In this document: positions 1 to 33,269 of the stretch, in pieces | How positions within the stretch are numbered: position 1 is the stretch's first letter | Layout of the letters: each line of letters opens with the position of its first letter | DNA from: Natrarchaeobius chitinivorans | Lineage (GTDB): Archaea > Halobacteriota > Halobacteria > Halobacteriales > Natrialbaceae | DNA: 33,269 nucleotides | Assembly (NCBI RefSeq): GCF_003841505.1 | Contig: NZ_REGA01000028.1 | Location: forward strand, 1 to 33,269 | Reading direction: 5' to 3' | Made by a program: the position numbers and the translations under genes | Notes under the pieces: generated by a model | Databases searched by the model: none | What the model was told of the DNA's origin: nothing | Seen by the model: only the letters and a program-made list of their open reading frames with translations

Positions 1-1
1 G

Positions 2-199
2 CTCAACTACAGCGACCGAAACCACGTCGAAAAGTGGTTTCAGACAGTCTCAATGCGAATCGACCGCTTTCACGCCTTCTGGCGGGGCAGTCCAGCCAGC
101 GCACGCCGCTGGCTGAGACGCTTCAGACACCACTACAACCACGATCGACCGAATCAAGCGCTGAATGGCCGAACACCAGCCGAAGAGGTGCTGAACTAG
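2..199 (+). CDS. DDE-type transposase, C-terminal part (cut by window edge)
   Basis: The open frame runs in from the left edge and ends at TAG, giving the last 65 residues of a transposase. It holds the sequence HVEKWFQT, whose Glu is the likely third acid of the DDE triad. A basic stretch follows, then HHYNHDRPNQALNGRTPAEE, the typical end of rve/DDE insertion-sequence transposases (YN-x-RP-x-Q-x-L-x-GRTP). The enzyme would cut and join the ends of its own IS element. The IS family (IS6-like or IS481-like) cannot be settled from this tail. Whether the gene is intact is unknown because its 5' end lies outside the window. Confidence 0.8.
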   Translation, partial: LNYSDRNHVEKWFQTVSMRIDRFHAFWRGSPASARRWLRRFRHHYNHDRPNQALNGRTPAEEVLN

Positions 200-504
200 A
201 CAGTGCCGTGGCCGTGACGGTTCGACGTCGGACTTCACTTTCAGTTCACTCTGAAAATGGTTAAGGTGGTCGACCTCGTATTCCGTGTTAGAAGGCAACA
301 CGGCCGCGTGGCGGCCGTCGTTCGAACCCTACGAACGTTCCAGACCCATCTCTGAAACTCGTGTTGTATTACTGCAAAACGGATAGAACAGCTTTATGAG
401 GAATGCATGAATACCGAACCTTCGTCACGAATGATGAGAGCCAGGACTCGAGGAAACGACAGAACCGAGGGACGGCACCGGCATTTCGTCGAGGTGTGTC
501 GCGC
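200..504. other. Spacer between transposase and nrdJ
   Basis: I see no gene here. The right end of the insertion sequence should lie in the first ~100 bases, but it cannot be located without its partner end. A perfect hairpin with 7-bp arms CGGCCGC / GCGGCCG and a 3-nt loop lies at 301-317, and a second small one (GTTCG / CGAAC) follows near 320-337. Either could act as a terminator. An ATG at 403 is in frame with nrdJ, but the 34 extra residues it would add are basic and unlike the rest of the protein. Confidence 0.5.
491..496 (+). promoter_or_regulatory. Shine-Dalgarno site of nrdJ
   Basis: GAGGTG lies 8 nt before the ATG at 505 and matches the haloarchaeal anti-Shine-Dalgarno. This favours 505 over the in-frame ATG at 403 as the start of the ribonucleotide reductase. 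Confidence 0.6.
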
Positions 505-3500
505 ATGAGCAAGAGCGACCTCTCTGCGGAGGAGCTGACCCTGCCGATCAAACGGACCGAAGGCGAGACGTTAGCCGACCGACTGACGGCCAACGCCTAC
601 CATAACATTCTCCCCGCGCGGTACCTCCGCAAGGACGCCGACGGCGAACTCATCGAGGAACAGGAGGACCTTTTCGAGCGCGTCGGTAAGAACATCGCCC
701 TGGCCGAGGCGGTCTACGAGGCAGAAAAACGCGACCTCGAGATCACGGCCACGCCCGATCAACTCAAGCCGGACCACCCCCGTCGAGACGAACTCACCGA
801 AGAAGTGTTCGGCGACGAAGTGACCACGGCAGACGACGCAGACGCCGAAACGGTCCTGACCGAGCACAACGTCAACAAGTTCGCTTACGAGACGATCGTT
901 CCCGAACTCCCCGAACCGGTTCGAGAGCACGTCGAGGACGTCGCCGAGACGTTTACCGAGGGGATGGAGTCGCTGTCGTTCATGCCGAACTCGCCGACCC
1001 TGATGAACGCGGGCGACGAACTCCAGCAGCTCTCGGCGTGTTTCGTCATGAGCCCCGACGACGACCTCTCGGACATCCACGAGACTGCCAAAAAGGCCGC
1101 GGAGGTCTTCCAGTCCGGCGGCGGCGTCGGCTACGGCTTCTGGCAGCTGCGACCGTACGGCGACGCGGTCGGCTCGACCGGCGGCATCGCCTCCGGGCCG
1201 ATCACGTTCATGCGAACGTACGACCAGCTCTGTGAGACCATCGCCCAGGGAGGGACCCGACGCGGTGCCCAGATGGGCATCATGCGCGTCTCTCACCCTG
1301 ACGTTATCGAGTTCATCCACGCCAAGAACAAAGACGTCTCGCTCGCCCACACGCTCCGGCTGAACGACCCGGACGACTACACCTACACCACCTTCTCCGA
1401 AGCCCTCGAGGAGGCACGCGACCTGATCGACGAGGACGGACGCGTTCCCAAGCACCTGCGAAACGCCGTCGAGGGCCATCTCTCGAATTTCAACATCTCC
1501 GTCGGCGTCACCGACGCGTTCATGGAGGCGCTGCAAAACGGCGAGGAGTACACGTTCACCAACCCGCGTACGGAAGAGCCACACATCGCCACCGAAGAGA
1601 CCAAAGAGATGTACAGCCGCTACGACCTCGGCGAGCACGTCGAGGTCGGCGAACCGCTGTCGATTCCCGCCGAACTCGTCTGGGAGCGCATCGTCGAGGG
1701 CGCACACGAAAACGGCGAACCCGGCGTCATCTACTTAGAGCGGGTGAACAAGGAACACTCCTTCGACGTCGAAGAAAATTCCGACCACAGAATACTCGCA
1801 ACAAACCCCTGTGGCGAACAGCCGCTCGAGGAGCACGAGGCCTGTAACCTCGGACACATCAACCTCTCGACGCTCGCGGATTCGGACGCCCCCGACTGGC
1901 GGGTCTGGTCCGAGGAGCACGGCGAGGAGTACGACTCGCGGGCCGAGGCCGTCGACGCCTTCCTCGAGGAGGCCATCGACTACGAGGAGTTCGACGAGCG
2001 CATCGAGTACGGCACCCGGTTCCTCGAGAACGTCGTCACGATGTCCGATTTCCCCGTCGAGGAGATCGAGCAGACGGTCAGGGACATGCGCAAGATCGGC
2101 CTCGGCATCATGGGACTCGCACAGCTGTACATCCAGCTTGGCATCAAGTACGGCAGCGAGGAGGGCAACGAGGTCGCCCGCCAGCTGATGACCCACATCA
2201 ACCACGGCGCGAAGGCAAAGAGCCACGAACTCGCCACCGAGCGCGGCTCCTTTGCCGACTGGGAGGACTCGAAGTACGCCGAGCCGACCGAGTACCGCGA
2301 GTGGTTCGAACACCAGACCGGCGAGGACGCCGACGACTGGGCCGATGGCTTCCCCATCCGCAACCACAACGTGACCACCATCGCGCCGACCGGCACCACC
2401 TCGATGGTCGGCAACACTACCGGCGGCTGTGAGCCCATCTACAACGTCGCTTACTACAAGAACGTCACCGACGACGTCCAGGGCGACGAGATGCTCGTCG
2501 AGTTCGACGACTACTTCCTCAGGGTGCTCGAGGCCAACGACATCGACGTCGACGTGGTCAAAGAAGAGGCACAAGAGCAGATGGCGACCAACCAGTTCGA
2601 GGGCGTCGAGGGGCTCTCGACGGTGCCCGACTCCATCGGCGAACTGTTCGTCATCACGAGCGACCTCTCGGCCAAACAGCACGCAGCCGTCCAGTGTGCC
2701 TGTCAGAAAGGCGTCGACTCCGCCATCTCGAAGACGGTCAACGCGCCCAACGACTCCACGCTCGAGGACGCCAAAGACGTCTTCGAGTGGGTCTACGAGA
2801 ACGGCGGCAAGGGCGTCACCTACTACCGCGACGGCACCCGCTCGAAGCAGGTGCTGACCACGCGTGCGGACAACGCCGACTTCGCCGACGAAACCGAAGC
2901 CGCACAGGCTCTGATCGAGCAGATCGACGAGATCTTCGGCGGTCTCGAGGCGTTCCTCGAGAGCGAGGACGTCCGCGAGGTGATCGCGGAGGACGCCGAC
3001 GCACTCACCAGCGAGCGGGAAAAACCCGTCCAGGTCGACTTCACCGAAAAGCGCGAACGACCCGACGCTCTGCAGGGCGTCAGCCAGCGCATCGACACCG
3101 GCTACGGGAAGGTGTACGTGACGATCAACGAGGATCCGGAGACCGGCCAGCCGTTCGAACTGTTCGCGAACATCGGCCACTCCGGTGGGTTCACCAACTC
3201 CTTTACCGAGGCGCTCGCCAAGGTCATCTCGACCTCGCTGCGATCGGGCGTCGATCCCGAGGAGATCGTCGACGAACTCTGTGGAACCCGCTCGCCGAAG
3301 GTCGCCTGGGACAAAGGCGAACAGATCCAGTCGATCCCGGACGCCATCGGAACCGCGATGCGCCGATATCTCGACGACGAGATCGACAAACCGTACCCCA
3401 CCCAGCAGACGCTAGAGGAATCGGCCGACGCCGACCTAGGCGACGACCACCAGACCGACGGCGGTGCGACCACTGCACCGAGCGAGTCGACTGACGCGAC

Positions 3501-3615
3501 CCAGGATCTCATCGACGCCGGCGAATCCCCGGAGTGTCCCGAGTGTGGCTCGCTGTCGCTTTACTTCTCCGAAGGCTGCAAGACCTGCGAGTCCTGTGGC
3601 TGGTCCGAGTGCTGA
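505..3615 (+). CDS. nrdJ: Adenosylcobalamin-dependent (class II) ribonucleoside-diphosphate reductase
   Basis: This cytoplasmic enzyme reduces ribonucleotides to deoxyribonucleotides using a thiyl radical generated from adenosylcobalamin, and so supplies DNA precursors with or without oxygen. The protein is 1036 residues from the ATG at 505. NPCGE at residues 434-438 carries the radical Cys and the catalytic Glu. Upstream are the SACFV segment and the glycine-rich QSGGGVGYGFW stretch of the R1 barrel. APTGTTSMVGNTTGGCEP is the later phosphate/loop motif. The tail carries a four-Cys zinc ribbon (CPECG...CKTCESCGWSEC), the hallmark of long class II enzymes, probably used to re-reduce the active site. 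No intein is visible. The start at 505 is chosen because of the GAGGTG site and because family members begin near SAEELTLPIKRTEGET. Repeat copy 1 lies ~95 nt after the stop and may end the transcript. Confidence 0.97.
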   Translation: MSKSDLSAEELTLPIKRTEGETLADRLTANAYHNILPARYLRKDADGELIEEQEDLFERVGKNIALAEAVYEAEKRDLEITATPDQLKPDHPRRDELTEEVFGDEVTTADDADAETVLTEHNVNKFAYETIVPELPEPVREHVEDVAETFTEGMESLSFMPNSPTLMNAGDELQQLSACFVMSPDDDLSDIHETAKKAAEVFQSGGGVGYGFWQLRPYGDAVGSTGGIASGPITFMRTYDQLCETIAQGGTRRGAQMGIMRVSHPDVIEFIHAKNKDVSLAHTLRLNDPDDYTYTTFSEALEEARDLIDEDGRVPKHLRNAVEGHLSNFNISVGVTDAFMEALQNGEEYTFTNPRTEEPHIATEETKEMYSRYDLGEHVEVGEPLSIPAELVWERIVEGAHENGEPGVIYLERVNKEHSFDVEENSDHRILATNPCGEQPLEEHEACNLGHINLSTLADSDAPDWRVWSEEHGEEYDSRAEAVDAFLEEAIDYEEFDERIEYGTRFLENVVTMSDFPVEEIEQTVRDMRKIGLGIMGLAQLYIQLGIKYGSEEGNEVARQLMTHINHGAKAKSHELATERGSFADWEDSKYAEPTEYREWFEHQTGEDADDWADGFPIRNHNVTTIAPTGTTSMVGNTTGGCEPIYNVAYYKNVTDDVQGDEMLVEFDDYFLRVLEANDIDVDVVKEEAQEQMATNQFEGVEGLSTVPDSIGELFVITSDLSAKQHAAVQCACQKGVDSAISKTVNAPNDSTLEDAKDVFEWVYENGGKGVTYYRDGTRSKQVLTTRADNADFADETEAAQALIEQIDEIFGGLEAFLESEDVREVIAEDADALTSEREKPVQVDFTEKRERPDALQGVSQRIDTGYGKVYVTINEDPETGQPFELFANIGHSGGFTNSFTEALAKVISTSLRSGVDPEEIVDELCGTRSPKVAWDKGEQIQSIPDAIGTAMRRYLDDEIDKPYPTQQTLEESADADLGDDHQTDGGATTAPSESTDATQDLIDAGESPECPECGSLSLYFSEGCKTCESCGWSEC

Positions 3616-3708
3616 TTGACCGATAACCCGATCTTCTCCTCCTATTTCCACGACGGAACGACGCTCGAGCGAACCGACAACACGTATACTGTCGAACAGC
3701 AGTCAGTG

Positions 3709-3791
3709 ATACGGATTACTGTAACTGTGTACCGGCGCACCCGCCGCCCGGGTTGCGGGTGCGCCGGCAATGACTTGACAGTAAACCGTAT
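3709..3791 (-). repeat. 82-83-bp palindromic repeat, copy 1
   Basis: This copy lies in inverse orientation relative to the other three. Its reverse complement starts ATACGGTTTACTGTCAAG and ends ACAGTTACAGTAATCCGTAT. The inner stem is CCGGCGCACCCGC paired with GCGGGTGCGCCGG. The reverse complement is almost identical to copy 4 at 21858. It lies between nrdJ and the small zinc-finger gene, and the base before it completes TGATACGG, as at one end of every other copy. Confidence 0.9.
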
Positions 3792-3873
3792 GAGACGTCA
3801 GTCACGAGTTCGCGGCCGTCGCCATCGGAGACGGCCCCAAGAGAGCGACCGATCTCACAAAGTTCCGTCCGAC

Positions 3874-3880
3874 AGTATTA
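3874..3880 (+). promoter_or_regulatory. Probable TATA box of the zinc-finger gene
   Basis: AGTATTA lies 27-33 nt before the ATG at 3907, the spacing expected for a leaderless haloarchaeal transcript. Confidence 0.4.
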
Positions 3881-3906
3881 GCATCGCTCGAGTACAACTG
3901 GCCAGT

Positions 3907-4086
3907 ATGACGTCCGACGGTGACGGCGGTGGCGGCTCTGGTCGGGACGATTCTTCGGCCAGCGAAATCGACGATCGAGCGGGACCGACCTGTCCGCACT
4001 GTCGGAGACCGATGTACGAGCGCCACTGCAAGTACGTCTGTCCACAACACGGCGTAATCATCGACTGTAGCGATCCGTTTCTGTGA
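3907..4086 (+). CDS. Small zinc-finger protein (59 aa)
   Basis: After a disordered acidic Gly/Ser/Asp N-terminus (residues 1-27) comes a compact metal-binding part. It has Cys29 and Cys32 in CPHC, His40/Cys41, Cys45, His48 and Cys54, ending IIDCSDPFL. Two pairs of ligands, CxxC and CxxH or CxxxxC, can be drawn, so one zinc ion is likely. It resembles the family of haloarchaeal zinc-finger micro-proteins, most of which have no known partner. I chose the internal ATG because the frame upstream runs through repeat copy 1 and is not protein-like, and because a TATA-like box lies ~30 nt upstream. The last base of the TGA stop is the first base of repeat copy 2. Confidence 0.8.
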   Translation: MTSDGDGGGGSGRDDSSASEIDDRAGPTCPHCRRPMYERHCKYVCPQHGVIIDCSDPFL

Positions 4087-4167
4087 TACGGTTTACTGGA
4101 AGTCAGTACCGGTGCAACCGCGATCCGTCCTGCGATTGCACCGGTACACAGTTACAGCAATCCGTAT
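4086..4167 (+). repeat. 82-83-bp palindromic repeat, copy 2
   Basis: It starts ATACGGTTTACTGGAAGTCA and ends ACAGTTACAGCAATCCGTAT. The inner stem is CCGGTGCAA paired with TTGCACCGG, so both arms differ from copies 1 and 4 yet still pair. It begins inside the stop codon of the zinc-finger gene and ends 15 bases before the convergent VTT-type gene. Confidence 0.92.
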
Positions 4168-4182
4168 GGGTCGTCGATCCCG

Positions 4183-4914
4183 TTACCCGTCGGTCGATCG
4201 AGCGGACCGTCTCGTCCGGCTCCTCGAGCGAGCAACGCGGTAGGCGGGCCCTGCGAGTAACAGTGCGGCGGCGAGTACACAGGCGACCGAGAGGGCGATT
4301 CCGAGTTCTTCCAGCCCGTCCATCGTAACCGTCGCAGCCGACGCGCCGACGAAGACGGCGGCGACGGTCCACGGCAGTTCCCCCGCCGCCGTCCCGACGA
4401 CGAGGTGGCGCAGTCGGACGCCGCTGGCTGCAGCAGCACACGTCGAGACGTCCGACGGGATCGGCGCGAGCCGCGAGGCTGTTACGCCTCGAATCGGTCC
4501 TGCTGTCCGATAGTATCGCGTAATCACCTCACCGATTCCGTCCATCGATCCCCACCGCGCTGCCGCGAGCCCGCTCGAGCGATCGACCGGTTCGTCGGGG
4601 TCGGGTGCGAACCACCGGGCGGCGAAGAAGACGGGGACGACGGTTACGACGACGCCTGCAAGTGCGATCGGGACACCGAGTGTGACACCGTACCCGTACC
4701 CGGCGACGACAGCAAGTGGCGTCGTCGGCCAGGCGAAAAGCGGGCGGACGAGGTAGAGGCCGGCGACGACGGCCCCGAACAAAAACGGATCAGCGGCTAC
4801 GGATTCGAGCCTCGTGAGAGCCGTCGATGGCGAAACGAGCAACCCCGCGGCGACGATCGCACTCGCCACGAGTATTCCGGCGAGCGCACGCGTCGACACC
4901 GACGGAACCGACAT
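4183..4914 (-). CDS. VTT/TVP38 (SNARE-associated) family membrane protein
   Basis: This 243-residue integral membrane protein has about five to six hydrophobic segments. The middle matches the VTT (DedA/TVP38/TMEM64) family: a re-entrant region rich in small residues around PLFAWPTTPLAVVAGYGYG, followed by a basic/aromatic stretch, RYYRTAGPIRGVTASRLAPI, with the Arg-x-x-Pro loop typical of the family. Such proteins are thought to move lipids or solutes using the proton gradient. The substrate here is unknown. The start at 4914 (MSVPSVSTRALAG) is preferred over an upstream start because the extra residues are hydrophilic and a TATA-like ACAAAAGC lies ~30 nt before it. It is divergent from the gene at 5011. 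Confidence 0.75.
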   Translation of the reverse strand: MSVPSVSTRALAGILVASAIVAAGLLVSPSTALTRLESVAADPFLFGAVVAGLYLVRPLFAWPTTPLAVVAGYGYGVTLGVPIALAGVVVTVVPVFFAARWFAPDPDEPVDRSSGLAAARWGSMDGIGEVITRYYRTAGPIRGVTASRLAPIPSDVSTCAAAASGVRLRHLVVGTAAGELPWTVAAVFVGASAATVTMDGLEELGIALSVACVLAAALLLAGPAYRVARSRSRTRRSARSTDG

Positions 4915-5010
4915 CGATCGCAGTTTCGACTCGAACGCCGAAGCTTTTGTGACTCGAGTCGAAGCCGGACGACACAACGTTTATTCGCTCCGGGCAGCCA
5001 GCACCTACCG
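4915..5010. promoter_or_regulatory. Divergent promoter region
   Basis: This 96-bp spacer separates two leaderless-looking genes. GTTTATTC at about 4979-4986 lies 25-32 nt before the ATG at 5011. ACAAAAGC, read on the minus strand around 4942-4949, lies ~30 nt before the start at 4914. Both fit archaeal TATA-box spacing. Confidence 0.45.
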
Positions 5011-5514
5011 ATGGACAGAGAGGGAACCGACGACCGCCGCGGTGGGGATCACCTCGACGACCGCAGCGGCGAGGACCGCCCCGACGACCGCAGCGGCGGG
5101 GACCACCACCACGACCGCAGCGGCGGGGACGACCCTGGCGAGCGTAACGATGGGGACAAACTCGACGATCGCGTGGAACTCGGACTCGCGTTGCTCGAGC
5201 ACCTCGAGCACGAGTCGCTCTCGCTCGCCGACGTCGTCGACCGCATCGAGACGGTTACGTCCGATCCGGCGGTGACGCGGACGATTCTCGATCAGGCCGA
5301 GTTTCGCGGCATCATCGAACGCGAGGACGGAATCGTCCGGCCGAAGAGCCGCCAGTACGTCAGTTTCGACGAGGACGTGATCACGAAAGAGGGGGAGTTC
5401 TCGTGTCGACGCTGTGGCTCGAGCCTGTCGACCGGGTACTTCATCGATCTCGAAGCGGGTGAACTCGGCCCCTTCGGCTCCTCGTGCATCCGAAAAGTAA
5501 CCGGCCGCGAATAG
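5011..5514 (+). CDS. Haloarchaeal conserved protein with CxxC motif (DUF5830-like), repeat-extended N-terminus
   Basis: The protein has 167 residues. The conserved part (about 55-167) has a helical winged-helix-like portion (VELGLALLEHLEH...) and a C-terminal module with CRRC, a Gly-rich segment and a later Cys in GSSCIRKVTGRE, suggesting a small zinc site. It resembles a family of unknown function restricted to haloarchaea; DUF5830 is my tentative assignment from memory. The first ~45 residues are four copies of a nine-residue acidic repeat (DDRSGGDHH-type), which reads as a recent expansion in a disordered tail. A role in DNA or RNA binding is possible but not shown. Confidence 0.7.
   Translation: MDREGTDDRRGGDHLDDRSGEDRPDDRSGGDHHHDRSGGDDPGERNDGDKLDDRVELGLALLEHLEHESLSLADVVDRIETVTSDPAVTRTILDQAEFRGIIEREDGIVRPKSRQYVSFDEDVITKEGEFSCRRCGSSLSTGYFIDLEAGELGPFGSSCIRKVTGRE
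5031..5138 (+). repeat. 27-bp tandem repeat, four units, inside the CxxC-protein gene
   Basis: Units start at 5031, 5058, 5085 and 5112. Each begins CGACCGC(A/C)GCGG or a close variant and encodes nine residues: DDRRGGDHL, DDRSGEDRP, DDRSGGDHH, HDRSGGDDP. The last three share CGACCGCAGCGGCG exactly. Confidence 0.85.
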
Positions 5515-5561
5515 TGACGTAACCGGCCGCAAGAAGGGAGTCGAAATCGGAGAGCGGCCTG

Positions 5562-6677
5562 CTACCGTCCGCGCCGAAGTTCGGTGATCAACTGATCGAT
5601 CGTCTCCTGTTGTCGTTCGATGAGGTCGTTCTGGCGGTCGACCGCCGACTCGAGTCGGTCGAGACGCTCTATGAGTTCGGGATCGGGATCGCTCGCAGCA
5701 TCGGCCTGGTCCGCCGTGCGCTGGGGCGTTCCGTTAGCGCTGGATTCGTCGAAGACGTTCCCGGTTTCGATGGTTGCCGTCCGCTGTTCGGCGTTCGAAC
5801 CCGCCGCGGATTCGCCTCCGCCGTGGGCGGATTCCCCGGTGTCGGATTCTGATCGCGGATCGTCCTGTGGCCCCTGATTCGGAGTCGCTTCGATCTGGCT
5901 TCGCCCACCCCGTTCTCCCGTGGGGTCGCCCGCGTCGACGGCGTCCTGATCGTCGGGTTCTGGTGGATTTGCATCGAGCGGATCGACGCCGTCACCGAAG
6001 TCCATCGACGCGTCGGCCCGTTGGTCTGTCTCGTCGTCTTCCCCGACTTTTTCGTTGAGTTCCTCCAGGGAGCTGACGTCGTGATAGTCGAACAGGGCCC
6101 GTTTGAGACGCTCCCGAAGGTCGTTCGCTTCCTCGTTCGGGGCTTTGATCCGCTGGGGCCGCCCGTCGACGACGAGGACGATCTGCATTGCGACGCTACC
6201 GTCTTCGAACGAGAGTTCGCTCACGTCTCCGAAGTGGTACTCCTCGTAATCCTCGTCCCAGACCGCACCCCCGATGTGTTTGACGAGTCGATCGCTCGTG
6301 ATGAGTAACGTCAGTTCGCTGAATCGGTAGGTCTGGACGACCGTTTCGCCCGGTTCCGTGATGTCGTTTCCGTTCAATACGCCGGCGAGAACGGGGTGAA
6401 GTGCCGCGTCGGTTTTGCTCGAGGGGACCGTAAACTCGCGAGTTCCCTCGAGTGCATACTCGAGGGTGAATTTGGTTTTTCGTCGGCCTTCCGAGAGGGT
6501 CAGGCGGTCGGCGTCGTGGGGGTAGTCGTCGACCGATTCGTCGCTCAAGAGACCGTCGGCACGATAAACGAGTGTCCGCGTCGGAGTGATAAACAGTTGA
6601 TCCTCGCCGCCGAGAGAAACTCGTGCTGCGATCTCCTCGTCGTCGAGAGTAGACTGGACGATTCCGGGAACGCTCAT
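5562..6677 (-). CDS. Haloarchaeal conserved protein (DUF7115-like) with C-terminal coiled coil
   Basis: The protein has 371 residues. The N-terminal ~210 residues contain two similar beta-rich halves (GEDQLFITPTRTLVYRAD and RFSELTLLITSDRLVKHIG), resembling tandem PH-like or bPH folds. The middle (~215-325) is a disordered Asp/Glu/Gly/Ser linker. The end (LDRLESAVDRQNDLIERQQE...) is a heptad coiled coil, so it probably oligomerises. It is soluble and has no signal peptide. I recall this architecture as a haloarchaeal family of unknown function (DUF7115, tentative). The ATG at 6677 (MSVPGIVQ) is preferred because the residues upstream are poor in acidic residues and unlike the family start. It is divergent from tRNA-Met. 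Confidence 0.7.
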   Translation of the reverse strand: MSVPGIVQSTLDDEEIAARVSLGGEDQLFITPTRTLVYRADGLLSDESVDDYPHDADRLTLSEGRRKTKFTLEYALEGTREFTVPSSKTDAALHPVLAGVLNGNDITEPGETVVQTYRFSELTLLITSDRLVKHIGGAVWDEDYEEYHFGDVSELSFEDGSVAMQIVLVVDGRPQRIKAPNEEANDLRERLKRALFDYHDVSSLEELNEKVGEDDETDQRADASMDFGDGVDPLDANPPEPDDQDAVDAGDPTGERGGRSQIEATPNQGPQDDPRSESDTGESAHGGGESAAGSNAEQRTATIETGNVFDESSANGTPQRTADQADAASDPDPELIERLDRLESAVDRQNDLIERQQETIDQLITELRRGR

Positions 6678-6748
6678 GTCGCGGTAGTTCGCAAGGGCCT
6701 GTGATAAATCCGTGGGTCCCCGTTGCACGGCAGCGCCGAATGAGAAGC

Positions 6749-6753
6749 TTAAA
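6749..6753 (+). promoter_or_regulatory. TATA box of tRNA-Met
   Basis: TTAAA within GAAGCTTAAAG lies 28-32 nt before the first base of the tRNA, with purine-rich BRE-like bases just upstream. Confidence 0.6.
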
Positions 6754-6780
6754 GAAACGGACCGCACTACGAGAGAACGA

Positions 6781-6931
6781 GCCCGGGTGGCTTAGCTGGA
6801 CATAGCGCCGCACTCATAGGGTTCAGAGATTCGGTGCGGTTTCGCCTTGGAAGCCTCCGTGTCCCTCGAGGACTGCCGAGCCTCGAACCTGGGACATGCG
6901 GAGATCGAGGGTTCGGAGCCCTCCCCGGGCA
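6781..6931 (+). tRNA. trnM: Elongator tRNA-Met (CAU) with a 77-nt intron
   Basis: Exon 1 is 6781-6818 and exon 2 is 6896-6931. The acceptor arms are GCCCGGG (6781-6787) and CCCGGGC (6924-6930), with discriminator A6931. The anticodon stem is CCGCA (6808-6812) with TGCGG (6897-6901). The loop is CTCATA plus A, with anticodon CAT at 6815-6817. The T arm is GAGGG-TTCGGAG-CCCTC. The intron (6819-6895) lies between positions 37 and 38, the canonical archaeal place, and begins GGGTTCAGAGATTCGGTGCG. Elongator tRNA-Met introns of about this size are known in haloarchaea and are cut at a bulge-helix-bulge by the tRNA splicing endonuclease. CCA is not encoded. Confidence 0.95.
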
Positions 6932-7256
6932 CTGGCTTTCTATCCGAAGTCACGAACGCAGCGAGTGACGAGTCCGGAATCCAGTGCCCGAACGAGACGG
7001 AGAACCCGGAGGTCCTCAAGAGTGAGCAATGCGAGGCGCGAGCGTCGTGAGCGCCTCGAAAATGCGAGCGGCGAAGCCGCGAGCACAGCGAACGATCGAG
7101 GGAACGAAAGAGCTCGCTTTTCGGTGGTTCGGAGGCGGAGACCCGGTGGTCTTCAGCGAGCGAACCGAGGCAAGCAACAGCGTTTTTCCACTCGACGCAG
7201 ACATCCTAACCGCCCAACAACCGCGGAATCGACGTATTCGGTGAATATTTCGTTCG
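6932..7256. other. Non-coding spacer with hairpins
   Basis: I see no credible gene. The tRNA 3' end GGGCACTGG (6928-6936) is followed ~50 nt later by its inverse CCAGTGCCC (6982-6990), forming a long-loop hairpin. Further on, GAGGCGC and GCGCCTC (about 7030-7058) form another, and short GCGAGCGGCGAAGCCGCGAGC-type palindromes follow. These look like a terminator plus typical haloarchaeal intergenic palindromes. The promoter of the antiporter pair must lie in the last ~60 bases, but no strong TATA box stands out. Confidence 0.5.
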
Positions 7257-8996
7257 ATGGCTCTCGGTGGAATCGCCCTTGCGACGGATTTCGCGCTCCT
7301 GATCGTCGCCGCGACGGCGTTGAGCTACGTCGCCCGGCTGACGAGACAGCCGACCATCGTCGCGTACGTCCTGACGGGTGTCGTCGTCGGCCCGATCGGC
7401 CTCGGAATCGTCGGCGAGGGCGACCAGCTGATCGAAATCGTCGCCGAACTCGGCCTCGGATTTCTCCTGTTCCTCCTCGGCATCGAGATGCGTTTCGAAG
7501 ACATCCGGGAGATCGCGAAACCCGTCGGTGCGATCGCCGTCGGTCAGGCGGTGTTACAGGCCGTCACATCGACGGCCGTCGCCCTCGTGCTGGGGTTCAC
7601 GTTGTTCCAGTCGCTGGTGATTGCGCTGGCGACGACCTTCGGCGCGACGCCGATCATCGTCAAGGTACTCGGGGACAAGGACGATTTAAAGACGCTGTAC
7701 GGCAAGGTCGACGTCGGAATCCTCATCTTTCAGGACATCTACCTCGTGATGGCACTTGCTATTCTCGCGGTCGGAACCGTCGACGACGTCACAGAGATTG
7801 CCACGAGCATCGGCCGCGTGTTCTTCCTGATGGCCGTTATCGGTGTCTTCGCCTTCCTGGCCAGTAAGTACTTCCTGCCGGCGATATTGCGAGCGAGCGC
7901 CGCGAACAAGAGCACACTCTTTACCGTCGGCATCGCGTGGGCGTTTCTGTTCATCTTCGCGGCCGAAACGCTCGCTCTCTCCATCGAGATCGGTGCCTTC
8001 CTTGCGGGACTCGCGCTCGCACAACTCCCGTACAGCACGGAACTCAAAGAACGAATGCGCCCCGCGACGAACTTCTTCATTGCGGTCTTCTTCGCGAGTC
8101 TCGCCCTCCAGATGGGCGTCGAACAGTTGCTGGTCTACTGGCAAGAGGCAATCGCGGCGTCCGTCCTCCTTCTCAGTATCAACTTCTTCATCGTCTTCGG
8201 GTTGTTCTACAGCCAGCGGTTCGACATCGAAACCTCGTTTCTCGGTACGATCTCGATGCTCCAGGTCAGCGAGTTTTCGCTGGTGTTGGGCGCACTCGCC
8301 GTCGAAGAGGGATTCGTCGGGGAGGACATACTCGGCTTTCTCAGCCTCATGGCGTTGATCACGATGCCGATCTCGACGTACTACGTACTCTACAACAGGC
8401 AGATCTACCGTTACGTCCGGCCGTACCTCGAACGGTTCGAACGCGAAGACACTGTCGAAGCCCAGCCCATCGAATACGAGAATCACGCCGTGATCGTCGG
8501 CTACAGCCGCTTTACGAGCGAACTCGTGGACGTCCTCCTGAACGCCGACGCGTCCGGCCCCGGTGTCGACGATGTCGTCGTCATCGAGGATCGGGCTGAG
8601 TACGTCGAAGCACTCTCGAGGGCGGATTTCGGTTTCATCTTCGGGAACGCCCGACACGGCGACATCCGACAGGATGCGAACCTCTCGGGTGCCGAGGTTG
8701 TGGTGAGCGTCGCAAAACGCACCGACGTCTCTCTCCGATTGGTCGAAGACGCCCCGAACGCGTTGACGATCGTCACGGCCACGACCGAGGCGGAAGCGAC
8801 GCGCCTCCACGAGGCCGGTGCCGACTACGTCGTGCTCGAGCGGGGCCTCGTCGGCGAGGAACTGGCGACCCTGCTCGAATCGCTCGACGACCTCGAGGCG
8901 TTCGAACGACGACTCGACGAACTTAACGATCGGGCACGGAACGGTTCACCGCGGACGCACGAGACCGTTTCGTCCGGAGGTGAAACCGATGTATGA
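7257..8996 (+). CDS. CPA2-family cation:proton antiporter (KefB-type), first of a pair
   Basis: This 579-residue membrane protein has ~12 hydrophobic segments over residues 1-395 and a cytoplasmic TrkA-N-like region from about 405 onward. The transport part has the Kef-type sequence VAYVLTGVVVGPIGLG in helix 2, GFLLFLLGIEMRFE after helix 3, and FQDIYLV, where the QD pair is the likely cation/proton site. Such proteins exchange K+ or Na+ for H+. The nucleotide-binding loop is degenerate: VIVGYSRFTSEL replaces the usual GxGxxG, so NAD(H) control may be altered. It overlaps the next gene by 8 nt, arguing for one transcript and perhaps a joint complex. Whether it moves K+ or Na+ cannot be read from the sequence. 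Confidence 0.9.
   Translation: MALGGIALATDFALLIVAATALSYVARLTRQPTIVAYVLTGVVVGPIGLGIVGEGDQLIEIVAELGLGFLLFLLGIEMRFEDIREIAKPVGAIAVGQAVLQAVTSTAVALVLGFTLFQSLVIALATTFGATPIIVKVLGDKDDLKTLYGKVDVGILIFQDIYLVMALAILAVGTVDDVTEIATSIGRVFFLMAVIGVFAFLASKYFLPAILRASAANKSTLFTVGIAWAFLFIFAAETLALSIEIGAFLAGLALAQLPYSTELKERMRPATNFFIAVFFASLALQMGVEQLLVYWQEAIAASVLLLSINFFIVFGLFYSQRFDIETSFLGTISMLQVSEFSLVLGALAVEEGFVGEDILGFLSLMALITMPISTYYVLYNRQIYRYVRPYLERFEREDTVEAQPIEYENHAVIVGYSRFTSELVDVLLNADASGPGVDDVVVIEDRAEYVEALSRADFGFIFGNARHGDIRQDANLSGAEVVVSVAKRTDVSLRLVEDAPNALTIVTATTEAEATRLHEAGADYVVLERGLVGEELATLLESLDDLEAFERRLDELNDRARNGSPRTHETVSSGGETDV
8976..8983 (+). promoter_or_regulatory. Strong Shine-Dalgarno for the second antiporter
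   Basis: GGAGGTGA, a full match to the haloarchaeal anti-Shine-Dalgarno, ends 5 nt before the ATG at 8989. It lies within the end of the first antiporter gene and supports translation of the second gene from the same mRNA. Confidence 0.8.
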
Positions 8997-10629
8997 GATC
9001 CTGTTCGCGCTGACGCTGATTTTCGTCCTCGCGGCCGGCTTGTTGCTCGTCGCCGCACAGCAGGATCTTCCAGTGATCCCCTTTTATCTGCTCGCGGGTG
9101 TCCTCGCCGGATTCGCGATCGACGAAACGCAACTGCTCGATCTGGCCCAGTGGGGAATCGCGTTTCTGGTATTCCTCTTCGGCGTCCACGTCGATCTCGA
9201 GGCGTTCCGATCGACCGGACGCGTCAGCGCCACCGTCGGGGCCGTCCAGGCGTCGCTCGTCGGTACTCTCCTGTTTGGTCTCGGACTCCTGTTCGACCTC
9301 GACGTGTTGAACGCCGTCTACCTCGGCATCGCGGCCGCCCTGAGTTCCTCACTCGTCGCGAAGAGCTACCTCGACGCGGACGACGCCGTTCGACCGACGT
9401 ACGAACGGCTCGCAGAGTCGATTCATTTCACCGAGGATATCCTCGGCGTGCTCGTCGTTCTCGGATTGAGCACGTTCGTCTACGCACAGACAGCCACCGC
9501 GCAGCAGTACGCGGTTGCCGGGGTGATGGTCGCGCTCGCGCTCACGATTCGGTACGTCGTCTTCCATCGACTGACCGCCAGACTGCAGGGGGATGCAGAG
9601 GTGATGATGTTGCTCGGTATCTCGATCCTGATCGGATTCATCGCGATGGCAGAAGCCGCTGGCCTCTCGATCGTCGTCGGCGCGTTCGCCGCCGGGATCA
9701 CCATCGCCGACGACTACCCTCACTCCCTCGAACTCGTCGATACCGTCGACGACCTGGAAGACTTCTTTACGCCGATATTCTTCGTCACCGTCGGTGCGTT
9801 GCTTGCGATCCCGACCCTCGAGACGGTCGGGTACACGCTCGCGCTGGTCGTGGCAGTCCTGGTCGTAAACCCACTGCTCGTCGCGTTCATTCTCCTCCGA
9901 AGCGGCTTCGACGGGCGAACGTCGATCCTCGCGGGTCTGACGCTCGATCAGGTGAGTGCGTTCAGCCTCTTTATCGCGATCGAAGCTCTCGGCGCGGGGA
10001 CGATCGCTCGTCCCGTCTTCGATGCGATCGTCCTCGCAGCAGCAATCACGATGATCGTCGCGACCTACACCGGTCGCCACGCCGGTTCGATCAACCGCTT
10101 GCTGCGCGAGCGTGGCGTCGTTAGCATCCTCGGCGAACCGCTGGGCGAGCGGACACACGTAACCGAGGGGCTAACCGGACACGTGATCGTCATCGACTTC
10201 CAGCACGGCGGCCAGCAGGTTCTCGAGGCCTGCTCGCATCTCGATCGACCGCTACTCGTCATCGAGGACAATCCCGTTCTGTTCGAGGAGGTACGGGACC
10301 AGTGTGACAACTACGTTTACGGGGACGTTCTGAACGACCGAGTGTGGGACCTGGCACAACTGGACGACGCCGCGGCTGTCGTTTCTCTCGCCCCGGAGTA
10401 CGACCGCGCCCGGCGAATCGGTACACTGGACGCGGACGTTCCACGGTTTGTTCGCGTCGACACGACCAATGCGGCCGAGGAACTCCTTGAGCTCGGTGCG
10501 ACCGGCATCGTCTATCCGGACGCGATCGCGGCGGAACGCGTCGGCGACGATCTCGAGGCACTGCTCACCGAAGAGATCTCCCACGAGGAATTCGTCGATC
10601 GAAGCCAGAGCTACTACGACAGGCTGTGA
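8989..10629 (+). CDS. CPA2-family cation:proton antiporter (Kef-type), second of a pair
   Basis: The protein has 546 residues, with ~12 membrane segments (residues 1-385) and a C-terminal TrkA-N/RCK-like region (about 400-530). The transport part has the Kef pattern FLVFLFGVHVDLEAF after helix 3 and HFTEDILGVL at the ion-binding helix, where Glu-Asp replaces the Gln-Asp of its neighbour. In the RCK-like region the nucleotide loop reads VIDFQHGGQQVLE: the first two glycines of GxGxxG are lost, the reverse of the partner's defect. The start MYEILFALTL is fixed by GGAGGTGA 5 nt upstream. It is a distant paralogue of the preceding gene and probably works with it in ion or pH homeostasis. Confidence 0.88.
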   Translation: MYEILFALTLIFVLAAGLLLVAAQQDLPVIPFYLLAGVLAGFAIDETQLLDLAQWGIAFLVFLFGVHVDLEAFRSTGRVSATVGAVQASLVGTLLFGLGLLFDLDVLNAVYLGIAAALSSSLVAKSYLDADDAVRPTYERLAESIHFTEDILGVLVVLGLSTFVYAQTATAQQYAVAGVMVALALTIRYVVFHRLTARLQGDAEVMMLLGISILIGFIAMAEAAGLSIVVGAFAAGITIADDYPHSLELVDTVDDLEDFFTPIFFVTVGALLAIPTLETVGYTLALVVAVLVVNPLLVAFILLRSGFDGRTSILAGLTLDQVSAFSLFIAIEALGAGTIARPVFDAIVLAAAITMIVATYTGRHAGSINRLLRERGVVSILGEPLGERTHVTEGLTGHVIVIDFQHGGQQVLEACSHLDRPLLVIEDNPVLFEEVRDQCDNYVYGDVLNDRVWDLAQLDDAAAVVSLAPEYDRARRIGTLDADVPRFVRVDTTNAAEELLELGATGIVYPDAIAAERVGDDLEALLTEEISHEEFVDRSQSYYDRL

Positions 10630-10743
10630 GATGTACGTTGACTGCGAGAATCGGCGTTCGCGAAACGTCGGGTTCGACCGTCGTCTCGGTGGCCAATCCG
10701 GAGAGAGTGCAGCCCCGGTGGGTGACGAACGCTAGTCCGCCTC

Positions 10744-10826
10744 ATACGGTTTGCTGCAAGTCAGTACCGGAGCGACCGCGGGATGGAACCCCGGTCGCTC
10801 CGGTAAACAGTTGCAGCAATCCGTAT
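10744..10826 (+). repeat. 82-83-bp palindromic repeat, copy 3
   Basis: It starts ATACGGTTTGCTGCAAGTCA and ends ACAGTTGCAGCAATCCGTAT. The inner stem is CCGGAGCGACCG with CGGTCGCTCCGG. The outer stem TTGCTGCAA / TTGCAGCAA carries paired A-to-G and T-to-C changes relative to copy 4. It lies between the convergent ends of the antiporter gene and the Tat-exported gene, and its last base is part of the latter's stop codon. Confidence 0.92.
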
Positions 10827-11302
10827 CAGTCACAGACGTCGTCGGGGTCACTCGTCGCTTTCCCGACGAGTGCGCCCTTGTAGTACACCTTCACCGTGGC
10901 TTTCCCCTTCGGAGCCTTGACCCAGAACGTTTCGGCGGAAGCGAGCGTGTTCTTGACCACGATCTTCCCTTTCTTGCCGGTTTCAGACACGCGATACGTG
11001 AATTTCATATCGGTGTCTTCGCCGTGGTGGAGGTAGAACTGCGCTCGATCGTTATCGGGATCCGCACACTCGAAGTTGAACGCAACCTGCACGTCAGGAT
11101 CGTAGTCCTTCTTGTATTTGCCGCGGCCTTTCTTGCCCTTCTTACCCTTCTTGCCTTTCTTGCCTTTTTTGTCCTTGTAGTGATCGTTCTTCTCTCCAGC
11201 GCTTGCGGTGGTAACACTGAAAACGGAACTCCCGATGAGTCCACCGCTCACTGCGATACCTTTGAGGGCCGTTCGTCGTGAGATGTGATCGTCGTCTGTC
11301 AT
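10826..11302 (-). CDS. Tat-exported lysine/glycine-rich protein of unknown function
   Basis: The 158-residue product begins MTDDDHISRRTALKGIAVSG, a twin-arginine signal (SRRTALK) followed by a hydrophobic core and an Ala-Ser-Ala cleavage region near residue 35. The mature protein opens with a low-complexity basic segment in which Lys-Lys-Gly is repeated about five times. A ~95-residue beta-rich domain follows (from about VQVAFNFECADPDND) with two Cys, one near each end, that could form a disulfide outside the cell. Such a basic stretch is unusual in a haloarchaeal secreted protein. I do not recognise the domain. Binding to an acidic surface such as the S-layer glycoprotein or DNA is conceivable, but this is inference. 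The start at 11302 is chosen because it puts the RR motif at the usual position. Confidence 0.8.
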   Translation of the reverse strand: MTDDDHISRRTALKGIAVSGGLIGSSVFSVTTASAGEKNDHYKDKKGKKGKKGKKGKKGRGKYKKDYDPDVQVAFNFECADPDNDRAQFYLHHGEDTDMKFTYRVSETGKKGKIVVKNTLASAETFWVKAPKGKATVKVYYKGALVGKATSDPDDVCD

Positions 11303-12551
11303 AGGGCACCCCCCAGCCACGAACGGGACGTCCATCTGGCCGGCGAGTATCGACACCTCCACCAGACGAACGTTTTGTTATCAGTGATCTAACCGATCTA
11401 ACGAACATCTTACGGAGTGAAATATTTTTCACCAGTATCTCATGCGAAACTGAAACAACTGTTGGGCAGACAGACACTTGTGAGAGGAGTTCGTGTCTCG
11501 GACCGCAACCGATTTCTCACACACAGACGGAGCCAATTCCTCTCGTACCAGCGGTTCAGGGAATATCTATTCACCAGATTCGAGAAAGGTGTTCCTTCCG
11601 GCACCCACAGTGATCTCGTACGTGGGGCTGCGATTTCTTGCGTATCTAACCCGTTCGCCGATCGCTATCCCGGAAGGACCAACTTACAACACTGGCATTT
11701 CAAAACCCGTATCCGGTATCGAGCGCTTTCGACGTCGCCGTGAAGACACCGGAGGAGTGGCAGTTGAATCGTGCGTGTCTCGGCAACCGTCAATGGGGTC
11801 GAAAACCTCATCGTTCGGCTTCAACCTTTCACCGGTCCGATCTATCGTTCGTCATTTTTCGAATCGCCTGCGACGAACGACGTGACTGGCTCGTGATCGG
11901 TACGGCAGATCGGAAACCCAAAACGTGTGGATGGACGGGATGAGTCCCTACCCCCAATAGATCAGGGACTTCCAGCGAGGAGACACGGCGTGACGATATT
12001 CTGGCAACGACTGTCGTCTGCCTCCACGCGAGTTCCCGCTATCGCTCCCGTAACCGTCCGCGAGGAGCAGGCGAGGGTGAACGTCCGTTGGAATGGGTCG
12101 ATGACGTATCCCCCACCCCCGCCTGATCGGGCGTTTCGGTGGGAAGTACGTAAAGCTATTGGCCGATTCGCGGGGAGCACTCCGGTAGGTACTGATCTCC
12201 TCGAGCGCCGGCTCGTCGAATCGGATCGCCTTATAACTCGCGTCCAAAACGGGCAATATCCTTTAGTGAGCCGGCAGAGAACACCAGAATGCTTCCGAAT
12301 GGAAGCGATGTATGTGGCGGGTGGTAACCGGTAGGTGGTGAGAGCCGTCACATACACCCACACCTTGCGGTGCGACCGGTAGTTCGTACGCAGTCCATTT
12401 AGGAGTAATTGACAGTGAGAGACAACGTTGCTGCCCGGAGGACGAATCGGAATCGGTACGATTCCGGTCGACTCGCCCGACGCTGGTCCCGCTGGTGTGA
12501 AAGCGGCGGCCAGTGAAGACCGTTTCCGACGTCGCGTCCTAACTCACCGGC
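11303..12551. other. 1.2-kb gene-poor region
   Basis: No open frame here has haloarchaeal protein composition: frames of 100-135 codons are rich in Arg and Ser and poor in Asp and Glu. About 11380-11900 looks richer in A and T than its surroundings. Around 11950-12120 a plus frame stays open for ~60 codons ending ...EWVDDVSPTPA then TGA, which could be a remnant of a mobile-element protein, though I cannot name it. The promoter of the Tat-exported gene must lie near 11310-11340. Confidence 0.4.
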
Positions 12552-13103
12552 TCACGAGACGTTCCCGCCCTCCCGCTCGCTCCCGTGGCGGCGATGAAAC
12601 TCCCGCTCGTCGACGGCAACGTACTCGAGGATACCGGTGAAACACGCTGCGAAGCTCCCGCCGAAGACGACGAGGCCGAAAAGAGTTGGGCGGTGGACGT
12701 ACGGGATCGGTCGTTCGAGTCCGAGGACGGTATCCATCCATATCGGGATGCCCACTGTCACGACGACGACCCACAGAACGAGCCCGTAACCGATGCCGAT
12801 GAGGATGCTCGCGAGTACCGTCCAGTGAGACCCCTCGAGACCAGTTACTGAAGCGACCCGTTCGGGCCGAACGAGGGTGATGAGGACGAGAAACCCCCCG
12901 CACGCGAGAAGCGTATGAACGAAGTGAACGCCCCAGATAGCGGCTAACCCGTCCAGTCCGTACAGCGCACCGATGGACTCCATCCGACCAGTGATATGGA
13001 AGTACCCGCCGAAGATCAATCCGGCGAGTGGCACCGAAATGATCGCGCTGGCGAGAACCTGCAGTTCGTACACAGGCGGCTCCGGCGGTCTGTCGGCGGC
13101 CAT
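12552..13103 (-). CDS. Four-helix membrane protein of unknown function
   Basis: The protein has 183 residues with four hydrophobic segments at roughly residues 18-40, 52-75, 95-120 and 140-165. The second ends near a His-containing GVHFVHTLL stretch, and His also occurs just after the first (GYFHITGRM). The C-terminus is charged (EYVAVDEREFHRRHGSERE) and probably cytoplasmic. I do not recognise the family. The ATG at 13103 is preferred over an in-frame GTG at 13130 because AGATAAG (minus strand, 13131-13137) lies 28-34 nt upstream as a TATA box, implying a leaderless mRNA. Confidence 0.65.
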   Translation of the reverse strand: MAADRPPEPPVYELQVLASAIISVPLAGLIFGGYFHITGRMESIGALYGLDGLAAIWGVHFVHTLLACGGFLVLITLVRPERVASVTGLEGSHWTVLASILIGIGYGLVLWVVVVTVGIPIWMDTVLGLERPIPYVHRPTLFGLVVFGGSFAACFTGILEYVAVDEREFHRRHGSEREGGNVS

Positions 13104-13535
13104 TTCGGGAAATACACCAGCGGTGGTCACTTATCTGTACCGGGTGTAAGGAACGCCAACCACGCAACTGGTAGGCAGTTCTAACAGGAAATGGACCCGT
13201 AGTCCGAGATATCAGTCAGTTACAGAACAACTCGAGGCGCGTGTGACGGGCGAACAGCGTCGACTACTGGTGGTCCTCGAGAGACGGGTGGTGAAAATGA
13301 GAGGGAGCCCCAGTAACAGCGGAGTCGATCTACTGTGACGATTCGCACATCAGTCATGCAGTCTGCGGTTCTCGTTCGCCTCGCTCACTTCGAACCGCAT
13401 GCCCCGAACTGCGTGCTACTCGCGGGTCACGTCGTTCCCCGCTCGCCGATCCGCGGTTCTCGTTCGCTTCGCTCACTTCGAACCGCGTGCTCCTCGCACA
13501 ACCCGGTATACAGTGACGTACAGTGGTTCGATACC
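13104..13535. other. Non-coding spacer with repeated hairpins
   Basis: No gene is seen in this ~430-bp stretch. It contains the TATA box of the membrane-protein gene at its left edge and two copies of a 34-bp hairpin sequence, described separately. CAGTGACG or ACTGTGACG occurs on either side of the hairpin pair (about 13333 and 13511). Confidence 0.5.
13365..13486. repeat. Two direct copies of a 34-bp hairpin repeat
   Basis: Copies lie at 13365-13398 and 13453-13486, differing at one base. Each begins GCGGTTCTCGTTCGC and ends CACTTCGAACCGC, so GCGGTTC pairs with GAACCGC. A GCGTGCTxCTCGC string follows both units (13410 and 13485 region). They resemble the GCGAACGAGAACCGC-type palindromes common in haloarchaeal intergenic DNA. 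Confidence 0.85.
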
Positions 13536-13868
13536 CTAGACCGATTCTACTCGTATCTCTCCATTAGCCGCGACTGTCACCAGGCAATCGTTGTACTCGA
13601 ACGACACCGAACCGCCGGTTCGAAGACCGTCCGCACGTGGTTCGAACAGTCGTTCGAGGGCGTCTGCGTTGATCGCATAGTGTAACGGATCGAGTTCCGT
13701 AATTTCCGCATTACAGAACGTTGCGACGGCATCCGCGACGGCAACGCTGAGCGGTTCGTCGTCGAGGCGATCGTACTGTGCCGAATAGTGGTCCCCCGTT
13801 TTCGTCGGTGATTTCGAAGTTATCTTACTCATTGTATACGTACCCCCAGTACGCTCGTGGGAAGACAT
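13536..13868 (-). CDS. HalOD1 output-domain protein
   Basis: This small 110-residue soluble protein has residues ~38-108 matching the haloarchaeal output domain HalOD1. A helix (PLSVAVADAVATFCNAE) leads into LDPLHYAINADALERLF, and the domain ends with a beta hairpin in which VSFEYNDCLVTVAANGEIRVE is typical. HalOD1 occurs alone or fused to signalling proteins and its target is unknown. It follows the Bat-like regulator gene on the same strand after a 75-nt gap, so the two may be co-transcribed, though a TATA-like CTTTACAC ~25 nt before 13868 would give it its own promoter. A second possible start is the ATG at 13832. Confidence 0.8.
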   Translation of the reverse strand: MSSHERTGGTYTMSKITSKSPTKTGDHYSAQYDRLDDEPLSVAVADAVATFCNAEITELDPLHYAINADALERLFEPRADGLRTGGSVSFEYNDCLVTVAANGEIRVESV

Positions 13869-13943
13869 TGGTCCCTTCGTGGTTACGTGTAAAGAGCCTA
13901 ATCGTTAATTGTGTAACGCTTCGAGCAGGCAGTGGTTAACTGA

Positions 13944-16900
13944 TTAACCCCCCTCGGGTGGCAGTCCCTCATCGAAAAGCGCCTCGAAGAGTTTTTTCTC
14001 GGTCGACCGGACGTGTTTGTGAAACGCGGGTGACGATATGTCGAGGGAAATCGCGATATCTTCGCCGGTGGTCCGGCGAGGCCACTCGAAGAATCCGCTG
14101 TGATAGGCGGTCTGGACGACCTCGCGTTGCCTGTCGGTGAGCCGGTCGAGGAGGGCGTTCCGACTGGACGCATCGAGCGCGACGAGGTCGTCTCTGGACT
14201 GTTCTCGGCGAGCGATCATCGACGCCCCAACGCCGCGGCGGTTCAGCGTGGAGATGACCTCGCGAACGTCGACCGCGGATGGAACGTGGATAACTGCCCA
14301 CGCCTCTCGGTTTTCACAAACGAACTCCCGTACCATCCCGCCGTGATCGGTGACGACCGAGCCGAGAAACGGAGTCGAGAGTTCGAGTTGTAACAGTGTC
14401 TCCTCCCCGTCGACCCCGAGAACGGAGGCGTCGACGACGTCCCCGATTTCGTTGACCGCCGCGGGAACCGTTTCGCCGTCGACTGCGTCCGTCACCGAGA
14501 CGAACGCGACCGTTCCGTCGTCTCGGGGTGTCATCCCCTCGAGCGAGACGCGGGCGTCCAGATAGTTCGAGAGTTCGACGAGCGCCGAATCGTCTTCGAT
14601 CGCGAGTTTGATCTCCGTCACTTCGTCGCCGATCAGGGCAGTCTTCCGCTTGACGGCATCGATCGTGTACGCGATCGTTTCGCTCAGGTCGACGAGCGTC
14701 GAACGGAACAGTTCGTCGAACGCGTCCGGATCGTCGCCGTAGAGGGACAACACACCGTACAGAAACCCATCGTAAACGAGCGGAACCGCGAACACCGACT
14801 GGTAGTTCTCGGAAAGCGCCTGTGCACGCCAGGAGCCGTCGTGAATCGAATCTGCGACGTTTTGGACGTAGGTCGATTCTCCCGTTCGTGCAGCTCGTCC
14901 CGCCGGTTCGGCCGCGGAGTCGTCGACTGTCGTCACCGTTATCGAGGAGAGGTAACCGCGGTCGCGGCCTGCCGATTCACGAACCTCGAGTCGATTTCCG
15001 CTCGGATCCGGAGTGCCGATCCAGGCCATCGAGCACGCCTCGAGATCCGCGAGGCGAGTACAGATTCCCCGCTCGATCTCCTCTCTGGAATCGGCCATCA
15101 GGAGGTGTTGTTCGATATCCTGTCGAATCCGGTTCGTTTCGTTCAGGCGCTCGAGGTGTTCGTTCTGTCGTTCTAACTCGTGTTCGCGATCGTGGAGACG
15201 CTGGGTACGCCCGATTCGATCGAAGGTGGCCTCGGCCGTCGTTGCAAACAGCTGTGCGAGGTCGACGGTGTCCTGATCGAACTGACCGACCGCAGTGGAA
15301 ACAGCCACGAGTACGCCGTGTTCCCCGAACGGAACGTACAGACCGCTTCTGACGTTCGTCGCCTCATTGTAGACCGTCTCAGACGTTCGGACGTCGTCGA
15401 AGACTGCTGGTGACCGGGAGACGAAGGTCTCCCAGGTGATACTATCGTCGTGTGGACGAAGTCGTGGGGGAACACCCGTTATCTCTTCGAGGCCAGGTGA
15501 GTGGGCTGCCGGAATCAGTTCGTTGTGTTGCTCGTCGAACCGGTACACGATGACACCCTCGAGACCCAATACGTCAAAGGCGACGTCGACGACGTACTCG
15601 CAGGCGGCCTGCTTCGATTCGACGGACAGCAGGTGGCTGGTCGCATCGTGGAGTGCCGACAGCGTCTCCTGATACTGCGTTCGATCGGTGATGTCGACGG
15701 CGATACCGATGACTCGATCGACGTCGCCGTCGGTCGAAATCGGCCGACACCACGCCTCGAGCATTCGATCGGCGACGCGTCGCTGTGCGTGTATCGTTTG
15801 TCCGTCGAGAGCGGCGCGAAAGTCAGCACGAACTGCAGGGTAGTCCTCCAGCGCCGAAAACGCGGATTCGCCGACGATATCGTCGGTATCGACGCCGAGA
15901 TGTTCGAACGCGCGCCCCTCCGCGAACGTGAACGTCCCGTCGCTATCGAGGACGAAAAGCGCAACGGGAACGTTCTCGATCAACACTTCGAGCCGTTCGG
16001 TTCGCTGATCGAGTTTCCGCTCTCGCTCGATACGGTCGGTGACGTCTCGCCAGTAGACGGAGATGCCGGACGGTGACGGATAGATCCGCGCGTCGATCCA
16101 CGCATCGTATGGTTCGAAGTACGCTTCGACGGTTTTCGGTTCCTGCGTATCCACCGCCTCGATCGCCGCAGATTCGAACGGCGACCCCTCGAGACCGGGA
16201 AAAACCGCGAGAATATCGCGGCCGAGCAGTTCGTCCCTGTCCAGATCGATATCCCCGATCGCACGGTCGTTGACGTACGTGAACTTCCACTCCGAATCGA
16301 GCGCGTAGAACGCGTCCGTCACCCTGTCGAACGATTTGTCGAGTTCCCGCACGACGTGGTGGTACGCCGTCGCGTCTCGGATCGAGGCGACGATTCCGGA
16401 GATGGACTCGTCGTCGAGGCGGTTCGTAAGCGTTGCCGCGTGGACCCACCAGCCGTCGTCGTGCTGGAATCGGTACTCGATCGTCGCCGTGGAGCCTGGA
16501 TCCCCCTCACGGAGCGACTCGAGGGTTCTCGAGACCGATGCTCTGTCCTCTGGGTGGACCATATCCACGAACCGTCGGCCAACCAGTTCCTCGGTCTCGG
16601 CCGGGCCGTTCCACTCCTCCGAAGGGACGGCCGCCGCGATCCGGAAGGAATCGTCGACGACGAGGAGCGTGTCTGAACTGTGTGCGAGCAAGCCGCGAGG
16701 AAGGGTTCGCCGGTCATCAGAACCGCGGTTCGTGTCACGTTCCTCAGGATCCCGGTTCGTGTCACGTTCTCCAGGGGTTCGATTTGTGTCACGTTCCTCG
16801 GGCGTCCGACCCGCGTCGAGTTCGATCGCCGTTCGGATTCGATGCTCGAGCAGCGAGGGGACGGTTCCCGATTCGACGGTGAGCACTTCCGTCATGCCGT

Positions 16901-17180
16901 TGTCGAGATGTCGGTCGAGCACCGGCCCGTCGAGGTCCATCGGATCGACGGCGTAAACCGCGGGCACCGCATTACCAACGGCGGACAACACGTCGCGATC
17001 GTCGGTCAGGAGACAATCCACAGCGTCGATAGACCCCGGGTCGAACTCCGAGCGGGAGGGAACCGTCCCGACGACCGACAGCGCGGTTTCCTCGAGTGTC
17101 GCCGTCGCAGCCCGTATCATCTCCGAGGAACCCACGACGAACACGCGGATTCGGTCGGACGTCTCGAGACTGCGGTTCAT
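13944..17180 (-). CDS. Bat-like PAS/GAF sensor with C-terminal HTH_10 DNA-binding domain
   Basis: This is a 1078-residue cytoplasmic one-component regulator. Order: degenerate receiver-like domain (~10-122), a nine-residue repeat linker (126-152), PAS1 (~164-278), PAS2 (~282-388), PAS3 (~394-506), GAF1 (~515-655), a short coiled coil, GAF2 (~690-842), the Bat-associated domain (~850-1000) and an HTH_10 domain (~1010-1062: LTDRQREVVQTAYHSGFFEW ... FHKHVRSTEKKL). It has no histidine-kinase core, so signals sensed by PAS/GAF should pass directly to DNA binding. Bacterio-opsin activator homologues regulate light- or oxygen-linked genes, but this target is unknown. The receiver-like region appears not to keep the usual phospho-acceptor pattern. 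The neighbours are a gamma-glutamyltransferase-family gene upstream and a HalOD1 gene downstream. Confidence 0.92.
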   Translation of the reverse strand: MNRSLETSDRIRVFVVGSSEMIRAATATLEETALSVVGTVPSRSEFDPGSIDAVDCLLTDDRDVLSAVGNAVPAVYAVDPMDLDGPVLDRHLDNGMTEVLTVESGTVPSLLEHRIRTAIELDAGRTPEERDTNRTPGERDTNRDPEERDTNRGSDDRRTLPRGLLAHSSDTLLVVDDSFRIAAAVPSEEWNGPAETEELVGRRFVDMVHPEDRASVSRTLESLREGDPGSTATIEYRFQHDDGWWVHAATLTNRLDDESISGIVASIRDATAYHHVVRELDKSFDRVTDAFYALDSEWKFTYVNDRAIGDIDLDRDELLGRDILAVFPGLEGSPFESAAIEAVDTQEPKTVEAYFEPYDAWIDARIYPSPSGISVYWRDVTDRIERERKLDQRTERLEVLIENVPVALFVLDSDGTFTFAEGRAFEHLGVDTDDIVGESAFSALEDYPAVRADFRAALDGQTIHAQRRVADRMLEAWCRPISTDGDVDRVIGIAVDITDRTQYQETLSALHDATSHLLSVESKQAACEYVVDVAFDVLGLEGVIVYRFDEQHNELIPAAHSPGLEEITGVPPRLRPHDDSITWETFVSRSPAVFDDVRTSETVYNEATNVRSGLYVPFGEHGVLVAVSTAVGQFDQDTVDLAQLFATTAEATFDRIGRTQRLHDREHELERQNEHLERLNETNRIRQDIEQHLLMADSREEIERGICTRLADLEACSMAWIGTPDPSGNRLEVRESAGRDRGYLSSITVTTVDDSAAEPAGRAARTGESTYVQNVADSIHDGSWRAQALSENYQSVFAVPLVYDGFLYGVLSLYGDDPDAFDELFRSTLVDLSETIAYTIDAVKRKTALIGDEVTEIKLAIEDDSALVELSNYLDARVSLEGMTPRDDGTVAFVSVTDAVDGETVPAAVNEIGDVVDASVLGVDGEETLLQLELSTPFLGSVVTDHGGMVREFVCENREAWAVIHVPSAVDVREVISTLNRRGVGASMIARREQSRDDLVALDASSRNALLDRLTDRQREVVQTAYHSGFFEWPRRTTGEDIAISLDISSPAFHKHVRSTEKKLFEALFDEGLPPEGG
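16725..16805 (-). repeat. 27-bp tandem repeat, three units, inside the Bat-like gene
   Basis: It encodes residues 126-152 as TPEERDTNR, TPGERDTNR and DPEERDTNR. On the plus strand each unit carries TTCGTGTCACGTTC or TTTGTGTCACGTTC. The repeat lies in the linker between the receiver-like domain and PAS1. Confidence 0.85.
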
Positions 17181-17289
17181 ACGTTCGCTGTGTTCCGGGA
17201 AAGTAAAAACCTCGCGACGGTTTCGAATCGGTGATTCGTCGTCACCCCGTAATCGGTCGATCTGGCGGCAGTCGACGTTCGAAACGGGA

Positions 17290-18957
17290 CTAGTACCCGA
17301 TCGCGACGCCGTCCTTCCGGGGTTCGGTTGCCCCCGAGAGCGTCCCGTCCCGATTTCGAACGAGTTGTGCGCCGCCGAACATCACCGGCGGCATGACCGA
17401 GACGTCGTGGCCGATCCGGGAGAGTTTCGCCGCGTTCGGTAACCGCTCTTCGACGCCGAGTGAGCCGTCTTCGCGGTAGCGCCACCGTGGCGCGTCGAGG
17501 GCGGCCTGCAGGTCCATTCCGTAGTCGACGACGTTCGAGAGGACCTGTACGTGGCCCTGGGGTTGCATGTATCCGCCCATCACGCCAAACGCCAGCCAGT
17601 CGTCCTCCTCGAGTCTCGCGACCGCCGGGACGAGGGTGTGAAACGGCCGCTTTCCGGGCTCCAGCCGGTTCGGATGCTCGGGATCGAGCGAAAACGACGC
17701 GCCCCGGTTCTGGAGGGCGATTCCGGTGTCGCCGGCAACCAGTCCGCTGCCGAATCCCGCAAACCGGGAGTTGATGTAGGAGACGACGTTCCCCTCCTCG
17801 TCTGCGACGGTCAACAGGACGGTATCTGCGTCCTCCGCGTTCGCGTTCGGAACGCCGACGTCGGGATCGAGAATCGGAAACGAACCGATCGCTCGAGCGC
17901 GCTCGCGTGCGTACTCCTTGGAAGCCAGCGGCGGCACGCTCTCGAAGTCGGGATCGGTGATGTAGTGGTGACCGTCGACGAACGCGAGTTTGGTCGCTTC
18001 GGCGAAGGCGTGTACGCGTTCGGGCGAGTCGTACTCGTGGTCGCCGGCACCGATCTCCTCGGCGATGTTGAGCGCCTCGAGGGCGATCAGCCCCTGATTG
18101 TTCGGCGGCAGTTCGTAGACGTCGACGCCGTTGTACGTGGTCGTGACGGGATCGACGAACTCGGGTTCGAACGCCGCGAGGTCGTCTTTTCTCATGAAGC
18201 CGCCGGCAGACTGGACCTCTTCGACGATTGCGTCGGCGATCTCGCCTTCGTAGACGACGTCCGCACCCTGCTCTGCGATCGTCCGCAACGATGCACCGAG
18301 TTCCGGAAGCCTCACCGTCTGTCCGGGGTCCGGACTCTCGCCGTCGAACAGGTACGCCTCCCGCGCGTTCTCGTCGGTGAACAGCTCCTCCGCGCCCGAC
18401 CAGTGGTGTGCGATCACCGGCGAGACCGGGTAGCCCTCGATCGCGTAGTGGATCGCGGGCTCGAGGACCGACTCGAGCGAGAGCCGCCCCAGTTCCTCCA
18501 CCGTCGTCTCCCACCCCCGCGCGGTCCCGGGGACGGTCACCGCGTGGGGGCCGAGAAAGGGCATTCCCAGATCGTCGGCACTCGCCTCTCCGTCGACGGC
18601 GTACCCTCGCGATTCGGGGTAGTATCGGTCGGGGTCGTCGACCGTCTCTAGCGCGTGACGAACGTTCTCGATCGTCGCATCCGCCGGTGCTGGCCCGCAC
18701 GACCGTAACGCGCCGACGTCACCATCCGCGGTCCGGTACAGGGAGAAGACGTCGCCGCCGAGGCCCGTCGACGTCGGCTCGACCACGTTGAGCGCGGCCG
18801 CAGTCGCTACGGCGGCGTCGAACGCGTTCCCGCCGTCTCGGAGGATCGACACGCCCGCCTGTGCGGCGAGCGGCTGGCTCGTCGCGACCATCCCACGGTT
18901 CGCGTACGCCGTCGAGCGCCTCGAGTCGAATCGGTCGAGGTCGATGGAGTCGTTCAT
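17290..18957 (-). CDS. ggt: Gamma-glutamyltransferase-family N-terminal nucleophile hydrolase
   Basis: The protein has 555 residues, the usual size for the family. Such enzymes cleave themselves before a Thr that becomes the N-terminal nucleophile; here Thr379 in EDADTVLLTVADEEGNVVS fits. The large-subunit part has NAFDAAVATAAALNVVEPTSTGLGGD and the later LPPNNQGLIALEALNI. The small subunit has GKRPFHTLVPAV where classical glutathione-cleaving enzymes have a Ser-Ser-Met, so it belongs nearer the YwrD/acylase-like branch. Haloarchaea use gamma-glutamylcysteine instead of glutathione, so the natural substrate is uncertain. No signal peptide is visible, suggesting a cytoplasmic location. The start at 18957 is the first ATG giving the family N-terminus. 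Confidence 0.9.
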   Translation of the reverse strand: MNDSIDLDRFDSRRSTAYANRGMVATSQPLAAQAGVSILRDGGNAFDAAVATAAALNVVEPTSTGLGGDVFSLYRTADGDVGALRSCGPAPADATIENVRHALETVDDPDRYYPESRGYAVDGEASADDLGMPFLGPHAVTVPGTARGWETTVEELGRLSLESVLEPAIHYAIEGYPVSPVIAHHWSGAEELFTDENAREAYLFDGESPDPGQTVRLPELGASLRTIAEQGADVVYEGEIADAIVEEVQSAGGFMRKDDLAAFEPEFVDPVTTTYNGVDVYELPPNNQGLIALEALNIAEEIGAGDHEYDSPERVHAFAEATKLAFVDGHHYITDPDFESVPPLASKEYARERARAIGSFPILDPDVGVPNANAEDADTVLLTVADEEGNVVSYINSRFAGFGSGLVAGDTGIALQNRGASFSLDPEHPNRLEPGKRPFHTLVPAVARLEEDDWLAFGVMGGYMQPQGHVQVLSNVVDYGMDLQAALDAPRWRYREDGSLGVEERLPNAAKLSRIGHDVSVMPPVMFGGAQLVRNRDGTLSGATEPRKDGVAIGY

Positions 18958-18994
18958 GGCTGGTCTACGCGCACGAACGACCAAAAAACGCTAG

Positions 18995-19028
18995 TAGCCG
19001 GCCGACACCGATAGCCGGCCGACACCGA
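18995..19028. repeat. 17-bp tandem duplication
   Basis: TAGCCGGCCGACACCGA occurs twice head to tail (18995-19011 and 19012-19028), and a third partial unit may start at 19029 with TAACCG. It lies in the 88-bp gap between the methyltransferase and the gamma-glutamyltransferase gene. Confidence 0.85.
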
Positions 19029-19045
19029 TAACCGCCCGTGGCGGT

Positions 19046-20116
19046 CTACCCGCCGCCCTCGGAAACAGAGAGCGGTTCGTGTTCGACCCGGTAACCGTCG
19101 GCGACGGTCTCGATCGACGCCGCCTCGCGAAACCGGATCGACCGTTCCATCTTCGTGACGACCGACGTGTCGTAGTACTCGGCTTCGTACTCGGGAACCG
19201 TTCCGCTCTCCCGGTTCTCCGCGACGAACTCCCGGTGACGGGCGAGGCGCGAGCGGCCGATCGATCGGGACGTCTCCGGAACGTCGTCGACCCGGTCGTC
19301 GAAACACTCGAGGAACGCTTCCTCGAGTTCGGAGCCGACCGAATCCCGTGCGGCACACATCGCGGCGAGCGTCGTCGTTCCGGTTCCCCAGAACGGGTCG
19401 AGAACCGTGTCGCCGTACGCCGAGTACATACAGATCAGGCGGTAGGGGATCTCGAACGGGTACGCCGCCGACCGCTCTCGAAGCCCGTCGTCCTCGCCGT
19501 CGAACTCGAGGGTCTGTAGTTCCCCCCGGACGTCCGTCCAGAGGTCGGTGAACCACCGGTTTCGCTCCTCCCAGAAGTACGCCGCCTCGTACCGCCTGTC
19601 CGCCCGCGGTTCGAACTCCCGTCGGTCGCTCCCCTTTCGGAAAACGAGGACGTACTCGTGTTCGAGCGTGACGTACGCGTTCGGCGGCAGCGTTCCGCTT
19701 CCCATGAACTTGGCGGCGCTGTTCGTCGGCTTCCGCCAGAGGACGTCGGGAAGCGGATCGAATCCGCGCGACTCGAACGCCTCGAGGATTCTTGCGTGGT
19801 TCTGGTACACTCGGAAGCTTCCGTCGATCGACCGGGTCGCGTCGCCGACGTTGATACACGCGATGCCGCCGTCGACCAGGACGCGCTCAAGTTCGTCCCA
19901 CACGCGATCGAGTTGGGCGTGCATCGCCTCGAAGGCCTCGCGGCCGTCGCCCGACTCGAGGGCCCTGCCGACGGCCGGGTCGAGAGTCGAAAAGAGGTCG
20001 TCCCACATCTCGATCATCGGATACGGCGGGGACGTGACGACGAGTTCGACGGAGTCGTCGGCGACCGAAGAGAGGTCACGCGAATCGCCGACGAAGACGC
20101 GGTGTATCGTCTCCAT
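19046..20116 (-). CDS. Orphan DNA methyltransferase (probable N4-cytosine type, beta class)
   Basis: The 356-residue enzyme has the catalytic motif TSPPYP at residues 28-33 near the N-terminus and the S-adenosylmethionine motif DPFWGTGTT at 240-248. This circular order is typical of the beta class. TSPPY favours N4-cytosine over adenine methylation. No restriction endonuclease gene is adjacent, so it stands alone. Haloarchaea widely carry an orphan m4C methylase acting on CTAG, and this gene is a good candidate for that family, but the target cannot be read directly. The ATG at 20116 is chosen because the further upstream start would be a GTG adding only three residues. Confidence 0.88.
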   Translation of the reverse strand: METIHRVFVGDSRDLSSVADDSVELVVTSPPYPMIEMWDDLFSTLDPAVGRALESGDGREAFEAMHAQLDRVWDELERVLVDGGIACINVGDATRSIDGSFRVYQNHARILEAFESRGFDPLPDVLWRKPTNSAAKFMGSGTLPPNAYVTLEHEYVLVFRKGSDRREFEPRADRRYEAAYFWEERNRWFTDLWTDVRGELQTLEFDGEDDGLRERSAAYPFEIPYRLICMYSAYGDTVLDPFWGTGTTTLAAMCAARDSVGSELEEAFLECFDDRVDDVPETSRSIGRSRLARHREFVAENRESGTVPEYEAEYYDTSVVTKMERSIRFREAASIETVADGYRVEHEPLSVSEGGG

Positions 20117-20228
20117 TGGGTACACACTGTCGGCGTCGCCCCCTTAGGTCCTTCGTAGCGCGGCCGGGAGAACGGATCGCCGGAGTCGCCCTTTTGACCC
20201 CGATATCAGAAACTCAATCGGATCGGCG

Positions 20229-20801
20229 TCACTCGTCTTCGACGTCGGATTCCTCTGTCTCGCTTTCGGACTCCATCTCCTCGCTTTCGGCTTCCTCGTC
20301 CTCTGTTTCGGCTTCTTCCGCTTCGCTTTCCTCGTCCGATCCGACGCTCGTCGCCGGTTCGAACTCCTCGATCGGTTCCCACTCGTCGTCCGTCTCCCCG
20401 GAAAGTCGCCGGCGCAGGATCGCGACCCCCGCGAGAATTCCGAGAACGGCGAGAACCTTCGGAAGGATGCTCGAGGAGTCGGCGTCGTCCGACTCGTCGT
20501 CGATTTCGATCATCCCGTCGTCGTCTTCTTCGGCGATGTCTTCGATGATTTCGGGCTCCTCGATGTCCTCGAGAGGCGTCTCCTCTAAGTCGGGGCCGTG
20601 ACGACCGGCGAGATATCCGACCGCGGCACCGAGACCGAACACCGCGCCTGCGAGTGGGATCTGGCGGCGTTTCCCGCCCCCGTCGGCTTCTTCGACCGCC
20701 TCGAGAATCGAATCACGCATCGGCGTGTCTAGACCCTTCTCGACGGCCTCTTTGACGATGAGCTCCGACAGCGTCCTGTCCTGTTGTTCCGTTTCGGGCA
20801 T
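20229..20801 (-). CDS. Two-helix membrane protein with acidic C-terminal tail
   Basis: The protein has 190 residues. The N-terminal ~50 residues are soluble and helical (LSELIVKEAVEKGLDTPMRDSIL...), followed by a membrane segment near residue 52-70 (IPLAGAVFGLGAAVGYLAG), an acidic loop, a second membrane segment near 115-130 (VLAVLGILAGVAIL) and a ~50-residue tail that is almost all Glu, Ser and Asp. This is a recognisable haloarchaeal architecture without known function. The start at 20801 is preferred because the minus-strand TATA box AATTATG lies 26-32 nt upstream (leaderless). Confidence 0.75.
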   Translation of the reverse strand: MPETEQQDRTLSELIVKEAVEKGLDTPMRDSILEAVEEADGGGKRRQIPLAGAVFGLGAAVGYLAGRHGPDLEETPLEDIEEPEIIEDIAEEDDDGMIEIDDESDDADSSSILPKVLAVLGILAGVAILRRRLSGETDDEWEPIEEFEPATSVGSDEESEAEEAETEDEEAESEEMESESETEESDVEDE

Positions 20802-21124
20802 AATTCGCCACGACCACATCACCGTACATAATTCTGTCCAACGTTTCGATGGATCGGTCCCACACGTGTCGGGTTACGTCCGTATTACTATCCGCGGCTG
20901 CCGGATTCGACAGGAGGTTCGCCACGACTGATGCCGATTCACGACAGGACTCCGATCGTACGTTTCCCGCCGATCCGGAGATAACTCGCGTCCGTGATCT
21001 CTCGAGTCATCGCTCGGACCGGTCGGAGAAATAGATCGTTAACCAGCTATATGTATACGCGTCGAGAGTATTCCCCGCGAGTAATGTCTTGCATAACGAA
21101 ACCGGTCGTCTCCGAGTAACGACT
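20802..21124. other. Divergent intergenic region
   Basis: No gene is seen. Near the left side lies the TATA box of the minus-strand gene (CATAATT at 20827-20833 on the plus strand). An A/T-rich GCTATATGTATACG at about 21046-21059 is the likely promoter element of the plus-strand membrane gene, giving a leader of about 40-50 nt. Confidence 0.5.
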
Positions 21125-21769
21125 ATGAGCGTCATCCGCCAGCCCGGTGTTCTCGGCCGGACCACCCGGAGACGCCTCGTCGGCGTGAGCGTCGCTCTCG
21201 CCGCTGCGACGGTCGAGACCCTGGCCATCGGCCTCTGGTTCGTCCTGCTCGTCGGTTCTCCCTCGACGGCGACCGCACTCGCCGGGCTCGGTATCCTCTT
21301 CTGTGGCTCGTTACTGCGAACGGCCATCTTCGGCTTCGCCGCGAACGAACTGAACCAACTCCTGCGACCGTGGCGTCTGGGTGCGGCGCTGGCGCTTACA
21401 GCCGGATGGATCGTCTGGCTATTCGTCGCCGAAGCCATCGGCGGAACTGCCGGACTCGTCGCTGGGACGGTGATCCTCGCGGGCGTTCTCACCGGACAGT
21501 TCCTCCTCGAACGGCGCGTGTTTCGGTTTCGCTCCCCCGACGGACTCGAGGTCGCACCGCTCCTGTCAGCCACGCTGTTAGCAGCGGGCGGGGCGGCGTT
21601 GCTCGCGTCGGTCTGGGTTGTCGACCTGACGGTCGTCTCTCCGCCGGTCGCCGTGGACACGACGACGTTCGTGATCCGCATCGAAACGATCCAGATCGGT
21701 GCACTCGCGTTCGGACTGTTCGCGTTCGTCGCCCACCAGCGACGGTTTCAGCGGCTTCTCAGCAGCTGA
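21125..21769 (+). CDS. Six-helix membrane protein of unknown function
   Basis: The product has 214 residues and six hydrophobic segments: about 20-42, 47-65, 80-100, 103-122, 140-160 and 185-202. A basic N-terminus (RTTRRRLVG) and a basic C-terminal tail (HQRRFQRLL) suggest both ends face the cytoplasm. No conserved catalytic residues stand out and I do not recognise the family. The ATG at 21125 is preferred to an upstream TTG. Repeat copy 4 follows 88 nt after the stop. Confidence 0.65.
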   Translation: MSVIRQPGVLGRTTRRRLVGVSVALAAATVETLAIGLWFVLLVGSPSTATALAGLGILFCGSLLRTAIFGFAANELNQLLRPWRLGAALALTAGWIVWLFVAEAIGGTAGLVAGTVILAGVLTGQFLLERRVFRFRSPDGLEVAPLLSATLLAAGGAALLASVWVVDLTVVSPPVAVDTTTFVIRIETIQIGALAFGLFAFVAHQRRFQRLLSS

Positions 21770-21857
21770 TCCGGCGTACTGTCCGTCCAGTCCACTCGCG
21801 ATCATCCGCGAATGCGCCCGTGAGTCGGTCCAGCGACCCGTATGAACCCGGCTGGTC

Positions 21858-21939
21858 ATACGGTTTACTGTAAGTCATTGCCGGCGCACCCGCGACCCAG
21901 GCGGCGGGTGCGCCGGTAAACAGTTACAGTAATCCGTAT
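21858..21939 (+). repeat. 82-83-bp palindromic repeat, copy 4
   Basis: It starts ATACGGTTTACTGTAAGTCA and ends ACAGTTACAGTAATCCGTAT. The inner stem is CCGGCGCACCCGC with GCGGGTGCGCCGG, the outer stem TTACTGTAA with TTACAGTAA. It lies between convergent genes and ends 3 nt short of the stop codon of the FMN reductase gene. Confidence 0.92.
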
Positions 21940-21942
21940 CAG

Positions 21943-22530
21943 TTACTTTCCCTCCGCACCGACGTTCTGGTCGCTCTCGAAGGAGTCGGGGTCCGGTTCG
22001 ATCGTCGCGTACTGGACCGTCCGCCGCCCCAGCGTCCGGACGCGCTCGTCGAGTTTCGAATCGACGAACTCCCCGTCTTCGAGTGCGGAGTGCGAGTCCG
22101 GAATCGCCGCCTCGTGAGGGATCACCCACGCGTTCAGCGCCCGACAGACCGACCGCATGTGCTCGAGGGCGGTCACCGGAAACGCACCGCCAGAGACGGC
22201 GAGCAGGCCGACGGTCGTCTCTTCGAACTCCTCGAACCCGCAGTAATCGAGCGCTGTTTTCAGCGGCGAGGAGTACGAGCCGTGATACATCGGCGAGCCG
22301 AGAACGATCGTATCCGCCCGCTGTAGGCGAACGGCCAGTTGTTCTGCGTCACCGGCTGTCTCGCGGTCGCGGTCCGGATCGAACGTCGGCAGCTCCCAGG
22401 TCCGGAGGTCGATCAGTTCGGTCTCCGCTCCGGCCCGGTCGGCGGCCTCGAGCACCCGCTCGAGGGCGATACGGGTGACACTGTCCTCGCCCAGACTGCC
22501 ACAGAGTGCAACGACGCGAACGTCGGTCAT
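21943..22530 (-). CDS. NADPH-dependent FMN reductase-like flavodoxin-fold protein
   Basis: The protein has 195 residues. The N-terminal ALCGSLGEDSVTRIAL is the phosphate-binding loop of the NADPH-dependent FMN reductase family. LGSPMYHGSYSSPLKTALDY is the second flavin-contacting segment, and AVSGG follows. Members reduce FMN, quinones or azo compounds using NAD(P)H; the substrate here is not evident. It is cytoplasmic with no membrane segments. The ATG at 22530 (MTDVRVVALCGS) is chosen because the P-loop should lie ~10 residues from the N-terminus. Confidence 0.88.
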   Translation of the reverse strand: MTDVRVVALCGSLGEDSVTRIALERVLEAADRAGAETELIDLRTWELPTFDPDRDRETAGDAEQLAVRLQRADTIVLGSPMYHGSYSSPLKTALDYCGFEEFEETTVGLLAVSGGAFPVTALEHMRSVCRALNAWVIPHEAAIPDSHSALEDGEFVDSKLDERVRTLGRRTVQYATIEPDPDSFESDQNVGAEGK

Positions 22531-22619
22531 GGGTCGTTCCACGTGTTCGAGAGTGAAATGTACTCCCGTCCCACGGGGGTTTCGACGAACACTTCGTTCG
22601 CGAGTCACAATCGACACCC

Positions 22620-23588
22620 GTGACGTCGATCCTCTCTGTCCTGTTGTCCGACGTCCTTCCCAGGGTGGCGACGATCACGCTATTGATCGGTATCGGCGTC
22701 TCTCTCGCGAACCTCGCCGTCGCCTACGGCGTCGTCGACGTCGTCGGCCGCGCCGGGCGGTATCTGACGGAGCCGGCGAATCTGCCGGACGAAGTGGGCA
22801 CCGCCGTCCTCACGAACGCCGTCTCCGTCACCGCGGGATACGGGATGCTCGCGGAGTTTCGCGAATCCGGCGTCCTCGACGACCGCGCGACGCTGATCGC
22901 CATCGTCGTCAACACGTTCTTCGGTTTCGTCCAGCACATTTTCACCTACTACGGGCCCGTCCTGATCCCGATCCTCGGCCTCTCGGCCGGCCTCATGTAC
23001 GTCGGCGCGCGAGCCGGCATCTCGCTTGCGATCACGCTCGTCGGCCTGGCTGCCGGCGCACTCCTGTTGCGAGGCGTCGAGTACGAGACCCGCAGTGGAG
23101 ACGGCGACGCGCCCGAAGGGATCGACGAATCCGACCGCACGAGCACCGAACCGCTCCGTGAGGCCGCAGAAAAAACCGTCGAGCGCCTTCGATCGATCGT
23201 CCCCCGACTCGCCGTCGTGTACTCCGTCGTCTTTCTCGCCCTCGAGTACACCGACCTCAAGGCCGTGACGGGCGTCGCCGAGCCGGTAACGTCACTGATC
23301 GGCCTCCCCGGCGCGGCGGTTCCGATCGTCGCCGTCTCGCTCGTCGACCCGACCAGCGGAGCCATCGCCATCGCGCCGATGATCGGCGACGTCTTCACAC
23401 CACGGGAGGCGGTCGTCACGCTGTTGATCGGGAGTCTGTTCTCGCTGACAGTCGGCACCGTCAAGCGGTCGATTCCCTTCCAGTACGGTATCTGGGGACC
23501 GGCGTTCGGTACGAAAGTGATCGTCGTCAACACGGGCCTCAAAGCGATCTTCATCGTCGCGGCGATCGGCGTCTTTCTCGTCGTCTGA
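22620..23588 (+). CDS. Nucleoside-recognition (Gate) domain membrane protein
   Basis: This 322-residue membrane protein has about eight hydrophobic segments in two halves, divided by a hydrophilic acidic loop (about residues 158-185). Each half resembles a Gate (nucleoside recognition) domain: NAVSVTAGYGMLAEFRESG in the first, and GLPGAAVPIVAVSLVDPTSGAIAIAPM in the second. Transport of nucleosides or related solutes is proposed for the family but mostly untested. The start is GTG at 22620; the first in-frame ATG is far inside the first Gate half. It diverges from the FMN reductase gene with an 89-bp gap. Confidence 0.8.
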   Translation: MTSILSVLLSDVLPRVATITLLIGIGVSLANLAVAYGVVDVVGRAGRYLTEPANLPDEVGTAVLTNAVSVTAGYGMLAEFRESGVLDDRATLIAIVVNTFFGFVQHIFTYYGPVLIPILGLSAGLMYVGARAGISLAITLVGLAAGALLLRGVEYETRSGDGDAPEGIDESDRTSTEPLREAAEKTVERLRSIVPRLAVVYSVVFLALEYTDLKAVTGVAEPVTSLIGLPGAAVPIVAVSLVDPTSGAIAIAPMIGDVFTPREAVVTLLIGSLFSLTVGTVKRSIPFQYGIWGPAFGTKVIVVNTGLKAIFIVAAIGVFLVV

Positions 23589-23627
23589 TCCGTTCCCCGA
23601 TCCCGCTTTCCACCGGCTGATCGGCCG

Positions 23628-24566
23628 CTACCGCTTCAGCCGAACGACGGGCTCCCCGTCGTCGTCGGAGTCGAAGGCGACCAGGCCGTCGTCCTCGAGG
23701 TCCGCGAGCAACCCCTCGAGCCACTCGCGACCGTCCTCGCCGTCCGGCGCGTAATCGACGCGTATCCGGTGGCCCAGGGTATCCACCTCGAGTTCGTCGT
23801 ACTCGCGAAGCGTGGCGATCACGCGGCCGCGAAACTGTCGGCGGCTTCCCTCGAAACTCGGCTGCGTGGGGACGTCGGGTGCCGTGAAGTCGCCGCTTGC
23901 GTACGCCTGACACCACTCGCGCCAGGGACAGCCGGCCTCGTCACACCGGGGCGTCTGACCGCAGGCGACCCCGCCGAGTTCCATGATCGCGTTGTTCCAG
24001 ACGCGGGAGTGGCCGGCGGGCAGCAACTCGTTGGCAGCCGACTCGAACGCCGAGTCGTCGTCGGGAACGCCGAACGCCCGATAACAGACGCGTTTGACGT
24101 TCGTGTCGACGACCGCGTCGCCCTGGTTAAACGCGAAACTCGCCACCGCGTTCGCCGTGTAGGGACCGACGCCCATCAGCTCCTCGAGTTCCCCCGGCGT
24201 CTCGGGGAACTCGCCGTCGTACTCCGTCTCGATCTGCGTCGCGGCTTCGTGGAGGTACTTCGCCCGGTTGTTGTACCCGAGGCTGTGGCCCGTCCAGAAG
24301 CCGACGACGTCCGCCCGGTCCGCCGCCGCGAGTTCCGCCGTCGTCGGCCACCGCTCGAGAAACTCCTCCCAGGCCTCGACGACGCGGCCGAGCTGGGTCT
24401 GCTGGCTCATCACCTCGCTGACGAGGATCGCGTACGGATCGTCGGTGCGACGCCACGGGAACTCCCGGTGGTCGTCCTCGTACCACTCGATTAACGCCCT
24501 GCGAACGGACTCGAGATCCGCGTGGAGGTCCCACGTCCCGTCGGTCTCCTCGGCGTCGCCGGTCAT
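23628..24566 (-). CDS. mutY: A/G-specific adenine DNA glycosylase MutY
   Basis: This base-excision repair enzyme removes adenine mispaired with 8-oxoguanine. The 312-residue protein has catalytic Glu51 in SEVMSQQTQ, the helix-hairpin-helix MGVGPYTANAVA with Tyr136 at the position of the catalytic Tyr of bacillary MutY, and Asp154 in VVDTNVKRV. The iron-sulfur loop has Cys202, 208, 213 and 219, i.e. C-x5-C-x4-C-x5-C, which differs from the usual C-x6-C-x2-C-x5-C. The C-terminal ~85 residues are a small winged-helix-like domain instead of the full NUDIX-like 8-oxoG domain of bacterial MutY. Specificity for A opposite 8-oxoG is inferred from the family. It is divergent from the CitG-like gene. 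Confidence 0.93.
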   Translation of the reverse strand: MTGDAEETDGTWDLHADLESVRRALIEWYEDDHREFPWRRTDDPYAILVSEVMSQQTQLGRVVEAWEEFLERWPTTAELAAADRADVVGFWTGHSLGYNNRAKYLHEAATQIETEYDGEFPETPGELEELMGVGPYTANAVASFAFNQGDAVVDTNVKRVCYRAFGVPDDDSAFESAANELLPAGHSRVWNNAIMELGGVACGQTPRCDEAGCPWREWCQAYASGDFTAPDVPTQPSFEGSRRQFRGRVIATLREYDELEVDTLGHRIRVDYAPDGEDGREWLEGLLADLEDDGLVAFDSDDDGEPVVRLKR

Positions 24567-24642
24567 CGACGGTCGTTGGCAGGGCCGCCCTTTAGCCGTG
24601 GTGATTCCGAATCGCCGGCCCCCGGAGGTGAAATCCCGTACT

Positions 24643-24649
24643 CCTAAAC
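24643..24649 (+). promoter_or_regulatory. TATA box of the CitG-like/DUF447 operon
   Basis: CCTAAAC lies 24-30 nt before the ATG at 24673, consistent with a leaderless mRNA. Confidence 0.4.
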
Positions 24650-24672
24650 GCCCCGCCAACGCACCGACCCAC

Positions 24673-25524
24673 ATGCGACCGCCAGCACAGAACGCGGAAC
24701 TGGCACTCCTACTCGAGGTGGCGGGGACGCCCAAACCGGGAAACGTCGACCGGAAGCGGGACCTGCCGGAGCTTCGATTCGACCACTTCCTCGCCGGGGC
24801 CGTGGGCGCTCGAGACGGACTCGAGATGGCAGCCAACGGCGCGTCGGTCGGTCCCGCGTTCGAACGAGCCGTCGAGGGGATGGCGACACAGGGTGGAGAC
24901 AACACCCAGTTCGGGGCACTGTTGTTGCTCGTCCCGCTCGTTCGAGCCGCTCGAGAGGAGCTCTCACAGCCGATCGTCGAATCCGTCGTCGAGGGGACGA
25001 CCGTCGCCGACGCCGCGGCGTTCTACCGCGCGTTCGAGCACGTCGACGTCTTCGTCTCCGATCCGCCGGCGGGGATGGGCCCCCTCGACGTCCGCCGTGG
25101 GTCCGACGCGATTCCGGCGCTCGAAGAGCGGGGACTGACGCTTTTCGACGTCCTCGATGCGAGCGTCCCGGGCGACGACGTCGCCCGCGAGTGGACCCAC
25201 GGCTTCGAACGATCGTTTCTCGCGGCCGAACGGTTCGCCGACGCCGACGGATCCGCATCCGACCGGGCCGCCGCGGTCTTCCTCTCGTTGCTCGCGGAGC
25301 GACCCGACACGCTCGTCGCCACGAAACACGGTGACGCCGTCGCGCGCGAGGTTACCGACCGCGCCGCGGAACACCTCGAGCGTGATGCCCTCGAGACAGA
25401 CCCGGCGGCCGTCGACGCCTTCGCGGACGAACTCGTCGACCGCGGAGTCAACCCGGGGACGACGGCCGACGTTACCGCCGCCGGACTCTTCATCGCCCTC
25501 GAGCGCGAACTCCTCGACGTATGA
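24673..25524 (+). CDS. CitG-like triphosphoribosyl-dephospho-CoA synthase family protein
   Basis: The 283-residue all-helical protein has the family signature GTPKPGNVDR (residues ~18-27) and GGDNTQFGALLLL (~74-86), corresponding to the nucleotide/Mg contacts of CitG. In bacteria CitG joins ATP and dephospho-CoA to make the citrate lyase prosthetic-group precursor. No citrate lyase genes are present here, so a related transferase reaction in an archaeal cofactor pathway is more likely. The stop overlaps the start of the next gene (ATGA), showing translational coupling with the DUF447 gene, a pairing also known from other archaea. Confidence 0.85.
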   Translation: MRPPAQNAELALLLEVAGTPKPGNVDRKRDLPELRFDHFLAGAVGARDGLEMAANGASVGPAFERAVEGMATQGGDNTQFGALLLLVPLVRAAREELSQPIVESVVEGTTVADAAAFYRAFEHVDVFVSDPPAGMGPLDVRRGSDAIPALEERGLTLFDVLDASVPGDDVAREWTHGFERSFLAAERFADADGSASDRAAAVFLSLLAERPDTLVATKHGDAVAREVTDRAAEHLERDALETDPAAVDAFADELVDRGVNPGTTADVTAAGLFIALERELLDV

Positions 25525-26141
25525 CCGACGCGAGCGACGATCCGGACGGTCAAACGAGCACGCGAGACGACGACGCGGTTTCCGAGTGGCCCGTTTCGCT
25601 GTCGGGCGTCACCGAATCCGTCGTCACCACGCTCGGCCCGAACGGCCGGTGGAACGCCGCGGCGCTCGGCGTGTTCGCGACCGACCCCGTCACAGCCCGG
25701 ACCTGGGGGAACACCCGGACCCGACGAAACTTCCATCGCCAGGGGGAAGGATACGTCCAGTTCGTCGACGACCCCGTCGTCTTCGTCGACGCCGCACTGT
25801 CGATTTCCGAGGGAGACGACCCGATCCTCGAGAGCGCAAGCGCCTGGGTCCGCGTCACCGTCGACCGAATCGAGTCGGGGACCGAGGACGGAACCGAGTG
25901 GGAAGAGTGGACGCTCGAGCCGACCGAATCCGAAATCGTCACTGAGCGCGTTCCGACGATCGATCGCGGTTTCAACGCCGTCGTCGAGGCGACGGTCGCC
26001 GCCTCCCGTCTCGACGTCGACGGCTACGACGAGACGGCGCTTCGGCAGCGACTCGAGTGGTGTGGATCGGTCGTCGAGCGCGCGGGGAGCGACCGCGAAC
26101 AGGTCGCACTCGAGCGCGTGCGCGAGCACTCCCCGTGGTAA
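25521..26141 (+). CDS. DUF447 family protein
   Basis: The 206-residue soluble protein matches DUF447, a split-barrel flavin-reductase-like family common in archaea. Recognisable parts are a beta-rich start (TESVVTTLGPNGRWNAAALGVF), the middle TWGNTRTRRNFHRQGEGYVQFVDDP, and the C-terminal VPTIDRGFNAVVEATVAASRLD with a helical end. It starts within the last codon of the CitG-like gene (4-nt ATGA overlap). The pairing suggests both act in one cofactor-related pathway. FMN binding is plausible from the fold but not shown. Confidence 0.85.
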   Translation: MTDASDDPDGQTSTRDDDAVSEWPVSLSGVTESVVTTLGPNGRWNAAALGVFATDPVTARTWGNTRTRRNFHRQGEGYVQFVDDPVVFVDAALSISEGDDPILESASAWVRVTVDRIESGTEDGTEWEEWTLEPTESEIVTERVPTIDRGFNAVVEATVAASRLDVDGYDETALRQRLEWCGSVVERAGSDREQVALERVREHSPW

Positions 26142-26226
26142 CGAACGGAGCACCGAGACTCGTGGTACCGAACGGGTCATCGTCGTGACAAACGGGCTCC
26201 CGTCGGGCACCGTCGTAACGAACGGG
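26134..26226 (+). repeat. Four imperfect 16-bp repeats before the 26306 gene
   Basis: Units at 26134, 26161, 26181 and 26211 follow CGT(G/C)GTAACGAACGGG: CGTGGTAACGAACGGA, CGTGGTACCGAACGGG, CGTCGTGACAAACGGG, CGTCGTAACGAACGGG. The first overlaps the stop codon of the DUF447 gene. They could be a degenerated repeat or protein-binding sites upstream of the next promoter. Confidence 0.65.
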
Positions 26227-26272
26227 AAACGGTCTGCGATAGCGGGAACGCTCCGCGGACGACGCGAGAGAC

Positions 26273-26280
26273 TTTTTAAG
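26273..26280 (+). promoter_or_regulatory. TATA box of the 26306 gene
   Basis: TTTTTAAG lies 26-33 nt before the ATG at 26306. It is a strong archaeal TATA element implying a leaderless mRNA. Confidence 0.7.
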
Positions 26281-26305
26281 GGATAGCGCGGCCAGTACCG
26301 GCTAC

Positions 26306-27292
26306 ATGGTACTTCACTTCGGGAAGGCAACAGGTATATTCGTCCGGACGATGCCGTTCGTTCTCCTCCGAATGGGCGTCGGCATCCTCCTCGGGGTCGT
26401 TTCGATCCTCTACTTCGGAATCGTCCTCTGGCTCGGCTTCCGACTCCTCGAGGCCGGATCGATCTCCGGACCGATCGCTGGAATCGGACTGTTGCTCTCC
26501 GTCGGAGTGTTCGTCGCCGCCTGGCGACTGTTCAGTAGATACGTGCTGTATCTGGTCAAAGCTGGGCATATCGCGGTCATCGCCCACGCGGTCGAGACGG
26601 GCGAGGTTCCGTCCGATCAGCTTCGGTTCGGCAAAGACCGAGTCGCCGAGCACTTCGCCGAAGCGAGTGTGCTCTTCGCCGTCGATCAGGCGATCAAAAC
26701 GGTCATCAAGCAGTTCAACGACGGCGTCGTCTCGCTCGCGAACATCGCCTCGGTCGTCCCCGCGCTCCGGACGGTGATCAAGCTGATCGGGAAAGCCATC
26801 GCAATCGCCTCCTCGTATATCGACGAGGCGATCATCGCCTACATGTTCATCAACCCGGAGAAAAACGCCTGGACCGCGGCCAGAGACGGCGTCGTCCTCT
26901 ACGGGAAAAACTGGAAGCCGGTCCTCGGCTCTACCCTGGCTATCGTGATCGGGATGTACGTCGCAGGCTTCGCCCTCCTGCTCGTCCTTTCCCCCGTGGC
27001 GAACGTGCTCAGCGGCCTCTCCTCGACCCTCGAGGTAGCCAGCTGGGCGGTCCTCGTCGGGCTCTTTCTCACCGTCTACGTTGGCTTTCTCAAACCCTGG
27101 GTGAAGACTGTCGTCATCACGACGTTTCTCGTCGAATCTCGAGATACGACCCCCGATAGCGCGACCGTCGACCGAATCTCCGAGCGCTCAGAGAAGTTCA
27201 CGGAACTCGTCTCCAAAGCGGACGAGACGACCGCGGACGACCAGCCTCGAGAGCCCGATCCGAAACCGGTCTCTGGTGCAAGCGGACGGTAG
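26306..27292 (+). CDS. Haloarchaeal polytopic membrane protein
   Basis: The protein has 328 residues. Hydrophobic segments lie at about 14-40, 50-75, 135-165 (weaker), 205-235 and 240-265. A hydrophilic cytoplasmic region ([22 protein letters not shown]) lies between the second and third. The C-terminal 60 residues are charged and disordered. The stretch [23 protein letters not shown] resembles a haloarchaeal family I have seen annotated only as conserved membrane protein. No transport or catalytic motif is visible. The start is supported by a TATA box 26-33 nt upstream. Confidence 0.75.
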
Positions 27293-27340
27293 CGATCAAG
27301 CTTGATCGATCGAGTCGTCGTCCGGGGCAAGAGAAAGGGA

Positions 27341-27345
27341 TTAAG
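27341..27345 (+). promoter_or_regulatory. TATA box of rps17e
   Basis: TTAAG in GGATTAAGAG lies 25-29 nt before the ATG at 27370, consistent with leaderless transcription. Confidence 0.55.
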
Positions 27346-27369
27346 AGCCTCTGGACGGAACCTTCCCTC

Positions 27370-27561
27370 ATGGCAATCAAACCGGCCTACGTCAAGAAGA
27401 CCGGGAACCTCCTCCTGGAGCGGTACCCGGACGCGTTCACGACCGACTTCGAACAGAACAAAGACAGCGTCGATAAACTCACCAACGTCGAGTCCAAAGG
27501 CGTTCGAAACCGTATCGCCGGCTACGTTACCCGGAAGAAAAGCGCACAGGTTCCAGCGTAA
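27370..27561 (+). CDS. rps17e: 30S ribosomal protein S17e
   Basis: The 63-residue protein is the archaeal/eukaryotic-type small-subunit protein S17e. It starts [20 protein letters not shown] and contains the conserved DFEQNK and [12 protein letters not shown] segments. Length and sequence match the archaeal short form. It stands alone with its own TATA box. Confidence 0.96.
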
Positions 27562-27642
27562 TTTTGACTGTCGATCCCCGAGTTCGACGACTCCGAGCCG
27601 CTGCACTCGAGTTCGCTAGCGAGGACGAAGCGAGAACCGCGC

Positions 27643-27900
27643 TTAGTGGTCGAATCCGGGTTCCATGTAGACCGCCGCGATGAGGGCGACGATAGCGAGG
27701 AATATCGCCAGCATGAACCCTGCCATACCGTTGATGAGATTCATCTCCGTGCCGACGACGAACAGTTGCTCACCCTGGTAACCGGTCCAGGCGAAGACGA
27801 GGGCGACGAGGACGCTAATTCCCGCTAGCGCAGCCGCTCCGATACTGAACCGGGAGTCGAGCAGTCCGGAATCGGCCTGATTCGACGCGGTACTCGTCAT
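27643..27900 (-). CDS. Small two-helix membrane protein
   Basis: The protein has 85 residues. An N-terminal polar segment of ~20 residues is followed by a membrane helix (IGAAALAGISVLVALVFAWTG), a short outer loop with GEQLFVVGTEMN, and a second helix (GMAGFMLAIFLAIVALIAAVY) ending MEPGFDH. Unknown function. The ATG at 27900 is chosen over a start at 27954 because the extra residues add nothing recognisable. It is divergent from asd. Confidence 0.6.
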   Translation of the reverse strand: MTSTASNQADSGLLDSRFSIGAAALAGISVLVALVFAWTGYQGEQLFVVGTEMNLINGMAGFMLAIFLAIVALIAAVYMEPGFDH

Positions 27901-28142
27901 CGACCCCACCCCGACCGACCAGTGGCCTTCGTCGATCGGAGATCGGTCGCCCACGAATCACGTTCGACGGGAACTGCGTGCTGGTGCATCGTTCTGTAGG
28001 TCCCACTCCGTTTTCTTAATCTCTTCTATACACGCCGGTCTCGACCGATAGCGCCGACGACGTGTAGCGTCGGTATCGAAAGTCGACGGTGCATCGACGC
28101 AAACCCAAACGGTTTTGCGGGCCCGTCTCCGAATGGCGGAAA

Positions 28143-29177
28143 ATGGCAGTACGAGCAGGCATACTCGGCGCAACCGGTGCCGTCGGTCAACGACTGATTC
28201 AGCTTCTCGAGCCCCACCCGGAGTTCGAGATCACCGCCCTGACCGCGAGCGACGCAAGCGCCGGCAAAACCTACAAACAGGCCGCAAAGTGGCGAGTAGA
28301 CAGCCCCATTCCCGACGACGTCGCGGAGATGACCGTCTCGGCCACCGATCCCGACGCCGTTCCGGACGACGTCGATCTCCTCTTCTCGTCACTCCCCTCG
28401 AGCGTCGGTGAAGCGGTCGAACCGACGTTCTGTGAGGCGGGCTACGTCGTCTCGTCGAACTCCTCGAACAGCCGGATGGCCGACGACGTCCCGCTGGTCA
28501 TTCCGGAAGTCAACGCCGAGCACATCGACCTGCTCGAGGTCCAGCGCGACGAACGAGGCTGGGACGGTGCGCTGGTCAAAAACCCCAACTGTTCGACGAT
28601 CACGTTCGTTCCCACGCTCGCCGCTCTCGCTGAGTTCGGGCTCGAAAGCGTTCACGTCGCGACCCTGCAAGCGGTTTCGGGTGCGGGCTACGACGGCGTC
28701 ACCTCGATGGAGATCATCGACAACGCCGTTCCCCACATCGGCAGCGAGGAGGAGAAACTCGAGACCGAGTCCCGAAAGCTCCTGGGCACGTTCGACGGCG
28801 CGTCTCTCTCCCACGACGACGTCGAAGTCGCCGCCTCCTGTAATCGAATCCCGACGATCGACGGCCACCTCGAGAACGTCTGGATCGAAACCGAATCGGA
28901 GCTGACGGTCGAAGACGCGAAAGCGGCGATGCGGGACTACCCCTCGCTTTCCCTGCGTTCCTCGCCCGACCAGCTCATCCACGTCTTCGACGAACCCGAC
29001 CGACCACAGCCGCGGATGGACCGAACGCTCGGCGACGGAATGGCCATCGCCGCCGGCGGACTCCGCGAATCGACGTTCGGGCTCCAGTACAACTGTCTCG
29101 CACACAACACCATCCGCGGCGCAGCCGGTGCGAGCGTGTTGAACGGCGAACTGTTGCTCGAGAACGGCTACCTCTAG
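28143..29177 (+). CDS. asd: Aspartate-semialdehyde dehydrogenase
   Basis: This enzyme reduces beta-aspartyl phosphate to aspartate semialdehyde with NADPH, the branch point to lysine, threonine, methionine and isoleucine. The 344-residue protein has the Rossmann loop [13 protein letters not shown] (6-18), SSLPSS near 82-87, and the catalytic Cys150 in KNPNCST. The C-terminal [13 protein letters not shown] is typical of the archaeal/fungal branch. The ATG at 28143 places the Rossmann loop at the usual distance from the N-terminus. Confidence 0.95.
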
Positions 29178-29275
29178 GACCGTTCCGACCGTCCTATTTC
29201 TTCACTGAACAATAGAACCCGAGTCAGTGACGGCTCGACCGTGCAGTCGACCCCGGAAACCGAGGTCGTCCGAAT

Positions 29276-29710
29276 TCACTCCGACGTCGTCCGTGGGAGC
29301 GCGACGACCGGAACGGAGGCCTCCTTGATCATCCGCCTCGCGACGTTCCCGGTGAGCAGTTCCATCAGGCGGTTACCCTCTCGCGGATTGAAAACGACCG
29401 CATCGGCATCCTCCTCTCGCGCTGCGTCGAAAATCGTCTCGACGACGTCGGTTCCGTACAGCGTGTCCGTCTCGACGGTCGCGGGCGATCCCTCGAGGCT
29501 CTCGCGGGCCCGCTCGAATATCTCTTCGGCGTACTCCTCGCGCTGGCCCATCGGTGCCTTGTCGATCCCGCCCCCGGCTTTCTCGATGACGTTGACGACG
29601 ACGACCGTACTCGTCGACGTGAGATAGGGAACGAGCGATCCGGTCGTTCGTGCGCCGTCGTCCGGATCTGCGACCGGGACGATCACCGTTCCGTCGAATT
29701 TGAGCGTCAT
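29276..29710 (-). CDS. Universal stress protein (Usp) family protein
   Basis: The 144-residue single-domain Usp has the N-terminal strand VIVPVADPDDGART, then VVVVNVIEK, and the C-terminal PREGNRLMELLTGNVARRMIK followed by ASVPVVALP. The ATP-binding version has G-x2-G-x9-G-S/T; here PREGN...LTGNVAR departs from it, so nucleotide binding is uncertain. It is cytoplasmic, probably a dimer. Confidence 0.88.
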   Translation of the reverse strand: MTLKFDGTVIVPVADPDDGARTTGSLVPYLTSTSTVVVVNVIEKAGGGIDKAPMGQREEYAEEIFERARESLEGSPATVETDTLYGTDVVETIFDAAREEDADAVVFNPREGNRLMELLTGNVARRMIKEASVPVVALPRTTSE

Positions 29711-29880
29711 CGTCCTCCCCTCGTTTTCGAATGTCGAACCGGTCGACAGTGCGTTCCGTCCGAATCAGCTACGGTCGCTGCTGTGCGTTCCATACACGGA
29801 ATTCGACACAGCGAGTGAAAAAGATGTACTGCATACGCTCGACGACAACCCGATCGACGCTTCGGACCGGATGAGTTCGA

Positions 29881-30879
29881 TCAGGGAAGCACCTGGTTCT
29901 CGAGTTCCCGGTTCGATTCCTCCGCGTCGAATCGGTCGACGTTCTCGGCGACGATGTCCGCCAGTCGCTCGTAGTATTCGGGGGTGTGACCGGCATTGTG
30001 CGGCGTAATTTGGACGTTCTCGAAGTTCCACAGTGGGTGATCCGCCGGCAACGGTTCCGGATCGGTGACGTCCAGTGACGCCCCGCGGATCCAGCCGGAG
30101 TGAAGCGCCTCGACCAGGGCATCGGTGTCGACGACCGGGCCGCGTGCGACGTTGACGATCGTCGCGTCCGGATCGAGCGTCAGCAGGGCCTCGCGATCGA
30201 CGAGTCCACGCGTGGCGTCCGTGAGCGGACACGCCAGCACCAGATACTCCGTCCGGGCGAGTGCCTCGTGAAACGCGTCCCCGTCGAATCCGATCACCTC
30301 GTCCGCCGGCCCACCGCTCTCCGGAGAGTACCGCACGCCGATCGTCTCGACGTCGAACGGCTCGAGCCGATCACAGACCGCGCGACCGATTGCGCCGAGC
30401 CCGACGACGGTGACGGTCGAACCCCGTAACTCGTGGGCCTGGTAGTGACGCCACTCCCGCCGACGTTGTCTGCGTGCTCCGACGTGGAACCGCCTGGTGA
30501 ACCGAAGTATCGCACCGAGGACGTGCTCGCCGATGTTCGGGCCGTGAACGCCCGACGCGTTCGTCACCGCGACGTCGCGTTCCTCGAGTCGGTCCAGCGG
30601 GAGGTGACCCGTTCCGGCGTAGGCGCACGCGAACACCTCGAGATCGTCGGCGACCTCGAGGAGGTCCTCGGAAAGCGTCATTCCCGTGACGAACGCTACA
30701 TCCCCGATCCGCTCGCGCTCGTCGGCCGGCGTGCGCGCGAGCCGGACGCGTCGATCCGGCAATCGGTCGCGAAGGGCGTCGACGTACCCCTCGACTGGCA
30801 TTCCGTGGGTCCCCCGCCGGAGGACCAGTACGTCCGTCCCGTCGCTATCAGAACCACGACCGGCGTCGAGTTCCGTCAT
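29881..30879 (-). CDS. D-isomer-specific 2-hydroxyacid dehydrogenase
   Basis: The 332-residue cytoplasmic oxidoreductase interconverts 2-oxoacids and D-2-hydroxyacids. The NAD(P) fold has GLGAIGRAV, followed after the second strand by GVRYSPES where an NAD-preferring enzyme would have an Asp; the Arg suggests NADPH preference, as known for the Haloferax enzyme. The catalytic trio is the Arg in NVARGPVVDT, the Glu in DPEPLPADHPLW and the His in ITPHNAGH. Its substrate is not evident. It is divergent from the flavoprotein gene at 31000. Confidence 0.93.
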   Translation of the reverse strand: MTELDAGRGSDSDGTDVLVLRRGTHGMPVEGYVDALRDRLPDRRVRLARTPADERERIGDVAFVTGMTLSEDLLEVADDLEVFACAYAGTGHLPLDRLEERDVAVTNASGVHGPNIGEHVLGAILRFTRRFHVGARRQRRREWRHYQAHELRGSTVTVVGLGAIGRAVCDRLEPFDVETIGVRYSPESGGPADEVIGFDGDAFHEALARTEYLVLACPLTDATRGLVDREALLTLDPDATIVNVARGPVVDTDALVEALHSGWIRGASLDVTDPEPLPADHPLWNFENVQITPHNAGHTPEYYERLADIVAENVDRFDAEESNRELENQVLP

Positions 30880-30968
30880 GGTCGTTCACTCGAACCGGTA
30901 GATCAAAAGCGTTCGTCCCGGCGAATCGCAGTGACGACGTCCTCCATCTCGACACGAATTTCATGCGG

Positions 30969-30976
30969 TTTAATAC
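30969..30976 (+). promoter_or_regulatory. TATA box of the geranylgeranyl-reductase-family gene
   Basis: TTTAATAC lies 24-31 nt before the ATG at 31000. The GGAG at 30995 is too close to the ATG to serve as a ribosome site, so a leaderless mRNA is likely. Confidence 0.65.
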
Positions 30977-30999
30977 GGGTGACTGAGTGTTCACGGAGT

Positions 31000-32391
31000 A
31001 TGGAACGCGTTGACGTCGCGATCGTCGGCGGCGGACCCGCTGGGGCCTGCGCGGCCGAACAGGCTAGCTCCCACGGTGCCGAGACGGTCCTCTTCGAGCA
31101 AGGTGTCCCGCGGGAAGACCGCGACGAACTGGGGCCGGATTCGACCGACGCTGCCGGTATGCTCGACTACTGGATCGACATCATGGACTTCGACTATCGG
31201 GAGATACCCGACGAAGTCATCCACCGCGAACTCGAGGGAACCGAGTTCATCGGCCCGGACAGCCGCGTCGAAATGACGACGACGGGCATCGAGGCGCGCT
31301 ATCCGAAGTTCGGATACACGTTTCACCGCGCCCGGATGGACGACTGGCTCTACGAACGAGCCGCCGACGCCGGGGCCGACCTCCGTGTCGGGACCGCCGT
31401 AACGGACCTCGAGACGGACCTCCGGTCCTCGAGTCCGAAGGGGCCGACCCACACGCTTACGCTCTCGAACGGTGACCAGCTCGAGGCACAGTACGTCGTC
31501 CTCGCCGACGGCCCCCAGCGCCGGGTCACACTCGAGGCGCTCGACCAGTTTACGCCCCCAGGACGAAGCGTCTCCGATCACCTCTCGCCGCCGTCGGCAA
31601 ACCACATCGCCTACCAGGAGTACCGAGAATTTCCCGCGGAACTGTTCGAGGAGTTCGAAGACCGCCTCAAGTTCTGGTGGGGGTACATGCCCGGTGAAAC
31701 CGCCTACCCGTGGATCTTCCCCAACGACGGCACGGTCGCCCGCGTCGGACTGACCATGCCGATCGGCATGCAACTCGAAGACGTCGACAACCCCGGTTCG
31801 TACAAACTGCTCGAACCGACCGACGAGACGATCCCGTCGGGTTCGGAGTACATCTCTCGTCTGCTCGAACTCGAGTACGGCGACGAGTACGACGTCGAAA
31901 CGGAGATTCCGATCGTCGAAGACCGCGGCAAATCGAAGGGAACGGAGACGTATCCGATCTCCTCGACGCGACCGATCGACTCCCCCGTCGGCGCGAACAT
32001 CGCCGTCGCCGGCGGCGCGATGGGAACCACCTCGGCGTTTCACGAGGGCGGGTACCACGTCGCCGTTCGAACCGGAAAGATCGCCGGTCGACTCGCCGCC
32101 ACCGACTCGCTGGAAAGTTACAACGAGATCTGGAAACGCGCGATCGGCGACGAAATCCTTCGAAACGTCGCGTTCGCGGACATCGTCGCCGACTACGAAC
32201 CCGACGACTGGGACTGGGCGTTCGACGTCGTAAACGACATGCAAGGAAACTCCTCCGACAACGCCTTGATCTCCAGACGCTACTCCGCCGGCCTCGACGC
32301 GACGAAGATCGTCGCCGCCTACAAACGCCGGAAGTTCAACTACCGCGACGGCCGATACGTCCAACTCGTCGAGGACGACTACTTCTACTGA
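31000..32391 (+). CDS. Geranylgeranyl reductase-family FAD-dependent oxidoreductase
   Basis: The 463-residue flavoprotein starts MERVDVAIVGGGPAGACAAE, the GxGxxG FAD-binding motif. It has the second FAD segment VLADGPQRR, the family motif Y-x-W-x-F-P as YPWIFPN, and a C-terminal FAD loop, GGAMGTTSAFHEGGYHVA. Relatives saturate the isoprenoid chains of archaeal membrane lipids or of quinones. It is longer than typical archaeal digeranylgeranylglycerophospholipid reductases (~400-410 aa) and has an extra C-terminal region rich in Tyr and Asp, so the precise substrate is open. The start is set by the TATA box at 30969. Confidence 0.85.
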   Translation: MERVDVAIVGGGPAGACAAEQASSHGAETVLFEQGVPREDRDELGPDSTDAAGMLDYWIDIMDFDYREIPDEVIHRELEGTEFIGPDSRVEMTTTGIEARYPKFGYTFHRARMDDWLYERAADAGADLRVGTAVTDLETDLRSSSPKGPTHTLTLSNGDQLEAQYVVLADGPQRRVTLEALDQFTPPGRSVSDHLSPPSANHIAYQEYREFPAELFEEFEDRLKFWWGYMPGETAYPWIFPNDGTVARVGLTMPIGMQLEDVDNPGSYKLLEPTDETIPSGSEYISRLLELEYGDEYDVETEIPIVEDRGKSKGTETYPISSTRPIDSPVGANIAVAGGAMGTTSAFHEGGYHVAVRTGKIAGRLAATDSLESYNEIWKRAIGDEILRNVAFADIVADYEPDDWDWAFDVVNDMQGNSSDNALISRRYSAGLDATKIVAAYKRRKFNYRDGRYVQLVEDDYFY

Positions 32392-32423
32392 AAGCGTTAA
32401 ACGGTCGGCCCTTCTACTGAAAC

Positions 32424-32585
32424 TGCGTGCCTCTAGTCCCCGTCCGAGCCTACCCGTTCGGGTGCGATGACAGCACGGCGAACCCGGGCACGCGACACCG
32501 TTGGGGAGCGACCCAATTCCCCCACCCGGCACGAGGGTTAGCCAGCCGACGCGGCACGCCGCCACGGGATGAGGCTGGACGTTAG
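32424..32585. ncRNA. Candidate structured RNA or foldable intergenic element
   Basis: The spacer between the flavoprotein gene and the HTH gene is very GC-rich and offers nested pairings on either strand: GCGTGCC (~32425) with GGCACGC (~32552), ACCCG/CGGGT around 32452-32462, GTGC/GCAC around 32463-32476, TTGGG/CCCAA at 32501-32515, and CCAGCC (~32542) with GGCTGG (~32573). No open frame here looks like protein. It does not match SRP RNA or RNase P RNA motifs that I can recall. Strand and ends are unknown, and it may simply be a terminator region. Confidence 0.3.
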
Positions 32586-32646
32586 TGTTCCGGGTGACAC
32601 GTTCCGAAACGACGAGAGACGTCTCCGACTCTCGCCTCGAGAGAAA

Positions 32647-32982
32647 TTACCACCTGTTCGACATCGGCTGACCGTCGACCTCGAGCCCCTTGCTCTGCTC
32701 GATCGTCCGTCGAAGCGTCTCGAACGACTCAGTCACCGTCACGTGACCACTTTCCCCGTCGTACTCGACGAGACCGTGATCTGCGAGTCGTGGCAGATGG
32801 CTGTGAGTCAACGAAATCGCCACCTCTCTTTCGTCCGAGCCGTCCCTCTTGGCAACGTCTCGAGCGAGTTCCTCGACCGTCGAGCGATCGGACTCGAGGA
32901 GGTGATACAGTACGTATCGGCGCTGGGAATTCGACAACAGCCCGTACAGGGTATCGAGGAACAATCCCTCACTACGTTCCAT
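32647..32982 (-). CDS. Winged-helix regulator, DUF7344-like
   Basis: The 111-residue protein is essentially one winged helix-turn-helix domain. LYGLLSNSQRRYVLYHLLES is helix 1-2, STVEELARDVAKRDG the turn, VAISLTHSHLPRLADHGLVEYD the recognition helix and following strand, and GHVTVTES the wing. This is the common haloarchaeal HTH type annotated DUF7344; the target genes are unknown. The ATG at 32982 is preferred over an in-frame GTG at 32997 because the minus-strand box CTTATTCA lies 23-30 nt upstream. It lies just downstream of an rRNA operon on the same strand. Confidence 0.82.
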   Translation of the reverse strand: MERSEGLFLDTLYGLLSNSQRRYVLYHLLESDRSTVEELARDVAKRDGSDEREVAISLTHSHLPRLADHGLVEYDGESGHVTVTESFETLRRTIEQSKGLEVDGQPMSNRW

Positions 32983-33004
32983 GCTTTCGACCTTCACGTA
33001 CAGT

Positions 33005-33012
33005 TGAATAAG
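33005..33012 (-). promoter_or_regulatory. TATA box of the DUF7344-like gene
   Basis: CTTATTCA on the minus strand (TGAATAAG on the plus strand) lies 23-30 nt before the ATG at 32982. Confidence 0.5.
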
Positions 33013-33199
33013 GTTCGTTCCAAAAGTATTTGGTCCGTCTAAATGTCAGTGACCGGTACTGATATGCGACACTGCGAACCGCCTCGCCGCGCGGTCCGTC
33101 CCGACTAGGCGAGACGACCCAGCATCACCACTCCCCGCCGCAATATGACACACCCCACGCAGCGCAACCGCTCTCCGTGAGGTGAATGAAAGTATGAAA
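33013..33199. other. Spacer downstream of 5S rRNA
   Basis: No gene is seen in this 187-bp gap. It contains a near-palindrome CAGTGACCGGTACTG near 33046-33060. No tRNA-Cys or other tRNA cloverleaf could be found on either strand. Confidence 0.5.
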
Positions 33200-33269
33200 G
33201 GGGCGGCGAACTCGCGTTCCCAGAGGGTCTCCCACTCCAGTACTAGCGAATACGCAGACGGGCTTATCT
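33200..33269 (-). rRNA. rrf: 5S ribosomal RNA, 3' part (cut by window edge)
   Basis: Read on the minus strand, the sequence runs AGATAAGCCC, CTGCGT, AGTACTGGAGTG, CCTCTGGGAA and finally GTTCGCCGCC, in the order and spacing of haloarchaeal 5S rRNA from the middle to its 3' end. The exact 3' end is within a few bases of 33200. The 5' half and presumably the 23S and 16S genes lie to the right of the window. Confidence 0.92.

Follow-up and report, generated by a model that had tools for sequence, protein, structure and literature searches.

The four palindromes found in the window, by which we mean the whole 33,269-nt stretch of Natrarchaeobius chitinivorans DNA that was analyzed, are very probably copies of a MITE-like element, a reading drawn from sequence comparison that best explains the observations as a whole, including a preference for stop codons. 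The element is of a known kind; the unexpected feature is its exact coincidence with the stop codons of neighboring genes. We regard it as a non-autonomous transposon because its copies are flanked by a target-site duplication and orthologous sites are empty, the latter comparison being made between species rather than strains. It is also short (80-81 bp, where MITEs span about 50-500 bp), non-coding and bounded by terminal inverted repeats.

The window copies and their family

All four palindromes were confirmed where the first-pass annotation had placed them, with copy 1 inverted and with compensatory changes in their stems (Table 1), and that annotation had also read the constant internal strings and the stems correctly. 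The inner stem is CCGGCGCACCCGC in copies 1 and 4, begins with CCGGTGCAA in copy 2 and is CCGGAGCGACCG in copy 3. The length originally given, 82-83 bp, included an outermost A and T that are part of a flanking 3-bp duplication; the element proper runs TACGG...CCGTA. The first-pass annotation had missed two features, namely the flanking repeats of TGA or TCA and the position of copies 2 and 3 directly next to stop codons. The gene ending at copy 2 has orthologues in relatives that terminate at the same residue, and on its other side this copy faces a convergent VTT-domain gene (4183-4977, minus strand). Copy 3 lies between a Na/H exchanger gene (8989-10629, plus strand) and a 178-aa gene (10826-11362, minus strand). 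The duplication of copy 4 is 1 bp from the TAA stop of a flavin reductase-like gene (21943-22617, minus strand).

Table 1. Coordinates of the element copies and their flanking duplications in the window
Feature	Position	Strand	Description
Copy 1	3710..3790	-	81 bp, inverted; in the gap that separates a ribonucleotide reductase gene (403-3615) from a small zinc-finger-like gene (3907-4086)
Copy 1, left target duplication	3707..3709		TGA
Copy 1, right target duplication	3791..3793		TGA
Copy 2	4087..4166	+	80 bp; directly follows the stop codon of gene 3907-4086 (59 aa)
Copy 2, gene-proximal duplication	4084..4086	+	TGA, the stop codon of gene 3907-4086
Copy 2, gene-distal duplication	4167..4169		now decayed to TGG
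Copy 3	10745..10825	+	81 bp; inner stem CCGGAGCGACC/GGTCGCTCCGG
Copy 3, gene-proximal duplication	10826..10828	-	TCA on the plus strand, read as the TGA stop of gene 10826-11362
Copy 3, gene-distal duplication	10742..10744		TCA
Copy 4	21859..21938	+	80 bp
Copy 4, left target duplication	21856..21858		TCA
Copy 4, right target duplication	21939..21941		TCA

Chance resemblance is excluded, because the terminal motif has 10 matches in the window against 0.94 expected, the four copies fold with z-scores of -6.2 to -10.3 and no shuffled sequence did as well, and the genome (4.57 Mb) has 174 instances of the half-site TACGGWTTNCTGNAA and none of its reversed control. The window also contains two tandem repeats of another kind: four 27-bp units (CGGTTCGTGTCACGTTC...) at 16699-16823, within a long minus-strand ORF (13944-17180), and a 27-bp repeat (CGACGACCGCAGCGGCGGGGACGACC) at 5027-5161, within ORF 4405-5514, where it encodes a short repetitive stretch.

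The family is far larger than the four copies. A covariance model made from 32 copies gave at least 150 scored matches in the source genome, some places being counted on both strands. Sampling about 1.5 Mb in stretches around these matches, together with earlier loci, yielded at least 196 distinct copies (149 of the 196 exactly 80 bp long), and scaling by half-sites puts the genome total at an estimated 235 or so. Apparent 67-bp copies were an artefact of loose matching. Among 121 Natrialbaceae genomes, 88 had matches, in 23 of 29 genera; Salinadaptatus, Natronococcus, Natrialba, Natrarchaeobius, Natronorubrum, Halopiger and Natronolimnohabitans are among the hosts. Two genomes with high copy number (G016 and G015) hold many equal-scoring copies, and in two other haloarchaeal families copies are few and sparse. 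Exact half-sites were absent from 27 of 30 genomes with zero or few model matches; of the remaining three, one with 4 model matches has 9 half-sites and two have a single one each.

Among haloarchaeal plasmid records (L367-L372 and L379-L382), only a handful of Natrialbaceae megaplasmids carry copies, with 1-3 per record, and one Haloarcula plasmid also holds some; copies per Mb of plasmid are far below those of the source genome. Viral carriage was considered and rejected: the six half-site matches in viral contigs, all of them without the second arm and in DNA of 39-54% GC, were read as chance, and phage records gave no match to the element.

Target-site duplications, empty sites and the search for a parent

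Identical TSA triplets (TCA or TGA) flank 156 of the 196 copies in the source genome and 147 of 177 in other genomes. At the central base the pair was C/C in 88 cases, G/G in 66 and a C-G mismatch in 3 in the source genome, and G/G in 77, C/C in 68 and mismatched in 3 elsewhere. Since this base is identical rather than complementary on the two sides, the triplet is a duplication and not an extension of the hairpin, and we rejected an account of it as RNA pairing. The wider target is itself palindromic, approximately GWC-TSA-GWC. The proportion of intact duplications falls from 98 to 84 to 61% with growing distance of a copy to its nearest other copy, so the triplet behaves, as expected, like a scar decaying with copy age. 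A site-specific circle with a fixed core is disfavored, as one element sequence was found with both TCA and TGA flanks.

Comparison of orthologous loci also points to insertion. The gap between the zinc-finger-like and VTT-domain genes, which holds copy 2, is empty in most relatives; in G002 and G021 family members lie elsewhere within it, and an apparent degenerate half-copy also lies at the orthologous stop codon in G002. The site of copy 3 is empty in G001, and G003 has a related copy no more than 3 codons from the same place; an ancestral insertion shared by G003 and copy 3 was set aside as indistinguishable from a second insertion there. Of a cruciform, an RNA hairpin and a REP- or MITE-like mobile element, the readings first offered for these palindromes, the MITE-like one is thus supported by the 3-bp duplication, by empty orthologous sites, by independent insertions and by near-identical recent copies.

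Prokaryotic MITEs (PMC10969869), including those of Haloquadratum (PMC3119063), are likewise short, non-coding, intergenic elements of high copy number with terminal inverted repeats and a short duplication. The present element differs from them in that its parent was not found, in that nearly all of it is palindromic with a covarying inner stem, and in its exact preference for stop codons. Mobile MITEs lacking a functional parent in the genome have been reported in Haloquadratum (PMC3119063). A review describes MITEs as usually intergenic and one Coxiella family as mostly in 3' untranslated regions; a term search of it gave no mention of stop codons (PMC10969869). The literature searched, which covers the field incompletely, contained no MITE with TGA stop-codon duplications.

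A REP-like element had been another of the initial suggestions; spread of such an element by a Y1 (RAYT/IS200-IS605-type) transposase acting on a single-stranded hairpin appears very unlikely here. REPs, especially those of the GTAG class, are also high-copy extragenic palindromes, as is this element with its hairpin kept by covariation, and GTAG REPs often overlap the stop codons of flanking genes, to which some of their termini provide a TAG stop (PMC3733652). However, REPs are 20-40 bp long and tied to Y1 transposition, which leaves no target duplication, whereas an identical 3-bp duplication, decaying with age, is almost universal around this 80-bp element. Its symmetric terminal repeats are DDE-like, and no GTAG/CGTC tag was seen at its ends. 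We find it scarcely credible that the element is a small mobile repeat of the SMR type, whose terminal repeats have no relation to known transposons. In Haloquadratum walsbyi, SMRs and PATEs are small, transposase-free repeats; SMRs, like this element with its length of about 80 bp, have terminal repeats and no known parent. However, the definition of SMRs excludes a target duplication, which the present element has, and PATEs do not duplicate their target either and lack terminal repeats (PMC3119063).

No autonomous parent with the element's ends was found in about 2.6 Mb that we scanned for unpaired terminal repeats, which returned only interrupted or composite elements. The ends were also absent from 30 IS4/IS5-type (PF01609) transposase loci, whose confidently readable duplications measure 8-11 bp; definable IS ends had other termini and mostly longer duplications. 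Two candidate parents, L282 and L329, were rejected, because each has transposon DNA beside a truncated element copy, read as a later insertion. Duplications of 3 bp of the TNA type are made by the IS1031 group of the IS5 superfamily and by PIF-Harbinger transposons. The element resembles these in duplicating a TNA-form triplet within a palindromic target, which we treat as a lead only; by contrast, its terminal sequence is unmatched, and the tested host genomes have neither PF13340 nor PF13359 transposases. The earlier remark that no named family with this sequence is known agrees with our searches: Rfam gave no match at E up to 1 for window positions 3000-5000, which include copies 1 and 2, and no paper identified in the literature search gives the terminal sequence as a haloarchaeal repeat.

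Coincidence with stop codons

Gene prediction in the sampled loci, which were chosen for holding copies, relied on a crude finder based on codon usage; by its calls, 81% of the sequence sampled is coding. None of 193 copies in the source genome, and 5 of 177 in other species, overlap a predicted gene. Convergent gaps hold 58 copies, tandem gaps 108 and divergent gaps 25 (gaps present: 232, 632 and 250, respectively), corresponding to densities of approximately 1.2, 0.7 and 0.3 copies per kb of gap. In 82 of 191 source-genome copies the duplicated triplet is the in-frame stop codon of the neighboring gene, and it is TGA in all but one of the 82; in other species 88 of 167 copies lie exactly at a stop codon. 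Start codons show no comparable peak at zero distance. The stop fraction is if anything underestimated, because the small gene preceding copy 2 escaped the gene finder. Deposited annotation, which is independent of this finder, places 5 of 10 plasmid copies exactly at stop codons, the genes encoding a FAD-dependent oxidoreductase, an archease, a PHP-domain protein, a Gfo/Idh/MocA oxidoreductase and a pyridoxamine oxidase. At stop sites the gene-distal triplet decays and the gene-proximal triplet remains a stop. There is a mild bias in orientation, with 52 copies at stops opposite to the gene and 30 with it (p = 0.02).

Some of this excess may be survivorship. That survivorship explains all of it, through insertion at TSA motifs followed by the loss of copies that harm genes or regulatory regions, is a real possibility, although we lean against it. 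The lack of overlap with genes in such densely coding DNA and the depletion of divergent gaps both fit this account, and stop codons suit the target motif (GAC TGA): the expected proportion of stop sites is 10% when all TSA sites in gaps and at stops are counted and rises to 19% with motif weighting by a target matrix built from non-stop insertions only. The observed proportion nevertheless exceeds the latter value (p = 2e-14). The excess also persists in convergent gaps, where promoters are not expected, with 38 of 58 copies at stops against 37% expected from a matrix of all sites (p = 1e-5). Among sites with a CTSAG core in convergent gaps, 13 of 31 at stops are filled compared with 7 of 59 elsewhere (p = 0.003). 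Finally, the stop fraction is similar in recent and old copies (0.44, 0.36 and 0.46 from recent to older), which speaks for a choice made on insertion rather than for slow retention. Rapid removal of harmful insertions could still account for the preference.

If the choice is made at insertion, the element may be steered to TGA stops by something beyond the motif, such as 3'-end topology or the termination machinery, with the duplication regenerating the stop and the hairpin becoming an mRNA 3' element; we put forward this steering tentatively and with some doubt. Were it true, a sizeable share of host genes would have received a ready-made mRNA 3' element.

Stem covariation and a model of spread

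Among 39 diverse copies, 90.3% of stem cells pair, and changes on both sides occur in 101 cells compared with 33.7 in shuffles, with a covariation score of 0.282 against 0.110 when shuffled and at most 0.088 when partners were slid; the rows are related, and these figures count sequences rather than events. The inner stem covaries most, with double changes in 10 of its 13 pairs, and the stems CCGGTGATTGCC, CCGGTGGGTCGCC and CCGGCCCAGCCGC have little in common past their CCGG start. Within source-genome subfamilies, 228 cells carry single unpaired or G-U changes versus 51 with paired double changes, the latter against 9 expected by chance. The proposal, made when the palindromes were first noticed, that paired substitutions reveal selection on the fold or its copying as one unit therefore holds between subfamilies but not plainly for individual copies. 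Inserted copies look free to decay, because stem changes within subfamilies are mostly unpaired, and we infer that palindromy, lost once a copy is inserted, is restored among the source copies.

These data also bear on the idea that the hairpins serve the host as 3'-end signals (terminators, mRNA stabilizers or small RNAs) that are under selection and mobile only in origin, which we consider unlikely. Covariation between subfamilies would suit such a role, as would the exact position after the stop, the higher density in convergent than in tandem and divergent gaps and the mild orientation bias. However, orthologous sites in most relatives lack the element, the stem changes within subfamilies are mostly unpaired, the stop fraction does not rise with age, and the window region searched against Rfam had no match.

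On the MITE-like reading, the element is a miniature inverted-repeat transposable element some 80 bp long whose terminal repeats, TACGG(A/T)TT(A/G)CTGTAA, would be moved by a transposase supplied in trans, presumably of the DDE type. Its target, as observed, is palindromic, of roughly the form G(A/T)C-T(C/G)A-G(A/T)C, with the central three bases duplicated. The TGA of the target is preferentially a gene's stop codon, a preference that probably arises at insertion, and the duplication would rebuild the stop, leaving the gene intact with the hairpin directly after it. Source copies would keep their palindromy by paired changes in the inner stem, whether mobility requires the fold or one arm is copied onto the other, and copies once inserted would decay. 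A palindrome could thus persist through paired change among source copies while the inserted ones decay.

By inserting at stops and rebuilding them, the element would be able to spread through a genome that is 81% coding and leave its genes unbroken, which possibly amounts to a rule for harmless insertion. Some eighty or more genes would carry a hairpin exactly at their 3' end, a natural experiment, with replicates, on the response of archaeal mRNA 3' ends to structure.

Variant forms of the element were also observed. In Salinadaptatus, a 137-bp composite (L054:5428-5564, L087:3583-3719, L111:4415-4551 and L113:7759-7895) consists of a normal first half, an extra module with GACTCGCTTCG/GAGTCGAAC motifs and then the other end. 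A distinct subfamily in G008 (L298-L306), with the inner stem CCGGTGATTGCC, has its subterminal bulges (GTCTC) shifted but retains the TSA flanks. A second palindromic element of about 100 bp, with TAGGGATTATCGT ends and a TCA duplication, lies inside a family copy at L207:17690-17820 (G000:C14); an element with the same ends in L174 seems to be flanked by an ACT duplication.

Follow-up and report, generated by a model that had tools for sequence, protein, structure and literature searches.

A mobile palindromic element of Natrarchaeobius chitinivorans and other Natrialbaceae that is enriched at TGA stop codons

The window, by which we mean the whole 33,269-nucleotide stretch of Natrarchaeobius chitinivorans DNA that was analysed (contig NZ_REGA01000028.1), carries four copies of a palindromic element (Table 1). 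The original prediction had given the range 4084–21945, which spans copies 2, 3, and 4 but omits copy 1, and had described the element as abutting stop codons. Inspection of the junctions showed that A4086 doubles as the final base of the TGA (4084–4086) of the zinc-finger-like ORF and the first base of copy 2, and that T10826, at the end of copy 3, is the first base of TCA (10826–10828), the complement of the TGA of the minus-strand gene. Copy 4 ends at 21939, 3 nt before the stop of the FMN reductase gene (TAA; TTA at 21943–21945), and is thus near the stop codon, not inside it. Convergent genes flank copies 2, 3, and 4, as had been claimed, but not copy 1, which is hosted by a dispersed repeat of approximately 110 nt, and no stop codon is involved. 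The window contains five occurrences of TGATACGG, where 0.57 would be expected, and four of these are the ends of the four copies, again in agreement with the prediction; the fifth, at 17112, is within a coding region and is not an element end. The reductase was correctly identified by eye, since it matches PF03358, and Pfam searches gave no match for the 59-aa ORF or for the ORF at copy 3, which had been called Tat-exported. The stop position of the 59-aa ORF is common to the relatives G001, G002, G003, and G015 (TAA in G003). Copies 1, 2, and 4 are absent at the corresponding loci of congeners, where the intergenic DNA is too diverged for position-by-position alignment.

Table 1. Copies of the palindromic element in the window and the neighbouring genes
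Feature	Position	Strand	Remarks
Copy 1	3709–3791	−	83 nt; TGA duplications at 3707–3709 and 3791–3793
Copy 2	4086–4167	+	Left duplication TGA at 4084–4086; right duplication at 4167–4169, now TGG
Copy 3	10744–10826	+	83 nt; TCA duplications at 10742–10744 and 10826–10828
Copy 4	21858–21939	+	TCA duplications at 21856–21858 and 21939–21941
59-aa ORF	3907–4086	+	Cys pairs that resemble a zinc finger by eye; copy 2 uses its TGA as target
ORF without assigned family	10826–11302	−	Copy 3 uses its TGA as target
NADPH-dependent FMN reductase	21943–22530	−	PF03358; copy 4 ends 3 nt from its TAA stop

The element is an 80-bp imperfect inverted repeat, TACGG...CCGTA, palindromic over its whole length; a copy length of 82 nt corresponds to the element plus one base of the flanking duplication at each end. 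Among 68 distinct copies, 91.4% of the cells of the 30 arm-to-arm pairs were paired, and paired positions covary, with compensatory changes present in the stem. The hairpin is very stable (z of −5.5 to −11). An Rfam search of positions 3600–4300, which include copies 1 and 2, returned nothing above the gathering score and one sub-threshold chance match.

A 3-bp target duplication, TSA (TGA or TCA), borders the element on both sides. Identical TGA or TCA was present on both sides of 74 of the 98 copies examined in the same genome and of 79 of the 89 copies in other genomes; the remaining 24 of the 98, mostly older copies, lack an identical pair. The S of one flanking TSA predicts that of the other, and the preferred target context, CGTC-TSA-GACG, is itself palindromic. 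Uninterrupted counterparts were sought for 81 copies, 14 of which had a match spanning the junction; seven were excluded, as the match was the element end itself, and one (C1_131904) because its counterpart lacked the TSA. The six retained copies have gap-free counterparts that hold a single TSA. They include copy 1 of the window, for which uninterrupted copies of the host repeat hold one TGA, and one of the six empty sites is the orthologous site in the congener G003. The gap-free empty sites with one TSA establish that the element arrived by insertion. One could still envisage that the copies are ancestral gene-end sequences that were lost in relatives, an idea with which the wide spread within one family would agree; it is hardly credible, however, given that empty sites with one TSA were found even for copies inside other repeats, that identical TSAs stand on both sides, and that young copies are near-identical at unrelated loci. 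The duplication of a TSA target explains why TGATACGG is found at one end and why copies touch stop codons, so that a puzzling anatomy, palindromes that share a base with stop codons, has a simple explanation.

The right end of the element gave 290 matches in the 4.57-Mb genome and none in a reversed control. A match was present in 32 of 61 genomes, 27 of these 32 being within the same family (37 genomes), and Natrialbaceae other than the source also carry the element. Copies decay with age, occur nested within or beside each other, and show turnover from one species to the next.

We counted the positions of the 98 copies in a 1.23-Mb sample (27% of the genome) relative to gene ends, a check that had been named beforehand. 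The target duplication was the in-frame TGA stop of a called gene for 43 of them, far from random placement (7.9% expected; binomial p ~5e-22); the genes came from a purpose-made caller that overlooks short ones, among them the 59-aa ORF next to copy 2 and a small ORF disrupted by the copy at C2:306306. A similar proportion, 43 of 89 copies against 8.6% expected, was at TGA stops in other Natrialbaceae. Truncation of genes by the element was rejected as the origin of these stops, because an in-frame TGA that precedes the left end must predate the insertion, and because the orthologues stop at the same position. Weighting by the target motif raised the expected stop share to 10.5–16%, and the bias persisted after motif matching (Mantel-Haenszel odds ratio 5.1–6.6, or 3.8 when sites bordering an element-like end were excluded). 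Local sequence preference accounts for only part of the stop bias.

The remaining bias could reflect survival instead of targeting: if insertion occurred at any suitable TSA and harmful insertions were purged at once, the TGA stop, which the duplication restores, would be the safest site. This explanation is possible, though we think it unlikely. None of the 98 copies is inside a called gene, divergent regions are under-represented and their copies thin with age (6, 3, and 2 by age third), and the local motif by itself lifts the expected stop share, all of which it would accommodate. However, sites 1–100 nt past stops ought to carry little more risk, yet they hold far fewer insertions per site (30 filled against 1540 unfilled) than stops (43 against 471). 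Furthermore, a second hairpin family (TAGGG), whose duplication is likewise TSA, is not clearly biased toward stops (3 of 27; Fisher p 0.0006), although this control is small. Finally, the share of copies at stops does not rise with age (14/32, 15/33, and 14/33 by age third). Since the bias is already found among the youngest copies and does not change thereafter, insertion itself is its most likely origin, rather than a slow loss of copies elsewhere. Immediate selection could still be part of the bias, as insertion at every other TSA site might carry a higher cost than is apparent.

The original prediction had offered, besides targeting of TGA, a role in 3′-end formation or as a barrier to converging transcription. 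Targeting gains support from the TSA duplication, the single-TSA empty sites, and the enrichment at TGA stops in several genera; the 3′-end role is not supported as the cause of the position. If a hairpin just after the stop ended or protected the transcript, or blocked converging polymerases, insertions there would be favoured, and the very stable hairpin with its compensatory stem changes, the position at stops, and the excess of convergent intervals (30 of 98 copies, or 31%, against 17.5% of noncoding TSA sites) are what would be expected. Most of the copies nevertheless lie in tandem intervals (57, with 11 divergent), and the flank profile over 25 nt past the element showed no T-run of the kind found in bacterial intrinsic terminators. 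In addition, only 1 of 21 orthologous stops in G003 has a copy; this lack of conservation between orthologous gene ends weighs against a conserved role as terminator. A hairpin 10–30 nt downstream should serve equally well, yet such insertions are rarer per site, and old copies decay. We consider a useful 3′-end module improbable and rejected a terminator or convergent-gene barrier as the main cause of position. For annotation, stop-adjacent hairpins in these genomes should be regarded as mobile and not be taken as a sign of terminators.

The reading that best fits these observations is that the element is very probably a non-autonomous, MITE-like DNA transposon with an insertion bias toward stop codons. 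It inserts at TSA, preferably within the palindromic context given above, and duplicates the 3 bp; a putative DDE-type transposase acting in trans would suit the duplication and the geometry. Where the target is a TGA stop, the gene retains an intact TGA on its side of the duplication, and its protein is unchanged. Stops serve as targets at roughly 4 to 6 times the rate of other TSA sites with comparable local sequence, even among the youngest copies, and the inserted copies then decay, nest, and turn over. Tentatively, the transposition machinery of the Natrialbaceae might recognise stop codons as such, or a linked state, for example the point at which the translated part of an active gene finishes, and place the hairpin in the TGA while restoring it. 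If so, the element would be a stop-codon-homing MITE, able to colonise hundreds of gene ends and leave the proteins untouched. These results add to the Natrialbaceae a family of plentiful mobile hairpins that are not placed as local sequence preference would predict. Should the bias operate during insertion itself, this very small transposon would be homing in on a feature of gene expression, the stop codon, and the choice of targets at gene ends could be tested in culturable archaea.

MITEs are short, non-coding, and bounded by terminal inverted repeats and a target duplication (PMC3119063). The present element has these features, its duplication being of fixed length, and resembles the MITEs of Haloquadratum walsbyi described there also in its many copies and its nesting; it differs in its whole-length palindrome with a covarying stem, in its strong TGA-stop bias, and in that no parent transposon with matching ends was found in the loci and genomes scanned. 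The small mobile repeats (SMRs) of Haloquadratum (PMC3119063) are 80–110 bp long, with inverted terminal repeats unrelated to known transposons and an enigmatic mobilisation; the element shares their size range, inverted ends, and frequent insertion into other mobile elements, but SMRs lack a target duplication, unlike the element with its 3-bp TSA. Searches of a literature library returned no account of this element, nor of any MITE that targets stop codons.

No autonomous element and no transposase bounded by such ends came to light in scans of the sample, the fetched loci, and 12 genomes. Paired TSA+TACGG ends 150–6000 bp apart in the 1.23-Mb sample and 34 fetched loci proved to be independent complete copies, and ends without the inner palindrome in the 12 genomes belonged either to degenerate copies or to ones into which another MITE had inserted. 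No matching end pair was detected at the PF01609/PF13586 loci fetched from four genomes, a subset of the PF01609 loci being examined and PF13586 giving nothing above the cut-off. A similar partner scan for a third repeat family yielded no clear candidate.

IS5-family elements (IS1031/IS427 groups) and PIF/Harbinger elements make a 3-bp target duplication of the TNA/TWA form. The duplication found here is alike, but no such transposase was found linked to the element at the fetched loci. ERIC and REP sequences form hundreds of intergenic hairpins per genome in bacteria; ERIC is 127 bp long with a TA target, and REPs are mobilised by RAYT tyrosine transposases and are not known to leave a target duplication. 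The present hairpins are similarly abundant, but at 80 bp with a TSA duplication they differ from both ERIC and the 20–40-nt REPs. PATE and IS605-derived palindromes have neither terminal inverted repeats nor a target duplication, whereas the element has both. Integrative elements at gene 3′ ends (in tRNA genes, SCCmec at rlmH, and Tn7 near glmS) likewise keep the gene product intact; these are large elements that use one fixed site, in contrast to the 3-bp target at hundreds of genes used here.

The aligned flanks of the copies read T S [ATACGG...CCGTAT] S A, and because the same S stands on both sides, the body of the TACGG element is TACGG...CCGTA, 80 bp, bounded on each side by TSA (TGA or TCA), the duplicated 3-bp target. 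Therefore TGATACGG occurs at one end, on one strand, of every copy. The original prediction had noted this sequence, which is accounted for by the element end plus TSA, and its base-level description of how copies 2, 3 and 4 contact stop codons is right from the window sequence. The element length is nearly constant (82 nt), and the reconstructed target has the palindromic consensus CGTC-TSA-GACG. A profile search of 1,233,269 bp of the own genome, G000 (stretches of contigs C1, C2, C3 and C14 plus the window), gave 205 places at E <= 10, 98 of them scoring at least 40, and the matches grade continuously from identical to decayed copies. One subfamily (G000:C1:374169-374248 and others) is marked by the inner stem GGTCGATCGC and the outer arm TACGGTCTGCTATGAGTC; one of its members is separated from a neighbouring copy by just one TSA.

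Copies of the TACGG element and other repeats in the window
Feature	Position	Strand	Remarks
Copy 1	3709-3791	-	imperfect palindrome; touches no gene end; outside the range of the original prediction
Copy 2	4086-4167	+	imperfect palindrome
Copy 3	10744-10826	+	imperfect palindrome
Copy 4	21858-21939	+	imperfect palindrome; near a stop (TAA), not in it
Dispersed repeat, ~110 nt	~3671-3706 and 3794-3880		host of copy 1; 20 places in the sample
Tandem repeat	16699-16823		four 27-nt units (CGGTTCGTGTCACGTTC...) within long minus-strand ORF 13944-17180

Insertion of the element was demonstrated beyond inference. The flanks of 81 copies were joined with one TSA and compared with retrieved sequences, and gap-free uninterrupted counterparts were found for six. 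C1_421439, C1_284796 and C2_322343 interrupt an 84-nt repeat family, whose counterparts carry the same TSA in 17 of 24, 17 of 20 and 11 of 16 cases, respectively; window copy 1 and C14_51205 interrupt the ~110-nt family (same TSA in 10 of 13 and 13 of 16). For C2_306306 (G000:C2:306306-306387), the empty site lies at the orthologous position of congener G003 (281 nt, 85% identity), where the frame of the small ORF that it interrupts is, by eye, open throughout; the insertion would have cost this ORF its C-terminus. In congener G002, the TGA at which copy 2 lies is occupied by an older copy that is not the same one, and another copy appears, by eye, to be nested in it.

Insertion targeting of TGA, as originally proposed, is supported by the mobility of the element, the duplication of TSA and the location of the copies. 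With stops from our own gene caller (1086 genes in the 1.23-Mb sample), 43 of the 98 copies have a target duplication that is, in frame, the TGA ending a called gene; such stops make up 7.9% of the available targets (free noncoding TSA sites together with TGA stops). With sites weighted by target motif, the expected share rises to 10.5% when the motif is taken from non-stop copies and to 16% when all copies are used. The count of 43 is low if anything, since the 59-aa gene at window copy 2 was uncalled and that copy was left out.

Insertions and unfilled sites by position relative to the stop codon
Position	Insertions	Unfilled sites
At stop	43	471
1-10 nt downstream	1	154
11-30 nt downstream	10	374
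31-60 nt downstream	7	486
61-100 nt downstream	12	526
>100 nt downstream	6	1003

Other genomes had 43 of 89 distinct copies at stops versus 8.6% expected (Salinadaptatus 19/48, Natrialba swarupiae 3/10, others 21/31). Stratification by target motif left an odds ratio for stops of 5.1-6.6. Element-like sequence borders 20 of the 43 stop copies distally, indicating that one stop is often hit more than once; when copies next to such sequence were removed, 22 of 71 were still at stops (7.3% expected; motif-stratified odds ratio 3.8). From the youngest to the oldest third of copies, the stop share was 14/32, 15/33 and 14/33. The bias thus goes beyond motif, re-insertion or ageing alone. A second hairpin family in the same genomes (99 bp, TAGGGATTATCGT ends, identical TSA in 19 of 27 copies) had 3 of 27 copies at stops, versus 86 of 187 for the TACGG element (Fisher p 0.0006). 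We read the bias as arising at insertion, although immediate selection may also produce it.

The findings speak against a conserved form of the suggested role in 3'-end formation. A copy (score >= 20) lies at the stop of 57 own genes, and for 21 of these the 0.8 Mb of G003 contained an orthologue, with a copy at the same stop in one case and within 200 nt in one more; the orthologous stops were TGA (14), TAA (4) and TAG (3). No T-run followed the element in the aligned flanks. Of the 98 copies, 57 lie in tandem, 30 in convergent and 11 in divergent intervals, which contain 49%, 17.5% and 31%, respectively, of the TSA sites in noncoding DNA. Most copies are thus tandemly placed, with a moderate excess in convergent intervals and a deficit in divergent ones.

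The RNA hairpin of the element is very stable (z -5.5 to -11). An alignment of 70 copies (68 distinct) has 91% of its stem cells paired; double changes occur at 16 of 30 stem pairs, with 94 double-changed cells versus 32 in shuffles. Among 61 nearest-neighbour copy pairs there were 20 inner-stem double changes (15 paired) versus 4.6 expected. Copies share subfamily ancestry, and the covariation may partly be a few events counted often. The inner stem has changed without loss of pairing, at least among copies that spread. The weakest profile matches pair more poorly by eye. Conserved mismatches, such as T7/T76 in the outer arm, make the two element ends distinguishable. Of 78 cases at stops with scored orientation, 50 have the element running opposite to the gene (p 0.017).

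Searching with the 19-nt right end (up to three mismatches) gave 290 matches in G000 and none in the reversed control. Matches occurred in 32 of 61 genomes, own included: 27 of 37 of the same family (261 in G015, 146 in G016) and 5 of 24 of other families, with one match each. Named records with matches are mostly Natrialbaceae (Salinadaptatus, Natronorubrum, Natrialba, Natronolimnohabitans, Natronococcus, Halobiforma, Halopiger, Natrinema, Saliphagus), with one Halorubrum MAG contig; a few matches in bacteria are taken as chance.

The element, for which mobility, TSA duplication, stop regeneration, stop bias and turnover were demonstrated, is MITE-like. The 3-bp duplication suggests a DDE-type transposase acting in trans; no such enzyme was found in the 1.23-Mb sample plus 34 loci, by element ends in 12 genomes, or at the retrieved PF01609/PF13586 loci of 4 genomes. 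Targeting would take place at the time of insertion, and one may speculate that the stop is sensed, for example, at the point on an active gene where translated RNA gives way to untranslated RNA. The small mobile repeats of Haloquadratum (PMC3119063) are near in size and likewise enigmatic in their mobilisation, but lack target duplications, unlike the TACGG element. The literature searched held no account of the TACGG element, nor of insertion biased towards stop codons.

Some matches of the TAGGGATTATCGT family are flanked by AST instead of TSA duplications, and one member lies inside a TACGG element copy (L318-L347; G000:C14:72852-72956). A third family (84 nt, CTATAGTA ends; G000:C1:454689-454774) occurs at 57 places in the 1.23-Mb sample; it has an inner motif like ACTGAACGTCATTGC in common with the TACGG element, which interrupts some of its copies.
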